A stretch of DNA of 64,000 nucleotides, from positions 7,866,501 through 7,930,500 of the forward strand of contig OX439043.1 of assembly GCA_949317995.1 (NCBI GenBank), written 5' to 3'. The DNA comes from Acholoe squamosa. Taxonomy: Eukaryota; Annelida; Polychaeta; Phyllodocida; Polynoidae. Both the position numbers and the translations under genes were made by a program. Position 1 is the first letter of the stretch. Each line of letters starts with the position of its first letter. Shown here piece after piece: positions 1 to 64,000 of this stretch. Below the pieces are notes generated by a model. The model had not been told where the DNA came from. It searched no databases and saw nothing but the letters and a program-made list of their open reading frames with translations.

Positions 1-59
1 TTTTGTCAGGAAAAGCCATTGTCTGACAAGTTTTCATATTGACTGGTAAAACATCTTAC

Positions 60-267
60 CTCAGTCTCAGCTGCAGAGTTTTCGAAGACGGTTGGCATGT
101 ATTCCTCAGGAAACCGACCATGGCTAAATCGTACTAGCAGACAAGTCTTCCCTCATGCTCCGTGTCCAACAGCAACTATTTTGATGTTTCGTTCCCGCCC
201 TGAGGTTTCAGCCTTTGTAGATTGCTTTTCTGCTTTTGGGCTTTGCGTATCACCGGCAATCAGTTTC
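60..267 (-). pseudogene. Rho GTPase P-loop exon, decayed copy
   Basis: Reverse-strand translation gives KIVAVGHGA, a stop, then GKTCLLVRF, followed further on by PTVFEN. This matches the Rho P-loop and effector region of the intact exon at 36760-36955. The invariant Asp of GDGACGKT is His here and the Cys codon is TGA, so nucleotide binding would be lost even with read-through. The exon is bounded by an AG acceptor before 267 and a GTAAG donor after 60. It is nearly the same length as the intact exon. Confidence 0.85.
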
Positions 268-471
268 CTATTAACATTGTTTTTGATAACTTTCATTTCA
301 GAAATCAGATTTATAAATCTAATAAATGATGATGCTAGCTACTATAATACATCCAGTGTATAGAAATTTATTAATATCTGTAAGTGCATTTTTTAATTGA
401 TACAAGAACAGAATTTGTTATAATTGAATTCAATAAGGATTATTGGAACAAGGTAACATAGAATAACTTAC

Positions 472-504
472 CTGTACCAAGTTACAGAGCCACCAGGGTT
501 GGAC
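472..504 (-). pseudogene. 33-nt microexon, decayed copy
   Basis: It encodes [11 protein letters not shown], against [11 protein letters not shown] in the intact microexon at 37633-37665. The donor GTAAG is kept. The base pair that should be the acceptor AG reads AC, so splicing into it is probably lost. Confidence 0.8.
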
Positions 505-969
505 GTGTTATTAAGTAACCAAGGATTACATTCTAAGTCTTGGATCATTGATTATGACAAATTGTATTTTATATCTTAAGCATACTTTGTTTTTAATGCA
601 TGGGGGGGAGTATGCATTATATGCATTTAATATGCATTATATGGTAACCTTCTGTGGATTGTGCAAGGCTGGGGTTGTTTTCAACTTCTTGTTTTCCACT
701 TTATTTACCGTATATATTCCCGCCTACAAGTCACACTCATGTATACACATATATGAAATCCACTTCCAGCTGTATAGCCTAGTTTAGAGAGAACAAACAA
801 ATAATTCCTATGTTAAACAGCTTTATATAGGAATATAGAGGGAAATTCCTGACCTTTGACCTTGGCCTATGCAAAAACTGCAGGGATGTGCATGAAGAAC
901 TTTTGATATATGATTACTAGGGTCATTACCTATACAAAACCACAAAAATTATTTAGTGCCCCTCTCACT

Positions 970-1058
970 GGAATGGAACTTGTTTTCTAAGCCCTTTATA
1001 GGGGCTCACCCTGTGGCCTACATGAACCGGGCATAGAAGTCACTTTGCACCTTACTTG
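970..1058 (-). pseudogene. Remnant of the linker exon between CARD and NACHT
   Basis: The acceptor and the first bases of the exon, plus the adjacent intron up to about 1190, match the intact linker exon at 40816-40951. The exon body has diverged, with in-frame stops, and its donor end cannot be placed. The left limit is approximate. Confidence 0.55.
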
Positions 1059-1549
1059 CTGGAAAGAAATATGACATGTTTATCTCTCTAACACCCATTT
1101 TTTTTATGGAATCAACCACAGTGGGCCCCTCTCCCTTTGCCATGCGTTCCCTATTGAAATGTATAGGAACCCTGGACAACCCCTTCCCCCTCCTCCTACA
1201 TTATGTCCTTGTGGATGGCCTCAAGTTAATGTACCAAGTAAAGTCGTCAGGGATTAGGGAAAGGAGCCAGAGCTCAAGGGCAGGGAACTGATATTTTACT
1301 ATCATCATTAAACGGCCTTGATTCAAATTGATCTCTCATCTAGAGAGAGAAATTATGTCTTGAAAGTATCCTAATTCAAGGCTAAACACTTTATGCATAA
1401 CTCAATGAGTATCCTCACTGAAATATCATGGTAAATTGCTAAAGAAGGCCACCAGTTTTATTCAAGAAGAAGTAAAGTTGTTAGCACTCTGTGGTAAATA
1501 TAGACGTCTTAAAACAATATCCGAATAGAACATAGCCATAAACAGTTAC

Positions 1550-1793
1550 CGTCCTTCAGTTTTTCAGATAGTGTTCCGTTCTGCTGATTACTCCCTTGTT
1601 TAGGTTCAACCTGCTTACTTCCAGCAGCCTCAGTCTCACTGTATTGCTTAGGGTTTAACTTCAGAATTTGACTGATGATATGCTCCTGACTGTCCAGGTA
1701 TAGAGCTCTAAGGAAGGCATTCAGCTTCCATTTGGGATTTTTCAGCAGCCAGGATATTATTTTCTGCACTTGTTGATGATTGGTGCCTTGCTT
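1550..1793 (-). pseudogene. CARD second-half exon, decayed copy
   Basis: This 244-bp exon has the same length and phase as its intact homologue at 43426-43669. It encodes the C-terminal CARD helices, including [14 protein letters not shown], which has the usual CARD pattern of a final 'GQEHLA'-like helix. The acceptor is AG. The donor is GTAACT where the intact copy has GTAAGT. The exon itself stays open, so it may have decayed later than the rest of the copy. Confidence 0.8.
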
Positions 1794-2274
1794 CTGCAAG
1801 ATTAAATAGATTTATTTTCAGACACACTTCTAATAAAAAGTGCAACATGAAAGTAGATTTCTGTCACAATTTAACTTGATTTTGTTAATGTAGCAATTAT
1901 GTCAGGATTGTCACATTCCAGCCCTGTGAACATTACTTAGTACCTCAAGCTTCTGACCATTAACAATGTGTTGACATGATCACATGATTCTGTGACTACT
2001 ACATTAGCTCACCTCCTGATCTTATCATATTTCACAATACATGTACCTAACCCTATCATATTTTACAATATATGGATGTGCATACCCCATCACAATTCCT
2101 TATCACATTTCACAATATATGTACACATAGCCTTTTCACAATACATTTTCACAACACATTTTGATAGACTGATACTTTACAATAATAGGCTTATCATATG
2201 TTACAATAAACATGTTTTCATTTAGAAAACCACCTAAGCCTGCTCCAGCCCCTGCTTAGAAAACATAGCCTTAC

Positions 2275-2476
2275 CAGTGTGGCAGCTATCGTCTGATCCA
2301 GCAAATCTAGTATGATGAGATGGGGCCAGAGGTCATCCATCCGTACATTGTCAGCCAGGTCTGCCAAGTTTTTGTTCAGTAACTTATTCAATGATTCATA
2401 CTACTTCATATTTATTTACGATCTCCTGTTCTGATGGGTTGTCTGGTGCCCAGCATGGGTACTCTCTGGTCGCCAT
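2275..2476 (-). pseudogene. CARD first-half exon, decayed copy
   Basis: It opens with an ATG and [19 protein letters not shown], then carries a 10-bp insertion (a partial tandem duplication of TATGAAG-type sequence) that shifts frame and meets a stop. After it, [20 protein letters not shown] continues in another frame, as in the intact copy at 44277-44468. The donor GTAAGG is kept. Confidence 0.85.
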
Positions 2477-3944
2477 GTTGACTTTAACTGAATTAAAGAA
2501 GACTGTATGTAATTCAGAAATTGGATTAGGGGTCCACTTTGAGCAAAAAGAAAGGACTTGATATTGTGGCCGCCTGGTTTGCCTAAAAAGACCCTTATGA
2601 AAATAAAGCAATCAGTCACTTGAACCATGGCACTATACAGTGATCAGCTTTGAATGGCACTTTGTTGTAAAAGTGTGTAAAATATCCTAAAAAAGAATAA
2701 GGTAACTTATACATTAAATATACAATGGTTTCGCCCCCGGTTTCACCTCAGTGTGCCTACTGTACGACCCCATGCAGGGAATGTGCCCTAGTGCACCAGA
2801 AGTTAAGACGTGCCTTACAGGCAAAAGGGTCACTTCTTGCAGAATTGACCTGGCCCTCCATGGAGACAAATGTTGATGCCGCCGCGCTTCCCAGGGTTCC
2901 CAAGGATATATGCCAGAACTCATCTGAATTCGAATTACATTCAGATGAGATCATCTGAAACTTATGCAAACTTAAATGGAAGATTATTATTCAGATGAGA
3001 TCTCATCTGAAAACAGTCAGAAGTGTGTGACAGCATGGTCCCACCACATTCCTGAGGAACTAAGGCGGCATGAATGTTTGTCTCCAGTGTGACGTCATTC
3101 TACTTCCGGCCAGGTCAAAATCCCAAGAAGAGACCCAGATGCGCCTTACAGGCGAGGCTTTCCTATAGAACGGTACCAGACTGCTCGAAGACAAGCCCTA
3201 TCTTTACCTGGTATAATATTTCCTTCAACTCAGGGTGCATGTTATTAGGTTTTACGATAAAAAGATAAAATGGAACACCTTATCCCTAGTGTTGGCTCTT
3301 TACTACTCATCCTAAATTACAATTGTTCTTACATCTGATTTTGGTATCAGAACGATATATCAGATGGGATCTAGCCCAGTGGGCACAGTGCTTTGAAACA
3401 ACATTCAAATAATATCGATCATAGTTTATCAACGTTATTTCAATTTTGATTCAACGTGTTGTGCCCAGTGGGAGGTAGATCTCAGGATAAGTTAAAAAAC
3501 CTATACTCAAAAAAATGTTTGTAACGTTGTGTCCACATTAACACATTAAATCTTCATTTCTAGAGTAAAAAGACGACAGTAGGTCAGGCTCCACCACGCG
3601 ATTTTTGCAGAGAATCGCAGCTATTCTCACAAAATGGGACACAAACACAGACTATAGAGTATTGTTTGTTATCATTGCAAGGTAGAAATTGTATGTTGGG
3701 GGAGCTATTTGTTTATCTGGGGATGTGAATGTGTGTGATGTCAGGCATACTTGTGTTGTTAAAAAGATGTTTTTGTTTACTAAATCAAGCTGATGTTATG
3801 TAAATATTGTAACCTTTCAAAAATAAGGAGTCTCCAAGGTTTGATATCAGACAGGTTTGATTTTTACAGGACTGGTGGTTGTTGGACTGCTGTATTTTTA
3901 TTTATTTTGGTACAGTGTTATTGTTTATACAGCAGAAGGGCACC
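2477..3944. other. Upstream flank of the decayed gene copy, no gene seen
   Basis: No supportable coding region is visible. The stretch holds a 22-bp perfect palindrome centred on AGATCT at 2990-3011, with a related imperfect CATCTGAA / TTCAGATG cluster around 2919-2957, and a 98-bp TIR element at 3375-3472. The rest looks like unconstrained intergenic DNA. Confidence 0.6.
3375..3472. mobile_element. 98-bp MITE-like element with CCCAGTGGGCACA termini
   Basis: Both ends carry the inverted 13-mer CCCAGTGGGCACA / TGTGCCCAGTGGG, and the interior is rich in AACGTT-type steps. The size and ends fit a short non-autonomous DNA transposon. The superfamily is not assigned, and no clear target duplication was read. 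Confidence 0.6.
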
Positions 3945-3948
3945 TAGC

Positions 3949-4576
3949 TGTCAACGGACGGTTACATGTGGTGAAGTGAATGTACACGGAATCCAGAGAA
4001 GTTCATTTGATCCTTTTATTGCATAGCTGACATGAGTGTTTCATAAAGGTGGTAACAATGATAACACTCGCCAATATCTAAGCTCTGCCTCCGATCCTAT
4101 AGCTCAACCTGTCGTAGGTTCTAGGTATAGGTGTAAGGTGTAAGTTGGGAGAGATGATCTTAGAATAGATAGATTGGGAGCTGCTCAAGCTACCTTTTAT
4201 ACCAAGGGCTTGAGCAGCTCACAGTGTTGTGAAATGTTCTGTACATGTGGCTCAATAGAATAGTGACACATGTCATACAGAGAGATTGCCACCTGTGGGT
4301 AGATTATGTTAATGAGAATTGAGAGGAGATTGTGAAATATCCTCTCATTCCACATATGGCACCACATGATGTGATTGGAATGTTATTACATCCGTGTACC
4401 TTATGTCACAGAGTGTCATGGAGGAAGTGTGTTTGTAATGACTAATGGATCCTGGTTCCTGTTGGGAAATACAGGAGATTATTGAGTGTAGATCATGGGC
4501 AGAGCTTAGGCTTTATATGGCGAAGAATTTAGTAAAAATGAAAAATAATAATAATACCCAGAATGGTCCATTGACA
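3949..4576 (-). repeat. Left LTR (3' LTR in the inferred orientation)
   Basis: 628 bp, beginning TGTCAA and ending TTGACA. It is about 99 percent identical to 9805-10432. Flanked on the left by TAGC. Confidence 0.85.
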
Positions 4577-7500
4577 AATCCCCACATTCCTACTCGTCTC
4601 TGCACGAGTGTAAAGGGAGAAAAACAAGTAGAAAAGATGAGGCTTTACCAAGTCCATTGACAATTATGGGTATTATGATACAAATACCGGGTTTTGTGAA
4701 AAACCTGATGGGTTTGACGTTATATGCAGTATAAAAAAAGGTTCCTTCATGGAATTACAAAAATACAGTTTGTGTGGATCAAGTGACTTAATCTATGTAC
4801 ACAGGTTATAAATGCAGGGATATGTACAATGCTTAAAAATATATATGTACCGGTTTGTTATCGTGGGAAAATGAAAATTTTTCTGATTTGATAACATGTT
4901 GGTTTTATACATTAATACGCAATGAAATATATCCAGATGAAAGTTAACCAAGTTTGGTGATTCTTGGTATTGTGGGGTCAACAATCAACACAAGGGTGAT
5001 GAATTTTTGGCTCCACATTACTAAGGCTGCTACACAGTCGGGTATAAGGTATAAGTCAAGGTGATATTCAGTGTTACTGTTGACTAGAAACATGGTAATT
5101 TTCATGAAAATATACAAAAGTGAGATGTGTACAACCTGTTGCTTATCGATATCTAATTTGACTAAAACTCATAAATACATGTCATAGTTGAGCTTGAAAA
5201 ACAGTGGTACAGGTGATGAATTTTATAGCACCTAGAGAGGCAAGCCAGAAGGGTATTTTGGTGTGTCTCTCATAAAATTCATCAAAAATCATAAATTAAC
5301 GTCACAATTGTGTCTCAGCGATTTGGATTTAAAATATGGTTATACAAAAATTGTTTTGAAAAGTGTCTGTTTGTGTCTCCTGAGGTGTCAATTTGGATGT
5401 ATACTGCTGGGAAGTAGGTTCTGATGTTCCTTATGGTGATATTGTCATTTGTGGCCTGAAAAGTTTCATGGCGAGGAAACTATTGGGTTATAAGTTGCCA
5501 TGTTGTTTCGGTGTTGGTTGTTTCTGGACTTGATGGTACTGGTCCTTTCTCCTTGGGTTTGGCCTCTGGCGCTGAGGGAAACGATGCTGTGTTGGTGGTA
5601 GGCCTGTTGAGGAAACAACAGGAAGAGGAGACAATTCATCGACCTATAGTTTGTCTGTTATGGGTTGCAGACAGGCCACGGTCAATACAGAAAAAGGATG
5701 TGAGATCAATATCATTTTGTCAACGTACAAAACCTAAGTACAGAGCTCAATTGATTCATTTGACTTAGCGCGGGTCCTGTATCCATGGACGCTATGGTTG
5801 GTTTCTCAAAATTCCACCAGGTGGTAGTAGCGAGCTGGCGCTGCACCGTAATGGCGAAAAATCAAATAAGTTATGGGGATTAATACAGGTATGACCTGCT
5901 CAGGTCGACTCCTACCTGTCTCAACTGTATTGAAAGGAATTGTGTTTGAGTTGATTGAAGGAAAATTTGTTTTTGGGCCGAAACTGGGGCGGAAGGAGAG
6001 AGAGAGAAAGAAAAAAAAAATTCTTTCCTGTGTCGCCAAAAAAAATTTTTGATCCGGGGTGCTATAAAAAGGCACTCGTCCGTCTGTGATATAATGTTGC
6101 ATAATCGCCGTTATGGAAGTTTACGAAGTAGACGTTGTTTTGCCTAACGGCACCGTGCTGCACATAGTCATTACCATGACGGGCGGGTTGTAAGTATATT
6201 TGATTTACCAAAGGGTGATACTTGAATTTTTGATAATTTTGAGGGTCGAGACGTGGGGCATTTTGGTCTAATCCGCTTCCTGGATTGTATTTCAGCATTA
6301 CACAGATCCAGTGGGTGATCGTCCCGCCCGGTGGAATGCCTAATGGCTATTGAGGTAAGTTCGATCTGAGCAAGTCAAAGTGTGAACATGTGCTAATGTT
6401 GTTGTTGTGATAGAGATGCCACGTGCGGATGTCACGTGACCGATGGTAGTCATGGTGACGGCCGTGACGTCCGTCAGTTTCGGTAATTAAAACAAAACCA
6501 AGATGGCGCCGGGCTGCCGCGTATGGTGCGAAAGTTGTCGGACCAGACGCTACAGCTGGTGCCAATACTGATGAACATTAGTGTAGGCCGATCTATTGTG
6601 TTAGTTAGGCTTAGCTGTGGCTATGATGTCGTTTTTAGCTCATTATGTTTGATGATGGCTGTGTATGGATGTGCTTTGGGCGTCTTGCGGAGGTTGGGGG
6701 TTCAGTGTGGGGGGGGGGGGCGGTGGTGAAGGGTAGGCTAGATAGGGGGGCGATCCCCACATAAGCGTCTTTGTTGTGTATGTGTGAGGGTTACCTGCCA
6801 TCCCCACATAAGTGTGATGGTATCTTCCAAACGCTACTGACATTTGGGTATAACCTTGGGAAGGTCCTAAGTTATATGATTGTGGGGGTGGCCGGTAGTT
6901 AATGAGGTGGGACGGTAGTTTCCATCATGAACCGGAGCCGGCCATGTTGGAATGGTGAGTTGAAATTTTACCTACCATAGACTATGTATATGGCACTCTC
7001 AGCCAGGTTGAGTTTAAACATATATAGATAGTTGGGGTGCTCGGCTTCTTGGGGTTCAGCGGAGCCAACTTGATGGGCTCGATTTGCTTCGCCGCCGTTT
7101 GGGCCCAAGCTTTCTATCCGGTATGCTCTCCTGGATCGGGGGACGATGCCGTGGCTAGACTCGCCGAGCGTTCACTTATCACAGCGTGGGGACACCTGTT
7201 CTATAAATAGAGTAGGTGATTCCCCCGTTGTTATGGTTACGGGTATACTGACAGAAACGGTTTGTTTTGATTTTGCCAGTGCACATGTACTCTACTGCAA
7301 TAGTGACCCATACGAATTTTGATTTGGGGGGAAATAGGGCTTGGGTGGTTGAGTGGGGGGGGCTTGGTTTTGTGCGAGAGAAAAAGGTGGGGTGTGGGGC
7401 GCAGTGAATTTTGGGAATTTTGGGTTTGAAAAATGAAAAGTTTTATACAAAATTTTGGGGTGTGTTGCTAATAGGACACTGGTAGGCATAATTTCTAAAA

Positions 7501-9804
7501 TAGACTAGCTTGTTAAGTTAATCTATGGCTAGTAATTGATGTATTTTCACCCTGGCTCTTTTGTAAGAGTTTTTAGTGATTAGTGAGCTAAGATGGTTCA
7601 ATACAGTGGTGGGGGTGCTTGGCTAGATAACAATGAACAAATTCAAACTTTTTAGATTAACGGCTTGCCAAACAGATCCATGGCCTTGCTCCTATTTGCC
7701 ATGTGGGCCTAGAAGGCTATGGATAGTCCACCCTGGTTTGAGTCCATATGACTTTGGTGCCTTAAGACTTAAAAATTAGTATTAAATAAATGGGTAATCT
7801 GAGGTAGGATGGGTTGTGTGTGGGGTGGGTGGGGTGTTGCCAAAAGGTTGATAAGTAAGATCTAAAGTGGTCAGGTCGTCGTAGAAAGGCATGAAGTGGA
7901 TTGCGAATTCAACTATCACATTTTACAAAGCACTCTGGGTGCACACTACCATTGGCATGTAATGGGTATCTGGGTAACATGATGGCATAATCCATCATTG
8001 TCATGCTAGAACGATTGATGACGCTACTAATGGACACATAAGACAAAACCTACCTGGGCTGGTTGCATGGCAGCCTCGGCATTTGGCCCTGTGGTCTCCG
8101 GATACTTGCTCCATATGGTGACTGGGTTTGGTAAGTTTGGTATATTGTTTGGGAAGTGGGAAAGATGGGGGTAGAGTGAGGCTTATAAGCACTTCATGAG
8201 GTTGGCTAATTCCTCATTACATGCCTCCCGATGAGGTATGTCTCACCCATATATGGCACGGGGCCTGGCTATTGGTTGATATGCAAATTTAAGGGGCACC
8301 CAGGCCTAGGTGCGGATGATCATTGGATGATCTGAATATTGTAGTATGACTAGGAGGGGAGTGATGGCTGTGGAGCTAAGATTAGTCAGCTTACCAGGGG
8401 TGCACTTGTTCGTTGTTGTGATAACACAGCGGGGAATCGTGCTGAATTATTTGATTAGGTGTCTTCACCAAACATTCCAGTACCAATGGCAAACAGAGGT
8501 ATAAACACGGATCAGGATGCAAGAGAGCTGCTCTCCTACAGTAGGCCGTCATTTCGTAATACCTTAGGGTATAGAGGAGCCCTGAGCTTGTAACAAACCG
8601 GCGCATGCATGCCCCAATTTAATGGGACACAAACCGAGCGTACGCTGTGACCGTGGGTAATTTATGTGGCGTGCCAACCAGTTCATCCAGTTTACGGCTG
8701 CCTGAGCCTTCACAAAATTAAATAAAAATTTTGGCAATGTCACCCACTTAGTTGTGGTGCTAAGGTTTTGATATTTTGGAGGCAATAATTGGAATTTGTG
8801 GAAAAATAAAACATAAAAAAAAAGGTGAATTTGGTGGTTCTAATGAATACTCTCCATTGAAATAATATATGGGAAATGGAGAGGGAACATCTATTACACG
8901 AAGAAAATTTGCCTATAGTGTCTGGGTGGTTCTATGTATGTCTGTTTCAAGGTTACCATGGGTGGGTTTGTCAGGAATAATAGATTGGGGTGTAGGGCTG
9001 GGGTGGGGGGGGGGTGGTTGGGGTAGAGGGGGGGGTCTATACTCTGACTATAGCCATTGTAGGATGTTTTTGGAGGAAAAGGGGTCTTATCAGCCAGTAA
9101 CACTGTGAGTCTAAGGTTCCTAACATATTTCAAAATGTGTGCTTGCTATTCTATCAACCATTTCTGGTTAATAAAAACAGGGAGGCGCCATAATCAACGA
9201 GAGCTCTATACAAGTGGTTGTCTATGTTAACAGATACTGCACTCTTGGTCAATTCTGTATCAACGAAAATACCTTGCTGTCCATATTGACCAGACTTGCT
9301 TTTAGGCTCCAGAATCGAGGTATCCTGGCTGTGCTTTTCATCGTCAGTGCAAGAGTCCTGGAGGTGTGAGAGTCAATTGAGAGTTAACTTCTGCTTCAGT
9401 AGTAGGAGCAGGAGTAGTGGTGGGCAGTCGTGTGGTCGGGTCCTGTAGGGTGGGGGTTGGGGACTATAGGTGCTGTAGTTCCGTTCCCTGAATCCTAATT
9501 ATTGTGACTGTTCCTGGGGCTGTCGCTGTCGGCGTCAGATTGTGGCGCTGTATAGCTCCTACCAGGGGTGGTGTTCCTTGGTGTGTCGGGTGGGTATAGC
9601 TGGGTCATTTTGAAGGCATCAGGTGATGAAGTTTGCCTCTGGAAGTGGTGTGTAGTATCACTTGTGCAATGGTTGGGCGCGTCTAGCCCAGGTGATGTAA
9701 AGGTGTGTTGTTCTGAAGCTGGCTCCTTGGGTGATGTCTCACTATTGCTCATGTTTAATGAGAGGTTGGTAGTGGGATATTCTTGGAGGGTTCATCCACC
9801 ATCG
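4577..9804 (-). mobile_element. Internal region of the non-autonomous LTR element, almost no coding capacity
   Basis: No reverse transcriptase, RNase H, integrase or protease motif was found on either strand. A minus-strand frame of 85 codons (9495-9752) begins just inside the inferred 5' LTR. It is Ser/Thr/Pro-rich, resembling a disordered gag N-terminus. G-rich runs occur near 6.7, 7.3 and 9.0 kb. This fits a large retrotransposon derivative mobilised in trans. Confidence 0.5.
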
Positions 9805-10432
9805 TGTCAATGGACGGTTACATGTGGTGAAGTGAATGTACACGGAATCCAGAGAAGTTCATTTGATCCTTTTATTGCATAGCTGACATGAGTGTTTCAT
9901 AAAGGTGGTAACAATGATAACACTCGCCAATATCTAAGCTCTGCCTCCGATCCTATAGCTCAACCTGTCGTAGGTTCTAGGTATAGGTGTAAGGTGTAAG
10001 TTGGGAGAGATGATCTTAGAATAGATAGATTGGGAGCTGCTCAAGCTACCTTTTATACTAAGGGCTTGAGCAGCTCACAGTGTTGTGAAATGTTCTGTAC
10101 ATGTGGCTCAATAGAATAGTGACACATGTCATACAGAGAGAGTGCCACCTGTGGGTAGATTATGTTAATGAGAATTGAGAGGAGATTGTGAAATATCCTC
10201 TCATTCCACATATGGCACCACATGATGTGATTGGAATGTTATTACATCCGTGTACCTTATGTCACAGAGTGTCATGGAGGAAGTGTGTTTGTGATGACTA
10301 ATGGATCCTGGTTCCTGTTGGGGAATACAGGAGATTATTGAGTGTAGATCATGGGCAGAGCTTAGGCTTTATATGGCGAAGAATTTAGTAAAAATGAAAA
10401 ATAATAATAATACCCAGAATGGTCCATTGACA
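9805..10432 (-). repeat. Right LTR (5' LTR in the inferred orientation)
   Basis: Same length and ends as 3949-4576. Followed by the target duplication TAGC at 10433-10436. Confidence 0.85.
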
Positions 10433-10436
10433 TAGC

Positions 10437-11847
10437 CCTACCTGATCAATGTGACATCTCAGTCACAGGTTTGGAGTAGATATAAACAGACCTATAGGTA
10501 AACACACTCCCTGTGATTACAAGTGACCTCCAAAATCTCATGTTTACAACTTTAGATCTCATGTTTACAGTGTAGGACGGTCAACAGCCTATACCTTACA
10601 CACTGACACATGAGAATGTTCCAAAAAATCACGTAGTGGAGCCTCCACTATTTTTATGCATTAAACTAACAAGCGATTATTATTTTTATCAGAAAAAAAA
10701 AACACATCTGTATTACGCTACAAATATGTTGAAAAACGATTTGTCAATGTAAGAAAAGCATTTTTCACAAACCTATTCCAAAGGTTCACGAACGATTGAA
10801 AAATATTTTTGCCCAGTAGGATACCCGTTATTGTCCAACCAATGAAAGTCAGTCCAACAGAATTCAACATTAGGCCACGGTACATAATGATATCTTAGTT
10901 TACATTTTGAGCGTCCATTGACACTCAGTGACTAGAGTCCTAAGGGTGTAGGAACCAACAAAGTAGGGCATATATATACCATATATATATATATATATAG
11001 GTTAACATCAGAATGTACACAGACCTAGATCTCCTTGTGTCCATAACTGTTAACCTTTACCGGCTGTATAGTGAGGATTTTGAAAGAAGGTGTGCCTCCA
11101 GTGACCACCCCCCATTCTTTTTGCTGAACATGTACTGAGGCATGACATAAGCTCCCACTTGGTATAAAAACATTTCTTTAACATTGAAATAACATTTTTA
11201 TTTGGTTTCTAATTTTGCCAAACGTCTTTTTTAAACATTAAAATAATGTCAAACATGTACACAAAGAACTTGTTTTAACGTTCTATAAAAACACTTTTAT
11301 TTTTAGGTCAGAAAACCTTCTTTTTTTTATGTAAAAGAAACTTAATTTACAAACGTTTTTATTTGGTTGAAAGTTGGTTTCCAAAAAATTATACGTTTTT
11401 TTTTTACTCAGTGGGCTGGGGTTCCACTGTGTAGTTTTAACAATGAATCGCTGCTGTTCTCACAAATATTGATACAAACATTATTCAGAAAGTCCTATCT
11501 CAGGTTATAATTTCAAGCCATATAAAGAAATAACATATGACCTTGTTTGTATTTGTATCCTGTTAATTATGTAAATATTCTCGCAGACAAATGGAGCGAT
11601 GCAGGGGCAGAAAAGCAATACTGAGAAATTATTCAGATGAAGATGGTTGACTTGGCAAAGGTGCTGGCACAAAGAGTAGCGGTATTACGAACAGAAGTGG
11701 AACAGTTGCAGATGTGCACATTCCCTACATTGGTACAAGTGGAACATTAGGCTGTTTGAGTTAAGTAAGCCTTGTTACAGAGTACCTAGAAATGTAATCA
11801 AATGAAAGGACTAATATATTTCTGATTTGTGTTATGAGTTGATCTAA
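10437..11847. other. Intergenic DNA; contains sequence paralogous to 46.5 kb
   Basis: No gene is seen. Around 10915-11060 the text (ACTCAGTGACTAG, AAAGTAGGGCA, ACACAGACCTAGATCTCC) is shared with about 46495-46610, upstream of the intact gene. An AT microsatellite lies near 10975-11000. About 11145-11420 is AT-rich with weakly inverted ends (CCCACTTGG / CTCAGTGGG) and may be another degraded MITE. Confidence 0.55.
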
Positions 11848-12162
11848 GGGAGTGGTCATTTATTATCAACAAGGGGGGTGGGTTTGAGGGGGGCATAAAA
11901 AATTCTGACCCCTCTCGAGGGGGGTTAAAAAATTTTGACCCCTCTTGAGGGGGGGGGGCTAAAAAAATTTACCCTCTTTTTAGCAAAAAAGCCCGCGCGC
12001 TACTATAGATCAAAGAGGGGGCGTGAAAACTCTCCGCGCCTCTGGCGCGGGGGGGGGGGGCGCAAATTTTTTTTACTGCCGTCGAGGGCGGGGCATAAAA
12101 ATTTTTCGCGCATCCACGTGAAAACCCACCACCCCCCCTGTTGATAAATAATGACCACTCCC
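11848..12162. mobile_element. Harbinger-like MITE, 315 bp, TAA target duplication
   Basis: Long near-perfect terminal inverted repeats begin GGGAGTGGTCATTTATTA and are flanked by TAA on both sides (11845-11847 and 12163-12165). A 3-bp TAA/TTA duplication with GGG-type termini is the hallmark of PIF/Harbinger elements. The interior consists of G-rich and C-rich runs and codes for nothing. Confidence 0.75.
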
Positions 12163-12423
12163 TAAGTAACAAGTTCACAGAGGCATCAATTTACACTTTG
12201 ATATCCAGAGACCATTGCTAGTCATACCTCACATTACAACGAAAACATCCCCATGAGGTCAAGAAAGTCAAAAGCTTTCTTCGATAATATGTTTTTGTCT
12301 AAATTCCACATGAAAAGGCGACTCGAATGCTGAAATGTTAAGGAACACAAATAAAACATAATCTGAAATAGCTGAAGACTGATGTCTTAGTTATCAATTA
12401 TAGTACCTCACATGAGTTGTTCT

Positions 12424-12611
12424 ACTGTAAAACCCCGTGTATAAGCCTCGGTTTTATGACTATTTCAGACACAGGGTAGGGGAGCGAAGGTAGAGGCTTG
12501 GTAGCTGTATCACCTTCCCATAATTTTCCCCAACATCTTCATTGGTACAGTGGTGTGGGGAGTTGTCAAACTAGGGGTACGGTGTGGCTTCAACATAGGG
12601 TTTTACGGTAA
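12424..12611. mobile_element. Short TIR element with ACYGTAAAACCC termini
   Basis: The ends ACTGTAAAACCC (left) and GGGTTTTACGGT (right) are inverted and extend about 24 bp with roughly five mismatches. The same GTATAAGCC text recurs around 45.0-45.3 kb, so it is a dispersed family. Confidence 0.5.
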
Positions 12612-12789
12612 TTTAATCCTAGCCATTGATGGATGAGTCAGTCTAGAGTCAATCTAGAAAACATGTCGCGTATGCCCCATCCACAAAGTCTGCCTTAGTT
12701 ACATCGGGGTTTACGACAGTTATGATTCAGGCTATCGATTCCCTTTGCAAAGAGCTTTGACTTCTGCCCATTCAATGTCTATTTCATTG

Positions 12790-12795
12790 TTTATT
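12790..12795 (-). terminator. AATAAA polyadenylation signal of the CARD-NACHT-Rho gene
   Basis: AATAAA on the minus strand lies 14 nt after the stop codon at 12809-12811. This implies a very short 3' UTR. Confidence 0.6.
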
Positions 12796-12808
12796 TAATA
12801 AAAGTTGG

Positions 12809-13306
12809 CTATAGCAAACTACAGCAATCACACTTTTTATCAACTGAAGCTGCATCGGTTTCCTTTCTTTCTGATTGTGCAATGCCATCTGGCGGTGATA
12901 CACGTTCTGACAGCACAATACGTGTGACTGCGTCAAACAGTTCCTTAACCCCTTCTCCTGTCAGTGCTGAGCACACAAAATGGCCCTTGGCATCAATACT
13001 TCTGGCCATTCTCTGACCCTCCTGGATGGTTATAGGAGCTTGTCTGTGCGCTTGCAAATACCTAAGTGTTTCGGGGTCGTTGCGAAGATCTGTTTTGCAA
13101 CCGACAACAACGATAGGAACATCTGGGCAATGGTTCTTCACCTCTGGATACCACTTGTATGATATGTTCTCAAGAGATGAGGGGCTAGGAACATCATAAC
13201 AGATTAAGAAGATGTCGGTCTGTGGGTAGCTGAGTGGACGCAGTCTGTCGTAGTCTTCCTGACCAGCAGTATCCCATAGACCAAGGTGACATTCCTGTGC
13301 ATCAAC
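12809..13306 (-). CDS. Exon 8: Rho GTPase core, C-terminus and CaaX box
   Basis: 166 codons including the stop. It encodes [20 protein letters not shown] (G3/switch II), [32 protein letters not shown] (G4; CKTD also occurs in RhoD-like members), a Rho-type insert helix region and [14 protein letters not shown] (G5). It ends [10 protein letters not shown]. The last residue Leu predicts geranylgeranylation, and the two extra Cys could be palmitoylated. The catalytic Gln of AGQE is present, so it should hydrolyse GTP. Confidence 0.9.
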   Translation of the reverse strand, partial: VDAQECHLGLWDTAGQEDYDRLRPLSYPQTDIFLICYDVPSPSSLENISYKWYPEVKNHCPDVPIVVVGCKTDLRNDPETLRYLQAHRQAPITIQEGQRMARSIDAKGHFVCSALTGEGVKELFDAVTRIVLSERVSPPDGIAQSERKETDAASVDKKCDCCSLL

Positions 13307-16300
13307 CTATTAACAAAATAAAACAATGTATTTGTACCATGGCAGTATGTATCTGGTCAATTGAGTTGGGGTCAAACCTATCTTTCTCCATGGGAATTGG
13401 CTAAATGTGAATAAAATGTGAAGTTTTTTTTATATTTTCCATTTTCATTAGGTGTGTAAGGTCAAGATCATGCTTGCAAACCATGGTTTTGGCTCATGTA
13501 TGATTGATATTTAACACGGTAGACTGCAATATAAGAGCATTTTATGGGGTATTTTGAGCATTTTTTCATATTGCTGACAATGTTATGGAGAAAAGTAAAA
13601 AGAAAATATATTGGAAATGTATAATATTTTGATTTTTCCATTAGTCCACAATATTTATCTTCATATATACTCATTGTAAGAACTATTCCCCCTATCTGCC
13701 TGGAGTTATTGCTAAAAACTGTGTGGTGTAGGTAAAGTGGAACTGTATGTGCCTCACTTTTTAATGTATTACAACAGATAAGGAACATCATGTAAATGAG
13801 ATCAATGAGGGTAAATAGAATGTCTCATGTGTCTATTGTAATATAGAAAATAGAGGAATTCCAGGTATCAATAATTTTACCCTAATATTGTGATGAGTGT
13901 GAATTAAATTAAGATTGGGGTAGTTTTAGGGGAACCATATGTGCGACATATTCCAAGCCCTCATAGATTTGATGCTGCATTGTATAAACCTATATTGTTC
14001 TCAAACTATTCTACATATATAAGGAATTGATATCAGAAAAAATGACAAAATTCTACCTGCCACTTTTTATACAAGGCACTTGAATGTACCATGGACCGCA
14101 CATACATTATGCCTTTAATATACTGAATTAGGAGAGTATGAGGCTATGAAAGATTATCAGTGTTAAAGGACAATGCCCAAGATCGTGGACAAAAGATTTG
14201 ATATGAATCCGGTCACTTGAAGGTGGAAAGATTATGCCCCTAAAAATGAACCTATTTGGACCAGAATCCCATAGGATTTAACGTTAAGTAACATAATCCA
14301 TGCTAAAATTGGCAATGTTTCATATTAATGTTTTCAATTTATAGGATAGATCCCTCAGTGCATTAATATTTTGGACAGAAAATTCCAAAAAAAATCCAGG
14401 CATTTAAATTTTCCCCCTAAGTGGACCCACTGTGACCCCAATTCACTGCAATTGACCATCTATCGTTATTACATCAAGAATAGTATAGGTTCCCTAGGAT
14501 ATGTTACTCCATAGAGTCCTATAGTGCAAGCCACCCCCCTCTACCCCCCCTTCAAAGTAGGCTCCCTTTTGTGTTCAGTATTGAGTCCTATGTAGGATAA
14601 GGGGGTTTATAGAGATGTCAGGAATCTTTATCAGAGTGATATCAAATGGAAACAAGGGGCCACCTACACCAGAAAATCCTGCTGAATCCAAAATTTGTGG
14701 TCTTGATTCTCAAAATTTGGCCAAAGGTACCTAAAAATGAGGTTTGATGATGAGAATGTTTTAAAAATGTATAAAAGTTATATTGAAAATGATTGGAACT
14801 TTTTATAGATGCAACATGCTAATCAAAGTCAGTACCTCAATCTACATATCCCAATGTTTGCCTATCCGAACCTGACAAGTACTCTGCTTGCGTATGGCTC
14901 TACCTCTCCCACATACTGCCTATTCCTTAGTCTGCCTATCACTCATACTACCTATCCCTTGAAACATCTAGAGTTTAATTAGGTTTTCCCTCACATGGCT
15001 TAAAGGATTAAAGTTTACCCCTCACCTTTGTACCTAATTTTCTCTGTACATTCTTACCATTAGTCTACCTATCCTCAATCTGCCTATCATTCACTTTACC
15101 TATCCCTCATGGTGACTATCCCCCAAATCTGCACATCCCTCATATTTGACTGGCACATCTGTGATATTACCTAGCACCAATGTATCTTTTGAATATGCTC
15201 ACCTTACAAGGTACCCTCTGTGCCTATCTCTTAAACTGTTTATTACCTATCCTCCTTGCTACCCATCCTCTTCAATACCTATCCCTCAAGCTCACTTTAT
15301 AGCTTTCCTGCCTATCACAGCTTGATCAGCTGGGATAGCTCACATCCAACCTTTGTTATGATCTCTTAGTCAACCTATCCCCTAAAGAACAAATCCAACA
15401 GTCTACCTCAAGCATACATCTACTGATCACTCATGCTATATATCCTTGAGGTTACCTATCCTTCAGGTTGCCTATCCTTCATGGTATATAGCCCTCTGCC
15501 TACTTAACCAGCTATCTATGTATCTCTCACCTTGTATGCTATTCTTTCTACCTTTATAGTAGCTCTTATAGTCTATGCCTTGTGAAATATACCTATCGCT
15601 CATTGTACCTATCCTCAAGTCTGCATATCACTCATGTTTACCTTACATATCCCTCAGGCCATTGAATTATGATGCTTTTCTAAAATGCCTCACCATGGCT
15701 ATTATTAGACTAGCTAACTTCCTATCCTACATGTATGTTGTTTATTCCCCTCTTCCTATCCTTCATGCTGCATATCGTTCATGCTATCCCACTTGACAAG
15801 TTAAAAAACTGAGGGCTATATACCATGAAGGATTGGCAGCCTGAAGGATAGGTAACCTCAATGATATATAGCATGAGCGATAGGTAGATGTATGTGTGAG
15901 GTAGACTGTTAAATTTGTTCCTTAGGGGATAGGTTGACTAAGAGATCAAAATGAAGGTTGGTTGTGAGCTATCCCAGCTGATCAAGCTGTGATAGGTAGG
16001 AAAGCTATAAAGTGAGCTTGAGGGATAGGTATTGAAGAGGATGGGTAGCAAGGAGGATAGGTAATAAACAGTTTAAGAGATAGGTACAGAGGGTACCTTG
16101 TAAGGTGAGCATATTCAAAAGATACATAGGTGCTAGGTAATATCACAGATGTGCCAGTCAAATATGAGGGATGTGCAGATTTGGGGGATAGTCACCATGA
16201 GGGATAGGTAAAGTGAATGATAGGCAGATTGAGGATAGGTAGACTAATGGTAAGAATGTACAGAGAAAATTAGGTACAAAGGTGAAGGGTAAACTTAAAT

Positions 16301-19300
16301 CCTTTAAGCCATTTGAGAGAAAACCTAATTAAACTCTAGATGTTTCAAGGGATAGGTAGTATGAGTGATAGGCAGACTAAGGAATAGGCAGTATGTGGGA
16401 GAGGTAGAGCCATACGCAAGCAGAGTACTTGTCAGGTTCGGATAGGCACACATTAGGATATGTAGATTCAGGTATTGACTTTGATTAGCATGTTGCATCT
16501 ATAAATAGTTCCAATCATTTTCAATATAACTTTTGTACATTTTTAAAATATTCTCATCATCAAACCTCCTTTTTAGGTACCTTTGGTCAAATTTTGAGAA
16601 TCAGGATCACAAATTCTGGATTCAGCAGGATTTTCTGGTATAGGTGGCCCCTTGTTTCCATTTGATATCACTCTGATAAAGATTCCTGACATCTCTATAA
16701 ACCCCCTTATCCTACATAGGACTCAATACTGAACACAAAAGGGAGCCTACTTTGAAGGGGGGGTAAAGGGGGGGGGGCCTGTTACACTGTGTCCATAGGT
16801 AAAGCTCTGAGTTTCATCTCCTATCTATTGAAGCTTCTTGATTACATGACTATAGGGTGACTCACAGTGCTTTTACTGAATATTCCTGTTCTGATATCCC
16901 TGCATAGCAACAGGCTTTGGGGTGGATATTGGCACTATTTGGGGTAGATATCGGCACTGTTTGGAGTGGATATCAGCACTATTCTTGGGACATGAACGAA
17001 TTTAAAACTGTCCCATGTAGTAAGGTGACCAACCACAGCATACAGCCGCTACTCAACAGTAGCACGAGAGAGTGTGTAGTATGGCTAGGTCTGTACAAGG
17101 CAAATGCTGCTGTCAGTCACCTAACTACATGGGGTAGTGGTTAGCGCACTGGACTCCAAGTTCATAGGTTGAATGTTCAAGTCCCGTAGTGGGTGGATTG
17201 TTTTAAATTTGTTCATGCCCAAAGAGTAGTGTTGGTATCTACTTTAAATCGTGTATGGTATATGATATTCAAACGTTTGCGTTTGAAACGTTTTTAAACG
17301 TTCTAAATGCAAATGTTTGTATCTAAAAAGTTTTTAAAAAAATTTAAACCTTCTAGATGCAAACGTTTTTGTTTAACCCATACAAAAAATGTTTGAAAAA
17401 GTTTTGTAAACATTATGTAACATATCTAAACCTTTCCGGTGTTTCCTGTATGCCCTGTTAGGTGGAGGCACTATCCCATTATGATATATAGTGATTATCT
17501 TGTTGTAGATATATGATGGTGGGGAGTGATAAGCTATTGGGAAGTCTGATAGCTGGACAACATATCTAATTAATGTTTAATTCAATATAGTGATAGCTTG
17601 TTTGTTATCTTCATTAATTGCATTATGCCTATATGTATATTGTGCTGATGGACACCTTTTGTGTAGAAGTTAGAAAAAATGTAGGTCCAATCTCTGTTAC
17701 CCTGAATATGAACTGGAATGGACAGGACTCTCTTGCTACACATGCATGGAGGACTATATACTGCACTGTGTGGGAGAATAATTGTAATGTCCCATCTTAA
17801 TAAACCAATGCCCCTCCACCATTATCATTCTATGATACAAACGTGAATACTTCTATATAAAACTAGACCTGAAAGTCATATATGGAGAAAAATATAGGGC
17901 CATTACAGGCATGATTGGTGACAGAAAAACACGTTATAAAACGTTGAATAAAAACGTTTATGTATAACGTTTTTAAATGTTATACATAACGTTTTTAACG
18001 GGTTTTTTTGTTATCTATATATAGATAACAGTCATTGAAGGTTACTGAACTCGGCATACACGCTCATGCAATAACCTTCGATACAAGGCATTCGTTGACC
18101 GTTATCCATACATTACTTATTTAGTAACATATTGTAGCTCCATGCATGGAATAAGCTAGTGCCCAGAATGTAAACTGAGTTCAAAACCCATGAATTTCAG
18201 TATAATTGAACGCCAGTAGTATATACATGCAAACTGAGCGCAATGGATTAGCTACTAACTAGGTCATGACCTACTGGTAGACCGGAAGTGACCTAGTTTT
18301 AACCAATCAGAGGGCTGGATTTGACAGGAAGTGACGTCATAAGGTCATGACCTAGTTTTTTCGACCAATCAGAGAGCTGGATTCCATTTGACCTAGTGAC
18401 CTGACCTAGTTGCATAAATTAAAAGAATTGTGCAATACCTAGAGCTGACCTACTTACAAACCGGAAGTGACCTACTAACCTACTTGCAAAAACGTATGAC
18501 CTACGTATGAGGGTGTATTGTGCAATCCTTGAAAGAAATTACACAATAACCATGACTCATTTTCTGATGCAATGTTCCTATGAATTTACGCAATACTTAT
18601 GACTCACTATTTTGATATGAGATTAAATGCAACAAAGACACAACTCGGTTTTTTTAATTCAATCTTTTTATTTTTTTCTTCCTATCAGAGTACATGCTAG
18701 GTATGAATCATTATAATCAGATATGCTTTGCAAGCAGAGTACATGGATATTATATGGAAAATGAATTCTTGTTGCAGTACCAACTGCACCCGGTCTTGGC
18801 TGGAGTAGGACTTTGACTACGGTCCTCTAAGGCCCGCATTCTCTCCATTAAATCCTTCAAGGCCTTTCTTCCTATGTCGTTCTCCTCCAGGGCTACCACT
18901 TTGTCCATTAACTCGGCCATGATGATGAGAATCTTGTCTATTACTTCCGCCGTGCTCTGAAGCCCGTCTATCACGTCCAGTTCACGTTTAACTTTTCCTT
19001 TCACCAAAAGATTGCTCACGTCTGCTTTGACTGCTACTTCTTCTGGACTCATCTCGAAATTCATTGCCTCTTCTTCTCTCTTTTTCTCAGGAAGGGCCTG
19101 ACTATTTTGTCCATTAAGTTGAAGGGGACCTGAGAAAACCTTTTCACAGTGTGGTGTGGATCCTTGGTCCGACATGTTTCTATGAGGAAGTTAATGCAGT
19201 GGGCTCCACACGTTTTAGCGTAAAAGTTTTGCACTTGTTTTCTGCTGAACGACCCGTGACCATCTGACGACTTTTGCATGAACCTCTGGTGATATATAGT

Positions 19301-22300
19301 AAACGGAGGTAAGCCATAGGGATCAAAGTAGAATACATTCCCGTTATGAGAAACGTAAAATGCCACCCAGTGCTGACCAGGTTTAGAGCTTGGATCTGTG
19401 TTACTGACGAAACATGTAGAGGGAATTGGTTTTTTAGGACATTGATTACTGGCAAAAGTTCCCAGGTAGAACCGCCTTGTGTGTGGATGGTTTCCCAGTG
19501 CACCTGTTATGTCTGAAGTTCTCATTTTTTTTCTCAGTTCATGTGGTAGTCTGTGACAGGAAGACAGTCAGCCGTTAGTTGGATGTTGTTGTCGTAGAAG
19601 GAACACAAGACGGCAGATATGGCGTGAGTAGTCGGGGCGGCAAACCTAAGGGAAATGCCCAGCTTTCCTTGCTTGATGAGATTTATACGACTGTCTTCAG
19701 GTGCTCTGTCTGGGGTGAGGTCGAAAACAAAGAAGGAATATCCATCTTTGAAATCTTCCAAAGTTATGCCACAGTCTTGCCCCAAAGCCGACAGCCCACT
19801 GTCTATGAACATTTGACTGTAGGCTCTGATGCAGTTGCCTGTTTCGAAGTCGGTCTTCAACTCAAACTTTTGATCGTCATATCTCACGCATATTTCCTTC
19901 ACGTTGAAATGCCTGCAGTTGAAAGGATTTTCTGTCTTAGTCCCAGCAGCTGCTGTTTCCTTTATCATACACAAGACTATCCTGGTGGGGATCTGAGTAG
20001 TGTCAGGTTGAGTCCAACTGTAGTCTTGTGAGCCGCCGTCCAAAGTGTGTTTAGTTACTTTACACCTGGCTATGTGATAGTTGAAAGGGCCCCAATGTGG
20101 ATTCCTGACACTGCTGACGTGAGTTTTCACCACCTCGTCGTCGACACATTTTTGGAGAAGTGTCATTTCAGCTTTGGTGATTTTGACCCAGTAGTTTTGA
20201 TCGGCTGCTTGCATCATGTAGTAATTGGGCTGATTTTTTTCAAATATGAACTTGATTTCACAGTTCGGAGGCAGCACCTTGCACTGTTTAATTAAATCCA
20301 GGTGCGGCTTCATTACTAAGGCATGCTTGTTGCGGGCACTGAACTCTGCTCTCCGTGCCGTCCATCCAGCATTTTCGCCCGCTCTGGCTTCCATGTGACC
20401 ACAGGTGTCTTTCATGTACTTTTGACACCCTTTCAACCGAGTCTCTTTGTCTTCTTTGTTGCAACAAATTGTGTCCAAAATGTAGGCCTTGAGACCATAG
20501 TCTTCATTGTTGCCGGTGACTTTCTCCCCATTTATCAGCAACTGGCAGGAAGCAAAGAGAGCGTGTGCCAAGTTGTTGACTGGAGCAGCTTCTATGCCTA
20601 CGGCAAGGTGAGTTGTTCCGTCTGCCGCCACGGCTTCCAGTTCCATGTACAGCTCAGTTTCTGAGAGGTCTGTGTACAGGTTGCTTGGTTCGAAGGTGAA
20701 GTCAAATGATTCAGTGTGTGGAGTCAGGGCATTGTTGGTAGTTTTGGTTATTTTTTGACATTTTAATATGTCCTTTTGAGTGACAGGCAAGGCGTGTAGG
20801 TCTAGTTCACCTACTGCACATACCTGACCCTTGGGATGAAGGAGACTCATGACTAGAACAAGGTCCTTCCTCTAGCTTGTCCTCTGCCTCTGCCGCGTTG
20901 CCCCTTACGTCCTCCGCGCTTGCCGGTTGCTCGTCGTTTGACTGGAGGAGGTTCAGATGTACCTTTTATGTATCCTTGAGCAGAAGAAGCAGCCCTTTTG
21001 AGTAAGTTCTTCCCTGTAGCTTTACTTCTCCTAACTACACTTTTCTTGAAGCCTTTTCCTGTTACCACGTCGGACAAGACTCCAGCTCCTGTAGTAAGCA
21101 AGGCTTTGCCTGCAGATTTGGCAGCCGAGCGTCCTATTTTACTTAAGAGGGGAACAGCTCCTCTCAGTAAACCACCTATTAACGAACCAAGTCCGTGCCC
21201 TCTTTGTCTCCCCCTGCCACCGTACGCTGGTAAAGCACCGTTCCCAAACTGTGATTTTCTGTAGTATTCAGCGTACTGACCCCTAGGGGCCAGGTATGGA
21301 GGCGTTCCATAGTAGTGAAGCATGGTAATATACTCCTATCCTTGAAGAGGTCTGAAGGCAAGTACCACCGACACTGATCCGCTTTCAAATGGTATAGGTT
21401 CCCCAGTCTTGTCTCTTAAGTATATCCCTATCTGTCTGAAGGTGGTTTTAGTGACTGGCAGATATATCAAGTTCTGGAAACTTATGGTCTGCATGTCACC
21501 GTTGTAGCGATTTATGTTGATTTGCCTCAGAAGGGGTGCTTTAGAATCACCCACAAGACTGTGCTTGACTATGTCAGAGTACACGAAAGCACATCGACTT
21601 TTGAACTGAAGGTCTACCACGTAGGGGCTTTGTGTCTTTCCACTTAGGAAAACACTTCCGTCAAAACCTAATTGTTTCCCTAAGTTTTCTGGGAGTTGCA
21701 TGACCACACCAGGAGGCAAGGAAACTACACTTTTCATTGTGTATTTGTTGTAGTGAAACACGGTGGCTTTGTTGTTTTTCCTGTAGTTTCTTAGTTTTCT
21801 CACCAACATGCTCTGTAGTTTATTTATGGTCCTGTTCAAGTATCCTATCAACTCTGAGTTGCTTTCCAGGTTCACACCTTCTAAGGCAAACATATTGTAG
21901 ATACTACCTTCCTTGAAGTAATACTTAGACAGGTATCTGCTAATTTCCTTGAAGCGTGTACATATTTTCACAGCCTGTAACTGACTGGGAGAGAGCGGAG
22001 AAACATTAGCAGAGTCTGTGAAGACGGCCTTTTCTTCAAAAAAAGAAAGAGACCTTTTTTCCCTGTCATCCATAGACATCTCTTCAGCCACAGCCGACGA
22101 TATTTCCCTTTTCTCTCTGCCTGCCGTGTCACGCTCCCCCTTAGCCTCCTCCTCTTCCTTTTCCTCCTTCTCTGGCGTGGGTTGGTTAGAAGTGAATCCT
22201 CCAGATGGCGTCTCAGTCGCAGCAGCAGGAGTTGGTGGACTTTCACTTGCAGGACCAGCAGGAGGAATGGTTTCAGTCGATCCCACAGGGTTGACATGAC

Positions 22301-25300
22301 GTAGGTTTTTTGTTATTTTTACTCCTCTCTTCAAAGCAGATTGGGCTGATAAATTTGATGTAGAGCTTGAAGCTCTACTGAAGACACTATGGGCTCCTGG
22401 TTTTTCCAGAGGAAAAAATTCTCTTCTGCGTTTGTTCAATAAAGCTACTACAGAGCGGAGGTTGTTTGTCAGGTCGTTTTCTCCCTGTACCAAGAGAATG
22501 GGTTCTTCTTTGACGTTGTACCACGTGGTAGGACAGGTTATTTCTTGAAGAGCACACTCTAACTGAGTAGGAGAGTTAATGTATTCTGCCAAAATTGTAT
22601 TGTAACTAGTTAAAGTGTTGTCAGGAAAAACGTTCATAGATGAGTTACTAGGTAAAGTTAAGGTAAACGCCATTTGTTTATGTTTTTGACAGGTTCCCAA
22701 GAGTTAAACTTGTCTCCATAACCCTTCCACTTGATCAAGGCTTCTCTTTTCTTGCCTTTTCCTCTGTATTTTACTATTTTTTCTATGTTGTAGCGTCTTC
22801 CGTGACGGACTTGCACCTTCTGGACCTCAGGTTCGTAGAAGCTTCCTTTTATCTCTTCTCCAAGGAGATCTTTCAGGTGGTACCCTTTGGGCGAAATGTT
22901 GTCGACTGTGTATATTTCCTCAGTCCAGTTAGGTTCGTACCCTCTGTTAAATGTTTTCTTTGTTTTCAACATTCGCACTTGATTTTTTCTCTTCAACTGA
23001 AGGACAGGAACTTTTTTCTTTTGAGGTTGATCGTACAACCTGTAGAACAAGACTTCAGAGTTGTCTTTATTTATGTCTGAAGGGGCAGCTCCTAAGGCTT
23101 TGTGGTAAGTCAAATTGTAGGACTTAACCAAGTCGGGCAGCAAGTCAACCCATTTGTAGTTATTGAAATGAGAAAAACATCTCCACATTTTTCCTTGTAA
23201 AGTAGAGTTGAACCTTTCGGCTAAGGCACACTTCACGTCGTCGTTCTCTCCTGTGAAAAAATTGATTTTTTGATCTTCACAGTGTTTTTTGAAAATTTTG
23301 TTGACAAACTCTTTGCCCTTGTCAGTTTGAATTTGTTGAGGTTTTCTTTCTTTGCTCATTTTTTTGAAAGCCTCTGTCACGTCATCAGCTCTCTTACTTT
23401 TCACAGGTTGTCCAAAACCATACCTTGAAAAAACATCTATTCCCGCTAGAATGTACTGGTATCCTTTGTTTTCCTTTGAAAATTCTCGCATGTCTATGAG
23501 GTCAAGTTGCCACTGTTTGTCTATCCCCCATGTTTGTGTTTTTCTTCTTGGAAATCTTCTCTTGTAAGGTTTGTGTCTGGTGTAAGCGTCTACATCTTCC
23601 AAAGCTTGTTCTATGTTTTTTTTCTTTGTTTTCTTGAAGTGATGACGTTGAAGTTTAGAAACGCTGGTGAAACTTCCAGGTTGTTTAGGATCTGTGTAAA
23701 ACCTGAGGACATCTTTTTTTAAAGCCTTGTGCGCCATATAAACTTACGTCCAGTTCCTTTTTGACTTACTTTCCTCTTCTTTATAGGGGAAGCTCTTTTC
23801 AAGGGACTGGCAGCAAAGGAAGGACTGTGCCCTGCAAAAGCCGACTTGTTTTTGACAAATTTTAAGGTGGGGTTCAGCCTTTTAACTGCTCTCATGAAAA
23901 CCTGGCTTCCTTTAGGTTGGTCCTTTTTCAAAGACTGGTCGGGCAGCAAAAGCTAACAAATCTGTTATGTCAGTTCCAGGCACACGTTCCCCGTTAACAT
24001 ATATTTCTCCGTCTCTGTTCCAATTCAAAATTTGACTTCCGTGACGAGATAATTCTCTGTATAGATTTTTAGCAGTCGTTCTGTAACTTGCAGGTATTCT
24101 TTCTTTTATGTCGGCGTCCATACCCTCTGTGTTGTCTCTTGCACGAGGTTTAAAGCCTTCCTCCCCTTTGAACTCGTCTACACTGTCTCCGTCTGAATCG
24201 TCAGGAAGTGGTGGATCGTCTCTAGTCTCTGTGAAAGTGTGGTCAGCATCGTCGTCGCCGTCGTCGGTGTCTTCTAAAGAATTGTTTACACCCCCAGCTG
24301 CTGCTGCTGCTGCTCCTGCAGGGCCTTGTCCTACTGCTCGACCAGGATAGGGACCTTCCCTACGTTGTCCTAAGGCCTTGGCTTTTTTAGTTAAAATTCC
24401 CGACTTTATCATAAGTTGATTGTACTGCCTTAACTTTTCCTTCAGTTTGAGGTTAGGAGAGTTAAGCACCTCATGTGCTTTACTTTGAAGGTGGTTCAGG
24501 ACTTGAACCAGGCTGGAATCAGGAGTTAAACCTTCTCTTAAAAGTTGAGTGCTGTAGTACTGGTCTTGAACACTAGGTCCAGGCTGGGGAGGAGAGGAAG
24601 GACTAACAAAAGAAGGTTTTTTTTCTCGGGGAACAAGATCCGCCCTTACGAGGGCCATCCTTGAATAAGACATGATTTTTTTATCGACGTGCTCCTATGA
24701 GACCTGTTATCAGGGGTAAGGCGAGGCCCAAAATGGTTCCCAAAAATCCACCCTTTTGCTCAAAGGTTTTCCTCTTCTGCTTAACGGTAGCCTTGTGCCT
24801 TGTGACTGACTTGAGTTCTTTCTTGTAGGGTGATAAACGTTTGACTGCGTCGGACTCGTTACGCAACAGGTTTTTGTTCATTACGTTGACGCAAATTTGA
24901 CTCATCAACCTAATGACCTCATCGCTGAGACCTTTGATAATGTGGGAACACTCTGCCGAGGAACACTTGGATATGTGTTTCAACAAGTGGTAATGTTTCC
25001 TAATTGTTTTAAATTTTCCTCCAGAAGGAGATCTTTTGGTCACCATTCTATCTTTTTCTTTTCGAAGCTGAAGCTTGAGGAATGAAAACCAAGGTGTTCC
25101 AAGGAGTTGTTATGCTGTTTCTTACCCTAAGCTCGTTAGGTGTGCTCTGCTTAAAGTCCAATAGGATGTATGAATGTTTCTCTTTGGTTTCTGAGTTATA
25201 TACCTCCGTCAAAAAGGATTTCTGTCCTGGAAAGGCCTGTTTGCTGATGTGCCCTATCTGACTCATGTCTCTAGGGTTTTTAAAAACAACTAGGTAGTGT

Positions 25301-28300
25301 GCATTTAAGCTCAAGGTTCTGAAGGCAGGATTGTTGAAAAACAAGTTTTGAGTAAAAAAATTACACTTAAACTGCGATGGTGAGAGCCCACAGTGAAAAG
25401 TTTCATTATGGTGGGAACGTACTCGGGATCCATGAGATCGTCTATTACGACCAGTCCATGTTTAGTCACGTCTCTTTCATCCTCGAACAAAAAGTCTTCT
25501 GAAAGAAGACCTTTGTTAAACTTAACCCCCAACTTCACCATTTCGTCGAATCCATCTTGCCATTGACTGTAGCAGTAGTATATGTCGTGTATTTTTGGAG
25601 TAACAAGCTCGTCTACACCTTTAATCAACTTGAAAACAAGTTGACTTTTCCCACAAGAAGTAGGTCCAGCTATTATCATTGTGAAGGGGCTTTGTAGACG
25701 TGGGTCAAAAATAATCTCCTTTTCCTTGTGATCCATGTTGGACGATATCTTAAACCAAAGTGACCAAAGGAGCAACCTCGTCCTCTTTTAAACCAGTAGA
25801 ACCCTTGTTCAAACCTTCCACGTAAAGAGCTACATCAGAAAGTCCCATGTTGTATAGACTGGCTATTAGGCAGCTTGGATGAGATATTTCTCTATATTTC
25901 CAAACCATCAGAACTTCGAATACAGGATTTGTAACACCTTTTTTCCCTGGAACAGGGGTGGATATCAGGTTAAGCTCGTGGTCGCTCATTCCAAGTTGAG
26001 TTCCCAGTTTCCTCCAGTCAAGCATTTCGAACTTGTCTGCCAGGTTGACGAACAAAGTATCAACTTTCCACTGTTCTGGAGGAATTTCACAATGGTCCAC
26101 TACGTTGTAATATCCCATGTACCATCTACAATAATCAGTTAGATCGTAACGACCTATGTCACTTAATGCATGTCTCAATACCATCCACTTGCAACGCACG
26201 TTCTTTCTACTCCATGAAATAAGCATTTCTCTCCCCATAGAACGAAGAGACGGTATTTTTTCCATGTAATCCATTAAACTTAGTCTAAGTCCTAAGTAAA
26301 CCCCTAATCGAGGGTAGTCTTTTTCAGATATTTTTTCACTGACCTTGAATAACAACTCGTCCGAAAGGTGAAACTCCATAGCGTCCAAATAAAAGGTGTT
26401 GAGCAAGTAAGGCAGGCAGGTAGGAAGGCAGGCAGGTTATGACAGGCTAGAAAGCATACAGTTCACTTATATAGGGTAGGGTAGGGTAGGGTAGGGTAGG
26501 GTAGGGTAGGGTAGGGTAGGGTAGGGTAGGTGGGTAGGTGGTTTAGGTGGGTGGGTGGGTGGGTGGGTTAGGTGGGTTATTTTGGGCGGCCAGCCCGGGC
26601 CAACAAGCCCCAAACCCCCATACTTGAGGGGTGCCCCCACCCCCCCCACCCCATAGTTTTTTAAACCCAACCCCACCCTTTTTTACCCTACCCTACCCTA
26701 CCCTACCCTACCCTATTTTATCCTACCCTATTCTATCCTATTCTATATATCTCTCCCGTTCCCTTCCCCCTGTTTAGGTAAGCATGTTACATCGTTCTTC
26801 GTTCGTTTAAATTTGTTATGACGTTGAGTGTAAAGCGAGCTGATTGTGGTGAAAACAGTGAGTAAGGGAGATAAGCTGGGTGCACCACATAGCCAGATAA
26901 AACCAAACTTTTTCTTTCTCCTCTACACTGAAACGATCCAGGGACGATGATGGGATGTGAAATATGGGGCAGGAGGAAAACAAAGTTTTGGTTTCTAAGC
27001 ACTCAGCTAGAAGTTCCAAAATAGACATGAAGAAATGAAGACGCTGGTTAAGTAGGCGGGGATTTTCTTTGGCGTGATGCTCTTCTGCCGCTTTCAATGC
27101 TTCCACATGGAAGGGGTTTTTCAGTGGGCCTTTTCCCTTTCTTCCATGCTTCAGGGCATAACCCAAGGTTTCCACCGCTGAAAATTTCGACAAGTTATGA
27201 CTCAAAACCATTTTCCTCAAGGTTTTTCTGTCTTTGGATGTAAAACTTGATTGCACTGAAGAAAAAACTAAGTATAATTTTTTCCGGTGAAGAACACATT
27301 CTTTCAAGTATTTGCACACGTACCTGAAACAAATTGAAGAGCAACATATAATTTCATTTCTTTCCCTCACATATGTCAGAACTTGAGTGTCGTCGGGGTG
27401 ACGTTGTTCTAATACACGCTGCAGGAAGTAACGCGACATAGTAGGTCGAAGGTTGTTGTGTCAAATAACGATGGTTTAGTCCCCGTTTAACCTTTATAGG
27501 AAACCTGTCAGTCTTTCCTTATCGCAATTTCCTGAAATGATTTATTGCTCAAGGACGAAACAAACGTCAGGGTCAGTGCCTGAGCGTTCTGAAAAGAGGG
27601 GAAAACATGTGGAAGGGTGGGTTTGGCCCAGGGGCCTTACCCGGAGGATCATCGTTTATTTTTGTTCAGTTTTATTAGGAGGACCAAAAATTAGATACGG
27701 GGTAGGCTGTTACAACCTTCAGCTGACCTTTTTCATGGGAGGTAGTTATTTCAGTAATAACTCTCACAACATGACAGCATCCATGGTAATTGTGGCCAAT
27801 CTCTGTCCTGAATCCTCTTTCATAGAAAATTTTTGAACCTAAAGAGTGTGTAATTTTGTCTGGTTGAAGTAAAGTGGCTTTAATTAAAGCCTTCACCATA
27901 GTAGAATCGATGAAAACTGAATTACCAGGCCCTCCCCCCAAAGGTTGATCCCTTAGAAAAAAGGGTTTTTGTCTGTCTGAAATGAATTTCTTTGAACTTC
28001 CAGAGGAAATGGAATGTCTAGACATCAAGTGTACCATGGCACCATGTCCCAAAAGAACACCTGAAAAAAAACTTTCCCCATTTTCTGAGATAAGTTTTTT
28101 CACAGAGGGTCCACCAGGAACCAATGCAGTGGTTTGGTTGTGCAAAAAGCATTGTTTGAAGTTACAGTTAGGAGGGATGTAAAGATCCCTGTTCAAATTT
28201 TCAGGACAGAATTTCCACACAGCCCACACCTTACCTTCTTCTACGCCCCTCCTGATGTCTGAAATAAACACCTCCTGACGCCTTTTGTGACCTACGGTCA

Positions 28301-31300
28301 AAGACAAAGGCAAAGGACAAAAGTTAGCCATGTCTGCTTGAGAGAAGCTAGTTCTGATAAATGACGAATGGTCTGCGTTAATTACAGAATGGTAACAACA
28401 AGACTCGTTTTACAAGCCTCACCCTGAACGTTGACTGAACGTTATCACGTTTTTTATTTGAGTTAAGCTTTTTTACTTTTTTCCAAAACAACACTGACTA
28501 AGTGTAAAACATACTATGAATGGAAAAGCACGGTTATCTACGACTCATGGACGTGGTTGTACGTTATCTGAACGACAAGGGAACGTCCCAGCATCGTATC
28601 AGGATAGTTACTATAAAGTAGACTTGAGCTGCTCGATCTTCATCAAACCTTTTCTGACGTTTGTCTGCTGTTCGCCGTCCTGCTCCTGCACCTTCCAGCC
28701 CTGCCACCCTTTCATCTTCAAGGAGAACAATGCCTGGTCGCATGAAGACGGGACTTAGTGTCAGGAGAGGAGGAGCTAAAAAACTGGCTCCACTAACTTT
28801 TACTACTTCTAAACAGACAGTGGAAAAGGCGTCGGGCATCGCCCCTCCTCCTACCTCTCCAGCCTCACCTGATAAACCACCTGCAACTCCTGCTCGGCTT
28901 CCAACTGAAGTGCCTGATGCAGGAGAACAGGAAGCCGCTCTTGCAGCTCTTCATGGCGAAATCACTGATTTCCTGGATCGCGTCCGGGATCGCTCTCCTC
29001 AGGAAGCTGGCGACGGCGATTTTGACATCAGGGAATACATCAATCCCCCGGCACCTTTGAACTACCAACCCCCCACTGAAACACCTACGTCCGCCTCTTA
29101 CTCACCCGTGACTCCGGAGGAACCTTCTCCCCAGGTCAGTCCAATTAAGGTTATAGACCTTACAACCTCATCACCGGCAGTTAAACCCATAGAAGTGGTG
29201 GACTTAACACAAGGGACACCTTCACCTGCTCACCGCGGGGGGTATTCGCAGGTAGAGGTTATAGATTTAACCGGCCCTTCTCCTCTGTACTCTCTCCCGG
29301 TTCCAGTAGAGGAGCTGCTTCTTAAAAGCCCGCCGGAAAAAAGAAACTGTTCCAGTGAGAAAGAAGGGGAGCCTAAGAAAAAAAGACAGAAGCGCGCCTA
29401 CCACAAGAAAACCCCTGTCTCTACCCCTGCTTCAGATTCCTCAGCGACTTCATCCTATGGTGCCGAGCCAATTGGTTCTGTCCCAGGTGTTCCTTCTCCT
29501 AAAGACAAGTCACACAGGCAAAAGTTTGGGGAGGGCACTGCCCCCAGTTCTTCCAGCAAGCTTGTGGGCTTTAGGTCAGTGCCTTTGGTGGTAAAAAAGT
29601 GGCCTGCTCGATTTGGTTTCCAAGAAAAGTCACCTGCCCCCAACCAAGTTTTTTATCCGGAAGGGGATAACAACGCCTGCATAGAAATATACAGGGAACC
29701 TAGCATCAGGGGAGTATGCTTGAGAACCTACCTGGACAAACCTTACGAGCGGTGCTTGAACCTAGAGGCGCGTGAATTCAGGAACTTAGTGGACCAGATA
29801 GAGTGCATCCTAGGAAAGTACAAGGAGTTACACCGCCTAGCTGCCCTTGGAGAGAGGAAGGTGGATAATCTTTTGTTGTCCTTGAACCAAGACTGCACCG
29901 ACCCCAGTGGAGGCCGGGCTATGGTCCTGGTAAACTTGTACAAGGGAACTCCTAAAGTTCACATAGGAACAACCAGCTACGTGGAGGAAATGAATGCCTC
30001 GGTGTCTTCCAGCTTCAGAATGCCCCCCTCAGCCACACACTGCGGACACACTGTGTCCCCCTTCATTCTGGAGGACATAAAATCACGAGTTGGTCCCTTC
30101 CTAGACGAAACGACCGATTTCTACTCTGGGTAAGTGGTCAACTTTGTATAGTGTCTGGTGAACAGCTCCTTGTTAAGTGCTTTTACATTATCATGTATAT
30201 CAGCTAATTTGTAGTTAGATTTCGACGTACTCCGTTTTTAGTCAACATAGCCCAGCGTAGGTTTAAGTTCCATATGTACTCCATGTATACTTAGGTTAGG
30301 TTTTTAGTTATAAGTTTGTATATAGAACATAAAGTGAAACAAGAAAAAGAAACCTTAAAAAAAAATGCCGCCCAAAAAGGTAAAACAACTTTACACCGTC
30401 AACTGTCCAATGTGTAACACCCCTAGACCTCCACGTTTGGTTACTGTAGAAAACAGTGGAAAAACTTTATGTAACTCAGATTCTTGTAGAAGAGAAACTT
30501 TTTCCGACAGCTTAGAACTTCCAAAAGAAATAGAAAAAAATTCTTTGCATAAAAGCAGTTACCGTGACAACTTCAAGTCCATAGCTTCAGGTTTGGCTGT
30601 GCTTGGTAAGCTTCAGTCCATTTTCAACGTCAGAATGACAAGTTTCAACAAAGACTTGGGAGCCAAACAGGTAATAGAGGCGCTTACCTCTATTCATAGA
30701 AATCAAGTTATGGCTTACAAAGTGGCTGTCTCTTTTGGAAGGTTGTTGTCTTCCTCTAAGGAGGAAGAAGAAGAAGAGAAAGTCATGTACTTTCATGCTT
30801 CTGCCAACAACTCGTCTTTGTTCTATGACAGTGAAAGTCATAGAGACCCTTACATTTTTATAAGGGACGACAAAGACTTTGCAGAGTGTTTAGATTTAAT
30901 AGAAAACAACATTAAAGAAGACACTCAAAGACCCTCTACTAAATGGAGTGTAATAGGCAACGTGAACGCCAACATCACACTGATAAGGGCTACGGGAGGA
31001 GAATATCTTTTAGGTAAAATGAAAACTGTTCCACCAGGTTTAAGACAAAGAGGAATGCAACACTTTCACAGAGACCCTAAAACCAAAAGGGCTTACAAGG
31101 ACAACTTGTGTTTCTTTAGATGTCTGTCTTTCTTCCTGTATGAATCTTTAGAAAAAACTCAAGAGCTTTTCCTTGAAGCCTATCCAGGGGTGAACAAGGA
31201 GACTTTTGAGGGCGTTAACATAAGAGATTTAGACAGGTTAGAAAAAATGTTTGAAGTTAACATAAGAATCTTTTACCTTACCTCTTTTGGTAAAAGAAAG

Positions 31301-34300
31301 GGTCGACCTAAAATTATAAGGTCAAACATGTGTTCATCCAAAAAAATCATGAACTTGAACTTACACAGAAACCATGTAAGTTTAATAACTAACATGGGAC
31401 TGTATGGTAAAATGTACCCCTGTGAAAAGTGTCATAAAGTTTTCACTCGTAGCTTCCTTTTAAAACAACACAATGGGGTGAAAAAAGATTGCACCAAAGT
31501 CAGCTTCAGGTACAAAGGTGGAGCATACAATCCATCCAAAACAGTTTTTCAAGTTTTAGAGGAACTGGGAATAGTTTGTTCACCTGAGAAAAAAATATAC
31601 CCCTATAAAATTGTTTTTGACTTTGAAAGCTATTTCGTCCAACCTGAAAATTCGTCCCCAGAAAATGCTAACACTGTGATAGAAAAAAACTCACATACCC
31701 CTTTCTGCCAGTGTAGCTTCTGATTTTCCTGGGCATACAGAACCAGTGTGTTTTGTCAGAAATTCCAACAGGGACGACGATCCTTTGGTTAAAAATGTGT
31801 TGGAACACATAAACAACTTGGGGCAGTTGATAGGAGAACAGGTGAAAGAGAATTTTAGAGATGTTTTAGACGAACTAGACTCTCTAGAAGAAAAACAAAA
31901 GGAACTAGAACATAAAGCTAGCAAAGTTTTTCCAGCAAAGAACAAAAAAAATCCCCCAAAAAAAATCTCCCATGTTCTTGTTGTGAAGGAAAAACTTCTT
32001 ACCTACATAGAAAGAGTCCCTGTTCTAGGTTTCAACTCTGGAAAGTATGACATTAATTTGATAAAAAAGGAATTTCATTCTTTTTTTATAGACACAGACA
32101 AAACAGAAATGAAAACCATAAAAAAATGCAACAAGTACATAGCAGTGTACACAGACCATCTTCTTTTCCTTGACATGTTTAACTATTTGGCACCAGGTTA
32201 TTCCTACGCAAACTACCTGAAAGCCTTTCTAAAAGGGAAAGCTGAAAAAGGTTTTTTTCCCTACGAGTGGATGGACAACATAAGAAAACTGAACAACAAA
32301 GCTCTTCCTCCACGCCACTGCTTCTACAGTTCTTTGTCGGGTGGTGGAATAAGCAAAGAAGATTATCTTGAATGTAAAAAGGTCTGGAAAGAAAACAAAA
32401 TGAAAACTATGAAGGACTACTTGATATATTACAACAACCTGGATGTTAAACCCTTTGTTTTAGCCATAAACGAGCACACAAAATGTTTTATAGATCGTGG
32501 GGTAGACATGTTCAAAGACGGTTTAACTTTGCCAGGTTTAACCTTGAAGTTTCTTTTCAACAACACTGCACCTAATGCCACTCCTTACATTCTTTTTGGT
32601 GAGAAAGAAAAGGATGTTCACTCCTTGCTCAGACGCAACTTAGTAGGGGGTCCCTCTATTATTTTTCACAGACATCACAAAAGTGGAGAAACAAGAATAA
32701 GACAAAAAAAATACGGGTCACAAAGCAAAGTATGCAGACACATAGTAGGGGTAGATGCTAACAGCTTGTACCTCAAGTGCATGGGTGAAGAGCACTGCAC
32801 AGGTTATTATGTGGTGCGCAGGAAAGAAAACGATTTTCAAGCTGTTTGCAGTCAACAAATTAGCTACTCAGCCACAGAATGGTTGCGATACAAAACTGTG
32901 ACAGACAAAGTCAAGATATTACACCAATACAACTACGGGGAAGTAGTATTGGGTTCAAGGAAAATAAAAGTGGACGGATATGATCCAGCTTCAAAAAAAG
33001 TATACCAGTTTCACGGGTGCTACTGGCATGGTCACATATGTCACCTCACTAAATCAGTTTTGAGAGACCCCAATGGAAAGGCATGGTTAGAAGAAAAAAA
33101 CCAAAATACCATTTTGACTACCCTATATCTTCAATCGTTAGGTTACCAAGTAGAGGAAAAGTATGAGTGTATGTGGTTGAAAGAAAAAACTGAAAACTTG
33201 TGCAGAGAAACAAAAAGTGAATGGGAAATTAAAAGACCATTGTGCCAAGGCAGAAAAAGTCAGGATGAAATACTGAGAGGGGTTTCTAAAGGAACAACTT
33301 TTGGACTTATCCAGGTAGACATAGAAACACCTGAACACTTGAAAGAAAAATTCAGTGAAATGACACCTATTTTCAAAAACTGTTTAGTAGGAAAAAAAGA
33401 CGTAGGTGAACATATGAAACGTTACCTGGAAGCAGCAGGTAAGCTAAAACAACCGCAACGCCAACTTATAGGCAGCTACCACGCACAGGGAATTTTGTTG
33501 GGAACTCCTCTCTTGAAGTGGTACCTGGAGAAAGGTTTGGTAGTTACGACAGTACACCTTCTCGTAGAATACACTCCAGAACAGACTTTTTTACCCTTCA
33601 TGGACGAAGTAACCAAAGCTAGGAGGAAGGGCGACGAAAATATAGACTGTAAGATTTTGTCAGATCTGTACAAACTTTTGGGAAATGGTTCATACGGAAA
33701 AACCATATGCAACAAACAAAACTTTGTTCAAACAAAGTATCTTCACCCCTCTAAGGCAAGACGTTTGGCCATGCACTGGTCAGTGCAAGATGTGCAAGAC
33801 ATAAGTGACAACACGGTAGAACTGTCCTGTTTGCCCACCTCCATCACCTACGATCTCCCAGTTCAAATAGGGTTCATGGTATATCAATATGCCAAACTTA
33901 AAATGTTGGCTTTCTATTACGACTTTCTCCTTGAATACATAGACGAGAAAGATTTTGAAATGTGTGAAATGGACACTGACAGTTTTTACTTTGCTTTAAG
34001 TGCAGAGAAAATAGAAGACGTAATTATTCCTGAAAAACGTGAAGCTTTCTTCAGAGAACGTCACAAATGGTTGCCCTCTGAATCATGTGACAACAGTCAC
34101 CACAGAGAGACCTATGTTCAGACCAAAGTATTGGGTGAGCTGTGGCTGCCTCAACCATGTTGTAAGAGCCGTCTGGCGTTTGACAAGAGAACCCCCGGGT
34201 TATTCAAAGTGGAGTGGGAAGGTGACGAAATGACTGCCTTGAACTCCAAATGTTACATAGGCACAGGAGTAAATGTGCCCGTTAAAATGAGTTGCAAAGG

Positions 34301-37056
34301 TGTAATTCAAAAACAAAACCCCCTGAACACTGACAAGTACAAAGAAGTACTGGACAGTGAAAATGTTGTCACGGTAGTCAACAAAGGATTTAAAGTAGTA
34401 AACCACAGCGTTACGACTTACTCTCAAAGGAAACAAGGTCTAACCTATCAGTACATAAAGAGACAAGTATGTGAAGACGGTGTAAGCACCCTACCCCTTT
34501 CTATATAAAAAATGGTTTCTTTTTCTAGTTTCACTTCCAGTTGTACATTTCGTTGAAAGAAAAAAAAGTTTTAAACAAATTGTTCAAATGAACAAATTTC
34601 CTTCATAGAAAACAGTGTTAAAATGGAAAATGTTCATTTGAAAAATTGTTCAAACGAACATTTGTTCAAATGAACATTTTTCCCCATAGAAAACAGTGTT
34701 AAAATGGAAAATGTTCATTTGAACAATTGTTCAAACGAACATTTGTTCAAATGAACATTTTTCCCCATAGAAAACAGTGTTAAAATGGAAAATGTTCATT
34801 TGAACAATTGTTCAAACGAACATTTGTTCAAATGAACATTTTTCCCCATAGAAAACAGTGTTAAAATGGAAAATGTTCATTTGAACAATTGTTCAAACGA
34901 ACATTTGTTCAAATGAACATTTTTTCCCATAGAAAACAGTGTTAAACTGGAAAATGTTCATTTGAACAATTGTTCAAACGAACATTTGTTCAAATGAACA
35001 TTTTTTTCCATAGAAAACAGTGTTAAACTGGAAAATATTTTTTGTTCAAATAAACATTTTTCAAATAAAAAAAATGTGTACTGTATCATGAAAAAAAACT
35101 AATAAAAAAGTAAGAAAAGTGAACTGTATCACCCAAAAATAAAAAAAACTTTTCACAAAAGTGAACGCTGTACATGTTCACGACAAAAAATAAAAAATCC
35201 GGCGCTGAAGAAATTAAGTTGGAACAGAAAAAAAGTGGTACCAGATTTCTTAACTCATCGCGTCACGTTCACCAGACTATTAGTATCTGGTTAGATTTAA
35301 GCAACCATTTTAACATGGAAAGTTTAGAAGCTATGCTTGTGGAGCAAACCACAGAAACTCCACCTTATGACTATTACATGCGTCCAGTTTTACAAAGTGT
35401 TGCTTCATATAATCAAGCTTCTTCTATAACACCTGACAATGATATAAGTTCTGTAGCATGTGGATGTTCAGAGAATTTCTTTTGGGAAATAATACCTGCA
35501 AAAAACATTGGTTATTTTAGAGGAGCTGAACCAGACACTGTTGACCACTGTATAACTAGTGTTAAAATGTACAAATATTTCTCTTCAGCTTTTTGGGACG
35601 CCTACAGAAACTGCATGTACTATTGTCGAGTGAAAAAAGTTAACTTGATAATGCATGATTGGTGTATAGGAGTATATCAATTGCACACTGAACCTGGCTG
35701 CCCAAGACACTACACAAGGTACACTTTAGGAAGTGTAAGAAAGTTTGCTCTTACTCTCCAAGAGTTAGAATGTAATCCCATAGTAGGAGTGTTTTGTCAG
35801 TGTAATTGTAAACTGGAAGTATCTGCTATTGCTAAAACTATTTGTTTCACATGTCTGCAGGTCTCTCTGGAACTTCATGCCTTAAGTATACCTGGAGTGA
35901 AAAATCATTTCTCCTTTGAGGTAAACTTTAAGGATGGTTTTTTATCTGGTCTTTTACCTGGACCCAAAAACAGTCAAACTTACTTCCTGGCCCAGGCTTT
36001 GTTCGAGCATGCTATATCTAACATAGCCAAACTTAACAGTTATTGTTTCCACAACACATGGAAAACAAGTCTCACTGGCCAAAGCTGGTATCAAGCAAGT
36101 AAATTCACACACAACAAATGTTTTTGTAGTATATGTGCACGCCCCGGAAATGGAAAATCTGTCTTCATCTGTAAATATTGTGTCTAATAAAAAAATATAA
36201 TCTGTTATGTGAAATAAATGAGTTGTGTTTTATTTTAATGCATGAGTCATAAGTATTGCGTAAATCCATAAAAGTATTGCATCAGAACATTGTGTAAATT
36301 CTTACAAGCATTGCGCAATGCACCCTCATACGTAGGTCATACGTTTTTGCAAGTAGGTTAGTAGGTCACTTCCGGTTTGCAAGTAGGTCAGCTCTAGGTA
36401 TTGCGCAATTCTTTTAATTTATGTAACTAGGTCAGGTCACTAGGTCAAATGAAATCCAGCTCTCTGATTGGTCGAAAAAACTAGGTCATGACCTTATGAC
36501 GTCACTTCCTGTCAAATCCAGCCCTCTGATTGGCTGAAACTAGGTCACTTCCGGTCTACCAGTAGGTCATGACCTAGTTAGTAGCTAATCCATTGCGCTC
36601 AGTTTGCATGTATATACTACTAACGCCATATATACAGAGAGGCAAAGTATTATTCGACAGGTACCATAACACCCCATTTATTCAAACTAGAGCAAAGTCC
36701 CTTCCATTGGTAAAAAAGGGATGATTTTAACACAGGCTAAACTTAACAACCATAAGTACCTTGGTCCTAGTTTCATAGTTCTCAAAGACAGTATGAACAT
36801 ATACTTCTGGAAATTTCCCAGAGATGTAGCTGACCATCAGGCAAGTCTTCCCACAAGCTCCATCTCCAACAGCAACTATCTTGATGTCAGAGCCTGGTTT
36901 GGAGGGTTCATCTTGTGTAGGTTGTACAGCCTCAGTAGATGCTGTGTTCAGTTTCCTTGTAAGTGAAAATAAACAGTGGAAATGTCTTGGATGCTATTTT
37001 TAAGGGACAATATGTATCAAATACTTGGGTAGAAGTATTATTATGATTAAAGTTGG

Positions 37057-37143
<87 letters not shown>

Positions 37144-40100
37144 GGTGTGTGTGTGTGGGTGTGTGTGTGTGTGTAAGAGATATGCCAAATGAAATTTAAA
37201 ATCATAAGTTGCAACATACTTTCAAAGCTAAAGTTACTCAAATATGCAGGGGCGTAGGAAAAGGGGGGGCCAGGGGGGCCTGGGCCCCCCCAATCATGAA
37301 GGAGGTGGGGCCTGAGTATGTCTGGGCCCCCCCAATATTTTCCAAGAACTCATAAACACAATGGAAAAGAAGCTAAAACTTTACATCTCAAATTAGATTA
37401 TTATGGTGATGTCATAGGGAAAATGGGGGTCTGAGCCTAAAGTCAGATCCAAAATTTACCAAAAGTTACTTTTCTATATGAATTCTATATAGGCATTAAA
37501 TAGACGCCATCACGCATTAGCCGACAATTCAAGGTGGTCACGACGGTGCCCTCGCTGGGCCCCCCCAATGAAGATTTGCTTCCTACGCCTCTGAATATGT
37601 CAACTATAAGATTCTAAATAGTAATGACTTACCTAAACCATGTTACAGAGCCACCAGGATTAGACCTGCAATCAAGAAAACCATCCAGTCATCAAAAACG
37701 TTATACAGCATTCCAGATGCTGTGGTCGGGGCCAAATGCTATAGAATGTTTAGGCATTGTTTTGACGTAAAAGAACTTTTTTATTAGCTAGGCAAAGACT
37801 ACATTAGCTACTCATCATCTTATTTTAAATGAATCAAGAGAGTTTAGATTCATCTATAATCCAGGATACGTAAGATCCTATACTCACATCACTAAACTTG
37901 AGATGAGACTTTTGCCACCATGAACCGTTTTGTGTAGACAAACATCTAGGTCATCCTGAAGTGGATGAGGGCTTTGATTGCCGCACTGTAGATCAAACAG
38001 CTGAATACATACTCTGCTTTGTCTCATGTACCTGTTCGTCCACTCAGATAGGTCTTTGACATCAACCTGACCAAACCTCATTCGGATATTGAGCCACGTA
38101 TCATGCTCAATTAGTATGTTATCAAGATGATCTTGGGTTTTTTCCTGAAGAAGACAGTTAAGGAAGCCTATAATGCTCACATTATGTGTTCTATTCCAGT
38201 TAACAACAAACCTGTCTGCCTTTGTTCCAAGCTTGGAGAGTGCACCCAACAGTGCCAGCCAACATCCAGTGTCAAGAAACTGATCTAGTGGTTTCCATTT
38301 CCCTGTAGCTAGTTGGCTGGCAGTGACATGCAAATGTGTTAGTTCTGGAAGGAATGTGAGAGTTATTTTTCCCTGTTCATTGTTTGTGGGGTCTACCACT
38401 GCGGACTTGTTATGCTGTGCAATAGCTTGGCATGCATCTTCGGGACAGGATGTATAGATACAGATTCCATCGGTTGTCTCCTGTATTTCAGTCCACCTTG
38501 TACCACCAGTGCCATAGACTGTTTGACAAGTTCCACCTCCCTCAAGGCTAAGGGGGAACAGAGGAAACGAAGGGAAAAACAATACATCAGGTGTTTTGTG
38601 CATGTTGATATCTTTCACATAAGATCTAGAGCAGCGACAATGGTGCCCACTACTTGCAACCAGTTTGGAATATTTGAAACTGGGCCTATAATCAAAATGC
38701 ATTTTCTGTGATAGATATCAGATAGTATTTAATCTTTACAGGGTCATGGGTTGCATATTTTTGACCATTATGATATATGCTTCTTTAATTTACTGTACCT
38801 ATTATGTTTGTGACACTGACACAAAACTAAAACAGAGCATTCAGAAAATTTCCATACTATTTTGAAGGGAGAAGGCATTTGATGCTGTTGCTGAAGAGTG
38901 AAGGCTGAAATTCTCCTGGAACCTCATTGATGCATTCAAGTATGTGCTTCATGACCACCAAGTCCCTAGTCATGATGTAGAAAAGGCCTGCGGCTTGAGA
39001 ATTCTTGGCATTCTTTCGATAGAAGCATCTGATTTGATCCCAGAGGAGTTTTACTTTGGCTGAGAGTTTTGGTGCTTCCAAGTTCTCAACATGGTCGGCT
39101 GTTGGAAGGAGCACCTGTAAATGTCCATCGCTATTCATCAAAGATTTCACTGCATGTTGTATCTGGTGTATCTTTTTAAGATGTTCATTATCAGGATGTT
39201 TCACTTGTTCATATTTACCTGGTATTGACTGCAGAAGAAGTGTTGCTTGGATCATGTTAGACAACTTTTGTACCTGATTTTTGTTTCGACCAAGGTAACT
39301 GAACAGCATCCTCTGCACATTGCGGAGTTGTTGGCAGCAGCACAGAAGCAAACCAAAGTGCTCAAATGTTTTGTCTGTTAATTTTTTAAGTGCACATGTG
39401 GCGAAAAATTCTAGGAACACTATGTGCGTGAAATGCCATTCTACCACACGTTGGTACCTTTCATTGAATGCATTTCTCACCTCAAGAAATGCAAGGAGTG
39501 GGTTTCTTTTATCAATACCAAATCTTTCAAGAAGATCCTCTTTCAGGGACCTGCTGTCTTTTAAGATGGCAAAGAGACACATGTTATAGAATCTCAGGGA
39601 TTGATTTTCCAAATCAATCTCTGGTGATAGATCATCTTGATTGCCCTGGCTATTCTTGTTCTTTTCCAACTGCCGTTCAGTCAATGTCATCACTAGTGCG
39701 CGAAGAATGTCTATTTTGCTTAATGTTTGTCCTTCAGTTGGTCTTAGTGTCCCATTGGATGTTACTACACTGAAAATGTGTGTGAACATGGGATTTGTGA
39801 GAATATGATCCAGATTGTATTTGTTGTTCACTGTATAATCCAAGAGAGCCTTGTCTGGTTGGTCACGACACTTGCTGTAAAAGTTCTTCACATACTGTAG
39901 ACCATCATCAAGGGTGAATCCATCAACTTTCATACGCCTGTCAAAGTGGTCTTCTTTGATTGGGCAGAGCCCTGACTTACAAGCCACTAGCATGGTAACA
40001 TTTGTACTACCCTTGTGAGTTTCTTCTACCATTTCTCTCAAAATCCTAGAAGTCTCCTGATCTCGACACTCATCAAGGTTGTCTGCAATAATGAGCACTC

Positions 40101-43100
40101 TGAACTGTTTGTTGCAAAGATGGTCCATTATCTCATTCTTTTCTTCATCACCTACTAGACTCTGCCAAATGGATTCCTTGATATTATCTTTTGTTGATGC
40201 CCCTGGAGCCAGCTTCAGAGTTGACAAGTTCAGAAGTATGACCAGATCCCAATCTCGTTCCTCTTCCTTATGTATGCTCCATTCATAAGCAATACGCTTG
40301 ACAGTTGTCGACTTTCCAGATCCAGTTGGTCCTGACAAGAGAACTGTTCGTAGTTTTGGGTTCCCAGGTTCAACTTTAAGTATTTTCTCCGGAGGAATAT
40401 CTTTCCTATCTCTGGAACAGGAAAGAGGAATGTCTCAGACCAAATGCTGCTTTTGGTTGGATATATTTAGGAAGGGATTCTCTCAGAGAGCTCAATATTG
40501 TACATCAGATTAGTACAACACTAGTTCAAAATGTGCCCAAGGTATGCGCTATAGGATTGTCTAAAGTGCAGAGCGCTACTTATATACAGGGTGAATCTTA
40601 TACATGGGGTATTATATGGTAGATTGAAAGGGCAGATTGTATGGAGGAAAAAAGCTAATTGAATCAGAATCTGCCTGAACAAAGTAGATGTCATCAGTCT
40701 TTGAGGATCAAAGTTGGATCATACTTAGGAAGGTTTTGGGAAATACTAACATTGATAGTATTTGAATAATTTGGATAGCATTATTATATTATTGGGTAAC
40801 AACTGCAACATTTACCTCAAGTATCCATCTTCATATGCTGCCACATTGACATAGCAGTCATTGATGTCATATGGTATACCCAGCTCCTTCAGGTCAAACA
40901 GGTGACCCGTCATCATGGACCGGGTGTAGAAGTCACTTTGCACCTTAATCGCTGGAAAGAAGTATAACATGTTTATCTCTCTAATGCCCAATCTGTTTAT
41001 GGAATCAACCGCAGAAAGCCCCTGTCCCTTTGTCCTGCTTTTCCTATTGAAATGTATAGGAACCCTGGACAATTCCCCCCCTTCTCCTACACGTGTGTCA
41101 CTAGTGGATCACCCTCAGTTATGGTGGCTGGCAGGGATTGGTAGTTCAGCATTTGAACACCAGGGGTCACTTTTTTACAATAGCACTATGGATAAACGAA
41201 ACATGCAAATTTCAGGAAGGCCAAGGCTTGGATTTGAACCCTCCTGAGAGTAAGGCAGATGCCCTACACATGAGCCATGAGGACTGCTGTATGTGACCAC
41301 CTTCAAGAAGCTACACAATCTACATGTCAGCAACCTAGCTATTTCCTTATATAATACTATTTGTTATTTCAATCATCCAAAACATAAGAAATATGCCTGG
41401 GACCATATGTCAATATTGTAATTACTACAAAGATATGCACAAAATCTAAGTGCTAAAGAAATTAAGAGCAGATTCAATTACTTTTTTATATGAATCTGGG
41501 GATTTATGTGACAAATCACTATATAATCTATATAGCATTGAATCTTCTGTATCTCAAAAATATGCATGGGACGACCCCGATATTATTTTTGCACATATGA
41601 AAAGTACATGTCCATTTTGGGACTATGGTGAGAATATGGCGAAAATCTAATTACTCTTTGCCTATCCCCACCAGCCACCTTAATATACCAAGGAAAATCC
41701 TGGGGATCAGGAGAGGAACCAGATTTCAAGTAGCAAGGAAATACTGTTTTCACTATTATCTAACAATGACCTGTAAGTTTCAGTGGCGGATACAGGGGGG
41801 GGCCGAACGGGCCTTGCCCCCCCCCCCAAAAAAAAAAAAAAAAAAGGAGAAGGAGGAGGAGGAAGAGAAGAGAGAGGGAGAGGGGAAAGGAAAGGAGATG
41901 GAGGCAGTTATTTGAATATAGGGTTCCATATACCATTAGAAAGCTTTAATCATCAGGAAATGACCTGTTGGGTTCTCTTATATGTGCAATAAAAACTGAA
42001 TTTCTTTCATGATTTTGAAATAATTATTTCTGTCCTCCAATATTCAAAAAACACCTTCCAGCCCACCTCCCAGAATGACCCTCAGTTCTAAATTGCACTT
42101 TACCCTAATGCCACATCATTGGAACTCATGCTTAACCTTTTGGAGAAAGTACATAAGGTTGACACAATGCATGTACATTGTATCATTGTATATCACCAGG
42201 GTTCCATGTACAGACCACATTGATGGTATCTACAGGCTTAACCTGGGTGGTTAGTTGCACATGTATGATCATTGATCCTAAGGGCTAAGTACATGTATGA
42301 TGGACATTGGATGATCTGGGGTAACAGACAGAAGAATTTGTGCAAATTTGCTTCAGAATGCACCATTTGGTCACTAGATTTCAGTCTTTTAGGGTCATAT
42401 CTCCCCCATCCCCCCTCAACATGTTTTATCACTTAAGCCCTAGGATCACATATTAGGGGAGGTCTTGCCCTCAAAACAAAATCTTATCAGGGCCTAGAAA
42501 ATGTGTCATCTATTTTTAAAAAGCACCAGAATGCACCTTTTGTCCTGGCATTTTTCAAAATTTTTCCTGGGGTTCCCCTATACCCCACTACTTCCATCCT
42601 CACAACAATATACCCAGCCAGCACTTCATATTCCAGCACAGATCATTATACACTAAAGAAATTACCCTTTTCCCTCTTCAGGTGACACAATAATATCCTC
42701 TCCCCCATTCTCTTTCCCCCGAACCTTTTTTTTCAAACTTCAAATGGTTCCAGAGCCCTTGATTTCTTTAGGGGAGTAGGGGTGATACCAATCTATATGT
42801 AGTGCCAAAATGCCTCAGATTGCATCATTTCAACTCTTAGATTTCAACTTTCTCTTGGGGGCTAAGCCCCCAAACCCCCATCCTTTCAATTATCATAAGC
42901 TTAATACAAATGCCCTATTTCATATGGTGTTCAATGATGTACCAGAATGGAATATTTCTTGTAGAGATCTTCAATGCATTCTGTTTGTGTAGGGAAGGAG
43001 ATATACAGGCCACCTATTCATCAAGAATTGTTAACATAAAAACTGATTTCTCACTTAAATTTTACAAGACCTGAGACTTTATATGTTCAGTTAGAATGCA

Positions 43101-44468
43101 TAAGAATGCACCATTTCAAGTCTAAACCCTCAAAATTTTCTTGGGGGGGGGCATGCCCCCAAACCCCTCTAGCTTGACCGCTGCGCGAGACATGTAACAC
43201 TCCTAACACTTTCACCAGGTCTTGCCCCCCCCCTCTAGAGAATCCTGGATCCGCCACTGAGTTTGTAATTTATTAACTTTGATCCCTTATTTGGAGGGAA
43301 GAATGATGTCTTAAAAACAATGTACTTTTGTAATTGAAGGCAAAGTACTGGATGTATAACTCATTGAATAAGCTTATGATATGGTATCTTGCTAAGAAGA
43401 GATTACAGTTAGTTTTAACACTTACCGTCCTTTAGTTTTTCAGATAGCGTTCCATACTGCTGATTGCTCCCTTGTTTAGGTTCATCCTGCTTACTTCCAA
43501 CAGCCTCAGTCTTGCCAAATTGCTCTGGGCTTAACTTCAGAATTTGGCTGATGATATGTTCCTGACTGTCCAAGTATAGAGCTCTAAGGAAAGCATTCAG
43601 CTTCCATTTGGGGTTTTTCAGGAGCCAGGATATCATTTTCTGTACTTGTTCATAGTTTGTGCCTTGCTTCTGTACGGTTGAAAATAAATCTATTTAGACA
43701 GAGCTCTGATAAATAGTACAACATTCAAGTATGTTTCATTAGGATTATCTTATCAACATCATCAATATATTTTCATTGTCATAAAACTACAACAATATGG
43801 TGGCCTCCTTGTTTGTGTGTGGTGGCTACCTGGGGGACAGGTGACCTAGATGAGACTATGCAGGCCTGCCCCCTATGTGAGTCCCAGGGTAGCACACAAA
43901 TATACAGTAGCAGAACCGCTACATATATATACGGTTCTGAGATAATTATAACACCCATATATATGTTCTCAATACAGGATATTTTATTTTCATCAGGGTT
44001 GAACCATTATTTTACCCTGTCTTCATGTGTACACAGGCTTATTATTTCACAATATTTTTACACAACATTATCCTATTTCACTTTCACAATACATGAAAAG
44101 AGACCTATCATATTTCAAATGAATGTACAAAGGCTCATCATATTTTCACAGTGCATGTACATAGCCTTTTCGCAAAACATTTTCATAATACATTTTGATA
44201 GACTGATCATACATTACAATACATATAGGCTTATGATATTTCACAATAGATGTATTGTAAAAAAAAAAAGCCTTACCAGTGTGGCAGCCATCTTCTGATC
44301 CAGTACATCTAATGTGATGAGATGGGGCCAGAGGTCATCCATCCGTACATTGTCAGCCAGGTCTGCCAAGTTTTTGTTCAGTAACTTCTTCAGTGGTTCA
44401 CATTTATTAACAATTTCTTGTTCTGATGGGTTGTCTGGTGCCCAGCATGGATTCCCTGTGGTCACCAT
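12809..44468 (-). CDS. CARD-NACHT-Rho GTPase fusion gene (NLR-like), eight exons, 1201 residues predicted
   Basis: Exons 44468-44277, 43669-43426, 40951-40816, 40411-38923, 38705-37888, 37665-37633, 36955-36760 and 13306-12809 total 3606 nt, an exact 1202-codon frame in which every phase matches. Approximate layout: CARD 20-125, linker 145-190, NACHT 210-690 (P-loop GPTGSGKST 218-226, Walker [10 protein letters not shown] about 297-305, NLR-type helix [14 protein letters not shown]), unrecognised 690-960, Rho GTPase 994-1201 ([23 protein letters not shown], CaaX CSLL). NLR proteins oligomerise on signal and recruit CARD partners. A prenylated Rho tail would place it at a membrane, which is inference. 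The exon 4-5 junction is the least certain. If unused, the NACHT frame would end at the stop at 38857-38859. No leucine-rich repeats are visible. Confidence 0.8.
13307..14530. other. Part of intron 7, nothing recognised
   Basis: AT-rich intronic DNA between Rho exon 8 and the foldback repeat. A minus-strand open frame of 107 codons at 13468-13791 has no recognisable domain and looks incidental. Confidence 0.5.
14531..16776. repeat. Foldback: inverted repeat with arms of about 970 bp around a 314-bp loop
   Basis: The left arm (14531-15496) and the right arm (15811-16776) are reverse complements with scattered differences. For example, the sequence around GATATCACTCTGATAAAG recurs in both arms at mirrored distances. 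The arms hold a degenerate minisatellite of CCTATCC(CTCA) words. The outer edges are C-rich on the left and G-rich on the right. No coding frame was found. It lies in intron 7 of the Rho fusion gene, so its transcript would fold into a long hairpin. Confidence 0.85.
16777..18208. other. Intron 7 between the foldback and Polinton 1
   Basis: No gene. It contains the tRNA-like head at 17127-17196 and two AAACGTTTTTAAACG-rich blocks (about 17260-17425 and 17925-18005) that look like degraded MITEs with AACGTT words. Confidence 0.5.
17127..17196 (+). repeat. tRNA-derived SINE head
   Basis: It has a pol III A box (TAGTGGTTAGCGC at about 17135) and B box (GTTCAAGTCCC at about 17175) at tRNA spacing, but no convincing cloverleaf stems. 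The following AT-rich stretch fits a SINE body. Confidence 0.55.
18209..18214. repeat. Target-site duplication AACGCC, left
   Basis: Identical to 36622-36627. The 6-bp length matches Polinton integration. Confidence 0.9.
18215..18615 (+). repeat. Left TIR of Polinton 1, dense in transcription-factor motifs
   Basis: About 400 bp, mirrored at 36215-36621. It contains a CRE palindrome TGACGTCA (18332-18339) and ETS-type CCGGAAGTGAC (18282-18292, 18461-18471). It also has CCAAT within ACCAATCAGAG (18303, 18365) and AP-1 TGACTCA (18553, 18600). The nuclear-receptor palindrome AGGTCATGACCT occurs twice (18261-18272, 18342-18353), with about seven further TGACCT half-sites. It probably combines recombination end, replication end and promoter for the late cluster, which is inference. 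Confidence 0.85.
18750..19064 (-). CDS. Polinton 1 coiled-coil protein of 104 residues, function unknown
   Basis: The ATG at 19064 overlaps the protease stop as ATGA, suggesting coupled expression or a compact late transcript. An upstream in-frame ATG at 19175 is possible. The middle is heptad-like and acidic ([20 protein letters not shown]), followed by [11 protein letters not shown]. The C-terminus is short and Cys-containing (GCSWYCNKN). It is the gene closest to the left TIR. I do not recognise a family. A scaffold or accessory virion protein is possible. Confidence 0.6.
   Translation of the reverse strand: MNFEMSPEEVAVKADVSNLLVKGKVKRELDVIDGLQSTAEVIDKILIIMAELMDKVVALEENDIGRKALKDLMERMRALEDRSQSPTPAKTGCSWYCNKNSFSI
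19061..19525 (-). CDS. Polinton adenain-like cysteine protease (PRO)
   Basis: 154 residues, typical for the family. The catalytic triad order His-Asp-Cys is visible: GQHWVAFYV (His), [11 protein letters not shown] (Asp) and [11 protein letters not shown] (Cys). A Gln before the nucleophile region is also present. The family, related to adenovirus and Ulp1 proteases, processes capsid precursors. It lies directly downstream of the capsid gene. Confidence 0.9.
   Translation of the reverse strand: MRTSDITGALGNHPHTRRFYLGTFASNQCPKKPIPSTCFVSNTDPSSKPGQHWVAFYVSHNGNVFYFDPYGLPPFTIYHQRFMQKSSDGHGSFSRKQVQNFYAKTCGAHCINFLIETCRTKDPHHTVKRFSQVPFNLMDKIVRPFLRKREKKRQ
19534..20850 (-). CDS. Polinton major capsid protein (double jelly-roll)
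   Basis: 438 residues, a usual length for Polinton hexon-like capsids. The C-terminal signature is visible: [29 protein letters not shown] and [14 protein letters not shown]. It matches the family pattern of a DLT strand, then a 'GxLxIxLxF' strand, then a final strand. It would form the trimeric capsomer. It sits between the protease and the basic core protein, the usual morphogenetic order. Confidence 0.88.
   Translation of the reverse strand: MSLLHPKGQVCAVGELDLHALPVTQKDILKCQKITKTTNNALTPHTESFDFTFEPSNLYTDLSETELYMELEAVAADGTTHLAVGIEAAPVNNLAHALFASCQLLINGEKVTGNNEDYGLKAYILDTICCNKEDKETRLKGCQKYMKDTCGHMEARAGENAGWTARRAEFSARNKHALVMKPHLDLIKQCKVLPPNCEIKFIFEKNQPNYYMMQAADQNYWVKITKAEMTLLQKCVDDEVVKTHVSSVRNPHWGPFNYHIARCKVTKHTLDGGSQDYSWTQPDTTQIPTRIVLCMIKETAAAGTKTENPFNCRHFNVKEICVRYDDQKFELKTDFETGNCIRAYSQMFIDSGLSALGQDCGITLEDFKDGYSFFVFDLTPDRAPEDSRINLIKQGKLGISLRFAAPTTHAISAVLCSFYDNNIQLTADCLPVTDYHMN
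20853..21323 (-). CDS. Polinton basic core protein with amphipathic helix (pVI/pX-like)
   Basis: 156 residues. The N-terminus is Tyr- and Gly-rich. Next comes a Gly/Leu-rich amphipathic segment ([20 protein letters not shown]) like membrane-active minor proteins. The C-terminus is very basic ([19 protein letters not shown]) and suited to DNA packing. The start is 2 bp from the capsid frame's upstream region. The assignment is by composition and position. Confidence 0.6.
   Translation of the reverse strand: MLHYYGTPPYLAPRGQYAEYYRKSQFGNGALPAYGGRGRQRGHGLGSLIGGLLRGAVPLLSKIGRSAAKSAGKALLTTGAGVLSDVVTGKGFKKSVVRRSKATGKNLLKRAASSAQGYIKGTSEPPPVKRRATGKRGGRKGQRGRGRGQARGRTLF
21336..22673 (-). CDS. F54H12.2-like Polinton structural protein, candidate minor capsid/penton
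   Basis: 445 residues from the ATG at 22673. The N-terminus [20 protein letters not shown], followed by [20 protein letters not shown] and [14 protein letters not shown], matches the conserved opening of the F54H12.2-like family found in Polintons across animals. The middle is a disordered Glu/Lys-rich stretch. The C-terminal half is beta-rich ([13 protein letters not shown]). A penton-like role is inferred from location and family. Confidence 0.75.
   Translation of the reverse strand: MAFTLTLPSNSSMNVFPDNTLTSYNTILAEYINSPTQLECALQEITCPTTWYNVKEEPILLVQGENDLTNNLRSVVALLNKRRREFFPLEKPGAHSVFSRASSSTSNLSAQSALKRGVKITKNLRHVNPVGSTETIPPAGPASESPPTPAAATETPSGGFTSNQPTPEKEEKEEEEAKGERDTAGREKREISSAVAEEMSMDDREKRSLSFFEEKAVFTDSANVSPLSPSQLQAVKICTRFKEISRYLSKYYFKEGSIYNMFALEGVNLESNSELIGYLNRTINKLQSMLVRKLRNYRKNNKATVFHYNKYTMKSVVSLPPGVVMQLPENLGKQLGFDGSVFLSGKTQSPYVVDLQFKSRCAFVYSDIVKHSLVGDSKAPLLRQININRYNGDMQTISFQNLIYLPVTKTTFRQIGIYLRDKTGEPIPFESGSVSVVLAFRPLQG
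22658..23737 (-). CDS. Polinton retroviral-type integrase with C-terminal chromodomain
   Basis: 359 residues. The DDE core is visible: [11 protein letters not shown] (Asp 1), [11 protein letters not shown] (Asp 2) and [12 protein letters not shown] (Glu). The C-terminus is a chromodomain ([35 protein letters not shown]), as known for Polinton c-integrases. It is thought to direct insertion to marked chromatin. Its 3' end overlaps the start of the next gene by 16 bp. Confidence 0.93.
   Translation of the reverse strand: MAHKALKKDVLRFYTDPKQPGSFTSVSKLQRHHFKKTKKKNIEQALEDVDAYTRHKPYKRRFPRRKTQTWGIDKQWQLDLIDMREFSKENKGYQYILAGIDVFSRYGFGQPVKSKRADDVTEAFKKMSKERKPQQIQTDKGKEFVNKIFKKHCEDQKINFFTGENDDVKCALAERFNSTLQGKMWRCFSHFNNYKWVDLLPDLVKSYNLTYHKALGAAPSDINKDNSEVLFYRLYDQPQKKKVPVLQLKRKNQVRMLKTKKTFNRGYEPNWTEEIYTVDNISPKGYHLKDLLGEEIKGSFYEPEVQKVQVRHGRRYNIEKIVKYRGKGKKREALIKWKGYGDKFNSWEPVKNINKWRLP
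23719..23895 (-). CDS. Polinton small basic protein, 58 residues
   Basis: The ATG at 23895 opens [17 protein letters not shown] nuclear-localisation-like [11 protein letters not shown] lies near the C-terminus. Highly basic, it could be a DNA-condensing core protein. The frame overlaps the integrase start by 19 bp. Real expression is unproven. Confidence 0.5.
   Translation of the reverse strand: MRAVKRLNPTLKFVKNKSAFAGHSPSFAASPLKRASPIKKRKVSQKGTGRKFIWRTRL
23912..24673 (-). CDS. Polinton conserved protein of 253 residues, function unknown
   Basis: The N-terminus is Pro-rich and helical. An Ala/Gly run and a long acidic stretch ([11 protein letters not shown]) follow. The C-terminal module [40 protein letters not shown] and DITDLLAFA is a module I associate with many Polintons. 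The acidic middle suggests binding to the basic core proteins. That is inference. Confidence 0.65.
   Translation of the reverse strand: MSYSRMALVRADLVPREKKPSFVSPSSPPQPGPSVQDQYYSTQLLREGLTPDSSLVQVLNHLQSKAHEVLNSPNLKLKEKLRQYNQLMIKSGILTKKAKALGQRREGPYPGRAVGQGPAGAAAAAAGGVNNSLEDTDDGDDDADHTFTETRDDPPLPDDSDGDSVDEFKGEEGFKPRARDNTEGMDADIKERIPASYRTTAKNLYRELSRHGSQILNWNRDGEIYVNGERVPGTDITDLLAFAARPVFEKGPT
24681..25046 (-). CDS. Polinton small protein with C-terminal hydrophobic tail
   Basis: 121 residues. It has a basic helical body and ends [20 protein letters not shown], a Gly-flanked hydrophobic segment typical of small Polinton minor virion proteins with membrane activity. It starts 8 bp before the next frame. 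Confidence 0.6.
   Translation of the reverse strand: MVTKRSPSGGKFKTIRKHYHLLKHISKCSSAECSHIIKGLSDEVIRLMSQICVNVMNKNLLRNESDAVKRLSPYKKELKSVTRHKATVKQKRKTFEQKGGFLGTILGLALPLITGLIGARR
25048..25736 (-). pseudogene. Polinton FtsK/HerA-type packaging ATPase region
   Basis: Starts at the ATG of MDHKEKEII. Walker A is [14 protein letters not shown] and Walker B is [11 protein letters not shown], followed by [14 protein letters not shown]. The family's NPRD signature, [10 protein letters not shown], and a terminal [12 protein letters not shown] block are present. The enzyme pumps DNA into capsids. The region is counted among the element's breaks. Confidence 0.85.
25750..26379 (-). CDS. Polinton tandem Death-domain protein
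   Basis: 209 residues from the ATG at 26379. Two death-fold repeats are visible. The first has [31 protein letters not shown] and [16 protein letters not shown]. The second has [29 protein letters not shown] and [18 protein letters not shown]. Both follow the Death-domain pattern of helix 1, 'W/Y-x-x-L-a-x-x-L-g', 'xLxxW' and a final 'L.x.g..d.a'. Such a protein could interfere with host death-fold assemblies. It has its own TATA box upstream and lies next to the ATPase. Host capture is inferred. Confidence 0.75.
   Translation of the reverse strand: MEFHLSDELLFKVSEKISEKDYPRLGVYLGLRLSLMDYMEKIPSLRSMGREMLISWSRKNVRCKWMVLRHALSDIGRYDLTDYCRWYMGYYNVVDHCEIPPEQWKVDTLFVNLADKFEMLDWRKLGTQLGMSDHELNLISTPVPGKKGVTNPVFEVLMVWKYREISHPSCLIASLYNMGLSDVALYVEGLNKGSTGLKEDEVAPLVTLV
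26380..26815. promoter_or_regulatory. Spacer with TATA box and inverted GGGTA / TACCC arrays
   Basis: A minus-strand TATA box (TATATAAG, about 26466-26474) lies roughly 90 bp before the Death-domain ATG. Next to it are about eleven GGGTA repeats (26474-26530), a GGGTGGGTGGG tract, and about six CCCTA repeats (26684-26715) facing them. The arms could pair, or form G-quadruplexes. The same spacer with different repeat counts is in element 2. Confidence 0.65.
26816..27439 (-). CDS. Polinton unrecognised helical protein, 207 residues
   Basis: Starts [14 protein letters not shown]. Largely alpha-helical with Cys in the N-terminal third ([19 protein letters not shown]) and a long helix [20 protein letters not shown]. 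It is conserved as an open frame in element 2, so it is a real gene. A TATA box (TATAAA, 27493-27498) lies about 55 bp upstream. No family is recognised. Confidence 0.7.
   Translation of the reverse strand: MSRYFLQRVLEQRHPDDTQVLTYVRERNEIICCSSICFRYVCKYLKECVLHRKKLYLVFSSVQSSFTSKDRKTLRKMVLSHNLSKFSAVETLGYALKHGRKGKGPLKNPFHVEALKAAEEHHAKENPRLLNQRLHFFMSILELLAECLETKTLFSSCPIFHIPSSSLDRFSVEEKEKVWFYLAMWCTQLISLTHCFHHNQLALHSTS
27493..27498 (-). promoter_or_regulatory. TATA box for the 207-residue gene
   Basis: TATAAAGG on the minus strand, 54 bp before the ATG at 27439. Kept in element 2. Confidence 0.6.
27675..28331 (-). CDS. Polinton unrecognised protein, 218 residues
   Basis: Starts [20 protein letters not shown]. 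The C-terminal third reads [20 protein letters not shown] and then [14 protein letters not shown]. The last motif resembles the closing strand of BECR-fold RNases (a hydrophobic strand ending T-A-Y/F-P), but the resemblance is weak. The frame is intact in element 2. It faces the SIM-rich gene across a divergent promoter region of about 400 bp. Confidence 0.7.
   Translation of the reverse strand: MANFCPLPLSLTVGHKRRQEVFISDIRRGVEEGKVWAVWKFCPENLNRDLYIPPNCNFKQCFLHNQTTALVPGGPSVKKLISENGESFFSGVLLGHGAMVHLMSRHSISSGSSKKFISDRQKPFFLRDQPLGGGPGNSVFIDSTMVKALIKATLLQPDKITHSLGSKIFYERGFRTEIGHNYHGCCHVVRVITEITTSHEKGQLKVVTAYPVSNFWSS
28332..28729. promoter_or_regulatory. Divergent promoter region between left- and right-reading gene sets
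   Basis: A plus-strand TATA box (TATAAAG, 28612-28618) lies 118 bp before the ATG at 28730 and serves the SIM-rich gene. No TATA box was seen for the leftward gene. Paired AACGTT-type words lie near 28428-28445. The arrangement is the same in element 2. Confidence 0.55.
28730..30133 (+). CDS. Polinton SIM-rich nuclear protein with PC4-like C-terminal domain
   Basis: 467 residues from the first ATG, 28730 (context ACAATGCC). Three SUMO-interacting motifs lie in a disordered Pro/Ser region: KVIDLT (about 140-145), EVVDLT (about 155-160) and EVIDLT (about 176-181). Each is followed by Ser/Thr and Pro. A nuclear-localisation stretch [12 protein letters not shown] follows near 216. A folded region around 305-361 ([32 protein letters not shown]) resembles the PC4/p15 single-strand DNA-binding fold. 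A role in replication or in controlling SUMO-dependent nuclear bodies is inferred. It is directly upstream of PolB. Confidence 0.75.
   Translation: MPGRMKTGLSVRRGGAKKLAPLTFTTSKQTVEKASGIAPPPTSPASPDKPPATPARLPTEVPDAGEQEAALAALHGEITDFLDRVRDRSPQEAGDGDFDIREYINPPAPLNYQPPTETPTSASYSPVTPEEPSPQVSPIKVIDLTTSSPAVKPIEVVDLTQGTPSPAHRGGYSQVEVIDLTGPSPLYSLPVPVEELLLKSPPEKRNCSSEKEGEPKKKRQKRAYHKKTPVSTPASDSSATSSYGAEPIGSVPGVPSPKDKSHRQKFGEGTAPSSSSKLVGFRSVPLVVKKWPARFGFQEKSPAPNQVFYPEGDNNACIEIYREPSIRGVCLRTYLDKPYERCLNLEAREFRNLVDQIECILGKYKELHRLAALGERKVDNLLLSLNQDCTDPSGGRAMVLVNLYKGTPKVHIGTTSYVEEMNASVSSSFRMPPSATHCGHTVSPFILEDIKSRVGPFLDETTDFYSG
30134..30364. promoter_or_regulatory. Intergenic leader before PolB
   Basis: 230 bp without a frame, AT-rich, with TATAGAACATAAAG about 50 bp before the PolB ATG as a possible TATA-like element. 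Confidence 0.35.
30365..34508 (+). pseudogene. Polinton protein-primed-type DNA polymerase B region (element 1)
   Basis: N-terminal Cys pairs ([12 protein letters not shown]) and an OTU-like block ([13 protein letters not shown], then HVSLITNM) come first. A C2H2 finger ([19 protein letters not shown]), exonuclease motifs ([17 protein letters not shown]) and palm motif A ([13 protein letters not shown]) follow. Then come the family-specific [12 protein letters not shown], motif B ([10 protein letters not shown]) and motif C ([11 protein letters not shown]). It replicates the linear element with protein priming. This copy is counted among the element's breaks. The element 2 copy is one open frame. 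Confidence 0.9.
34560..35060. repeat. 81-bp palindrome-bearing tandem array in Polinton 1
   Basis: About five to six copies of an 81-bp unit. Each contains the perfect palindrome TTTGAACAATTGTTCAAA and wider inverted arms TGTTCATTTGAACAA / TTGTTCAAATGAACA, then CCCCATAGAAAACAGTGTT. It is AT-rich and lies between PolB and the terminal gene. Conserved in element 2 at 54680-55170. Cruciform-forming arrays of this type could act as a replication or control region (inference). Confidence 0.8.
35315..36187 (+). CDS. Polinton Cys-rich terminal protein, 290 residues
   Basis: Start chosen at the ATG of [20 protein letters not shown] because element 2 opens there. An ATG 47 codons upstream, at 35174, is specific to this copy. 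Many Cys residues occur in pairs ([24 protein letters not shown]), and the C-terminus is a zinc-ribbon-like [10 protein letters not shown] / FICKYCV. No family is recognised. It is the gene closest to the right TIR and reads toward it. Confidence 0.7.
   Translation: MESLEAMLVEQTTETPPYDYYMRPVLQSVASYNQASSITPDNDISSVACGCSENFFWEIIPAKNIGYFRGAEPDTVDHCITSVKMYKYFSSAFWDAYRNCMYYCRVKKVNLIMHDWCIGVYQLHTEPGCPRHYTRYTLGSVRKFALTLQELECNPIVGVFCQCNCKLEVSAIAKTICFTCLQVSLELHALSIPGVKNHFSFEVNFKDGFLSGLLPGPKNSQTYFLAQALFEHAISNIAKLNSYCFHNTWKTSLTGQSWYQASKFTHNKCFCSICARPGNGKSVFICKYCV
36215..36621 (-). repeat. Right TIR of Polinton 1
   Basis: Inverted copy of 18215-18615. The CRE TGACGTCA at 36497-36504 sits 117 bp from the tip, the same distance as in the left TIR and in element 2. 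The inner limit is approximate. Confidence 0.85.
36622..36627. repeat. Target-site duplication AACGCC, right
   Basis: Identical to 18209-18214. Confidence 0.9.
36760..36955 (-). CDS. Exon 7: Rho GTPase N-terminus (P-loop, switch I)
   Basis: 196 bp, from acceptor ACAAG to donor AAG/GTACTT. After a Ser/Pro-rich linker it encodes [17 protein letters not shown] and [21 protein letters not shown] is the exact RhoA-type P-loop, and TVFENY holds the switch I threonine. It ends in phase 0 and joins exon 8 to give [20 protein letters not shown], a correct Rho strand order. Confidence 0.88.
37059..37175. repeat. (AT)n(GT)n microsatellite
   Basis: About 36 AT units followed by GT repeats with GGGT interruptions, in intron 6 of the host gene. 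Confidence 0.95.
37247..37593. mobile_element. hAT-like MITE, 347 bp, 6-bp flanking duplication AATATG
   Basis: Ends CAGGGGCGTAGGAA and TTCCTACGCCTCTG are inverted. AATATG flanks both sides (37241-37246 and 37594-37599). CAGGGGCG-type termini resemble hAT elements, though 8 bp is the usual hAT duplication. Non-coding, inside intron 6. Confidence 0.7.
37633..37665 (-). CDS. Exon 6: 33-nt microexon
   Basis: Acceptor TTGCAG, donor TTTAG/GTAAGT, phase 2 to phase 2, encoding [12 protein letters not shown] with its neighbours. It is conserved in the decayed copy at 472-504, so it belongs to the ancestral gene. Confidence 0.75.
37888..38705 (-). CDS. Exon 5: 272-residue region of unknown fold
   Basis: 818 bp, from acceptor CACAG to donor GAT/GTGAGT (a strong donor), phase 0 to phase 2. 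Its frame stays open throughout and joins the microexon to make ATG in phase. The N-terminal part has clustered Cys ([11 protein letters not shown]) and Gly-rich turns (YGTGGTRW). The C-terminal part looks alpha-helical ([33 protein letters not shown]). I do not recognise it. It is not LRR, WD40, TPR or ankyrin by eye. Confidence 0.65.
38923..40411 (-). CDS. Exon 4: NACHT NTPase with NLR-type helical tail
   Basis: 497 codons. It opens [18 protein letters not shown], then [17 protein letters not shown] (Walker A). Next come [10 protein letters not shown] (the strand that in NLRs reads FLFxFREL), [13 protein letters not shown] (Walker B with the NLR-type D-x-x-D-E) and [20 protein letters not shown] (sensor-1 region). 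The C-terminal part has [11 protein letters not shown] and [18 protein letters not shown], the winged-helix/superhelical signature of NLRs. The acceptor is TTCCAG. The proposed donor is GAG/GTTCCA, a weak site. An in-frame stop 64 bp further on, at 38857-38859, is the alternative end. Confidence 0.8.
40816..40951 (-). CDS. Exon 3: linker before NACHT
   Basis: 136 bp, phase 1 to phase 2, acceptor TTTCCAG and donor GAG/GTAAAT. It encodes [20 protein letters not shown] and ends YEDGYLR. The fold is not recognised. It may be the N-terminal part of the NACHT module. Confidence 0.7.
41206..41286 (-). repeat. tRNA-derived SINE head in intron 2
   Basis: On the minus strand an A-box-like TGGCTCATGTGTAGGGC is followed at tRNA spacing by a B box GGGTTCAAATCC. 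No good acceptor stem, so not a tRNA gene. Confidence 0.5.
41781..43259. mobile_element. hAT-like non-autonomous DNA transposon, 1.48 kb, AGTTT duplication
   Basis: Ends CAGTGGCGGATACAGG and CCTGGATCCGCCACTG are inverted. AGTTT flanks both (41776-41780 and 43260-43264). Next to the ends are G-runs (left) and C-runs (right). The interior has no transposase. A solo end of the same family sits at 52706-52770. It lies in intron 2 of the host gene. Confidence 0.7.
43426..43669 (-). CDS. Exon 2: second half of the CARD and linker
   Basis: 244 bp with AG acceptor and GTAAGT donor, entering in phase 0 and leaving in phase 1. [20 protein letters not shown] plus [14 protein letters not shown] is the CARD helix 4-6 signature. 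A polar tail ([12 protein letters not shown]) links to the next exon. Confidence 0.8.
44277..44468 (-). CDS. Exon 1: first half of the CARD
   Basis: 64 codons from an ATG in the context GACATGG. The body reads [17 protein letters not shown] and continues [18 protein letters not shown], the helix 1-3 pattern of CARDs in which a 'Lxx.L' stretch is followed by a 'DxLxxxGVL' stretch. It ends in phase 0 at a GTAAGG donor. The start is supported by the same ATG in the decayed copy at 2476 and by a TATA box about 40 bp upstream. Confidence 0.8.
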
Positions 44469-44515
44469 GTCGACTGTGAATGAATTCAGGAAGAAAGCAC
44501 CTTATTTATAGGTTC
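44469..44515 (-). promoter_or_regulatory. TATA box and probable short leader of the CARD-NACHT-Rho gene
   Basis: TATAAATA on the minus strand at 44503-44510, about 35 bp before the ATG at 44468. Transcription would start only a few bases before the ATG. The decayed copy lacks this TATA box. Confidence 0.45.
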
Positions 44516-46875
44516 TGTGAGGGTAATTAAGAGATGACAATTGACCTACTACACAGCATCAGCTACAGTTGTTCCTCTCTAATTGGTTTTGGCATTTTGA
44601 CTTTACAGAAAAAAAGCTATATTCCCTCTTAACAAGAGGAAAGTAATTGAAAAGAGCTATCCGTCATCGATTACATGGTCCTATCAGCAAAGCGAAGAAC
44701 AGCGGGAAATGAGAAACGAATGTGAATTGGGAGACACTAATGTGAGGCCCCACCATACAGCGTACATTTACCATGATACACTGTATAATAGGCACACATT
44801 GTGCTAGGATGGACTCCTAGGGTACTTGTATTATAGAGTCAGCAAAAGTTGGGGATGTGCCTTATAGGCGAGGATTCTGTACTATAGTACAGTATTAAAA
44901 TGACAAAAGCAATTATGGGTGCACCTTGTGGATTCAGCATCAAGTCAGTTTGCGCCTCATATATGCGAGATGTGCCCTATATGTGACATAGCAGTAGAGA
45001 AAATTCTCTCATATAAACCACACCCTCGTATAAGCCGCACCCTGAGTTTGAGAGAAAGCTATAAGCCTTACCTAGGGCTTGAAAATTGGCATTTCAGTAT
45101 AGTGTAGAATACCCGTGTATAAGCCGCAGCCAGACTTTGAGCAACAACCTATAAGCCGAATTTGTATTTGGGTTCTGGTACTAGGTGCAGCTTATACAAT
45201 AGAATTTACGGTACTACACTTATAGTTATGTTATGTCGGTGGGGGAGGCCCAAGAGTCTGGGTGCGCCTTATACGTAGAATGTGTCTTATACACGGTGTA
45301 TAACAATACACACAACTAGCCACTGCTCCCCTCACATTGCATCTACCACACACATATGTACATATATAATTTATAAACATGCCCCACAAGCATAATGCTG
45401 CGTTGATTTACATTTAGTGAGAACATTTGAACATCCCATGTAAGGTGCATGATGTGTTGGGGAATCGCCCTAGGGCGCATACTTGGTGTTGAGCAATTAG
45501 GTACCCGAGGCCATTTCTTAAGACATTACGATGGCACACAGCCGCTATGGTATAAAACCAAAAAAAAACTAATTAGTGCCAGTATTCGTAGGTAATGCCC
45601 TAGGACTGCTCTGTATGATCAGGAGGCCATTTCATAACACTCTATGACTGCTCACCTTCAGGTCATATAGTGGAAATCCTAAACTTAGTGACATTAGTAG
45701 TATTGGTCATGTAGTGTCTGCAGAACTACCACAGCCCTACCAAACCCTATGTATCAAATAAAGGCTGATCGTACAGAGCAGTCATAAGGCACGGCTTACG
45801 ATTACTGACACTAAGATTTGGAGTTTCAAATCGTAGTGGCTGTGTGCAGTTGTAGTGTCTTGAGAAATGGCCTCCAGCAGTTATTTACTTTATTGGTTGA
45901 TAACAAACAAGTATAGACCCTTGCTGAAAATAATGGGATCTTCCTGGAGTCAGGGTTCAACTGGTAGGCGAGGATTTCACAGTATAGGGCAGGAGTCCAT
46001 TTCCTAACACACCAGGACTGCTCACTGTCAGGTCTTAGTGAGGACCTGTAATTTAGTGACATTACAACCCAATAGTATTGGCCACGTAGCACCCTTGTGC
46101 ACTGCGCCTGCCCTAGCAAACACTATGTCATGCCTTATCTATGAGGCATCACAGTACTGATATAGTCAGTAATATTAGGGCCCTAGACCCCTAAAATCGA
46201 CATGGCAACATTGGCATTTTTGAGCTTAGTGACATGGGACATTGGCACCTTCTTAAAATTGATATGGGGACATGAGCTTTTCTTAAAATCGACACAGTGA
46301 CTTGGACATTTCTTAAAATCGACACAGTGACATGATCATTTCTTAAAATCGACATGGGACATTGGGGACCCCGCATTAAGGGCCCCAATATTAAATGCCA
46401 CTTACCTTTGCGTGTAGTTAATAGTAAACTGGTACTACTCAGTGTCTACAAAGTAATACTGAGAGTCACATACACCGTAACCATCCCTAGACTTGACACT
46501 CAGTGACTAGGATATTCAGGATATTACATGCAGCAAAGTAGGGCACAGACATACAGACAGACAGTAAAGTACACAGACCTAGATCTCCATGTGTCCATGA
46601 CTGTTTGACCCTCATAAACCCGATAGGGCATTTAGGCCCTTTACTCGTTATAATGTAGGATTCTTGGGTGGATACACTTTACGCACTTGCTAGGGGGCAT
46701 TACACAATCAAATGTCCATAGCGTCACATCCCATTACATAAACCAGGTGACGCTGTAATTTTTCTCTCATAAAATAACACTTTTCCATAGCGTAAGAAAA
46801 AGCATTGTACAAAGGATTGTTTGCAAAAGAAGTTCTGCTCAGGTTGTTACGCTAGGGTCATTAGAGTAAAGGTTT
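44516..46875. other. Upstream flank of the intact gene, repeats only
   Basis: No supported coding region. About 44870-45300 repeats the phrase TATAAGCCGCACCC and related GCGCCTTATA words, matching the ends of the element at 12424-12611. About 46495-46610 is similar to 10915-11060, upstream of the decayed copy. A minisatellite lies at 46190-46380. Confidence 0.55.
46190..46380. repeat. Minisatellite with TTCTTAAAATCGACA units
   Basis: Five to six imperfect copies of a unit of about 32 bp, each with TTAAAATCGACA(C/T) and GTGACATGG. Confidence 0.8.
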
Positions 46876-47525
46876 CCCAGATTAGTTTGGAGGTTCTGCA
46901 ATGTCCACAGCGTCACTTTTTGAGGACATATTAACCTTGTCAAGGTCAGGGAATTGACTTACAAGGTCTAGAATTGAATTGGGGATGTAGTGAAATTGAC
47001 CGAGGAGTCCGAAAATGAAATCAACTTTTATCAAAACAATTATATTTGTCAGGGAATGTACTGGGGAGGTCCAGAATTAAACTAGGGTGTTCGCAAAATT
47101 GCCTGGGGAGTCCCAAAATAAGATTTGTTTTTCACCAAAATATTTTAAAAATTGTTTCCCTCCAAATTATAATATGATGACACATCCTAAAAAAGTGACG
47201 CTATTAGGTGAAGTGACGCTATCGGCAAGCTTGTGAGACATCTAGTGGACACTATGGGAACTACACGCCGATTCAGAACTTCTAGCTAATACAACCGGAA
47301 GTAGCGCTATGGACAGAACTAGGTCAAGTGACGATGGTACCCTGTGCCATAGCGTCACTTCCATAGTGAGTGACACCATGAAAATGCAACATTTATTGTG
47401 TGATGTGTGGTAACCTGTGGAAAATTACTATCAAGCTATTACTTCTTCTAAATTAGCAGAAGTTCTTCCATTACGTCACCCTCTTTTTGTGTAATGACCC
47501 CAAGAAGAAACGATTTCAATGTTAA

Positions 47526-47811
47526 CCCTTTAAGGGCCACTCATACAGGAGTTGCATAAAGCCCATTGATCGACATGATGCACCAATAAAGTGCTGGAGA
47601 GACTGCTCGACAGCACTTCATTGGTGCATCATGTCGACCCTCCAGGAGTGTATCCAAACCCATAGGATCACCATGATGTACAAATGTCGCCGTGGTGAGT
47701 AAGTCACCAGGGCTACATTTGTACATCATGCCGATCCTTTGAATTCGTGCATTCATGCATCATGACGACCAATGGGGATGATGCATCAATGTATCAGTGG
47801 TCCTTAAAGGG
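47526..47811. mobile_element. piggyBac-like MITE, 286 bp, TTAA target sites
   Basis: TIRs CCCTTTAAGGGCCACT / AGTGGTCCTTAAAGGG are flanked by TTAA at 47522-47525 and 47812-47815. TTAA duplication with CCCTT termini is diagnostic of piggyBac-type elements. The interior contains subterminal GATGATGCA / TGCATCATG palindromes. Confidence 0.75.
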
Positions 47812-48350
47812 TTAAGAACATTATTTTTGGGCTTGCAAGTTTTTCTGTGTACTAGATTGAAACGTTTGAATTTTTTTTTATATTCTGAACATGGAAACTG
47901 TCAGACTGCGCCAAGCTATTTACAGTGCATTGTTTTTATTTTTGGAAAACAGGAGGAGCTGCTGATAGTACAAGTCCAATGACCCTATAGTACCTTGCCA
48001 TGTACCCAGTACAGTGGTCTTTACTGCCCATTTACAATTGGGGCTGAGAGTGTAGGTCATTCCAAGACAGATTAGTTGGGAGGTTCTGCAATGTCCACAG
48101 CGTCACTTTTTGAGGACATATTAACCTTGTCAAGGTCAGGGAATTGACTTACAAGGTCTAGAATTGAATTGGGGATGTAGTGAAATTGACCGAGGAGTCC
48201 GAAAATGAAATCAACTTTTATCAAAACAATTATATCTGTCAGGGAATGGACTGGGGAGGTCCAGAATTAAACTAGGGTGTTCGCAAAATTGCCTGGGGAG
48301 TCCCAAAATAAGATTTGTTTTTCACAAAAATATTTTAAAAATTGTTTCTA

Positions 48351-48505
48351 ACAAGAAATGTGGTTGTGACCGCGTAAAAAAACGCCTCGCGCCGTTAATG
48401 CAATTTTGTATTGTGAGACCTCATCACATGGGGCAAATGAAATCATCATTGCGCACTCCCGTACCGCTTCGCGGTACCGCCGCTACGCGGCGTGGGAGGC
48501 GCTAA
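48351..48505. mobile_element. 155-bp insertion with GC-rich hairpin end
   Basis: Present only in the second of three tandem units and absent from the same point in copy 3, so it is a clean insertion. Its 3' part has two hairpins (CCGTACCGCTTCGCGGTACC and GCCGCTACGCGGC) and then GGCGCTAA. A subterminal GC hairpin with a CTAA-like end is reminiscent of Helitron ends, but this is weak. Confidence 0.45.
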
Positions 48506-49461
48506 AAAAAGTGACGCTATTGGGTGAAGTGATGCTAACGGCAAGCTTGTGAGACATCTAGTGGACACTATGGGAACTACACGCCGATTCGGAACTTCTA
48601 GCTCATGGGCTTGCAAGTTTTTCTGTGTGCTAGATTGAAACATTTGAATTTTTTTTATATTCTGAACATGTGCACTGTCAGACTGCACCAAGCTATTTAC
48701 AGTGCATTGTTTTTATTTTTGGAAAACAGGAGGAGGTGCTGATAGTACAAGTCCAATGACCCTATAGTACCTTGCCATGTACCCAGTACAGTGGTCTTTA
48801 CTGCCCATTTACAATTGGGGCTGAGAGTGTAGGTCATTCCAAGACAGATTAGTTGGGAGGTTCTGCAATGTCCACAGCGTCACTTTTTGAGGACATATTA
48901 ACCTTGTCAAGGTCAGGGAATTGACTTACAAGGTCTAGAATCGAATTGGGGATGTAGTGAAATTGACCGAGGAGTCCGAAAATGAAATCAACTTTTATCA
49001 AAACAATTATATTTGTCAGGGAATGGACTGGGGAGGTCCAGAATTAAACTAGGGTGTTCGCAAAATTGCCTGGGGAGTCCCAAAATAAGATTTGTTTTTC
49101 ACAAAAATATCTTAAAAATTGTTTCTAAAAAAGTGACGCTATTGGGTGAAGTGACGCTAACGGCAAGCTTGTGAGACATCTAGTGGACACTATGGGAACT
49201 ACACGCCGATTCGGAACTTCTAGCTCATGGGCTTGCAAGTTTTTCTGTGTGCTAGATTGAAACATTTGAATTCTTTTTTATTTTCTGAACATGTGCACTG
49301 TCAGACTGCGCCAGGCTATTTACAGTACATTGTTTTTATTTTTTGGAAAACAGTAGGAGCTGCTGTTAATACAAATCTAATGACCCTATAGTAGCTTGCC
49401 GTGTACCCAGTACAGTGGTCTTTACTGCCCATTTACAATTGGGGTTGAGAGTGTAGGTCCC

Positions 49462-51826
49462 TATACCGCTAAATAAACAAGAGAATCAAGTACAGTATAA
49501 ACAAATACAAACAAATAAACAAAAATTACTACTAATCTTAAGATTTGTAGTCTGGCTAGTTGTTCAATATAGGTGACAAATTGTCCCTGTCAACTTTCCA
49601 TCAAAAAAGTGATTTTGTTAATCTAGTTACAAATAATAGACATAACAAGAAAAATTTACTTTTGGCACGTGAGATCTCAAGTTTTGCGCTAAGTTCAGAC
49701 TCTGCCGTATAGGCATCGAAGAACTTGTATTATATAGCCTCAAATGAAATCGATCTTAACTCAATCTACCCCTATCGAAACTGGATGAATCCTTATTTTA
49801 ATGACTCTCATAGATATCCATAGATTGTGACAAATCACAATGTGTGCGACTTTGGGATATTGGGAGACGGGTCGTGAGTCATTGAAATAATAGCGCATTC
49901 CTTGTCACAAACTTGCCAGAGATCAGTTGTTATTTTCACAGAGATTCCTTGTACATTTGTGTACTAGCGTACTGCCACCTGGGGCTTCTTATAAAAACTA
50001 CACTGGTTCAGTGCTTTTCAATCATGGTTGTCCACTGTTCAGTTTTACCAGGATCCGTGGTAGATTCAACAGTCATTTTTTTACAGTGCAGATTTCTACA
50101 CTACGACAGGGGCTTATTTTAACATTCATTGCCATAACATAGAAAATATCACCCTTTTTCCATGATGGCTTCTTTTTGTAGTCTTGGAATTGAATAAAAG
50201 ATTCCGACTTACTCAGTATCATATCTGCTATCATAAGGGCAGAGAGCAGGGGTCTCTGGTGAAATGTATTATGTCACATTTGGTCCAAAATGCACCAAGC
50301 AGTGCATTGTCTTTAGGCTTGGAAGCTATTGCAACCATGTCCTTAATTGCAATACTAAAGTTTTCATCAATATTATATTACATAATAATATTTTATAGTT
50401 TAGATGGGCTATATATTGTTATTCATGAAAGTGAATATGCAAGCAGTGTAAAAAGGCACCTCTGAGTAGCATTTATTTGTAGTGCTGTGTAGTCAATAAT
50501 GTGATGCATCAGACCAATTGTGGCATCATAATGCTTCATAATGCATCATAATGCATCAGGTAGGTCTGCACCTTGCACTTACGATAGAAGATGCGACACC
50601 GAGTATGCCATATATGATATTTCTATTCAATACAAAACCTACCAAGTAAAAGTATCATCATGGTTATTATTTATCAGCAGGGGCTGGAGATGGGGTTTTG
50701 CGCAAATGCACAAAAATATTTTACAGCCTCCCTACACATAGGATATATTCAGCTATATGCTTGACTTGTATTTCATATTACAGCAGCTTCCCACCCCCTC
50801 ATTTCTGACAACGATGAGTTTGAAGGAAGGGGGGAAACCCCTTTTTCAACACCTCTGACCGGGGAGTGGGCTAAAAGATACCTGTTTCTTTATTTCAAAA
50901 GGCCAGAGCACGACTTTAGGCTAAAGGGTGCATACGTGCAGTTTTAGGCCCCTTTAGTGGGGGCAAGAGAACCCTGACCCTGTAAAAGGGGAGGGGCAAA
51001 AAATGTATCGCATGTATCGCTTTAAAAAAAAAACAGGATTTGTTGAGATTAGTTGAAAATTCCCAGAGTTGCGACCCGCTAAAGTCGAAAAAGGCCCAAA
51101 ATTGTGGTTTTTGTAATTTTTGTAATTTTTACAAGTGTACTGTGTTGAATAAAGAACTTCTGAAGTATCCCAATGTCACTTTTTGTATCGTATATGATCA
51201 CAGGTATCATTTCCAGGATGTTTGGACATCAATCGTCAACCAAAAAAATATCCATAATCCCCCTGTACCCCTCCAAACTAGTTCGATACACAAAATATGA
51301 ATCGTGTAACGTCCGATACCTAAAAAATCAGGGCTATTCACTCTTTCGATCAGGAGTGTTCCCTATAAGTACTCTTGTACTCAGGTGAAACCACTATGCA
51401 ATTCTTTCACTAAGATCGCAGTGATCTTAGTGCTGGAAAAGGAATAGTGAAGTGATCCCAGGACTTGCTATTCTTGACAGGCCTGCAACCACTGCATTAG
51501 ATAGGGTAGACCGGCCAGGTCTTATGATATGTGCCTACACTAAGATCGCTGGGGTTGCAATCCTGGGATGTTTTGAATTAAGCTCCTGGTTTGCAAGCCG
51601 TGAAAACCAAATTTTAGTGCAATGTCCCAAGAGTATACAACGATACATCCGGTCCTGCAGTCTAGCAATGACCATGGGCCCAGCAGCAGTCTTGCCGGCA
51701 AAAGCCTGATGGCTGATTCTACAAGGCACCAGAGACCCATTCTTGTACATAATACACACCTCATTTGAGTGGTATTCCAGCACATAGATCAATTCTGAAA
51801 ATGTTATGGCATTGGTGGCGGGCTTC
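49462..51826. other. Intergenic, nothing recognised
   Basis: AT-rich DNA with small open frames on both strands, none with a recognisable domain. A short CATAATGCATCATAATG microrepeat lies near 50525-50560. A minus-strand frame at 51535-51792 is open for 85 codons but unrecognised. Confidence 0.45.
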
Positions 51827-52093
51827 TTATAAGATATTCATAGAGTAAATTATGTGATACTTCAACTCTGTGCTACAGACCAAACATGGAGAGTACTGCC
51901 CAGATGATGCGCATGGTGAAGTAGAACCACCAGTATCGGCAGTTGTAGAATTAGACTGGGAAGACATGTTGAAATGTTGAGATAAAGGATATGTTGGTAT
52001 TGTGTTGTTGGTCACATCCTGGCTGATGTCCATGGAGGTTTCTGTTAGAATCAGGTCTACCATTGTGGTTTTGTTCATTTTGTTCAGCAAGCC
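51827..52093 (-). CDS. Possible terminal exon, unrecognised
   Basis: An acceptor TTTCAG precedes GGCTTGCTGAAC, and the frame runs to a stop at 51827 (GLLNKMNKTTMVDLIL at the start, Ser/Thr-rich middle). It is in phase 0 with the GTATGA donor ending the exon at 52400-52705. It could be the last exon of a small host gene built on a retroelement tail, or a chance frame. Confidence 0.3.
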   Translation of the reverse strand, partial: GLLNKMNKTTMVDLILTETSMDISQDVTNNTIPTYPLSQHFNMSSQSNSTTADTGGSTSPCASSGQYSPCLVCSTELKYHIIYSMNIL

Positions 52094-52399
52094 CTGAAAG
52101 AAAGAGAATCAAAGTCAATAAAAAAAAAAAACCTCAAACTTTTCTTACCATGCAGAAAATAATCTTGTAAAACAGAAAATTCTAGACTGAGGCATAGGAA
52201 CCAAACTATTATTGAAATCTTATTATACATTGAACCTCAGTAGAACCATCTCAGTATAAAAACATCTAGCCTGGTGAAGAAACTTAAATAGTTGACAAAC
52301 TTCAAACTGCCATAAAAACTTCAAATGAATATTTCTTTACCATATTTGTACTTATCTGGTTTGACTCTTTGAGTGAGATAAATTCATCTTTGTTCATAC

Positions 52400-52705
52400 C
52401 TTTAACATGTGACAATATCGTTTCGGGTCAGCTTCCTGGTCAAGGATTCGATTCATATTCAGAACTTTATCGAATCCTTTACCATACATTTCTGTGGAGG
52501 TCTCTCTCCCAGACCATATTCTTAATCTAGCGACAATGTCAGATTTAATAATCACCGTACAGTCACTTATAACCTGAGTTACAGTGAACAGGCCATCCCA
52601 ATTGGATGCTAATTTAATATTTCGCAGAGGTTTGTGTAACCTCAGTACTCTATCTCCGGGTTTGAACTTTCTCATCTTTAAGTCCACATCGTGTACTCGA
52701 TAACT
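52400..52705 (-). mobile_element. Gypsy-type LTR retrotransposon integrase tail, fragment
   Basis: MRKFKPGDRVLRLHKPLRN, then ASNWDGLFTVTQVISDCTVI, is the C-terminal integrase (GPY/F-like) pattern of Gypsy elements. No other part of the element or LTR was found nearby, so this is an old, broken fragment. A hAT-like end fragment is inserted beside it at 52706-52770. Confidence 0.6.
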
Positions 52706-52770
52706 GGGGGGGTGGACCCACTCCCTTTGGGCTGCACCCCCTCCCTTTCCAAATCCTGGATCCGCCAATG
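52706..52770. mobile_element. Solo end of the hAT-like family at 41781-43259
   Basis: Reads AAATCCTGGATCCGCCAATG at its right edge with C-rich and G-rich runs inward. Only one terminus is present. Confidence 0.5.
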
Positions 52771-53079
52771 TATATGATAGACAGACCTTCAGTACTTTCA
52801 TAGAAGGTAGATAGGGGTCAATAGATGTTATAACAGAAGAATTTTTCAAAATGTCAGTTACAACCTTGTTGCACTGAGGCGATGATGTGGTCTATAGTGG
52901 GAGCGAATAACTTTGAGAAATTTGTACAGATTTTCAATTTTTGGATAACAACCTGCTCCCCTGCAGCACATACAAAATGTCCACCACCGAGACATCTCGA
53001 ATTGTGCAAAGTCTCATATTACATGCCTGACATAGTTATATCAACTATGATAAGTGGTAGTATATACTCAGCTGGCAAT

Positions 53080-53480
53080 AGTAGTATATACATGCAAACT
53101 GAGCGCAATGGATTAGCTACTAACTAGGTCATGACCTACTGGTAGACCGGAAGTGACCTAGTTTTAACCAATCAGAGGGCTGGATTTGACAGGAAGTGAC
53201 GTCATAAGGTTATGACCTAGTTTTTTCGACCAATCAGAGAGCTGGATTCCATTTGACCTAGTGACCTGACCTAGTTACATAAATTAAAAGAATTGTGCAA
53301 TACCTAGAGCTGACCTACTTACAAACCGGAAGTGACCTACTAACCTACTTGCAAAAACGTATGACCTACGTATGAGGGTGCATTGCGCAATGCTTGTAAG
53401 AATTTACACAATGTTCTGATGCAATACTTTTATGGATTTACGCAATACTTATGACTCATTTTGTTATGTCTCTTCATTTT
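53080..53480 (+). repeat. TIR of Polinton 2
   Basis: Same motif set as element 1. The CRE TGACGTCA at 53197-53204 is again 117 bp from the tip. CCGGAAGTGAC, ACCAATCAGAG and TGACCT half-sites are all kept. One of the two AGGTCATGACCT palindromes differs by one base. Confidence 0.85.
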
Positions 53481-53538
53481 TCATGCATTAAAATAAAACA
53501 CAACTCATTTATTTCACATAACAGATTATATTTTTTTA

Positions 53539-54411
53539 TTAGACACAATATTTACAGATGAAGACAGATTTTCCATTTCCGGGGCGTGCACATATACTAC
53601 AAAAACATTTGTTGTGTGTGAATTTACTTGCTTGATACCAGCTTTGGCCAGTGAGACTAGTTTTCCATGTGTTGTGGAAACAATAACTGTTAAGTTTGGC
53701 TATGTTAGATATAGCATGCTCGAACAAAGCCTGGGCCAGGAAGTATGTTTGACTGTTTTTGGGTCCAGGTAAAAGACCAGATAAAAAACCATCCTTAAAG
53801 TTTACCTCAAAGGAGAAATGATTTTTCACTCCAGGTATACTTAAGGCATGAAGTTCCAGTGAGACCTGCAGACATGTGAAACAAATAGTTTTAGCAATAG
53901 CAGATACTTCCAGTTTACAATTACACTGACAAAACACTCCTACTATGGGATTACATTCTAACTCTTGGAGAGTAAGAGCAAACTTTCTTACACTTCCTAA
54001 AGTGTACCTTGTGTAGTGTCTTGGGCAGCCAGGTTCAGTGTGCAATTGATATACTCCTATACACCAATCATGCATTATCAAGTTAACTTTTTTCACTCGA
54101 CAATAGTACATGCAGTTTCTGTAGGCGTCCCAAAAAGCTGAAGAGAAATATTTGTACATTTTAACACTAGTTATACAGTGGTCAACAGTGTCTGGTTCAG
54201 CTCCTCTAAAATAACCAATGTTTTCTGCAGGTATTATTTCCCAAAAGAAATTCTCTGAACATCCACATGCTACAGAACTTATATCATTGTCAGGTGTTAT
54301 AGAAGAAGCTTGATTATATGAAGCAACACTTTGTAAAACTGGACGCATGTAATAGTCATAAGGTGGAGTTTCTGTGGTTTGCTCCACAAGCATAGCTTCT
54401 AAACTTTCCAT
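53539..54411 (-). CDS. Polinton 2 Cys-rich terminal protein, 290 residues
   Basis: Near-identical to the gene at 35315-36187, with the same start ([20 protein letters not shown]) and the same zinc-ribbon-like C-terminus. It fixes the start used for both copies. Confidence 0.7.
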   Translation of the reverse strand: MESLEAMLVEQTTETPPYDYYMRPVLQSVASYNQASSITPDNDISSVACGCSENFFWEIIPAENIGYFRGAEPDTVDHCITSVKMYKYFSSAFWDAYRNCMYYCRVKKVNLIMHDWCIGVYQLHTEPGCPRHYTRYTLGSVRKFALTLQELECNPIVGVFCQCNCKLEVSAIAKTICFTCLQVSLELHALSIPGVKNHFSFEVNFKDGFLSGLLPGPKNSQTYFLAQALFEHAISNIAKLNSYCFHNTWKTSLTGQSWYQASKFTHNKCFCSICARPGNGKSVFICKYCV

Positions 54412-54679
54412 GTTAAAATGGTTGCTTAAATCTAACCAGATACTAATAATCTGGTGAACGTGACGCTATGAGTTAAGAAATCTGGTACCACTTTTTTTTC
54501 TGTTCCAACTTATTTTCTTCAGCGCCGGATTTTTTATTTTTTGTCGTGAACATGTACAGCGTTCACTTTTGTGAAAAGTTTTTTTTATTTTTTGGGTGAT
54601 ACAGTTCACTTTTCTTACTTTTTTATTAGTTTTTTTTCATGATACAGTACACATTTTTTTTACCTTTGTTTTTTATTTG

Positions 54680-55170
54680 AAAAATGTTCATTTGAACAAA
54701 AAATATTTTCCAGTTTAACACTGTTTTCTATGGAAAAAAATGTTCATTTGAACAAATGTTCGTTTGAACAATTGTTCAAATGAACATTTTTCAGTTTAAC
54801 ACTGTTTTCTATGGAAAAAAATGTTCATTTGAACAAATGTTCGTTTGAACAATTGTTTAAATGAACATTTTCCATTTTAACACTGTTTTCTATGGGAAAA
54901 AATGTTCATTTGAACAAATGTTCGTTTGAACAATTGTTCAAATGAACATTTTCCAGTTTAACACTGTTTTCTATGGGGAAAAATGATCATTTGAACAAAT
55001 GTTCGTTTGAACAATTGTTCAAATGAACATTTTCCATTTTAACACTGTTTTCTATGGGGAAAAATGTTCATTTGAACAAATGTTCATTTGAACAATTTTT
55101 CAAATGAACATTTTCCATTTTAACACTGTTTTCTATGAAGGAAATTTGTTCATTTGAACAATTTGTTTAA
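54680..55170. repeat. 81-bp palindrome-bearing tandem array in Polinton 2
   Basis: Same unit as 34560-35060, with TTTGAACAATTGTTCAAA palindromes, about five to six copies. Slight differences among units show they are not fully homogenised. Confidence 0.8.
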
Positions 55171-55231
55171 AAATTTTTTTCTTTCAACGAAATGTACAAC
55201 TGGAAGTGAAACTAGAAAAAGAAACCATTTT

Positions 55232-58200
55232 TTATATAGAAAGGGGTAGGGTGCTTACACCGTCTTCACATACTTGTCTCTTTATGTACTGATAGGTTAG
55301 ACCTTGTTTCCTTTGAGAGTAAGTCGTAACGCTGTGGTTAACTACTTTAAATCCTTTGTTGACTACCGTGACAACATTTTCACTGTCCAGTACTTCTTTG
55401 TACTTGTCAGTGGTCAGGGGGTTTTGTTTTTGAATTACACCTTTGCAACTCATTTTAACGGGCACATTTACTCCTGTGCCTATGTAACATTTGGAGTTCA
55501 AGGCAGTCATTTCATCACCTTCCCACTCCACTTTGAATAACCCGGGGGTTCTCTTGTCAAACGCCAGACGGCTCTTACAGCATGGTTGAGGCAGCCACAG
55601 CTCACCCAAAACTTTGGTCTGAACATAGGTCTCTCTGTGGTGACTGTTGTCACATGATTCAGAGGGCAACCATTTGTGACGTTCTCTGAAGAAAGCTTCA
55701 CGTTTTTCAGGAATAATTACGTCTTCTATTTTCTCTGCACTTAAAGCAAAGTAAAAACTGTCAGTGTCCATTTCACACATTTCAAAATCTTTCTCGTCTA
55801 TGTATTCAAGGAGAAAGTCGTAATAGAAAGCCAACATTTTAAGTTTGGCATATTGGTATACCATGAACCCTATTTGAACTGGGAGGTCGTAGGTGATGGA
55901 GGTGGGCAAACAGGACAGTTCTACAGTGTTGTCACTTATGTCTTGCACATCTTGCACTGACCAGTGCATGGCCAAACGTCTTGCCTTAGAGGGGTGAAGA
56001 TACTTTGTTTGAACAAAGTTTTGTTTGTTGCATATGGTTTTTCCGTATGAACCATTTCCCAAAAGTTTGTACAGATCTGACAAAATCTTACAGTCTATAT
56101 TTTCGTCTCCCTTCCTCCTAGCTTTGGTTACTTCATCCATGAAGGGTAAAAAAGTCTGTTCTGGTGTGTATTCTACGAGAAGGTGTACTGTCGTAACTAC
56201 CAAACCTTTCTCCAGGTACCACTTCAAGAGAGGAGTTCCCAACAAAATTCCCTCTGCGTGGTAGCTGCCTATAAGTTGGCGTTGCGGTTGTTTTAGCTTA
56301 CCTGCTGCTTCCAGGTAACGTTTCATATGTTCACCTACGTCTTTTTTTCCTACTAAACAGTTTTTGAAAATAGGTGTCATTTCACTGAATTTTTCTTTCA
56401 AGGATTCAGGTGTTTCTATGTCTACCTGAATAAGTCCAAAAGTTGTTCCTTTAGAAACCCCTCTCAGTATTTCATCCTGACTTTTTCTACCTTGACACAA
56501 CGGTCTTTTAATTTCCCATTCACTTTTTGTTTCTCTGCACAAGTTTTCAGTTTTTTCTTTCAACCACATACACTCATACTTTTCCTCTACTGGGTAACCT
56601 AACGACTGAAGATATAGGGTAGTCAAAATGGTATTTTGGTTTTTTTCTTCTAACCATGCCTTTCCATTGGGGTCTCTCAAAACTGATTTAGTGAGGTGAC
56701 ATATGTGACCATGCCAGTAGCACCCGTGAAACTGGTATACTTTTTTTGAAGCTGGATTATAACCGTCCACTTTTATTTTCCTTGAACCCAATACTACTTC
56801 CCCGTAGTTGTATTGGTGTAATATCTTGACTTTGTCTGTCACAGTTTTGTATCGCAACCATTCTGTGGCTGAGTAGCTAATTTGTTGACTGCAGACAGCT
56901 TGAAAATCGTTTTCTTTCCTGCGCACCACATAATAACCTGTGCAGTGCTCTTCACCCATGCACTTGAGGTACAAGCTGTTAGCATCTACCCCTACTATGT
57001 GTCTGCATACTTTGCTTTGTGACCCGTATTTTTTTTGTCTTATTCTTGTTTCTCCACTTTTGTGATGTCTGTGAAAAATAATAGAGGGACCCCCTACTAA
57101 GTTGCGTCTGAGCAAGGAGTGAACATCCTTTTCTTTCTCACCAAAAAGAATGTAAGGAGTGGCATTAGGTGCAGTGTTGTTGAAAAGAAACTTCAAGGTT
57201 AAACCTGGCAAAGTTAAACCGTCTTTGAACATGTCTACCCCACGATCTATAAAAAATTTTGTGTGCTCGTTTATGGCTAAAACAAAGGGTTTAACATCCA
57301 GGTTGTTGTAATATATCAAGTAGTCCTTCATAGTTTTCATTTTGTTTTCTGTCCAGACCTTTTTACATTCAAGATAATCTTCTTTGCTTATTCCACTACC
57401 CGACAAAGAACTGTAGAAGCAGTGGCGTGGAGGAAGAGCTTTGTTGTTCAGTTTTCTTATGTTGTCCATCCACTCGTAGGGAAAAAAACCTTTTTCAGCT
57501 TTCCCTTTTAGAAAGGCTTTCAGGTAGTTTGCGTAGGAATAACCTGGTGCCAAATAGTTAAACATGTCAAGGAAAAGAAGATGGTCTGTGTACACTGCTA
57601 TGTACTTGTTGCATTTTTTTATGGTTTTCATTTCTGTTTTGTCTGTGTCTATAAAAAAAGAATGAAATTCCTTTTTTATTAAATTAATGTCATACTTTCC
57701 AGAGTTGAAACCTAGAACAGGGACTCTTTCTATGTAGGTAAGAAGTTTTTCCTTCACTTCAAGAACATGGGAGATTTTTTTTTTGGGATTTTTTTTGTTC
57801 TTTGCTGGAAAAACTTTGCTAGCTTTATGTTCTAGTTCCTTTTGTTTTTCTTCTAGAGAGTCTAGTTCGTCTAAAACATCTCTAAAATTCTCTTTCACCT
57901 GTTCTCCTATCAACTGCCCCAAGTTGTTTATGTGTTCCAACACATTTTTAACCAAAGGGTCGTCGTCCCTGTTGGAATTTCTGACAAAACACACTGGTTC
58001 TGTATGACCAGGAAAATCAGAAGCTACACTGGCAGAAAGGGGTATGTGAGTTTTTTCTATCACAGTGTTAGCATTTTCTGGGGACGAATTTTCAGGTTGG
58101 ACGAAATAGCTTTCAAAGTCAAAAACAATTTTATAGGGGTATATTTTTTTCTCAGGTGAACAAACTATTCCCAGTTCCTCTAAAACTTGAAAAACTGTTT

Positions 58201-59371
58201 TGGATGGATTGTATGCTCCACCTTTGTACCTGAAGCTGACTTTGGTGCAATCTTTTTTCACCCCATTGTGTTGTTTCAAAAGGAAGCTACGAGTGAAAAC
58301 TTTATGACACTTTTCACAGGGGTACATTTTACCATACAGTCCCATGTTAGTTATTAAACTTACATGGTTTCTGTGTAAGTTCAAGTTGATGATTTTTTTG
58401 GATGAACACATGTTTGACCTTATAATTTTAGGTCGCCCCTTTCTTTTACCAAAAGAGGGAAGGTAAAAAATTCTTATGTTAACTTCAAACATTTTTTCTA
58501 ACCTGTCTAAATCTCTTATGTTAACACCCTCAAAAGTCTCCTTGTTCACCCCTGGATAGGCTTCAAGGAAAAGGTCTTGAGTTTTTTCTAAAGATTCATA
58601 CAGGAAGAAAGACAGACATCTAAAGAAACACAAGTTGTCCTTGTACGCCCTTTTGGTTTTAGGGTCTCTGTGAAAGTGTTGCATTCCTCTTTGTCTTAAA
58701 CCTGGTGGAACAGTTTTCATTTTACCTAAAAGATATTCTCCTCCCGTAGCCCTTATGAGTGTGATGTTGGCGTTCACGTTGCCTATTACACTCCATTTAG
58801 TAGAGGGTCTTTGAGTGTCTTCTTTAATGTTGTTTTCTATTAAATCTAAACACTCTGCAAAGTCTTTGTCGTCCCTTATGAAAATGTAAGGGTCTCTATG
58901 ACTTTCACTGTCATAGAACAAAGACGAGTTGTTGGCAGAAGCATGAAAGTACATGACTTTCTCTTCTTCTTCCTCCTTAGAGGAAGACAACAACCTTCCA
59001 AAAGAGACAGCCACTTTGTAAGCCATAACTTGATTTCTATGAATAGAGGTAAGCGCCTCTGTTACCTGTTTGGCTCCCAAGTCTTTGTTGAAACTTGTCC
59101 TTCTGACGTTGAAAATGGACTGAAGCTTACCAAGCACAGCCAAACCTGAAGCTATGGACTTGAAGTTGTCACGGTAACTGCTTTTATGCAAAGAATTTTT
59201 TTCTATTTCTTTTGGAAGTTCTAAGCTGTCGGAAAAAGTTTCTCTTCTACAAGAATCTGAGTTACATAAAGTTTTTCCACTGTTTTCTACAGTAACCAAA
59301 CGTGGAGGTCTAGGGGTGTTACACATTGGACAGTTGACGGTGTAAAGTTGTTTTACCTTTTTGGGCGGCAT
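55232..59371 (-). CDS. Polinton 2 DNA polymerase B, one open frame of 1379 residues
   Basis: Start taken at the ATG of [10 protein letters not shown], as in element 1. The frame is open further upstream, but only from a TTG. Zinc-finger and OTU-like block lie near 245, the C2H2 finger near 370, the exonuclease FDFES near 440, and the palm motifs [20 protein letters not shown] and DTDSFYF in the C-terminal half. A protein-primed-type PolB with the insertions usual for Polintons. This copy looks whole. Confidence 0.92.
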   Translation of the reverse strand: MPPKKVKQLYTVNCPMCNTPRPPRLVTVENSGKTLCNSDSCRRETFSDSLELPKEIEKNSLHKSSYRDNFKSIASGLAVLGKLQSIFNVRRTSFNKDLGAKQVTEALTSIHRNQVMAYKVAVSFGRLLSSSKEEEEEKVMYFHASANNSSLFYDSESHRDPYIFIRDDKDFAECLDLIENNIKEDTQRPSTKWSVIGNVNANITLIRATGGEYLLGKMKTVPPGLRQRGMQHFHRDPKTKRAYKDNLCFFRCLSFFLYESLEKTQDLFLEAYPGVNKETFEGVNIRDLDRLEKMFEVNIRIFYLPSFGKRKGRPKIIRSNMCSSKKIINLNLHRNHVSLITNMGLYGKMYPCEKCHKVFTRSFLLKQHNGVKKDCTKVSFRYKGGAYNPSKTVFQVLEELGIVCSPEKKIYPYKIVFDFESYFVQPENSSPENANTVIEKTHIPLSASVASDFPGHTEPVCFVRNSNRDDDPLVKNVLEHINNLGQLIGEQVKENFRDVLDELDSLEEKQKELEHKASKVFPAKNKKNPKKKISHVLEVKEKLLTYIERVPVLGFNSGKYDINLIKKEFHSFFIDTDKTEMKTIKKCNKYIAVYTDHLLFLDMFNYLAPGYSYANYLKAFLKGKAEKGFFPYEWMDNIRKLNNKALPPRHCFYSSLSGSGISKEDYLECKKVWTENKMKTMKDYLIYYNNLDVKPFVLAINEHTKFFIDRGVDMFKDGLTLPGLTLKFLFNNTAPNATPYILFGEKEKDVHSLLRRNLVGGPSIIFHRHHKSGETRIRQKKYGSQSKVCRHIVGVDANSLYLKCMGEEHCTGYYVVRRKENDFQAVCSQQISYSATEWLRYKTVTDKVKILHQYNYGEVVLGSRKIKVDGYNPASKKVYQFHGCYWHGHICHLTKSVLRDPNGKAWLEEKNQNTILTTLYLQSLGYPVEEKYECMWLKEKTENLCRETKSEWEIKRPLCQGRKSQDEILRGVSKGTTFGLIQVDIETPESLKEKFSEMTPIFKNCLVGKKDVGEHMKRYLEAAGKLKQPQRQLIGSYHAEGILLGTPLLKWYLEKGLVVTTVHLLVEYTPEQTFLPFMDEVTKARRKGDENIDCKILSDLYKLLGNGSYGKTICNKQNFVQTKYLHPSKARRLAMHWSVQDVQDISDNTVELSCLPTSITYDLPVQIGFMVYQYAKLKMLAFYYDFLLEYIDEKDFEMCEMDTDSFYFALSAEKIEDVIIPEKREAFFRERHKWLPSESCDNSHHRETYVQTKVLGELWLPQPCCKSRLAFDKRTPGLFKVEWEGDEMTALNSKCYIGTGVNVPVKMSCKGVIQKQNPLTTDKYKEVLDSENVVTVVNKGFKVVNHSVTTYSQRKQGLTYQYIKRQVCEDGVSTLPLSI

Positions 59372-59600
59372 TTTTTTTAAGGTTTCTTTTTCTTGTTTCA
59401 CTTTATGTTCTATGTACAAACTTATAACTAAAACCTAACCTAAGTATACATGGAGTACATATGGAACTTAAACCTACGCTGGGCTATGTTGACTAAAAAC
59501 GGAGTACATCTAAATCTAACTACAAATTAGCTGATATACATGATAATGTAAAAGCACTGAACAAGGAGCTGTTGACCAGACACTATACAAAGTTGACCAC

Positions 59601-61004
59601 TTACCCAGAGTAGAAATCGGTCGTTTCGTCTAGGAAGGGTCCAACTCGTGATTTTATGTCCTCCAGAATGAAGGGGGACACAGTGTGTCCGCAGTGTGTG
59701 GCTGAGGGGGGCATTCTGAAGCTGGAAGACACCGAGGCGTTCATTTCCTCCACGTAGCTGGTTGTTCCTATGTGAACTTTAGGAGTTCCCTTGTACAAGT
59801 TTACCAGGACCATAGCCCGGCCTCCACTGGGGTCGGTGCAGTCTTGGTTCAAGGACAACAAAAGATTATCCACCTTCCTCTCTCCAAGGGCAGCTAGGCG
59901 GTGTAACTCCTTGTACTTTCCTAGGATGCACTCTATCTGGTCCACTAAGTTCCTGAATTCACGCGCCTCTAGGTTTAAGCACCGCTCGTAAGGTTTGTCC
60001 AGGTAGGTTCTCAAGCATACTCCCCTGATGCTAGGTTCCCTGTATATTTCTATGCAGGCGTTGTTATCCCCTTCCGGATAAAAAACTTGGTTGGGGGCAG
60101 GTGACTTTTCTTGGAAACCAAATCGAGCAGGCCACTTTTTTACCACCAAAGGCACTGACCTAAAGCCCACAAGCTTGCTGGAAGAACTGGGGGCAGTGCC
60201 CTCCCCAAACTTTTGCCTGTGTGACTTGTCTTTAGGAGACGGAACACCTGGGACAGAACCAATGGGCTCGGCATCATAGGATGAAGTCGCTGAGGAATCT
60301 GAAGCAGGGGTAGAGACAGGGGTTTTCTTGTGGTAGGCGCGCTTCTGTCTTTTTTTCTTAGGCTCCCCTTCTCTCTCACTGGAACAGTTTCTTTTTTCCG
60401 GCGGGCTTTTAAGAAGCAGCTCCTCTACCGGAACCGGGAGAGAGTACAGAGGAGAAGGGCCGGTTAAATCTATAACCTCTACCTGCGAATACCCCCCGCG
60501 GTGAGCAGGTGAAGGTGTCCCTTGTGTTAAGTCCACCACTTCTATGGGTTTAACTGCCGGTGATGAGGTTGTAAGGTCTATAACCTTAATTGGACTGACC
60601 TGGGGAGAAGGTTCCTCCGGAGTCACGGGTGAGTAAGAGGCGGACGTAGGTGCTTCAGTGGGGGGTTGGTAGTTCAAAGGTGCCGGGGGATTGATGTATT
60701 CCCTGATGTCAAAATCACCGTCGCCAGCTTCCTGAGGAGAGCGATCCCGGACGCGATCCAGGAAATCAGTGATTTCGCCATGAAGAGCTGCAAGAGCGGC
60801 TTCCTGTTCTCCTGCATCAGGCACTTCAGTTGGAAGCCGAGCAGGAGTTGCAGGTGGTTTATCAGGTGAGGCTGGAGAGGTAGGAGGAGGGGCGATGCCC
60901 GACGCCTTTTCCACTGTCTGTTTAGAAGTAGTAAAAGTTAGTGGAGCCAGTTTTTTAGCTCCTCCTCTCCTGACACTAAGTCCCGTCTTCATGCGACCAG
61001 GCAT
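59601..61004 (-). CDS. Polinton 2 SIM-rich nuclear protein
   Basis: 467 residues from the ATG at 61004. All three VIDLT/VVDLT motifs, the basic nuclear-localisation stretch and the PC4-like C-terminal block are identical or nearly so to element 1 (28730-30133). Retention in both copies supports real function. Confidence 0.75.
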   Translation of the reverse strand: MPGRMKTGLSVRRGGAKKLAPLTFTTSKQTVEKASGIAPPPTSPASPDKPPATPARLPTEVPDAGEQEAALAALHGEITDFLDRVRDRSPQEAGDGDFDIREYINPPAPLNYQPPTEAPTSASYSPVTPEEPSPQVSPIKVIDLTTSSPAVKPIEVVDLTQGTPSPAHRGGYSQVEVIDLTGPSPLYSLPVPVEELLLKSPPEKRNCSSEREGEPKKKRQKRAYHKKTPVSTPASDSSATSSYDAEPIGSVPGVPSPKDKSHRQKFGEGTAPSSSSKLVGFRSVPLVVKKWPARFGFQEKSPAPNQVFYPEGDNNACIEIYREPSIRGVCLRTYLDKPYERCLNLEAREFRNLVDQIECILGKYKELHRLAALGERKVDNLLLSLNQDCTDPSGGRAMVLVNLYKGTPKVHIGTTSYVEEMNASVSSSFRMPPSATHCGHTVSPFILEDIKSRVGPFLDETTDFYSG

Positions 61005-61402
61005 TGTTCTCCTTGAAGATGAAAGGGTGGCAGGGCTGGAAGGTGCAGGAGCAGGACGGCGAACAGCAGACAAACGTCAGAAAAGGTTTGATGAAGATCG
61101 AGCAGCTCAAGTCTACTTTATAGTAACTATCCTGATACGATGCTGGGACGTTCCCTTGTCGTTCAGATAACGTACAACCACGTCCATGAGTCGTAGATAA
61201 CCGTGCTTTTCCATTCATAGTATGTTTTACACTTAGTCAGTGTTGTTTTGGAAAAAAGTAAAAAAGCTTAACTCAAATAAAAAACGTGATAACGTTCAGT
61301 CAACGTTCAGGGTGAGGCTTGTAAAACGAATCTTGTTGTTACCATTCTGTAATTAACGCAGACCATTCGTCATTTATCAGAACTAGCTTCTCTCAAGCAG
61401 AC

Positions 61403-62059
61403 ATGGCTAACTTTTGTCCTTTGCCTTTGTCTTTGACCGTAGGTCACAAAAGGCGTCAGGAGGTGTTTATTTCAGACATCAGGAGGGGCGTAGAAGAAGG
61501 TAAGGTGTGGGCTGTGTGGAAATTCTGTCCTGAAAATTTGAACAGGGATCTTTACATCCCTCCTAACTGTAACTTCAAACAATGCTTTTTGCACAACCAA
61601 ACCACTGCATTGGTTCCTGGTGGACCCTCTGTGAAAAAACTTATCTCAGAAAATGGGGAAAGTTTTTTTTCAGGTGTTCTTTTGGGACATGGTGCCATGG
61701 TACACTTGATGTCTAGACATTCCATTTCCTCTGGAAGTTCAAAGAAATTCATTTCAGACAGACAAAAACCCTTTTTTCTAAGGGATCAACCTTTGGGGGG
61801 AGGGCCTGGTAATTCAGTTTTCATCGATTCTACTATGGTGAAGGCTTTAATTAAAGCCACTTTACTTCACCCAGACAAAATTACACACTCTTTAGGTTCA
61901 AAAATTTTCTATGAAAGAGGATTCAGGACAGAGATTGGACACAATTACCATGGATGCTGTCATGTTGTGAGAGTTATTACTGAAATAACTACCTCCCATG
62001 AAAAAGGTCAGCTGAAGGTGGTAACAGCCTACCCCGTATCTAATTTTTGGTCCTCCTAA
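61403..62059 (+). CDS. Polinton 2 unrecognised protein, 218 residues
   Basis: Near-identical to 27675-28331, including the [10 protein letters not shown] end. Divergent from the SIM-rich gene. Confidence 0.7.
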   Translation: MANFCPLPLSLTVGHKRRQEVFISDIRRGVEEGKVWAVWKFCPENLNRDLYIPPNCNFKQCFLHNQTTALVPGGPSVKKLISENGESFFSGVLLGHGAMVHLMSRHSISSGSSKKFISDRQKPFFLRDQPLGGGPGNSVFIDSTMVKALIKATLLHPDKITHSLGSKIFYERGFRTEIGHNYHGCCHVVRVITEITTSHEKGQLKVVTAYPVSNFWSS

Positions 62060-62294
62060 TAAAACTGAACAAAAATAAACGATGATCCTCCGGGTAAGGC
62101 CCCTGGGCCAAACCCACCCTTCCACATGTTTTCCCCTCTTTTCAGAACGCTCAGGCACTGACCCTGACGTTTGTTTCGTCCTTGAGCAATAAATCATTTC
62201 AGGAAAGTGCGATAAGGAAAGACTGACAGGTTTCCTATAAAGGTTAAACGGGGACTAAACCATCGTTATTTGACACAACAACCTTCGCCCTACT

Positions 62295-62918
62295 ATGTCG
62301 CGTTACTCCCTGCAGCGTGTATTAGAACAACGTCACCCCGACGACACTCAAGTTCTGACATACGTGAGGGAAAGAAATGAAATTATATGTTGCTCTTCAA
62401 TTTGTTTCAGGTACGTGTGCAAATACTTGAAAGAATGTGTTCTTTACCGGAAAAAATTATACTTAGTTTTTTCTTCAGTGCAATCAAGTTTTACATCCAA
62501 AGACAGAAAAACCTTGAGGAAAATGGTTTTGAGTCATAACTTGTCGAAATTTTCAGCGGTGGAAACCTTGGGTTATGCCCTGAAGCATGGAAGAAAGGGA
62601 AAAGGCCCACTGAAAAACCCCTTCCATGTGGAAGCATTGAAAGCGGCAGAAGAGCATCACGCCAAAGAAAATCCCCGCCTACTTAACCAGCGTCTTCATT
62701 TCTTCATGTCTATTTTGGAACTTCTAGCTGAGTGCTTAGAAACCAAAACTTTGTTTTCCTCCTGCCCCATATTTCACATCCCATCATCGTCCCTGGATCG
62801 TTTCAGTGTAGAGGAGAAAGAAAAAGTTTGGTTTTATCTGGCTATGTGGTGCACCCAGCTTATCTCCCTTACTCACTGTTTTCACCACAATCAGCTCGCT
62901 TTACACTCAACGTCATAA
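62295..62918 (+). CDS. Polinton 2 helical protein, 207 residues
   Basis: Near-identical to 26816-27439, with the same TATAAAGG-type TATA box about 55 bp upstream. Confidence 0.7.
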   Translation: MSRYSLQRVLEQRHPDDTQVLTYVRERNEIICCSSICFRYVCKYLKECVLYRKKLYLVFSSVQSSFTSKDRKTLRKMVLSHNLSKFSAVETLGYALKHGRKGKGPLKNPFHVEALKAAEEHHAKENPRLLNQRLHFFMSILELLAECLETKTLFSSCPIFHIPSSSLDRFSVEEKEKVWFYLAMWCTQLISLTHCFHHNQLALHSTS

Positions 62919-62983
62919 CAAATTTAAACGAACGAAGAACGATGTAACATGCTTACCTAAACAGGGGGAAGGGAATGGGAGAG

Positions 62984-63235
62984 ATATATAGAATAGGATA
63001 GAATAGGGTAGGATAATATAGGGTAGGGTAGGGTAGGGTAGGGTAAAAAAGGGTGGGGTTGGGTTTAAAAAACTATGGGGTGGGGGGGTGGGGGCACCCC
63101 TCAAGTATGGGGGGTTTGGGGCTTGTTGGCCCGGGCTGGCCGCCCAAATAACCCACCTAACCCACCCACCCACCCACCCACCTAAACCACCTACCCACCT
63201 ACCCTACCCTACCCTACCCTACCCTACCCTATATA
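62984..63235. promoter_or_regulatory. GGGTA / TACCC spacer and TATA box, element 2
   Basis: Inverted counterpart of 26466-26715 with fewer repeat units on the side near the Death-domain gene (about seven rather than eleven). The CCCTATATAAGT TATA box sits next to it at about 63225-63236. Confidence 0.65.
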
Positions 63236-63323
63236 AGTCAACTGTATGCTTTCTAGCCTGTCATAACCTGCCTGCCTTCCTACCTGCCTGCCTTACTTGC
63301 TCAACACCTTTTATTTGGACGCT

Positions 63324-63952
63324 ATGGAGTTTCACCTTTCGGACGAGTTGTTATTCAAGGTCAGTGAAAAAATATCTGAAAAAGACTACCCTCGATTAGG
63401 GGTTTACTTAGGACTTAGACTAAGTTTAATGGATTACATGGAAAAAATACCGTCTCTTCGTTCTATGGGGAGAGAAATGCTTATTTCATGGAGCAGAAAG
63501 AACGTGCGTTGCAAGTGGATGGTATTGAGACATGCATTAAGTGACATAGGTCGTTATGATCTAACTGATTATTGTAGATGGTACATGGGATATTACAACG
63601 TAGTGGACCATTGTGAAATTCCTCCAGAACAGTGGAAAGTTGATACTTTGTTCGTCAACCTGGCAGACAAGTTTGAAATGCTTGACTGGAGGAAACTGGG
63701 AACTCAACTTGGATTGAGCGACCACGAGCTTAACCTGATATCCACCCCTGTTCCAGGGAAAAAAGGTGTCACAAATCCTGTTTTCGAAGTTCTGATGGTT
63801 TGGAAACATAGAGAAATATCTCATCCAAGCTGCCTAATAGCCAGTCTATACAACATGGGACTTTCTGATGTAGCTCTTTACGTGGAAGGTTTGAAAGGGT
63901 TCTACTGGTTTAAAAGAGGACGAGATTGCTCCTTTGGTCACTTTGGTTTAAG
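63324..63952 (+). pseudogene. Polinton 2 tandem Death-domain gene region
   Basis: Same start ([10 protein letters not shown]) and both death-fold repeats as the gene at 25750-26379. This copy is counted as the visible break of element 2. Confidence 0.65.
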
Positions 63953-63964
63953 ATATCGTCCAAC

Positions 63965-64000
63965 ATGGATCACAAGGAAAAGGAGATCATTTTTGACCCA
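63965..64000 (+). CDS. Polinton 2 packaging ATPase, first codons only
   Basis: [12 protein letters not shown] matches the ATPase start at 25736. The window ends here. Confidence 0.7.
   Translation, partial: MDHKEKEIIFDP

What the first reader, a model, noticed from the sequence alone, without database searches (positions are those of the whole stretch)
12809..44468. An NLR-like receptor that ends in a complete Rho GTPase (CARD-NACHT-unknown-Rho)
Eight exons read by eye join with matching phases into exactly 1202 codons. Seen directly: CARD motifs, Walker A and B with NLR helix, and all five Rho G motifs plus CaaX. Known: NLRs usually end in LRR, WD40 or TPR sensor repeats. I know of no named NLR family with a C-terminal prenylatable Rho GTPase. 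Inference: the Rho part could be an integrated sensor of toxins that modify Rho, or an output that anchors and switches the complex at membranes.
Basis: partly seen in the sequence, partly recalled or inferred. Interest (0 to 1): 0.9.

Follow-up and report, generated by a model that had tools for sequence, protein, structure and literature searches.

The report
Immune receptors ending in Rho GTPases
This animal genome carries a small family of genes resembling intracellular immune receptors whose tail is a complete Rho-type molecular switch, a protein that bacteria often attack, so the receptor may carry its own built-in bait.

Summary
The gene is real. Eight GT-AG exons on the minus strand (44468-12809) join into one frame of 1170 aa, not 1202 codons: CARD, NACHT, unassigned module X, complete Rho GTPase ending CSLL. 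The window's genome is held; three more genes there share the eight-exon order and phases: two on C1 (1169, 1177 aa), one on C9 with two open GTPase cassettes behind one receptor. The apparent stop at 38857 is a splice donor: all five loci compared share this phase-2 donor, and one lacks the stop codon. An 18.4 kb Polinton, with target duplication, lies in the intron that splits the Rho domain. GTPase domains are under purifying selection but differ in type: RhoA-like, Rac-leaning, degenerate. A diverged relative and seven other NLR-like loci gave no GTPase in the stretches searched. No NACHT-Rho protein was listed in three protein-database searches. Best explanation: a membrane-anchored NLR using Rho as integrated bait for Rho-modifying effectors. 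Architecture is nearly certain; the mechanism is inference.

The parts
44277..44468 (-). Exon 1: start codon and first half of CARD
   Evidence: found in 4 paralogous loci and in the relic copy
43426..43669 (-). Exon 2: second half of CARD
   Evidence: 86% identical in the relic copy, 48-81% in the four other close loci
40816..40951 (-). Exon 3: linker between CARD and NACHT
   Evidence: 45 of 45 residues identical in the C9 paralogue
38858..40411 (-). Exon 4: NACHT domain ([18 protein letters not shown]) and following helical part; ends at donor AAAATA|GTATGG
37888..38547 (-). Exon 5: module X, no Pfam family above cut-off
   Evidence: related stretches in other NLR-like loci
37633..37665 (-). 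Exon 6: 33-nt microexon ([11 protein letters not shown])
   Evidence: (4 synonymous, 1 non-synonymous change against the relic copy)
36760..36955 (-). Exon 7: linker, Rho P-loop GDGACGKT and switch [10 protein letters not shown]
12809..13306 (-). Exon 8: Rho DTAGQ, GCKTDL, CSAL and prenylation box CSLL, stop
18215..36621 (.). Polinton/Maverick inserted in intron 7 (between Rho exons 7 and 8), TIRs 18215-18547 and 36289-36621, target duplication AACGCC at 18209-18214 and 36622-36627
60..2476 (-). Relic tandem copy of the same gene: exon 1 (broken frame), exon 2, start of exon 3, exon 6, exon 7 (stop in P-loop); NACHT and X exons missing; its exon 8 lies just left of the window at C9:7865783-7865394

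Best explanation
One gene encodes a CARD-NACHT receptor of the NLR kind in which the C-terminal sensor region is module X followed by a full Rho-family GTPase with a prenylation box. Shown: the gene structure, its conservation in three other intact loci, purifying selection in all folded parts, intact nucleotide-binding and catalytic motifs of the Rho domain in this gene. Inferred: the protein is prenylated and sits on membranes; the Rho domain is an integrated copy of a favourite target of bacterial effectors; when an effector modifies or locks it, the X/NACHT part is released, NACHT oligomerises, and the CARDs recruit a CARD-bearing caspase or adaptor. Paralogues carry different versions (RhoA-like, Rac-leaning, degenerate cassettes), as expected if they watch different attacks.
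For: Gene: one 1170-aa frame, all GT-AG; paralogues of 1169 and 1177 aa on C1 and a C9 gene with the same exon order and phases; exon 4-5 phase-2 donor shared by 5 of 5 loci compared, GTAAGT in the C9 paralogue, no stop in the C3 locus; omega of the GTPase 0.22-0.35 in the five comparisons made. Of 37 exon-8-like matches in the genome, 7 lie in these receptor loci and 29 lie over 1 Mb from any of the 82 listed NACHT matches. Bait: effectors modify switch I and Gln63/61 of Rho proteins (passages of PMC6698799, and PMC8709095); FENY or FDNY and DTAGQ or DTGGQ are kept in the window gene and both C1 genes. Types differ: C1 gene 1 best matches RhoA (275 bits), C1 gene 2 Rac1 (240, against 221 for RhoA), the window gene is between (RHO1 232, Rac1 230, RhoA 226). 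The C9 gene has two open GTPase cassettes and a partial third. The receptor part occurs without GTPase at the C3 locus and at other NLR-like loci as far as searched.
Against: No RNA evidence. The window gene's own exon 4 donor is weak (-0.83 bits on a simple recalled matrix). The Rho domain shows purifying, not positive, selection, which fits a working switch as well as a bait. The window gene has His where RhoC, Rac3 and Cdc42 have Pro before the switch I Thr, and the two C9 cassettes have lost FENY and, in one, the catalytic Gln (DTAGV), so the known target regions are not kept everywhere. On a small tree only the link of C1 gene 1 with RhoC is fairly supported (91/97); C1 gene 2 and the window gene are unresolved, and the identity of C1 gene 2 to Rac3 (60%) barely exceeds that to RhoC (57%). 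No relative outside this genome was found.
Confidence: 0.5

Rival explanations
1. The Rho domain is an output and anchor. On NACHT activation it is brought to membranes and loaded with GTP, so that the receptor remodels actin or drives phagocytosis directly, alongside CARD signalling.
For: P-loop, DTAGQ/DTGGQ, GCK-DL, CSA and prenylation-type end are intact in the window gene and both C1 genes; purifying selection; prenylation-type ends in all five GTPase models (CSLL, CQIC, CQIC, CC, CC; that -CC can be prenylated is recalled from Rab proteins). A sea cucumber NLR that promotes phagocytosis through the cytoskeleton has been reported (start of abstract and passages of PMC13133943).
Against: One C9 cassette lacks the catalytic Gln and both lack the normal switch I, unexpected for a conserved output. 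Types differ between paralogues.
Confidence: 0.3
2. The Rho domain is an internal timer or lock: its own GTP/GDP state, set by host GEFs and GAPs, gates NACHT oligomerisation without regard to pathogens.
For: Intact GTPase motifs in a STAND-type protein; Roco proteins pair a GTPase with an oligomerising module (recalled).
Against: Degenerate cassettes; no COR domain was listed by Pfam.
Confidence: 0.12
3. Two neighbouring genes: a CARD-NACHT gene ending at 38857 and a separate X-Rho gene.
For: In-frame TAG at 38859-38857; the exon 5 frame contains ATGs upstream of its acceptor; weak donor.
Against: Same donor position and phase in 5 of 5 loci compared and no stop in the C3 locus; strong donor GTAAGT in the C9 paralogue; the exon 5 acceptor is the best of those listed and in the matching phase; no ATG in frame upstream of the P-loop in exons 6-7.
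Confidence: 0.03
4. An assembly artefact, or a dead gene.
For: The neighbouring tandem copy is a relic with stops.
Against: The window gene has no stop in 1170 codons and the family evolves under purifying selection; the architecture recurs on two contigs.
Confidence: 0.03

Closest known systems
Mammalian CARD-NLRs (NOD1, NLRC4)
   Same: CARD followed by NACHT and a helical part (recalled); NOD1 signalling is triggered when an effector activates Rac1/Cdc42 (passage of PMC8084149)
   Different: They end in LRRs (recalled); here no LRR is listed and the Rho GTPase is part of the receptor itself
Pyrin inflammasome
   Same: Immune response triggered by Rho modification in switch I (passages of PMC6698799)
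   Different: Pyrin senses RhoA inactivation indirectly (same passages) and is not an NLR with a fused Rho (recalled)
Plant NLRs with integrated domains (NLR-ID, integrated decoy)
   Same: An extra host domain fused to an NLR (concept in passages of PMC11781737; listing and start of abstract of PMC5819176)
   Different: Plant, NB-ARC and LRR based (recalled); decoy function is tested there, here only inferred
Mytilus galloprovincialis LOC143083262 (P0044, predicted protein)
   Same: Rho-type GTPase, a Roc-COR part and two CARD stretches in one protein
   Different: Rho is N-terminal, CARDs C-terminal, Roc-COR instead of NACHT; looks like an independent joining of the same kinds of parts
Roco proteins, for example the actiniarian gene NG1 (LRR, Ras/Roc, COR, TIR)
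   Same: Ras-type GTPase in a large immune-type protein (passages of PMC5094078)
   Different: Roc with COR and TIR; no NACHT or CARD in the architecture given there
Diverse NACHT proteins of amphioxus and pearl oyster
   Same: Expanded NACHT families with unusual partners (passages of PMC2575513 and PMC9646362)
   Different: The main texts contain no whole-word Rho, Ras or GTPase; the partner lists in their supplements were not seen

Membership tests
NLR (animal, CARD class) | N-terminal death-fold domain | tested here: met
   CARD PF00619 24.3 bits alone (cut-off 23.9), paralogues 26.6, 28.6, 24.9; not listed in the window gene's full-length scan
NLR (animal, CARD class) | NACHT with Walker A and B | tested here: met
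   PF05729 57.1 bits, GPTGSGKST and LIIADNLDE
NLR (animal, CARD class) | C-terminal LRRs or other known sensor repeats | tested here: not met
   none listed by Pfam; X instead. So NLR-like rather than a standard NLR
NLR (animal, CARD class) | Ligand-driven oligomerisation and CARD signalling | not testable with these tools
   needs experiment
Rho GTPase family | Five G motifs | tested here: met
   GDGACGKT, T in YVHTVF, DTAGQ, GCKTDL, CSAL
Rho GTPase family | Rho insert, and Rho rather than Ras or Rab as nearest kin | tested here: met
   insert aligned with RhoC and Rac3; the 60 listed of 817 PDB matches are RHO1, Rho or Rac chains
Rho GTPase family | C-terminal CaaX | tested here: met
   CSLL at residues 1167-1170; prenylation itself not tested
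Rho GTPase family | Free-standing small protein | tested here: not met
   part of a 1170-aa frame
Integrated-decoy NLR | Host-target-like domain fused to an NLR | tested here: met
Integrated-decoy NLR | Fused domain modified or bound by an effector, triggering the receptor | not testable with these tools
   needs experiment
Roco | COR domain after the GTPase | tested here: not met
   no COR listed; the GTPase is C-terminal

The most novel reading that the evidence does not exclude
Animals have evolved NLRs with exchangeable, prenylated Rho-family bait domains: an animal counterpart of plant integrated-decoy receptors. One genome holds RhoA-like, Rac-leaning and catalytically altered versions on a common CARD-NACHT-X chassis, and one receptor gene carries two GTPase cassettes that could be chosen by splicing.
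Probability: 0.4. Interest if true: 0.95.

Novelty: new variant of a known kind. Interest (0 to 1): 0.86.

Why it matters
Mammals guard Rho GTPases through indirect routes (pyrin, NOD1). A receptor that carries its own Rho would make guarding of Rho directly testable in one molecule: change the Rho residues and read out the receptor. It would also extend integrated decoys, best known from plants, to animal NLRs with a diversified set of baits.

Tried and rejected
Separate-gene models were tested by looking for start codons, donors and paralogous junctions and rejected. Structure prediction of X and of the NACHT exon from single sequences gave mean pLDDT 38.9 and 36.5; I drew nothing from them and ran no fold search. 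Module X and two of its relatives matched no Pfam family above cut-off. A search with residues 147-945 (exon 3, NACHT, X) had 6286 candidates and none reached E 0.001. The whole-length search listed 54 hits, none with PF05729. The Rho-only search listed 120 of 285 hits among 908 candidates, none of the 120 with PF05729; the other 165 were not shown. These searches cover only proteins of 0.55-1.75 times the length that share short words. An intronless Rho-like frame with its own ATGs and a CRVL end lies about 17 kb downstream of a broken C10 NLR-like locus; I did not count it as a fusion. The idea that the C9 cassettes are Rab-like was dropped: their listed PDB matches are Rho and Rac chains.

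Full report
What is in the window. The minus strand carries eight exons between 44468 and 12809 that join, with GT-AG borders and end phases 0,1,2,2,2,2,0, into one frame of 1171 codons including the stop. Pfam puts NACHT at residues 212-370 (57.1 bits) and a Ras-family GTPase at 965-1136 (158.3 bits). CARD passes its cut-off only when the N-terminal part is scanned alone (24.3 against 23.9) and is not listed for the whole protein; no LRR, WD40, TPR or COR is listed. The Rho part has [43 protein letters not shown], the Rho insert and a CSLL end.

Why the Rho exons are far apart. Intron 7 splits the Rho domain and spans 36759-13307. It holds a Polinton at 18215-36621 with 333-nt terminal repeats (97% complementary) and a perfect 6-bp duplication AACGCC on both sides. 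Capsid-, integrase- and polymerase-like frames lie inside (the labels capsid and polymerase are my reading, integrase is Pfam). Without it the intron would be about 5 kb.

One gene or two. The weak point was the exon 4 donor AAAATA|GTATGG, which overlaps an in-frame TAG. The window's own genome is held (1.48 Gb, 63 contigs; window at C9:7866501-7930500) and the NACHT exon has 82 listed matches there, a lower bound. I fetched 17 tiles of 10 kb around the four closest matches and left of the window. At the exon 4 end all five loci compared share a phase-2 donor: window TA|GTATGG, C9 paralogue TA|GTAAGT, the two C1 paralogues TA|GTAGGT, C3 locus TG|GTATGT, the last with no stop codon. So the stop is a split codon. 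Further, the exon 7 frame has no ATG before the P-loop, and exon 6 extended upstream meets TGA at 37691 without an ATG.

Paralogues. Exon-wise tblastn finds exons 1-8 in order at C1:9250153-9243015 (gene 1) and C1:9262152-9255791 (gene 2), which join to 1169 and 1177 aa with the same phases. At C9:8059481-8090622 exons 1-6 are followed by three GTPase units: a partial exon 8 at 8074259, and two exon 7-8 pairs (8082742/8083356 and 8088638/8090161), each giving an open frame with exon 6 (1162 and 1169 aa). Whether both are used is unknown. A relic copy in the window (2476-60) keeps exons 1, 2, the start of 3, 6 and 7, with a stop in the P-loop; its exon 8 lies left of the window. Its microexon 6 differs by 4 synonymous and 1 non-synonymous change. 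Its exon 7 is more diverged (dS 1.26) than its exon 2 (dS 0.44), which a single block duplication does not explain simply.

Selection. Nei-Gojobori omega for the GTPase is 0.25 (C1 gene 1 - gene 2), 0.35 (window - C9 cassette c), 0.22 (window - gene 1), 0.24 (window - gene 2) and 0.35 (C9 cassettes b - c), with dS 0.94-1.33, so values are rough. In the four comparisons between different receptors NACHT gives 0.20-0.25, X 0.19-0.41, CARD 0.12-0.46; the 21-residue linker before the GTPase gives 0.36-1.02 and is not clearly constrained.

Receptors without GTPase. The C3 locus has exons 1-5 but no GTPase match at E below 0.1 in 27.5 kb plus 20 kb downstream, and contig C3 is absent from the genome-wide list of 37 exon-8 matches. 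Downstream 8-kb stretches of four further NACHT matches (L026-L029) and three short loci (L006-L008) gave no GTPase match better than E 0.28. X-like stretches do occur in L026-L029 (best E 5e-6 in L028 and 3e-5 in L029, the others 0.015 or worse; a second weak one in L028 at 0.13). Close relatives of X occur at five open places and one broken one. Of the 37 exon-8 matches 7 lie in receptor loci (window, relic, two on C1, three on C9), one lies 17-19 kb from a broken C10 NLR-like locus and is an intronless frame with its own ATGs, and 29 lie over 1 Mb from any of the 82 listed NACHT matches or on other contigs.

Types of GTPase. Best PDB matches: C1 gene 1 RhoA 275 bits; C1 gene 2 Rac1 240, RhoA 221; window RHO1 232, Rac1 230, RhoA 226; C9 cassettes RhoA 129 and RHO1 137. 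Identities over the core to RhoC, Rac3 and Cdc42 are 67/56/49 for gene 1, 57/60/54 for gene 2, 57/57/51 for the window gene, 41/38/32 and 41/40/40 for the C9 cassettes. The eight-row tree supports gene 1 with RhoC (91/97) and the two C9 cassettes together (100/99), and leaves the window gene and gene 2 open. The shared intron position argues for one capture followed by divergence, but the tree cannot decide.

Mechanism. Known: mammals respond to Rho modification through pyrin and to Rac1/Cdc42 activation through NOD1 (passages), and deamidation of Gln63/61 locks Rho proteins (passage). Which switch I residues are hit is recalled. The window gene and both C1 genes keep FENY/FDNY and the catalytic Gln, though the window gene has His in place of the Pro before the switch I Thr. 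I infer a bait that gates the NACHT. The altered C9 cassettes fit a bait or decayed copies better than a conserved output, but the intact motifs and prenylation-type ends fit an output too. Confidence in the architecture is about 0.95; in the bait mechanism about 0.5.

Novelty. No NACHT-Rho protein was listed in the protein searches. Paper searches gave, among the rows listed, no title or abstract start describing an NLR with a C-terminal Rho; each listed at most 25 papers. I saw passages of nine papers, no whole text and no supplements; the coral NLR survey of Hamada and others (2013) was seen only as a reference. The nearest analogue found is a predicted Mytilus protein, Rho-Roc-COR-CARD-CARD. 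The species of the window is not known to me; CARD, NACHT, introns and Polintons point to an animal.

Noticed in passing
window 25753-26436 (-): A Polinton frame with a Death domain by Pfam (50.2 bits, two stretches); the second Polinton has the matching stretch at 99%. A mobile element carrying a death-fold gene beside NLR-like genes. In a paper search for Polinton, Maverick and death domain the 15 listed of 140 had no 'death domain'.
   Followed up: partly
window 18215-36621 and 53073-64000: Two Polintons, mostly 98-99% alike in their long matching blocks, in opposite orientation about 16.4 kb apart, the second cut by the window end; an 81-bp tandem repeat lies in both.
   Followed up: partly
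window 14531-16776: A 966-nt inverted repeat, 96% complementary with 314 nt between the arms, in intron 7.
   Followed up: no
window 46878-49459: Blocks of 122-300 nt repeated two or three times at spacings of 622-1316 nt.
   Followed up: no
G000 C9:8074259-8090622: Three GTPase units in a row behind one receptor gene, the first partial; the two complete ones end in -CC instead of CaaX.
   Followed up: partly
L039, C10:76612176-76611472: Intronless Rho-like frame ending CRVL about 17 kb downstream of a broken NLR-like locus; possible retrocopy.
   Followed up: partly
L028, C1:122625734-122627563: One 610-aa open frame of another NLR-like locus holds one clear and one weak X-like stretch (E 5e-6 and 0.13), so X may be a repeatable C-terminal module of this receptor group.
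   Followed up: partly
P0032 and P0037 (protein database): Long proteins with an N-terminal Rho-type domain joined to a sub-threshold TIR match or to ankyrin repeats; source organism not given, my guess is intracellular bacteria.
   Followed up: no
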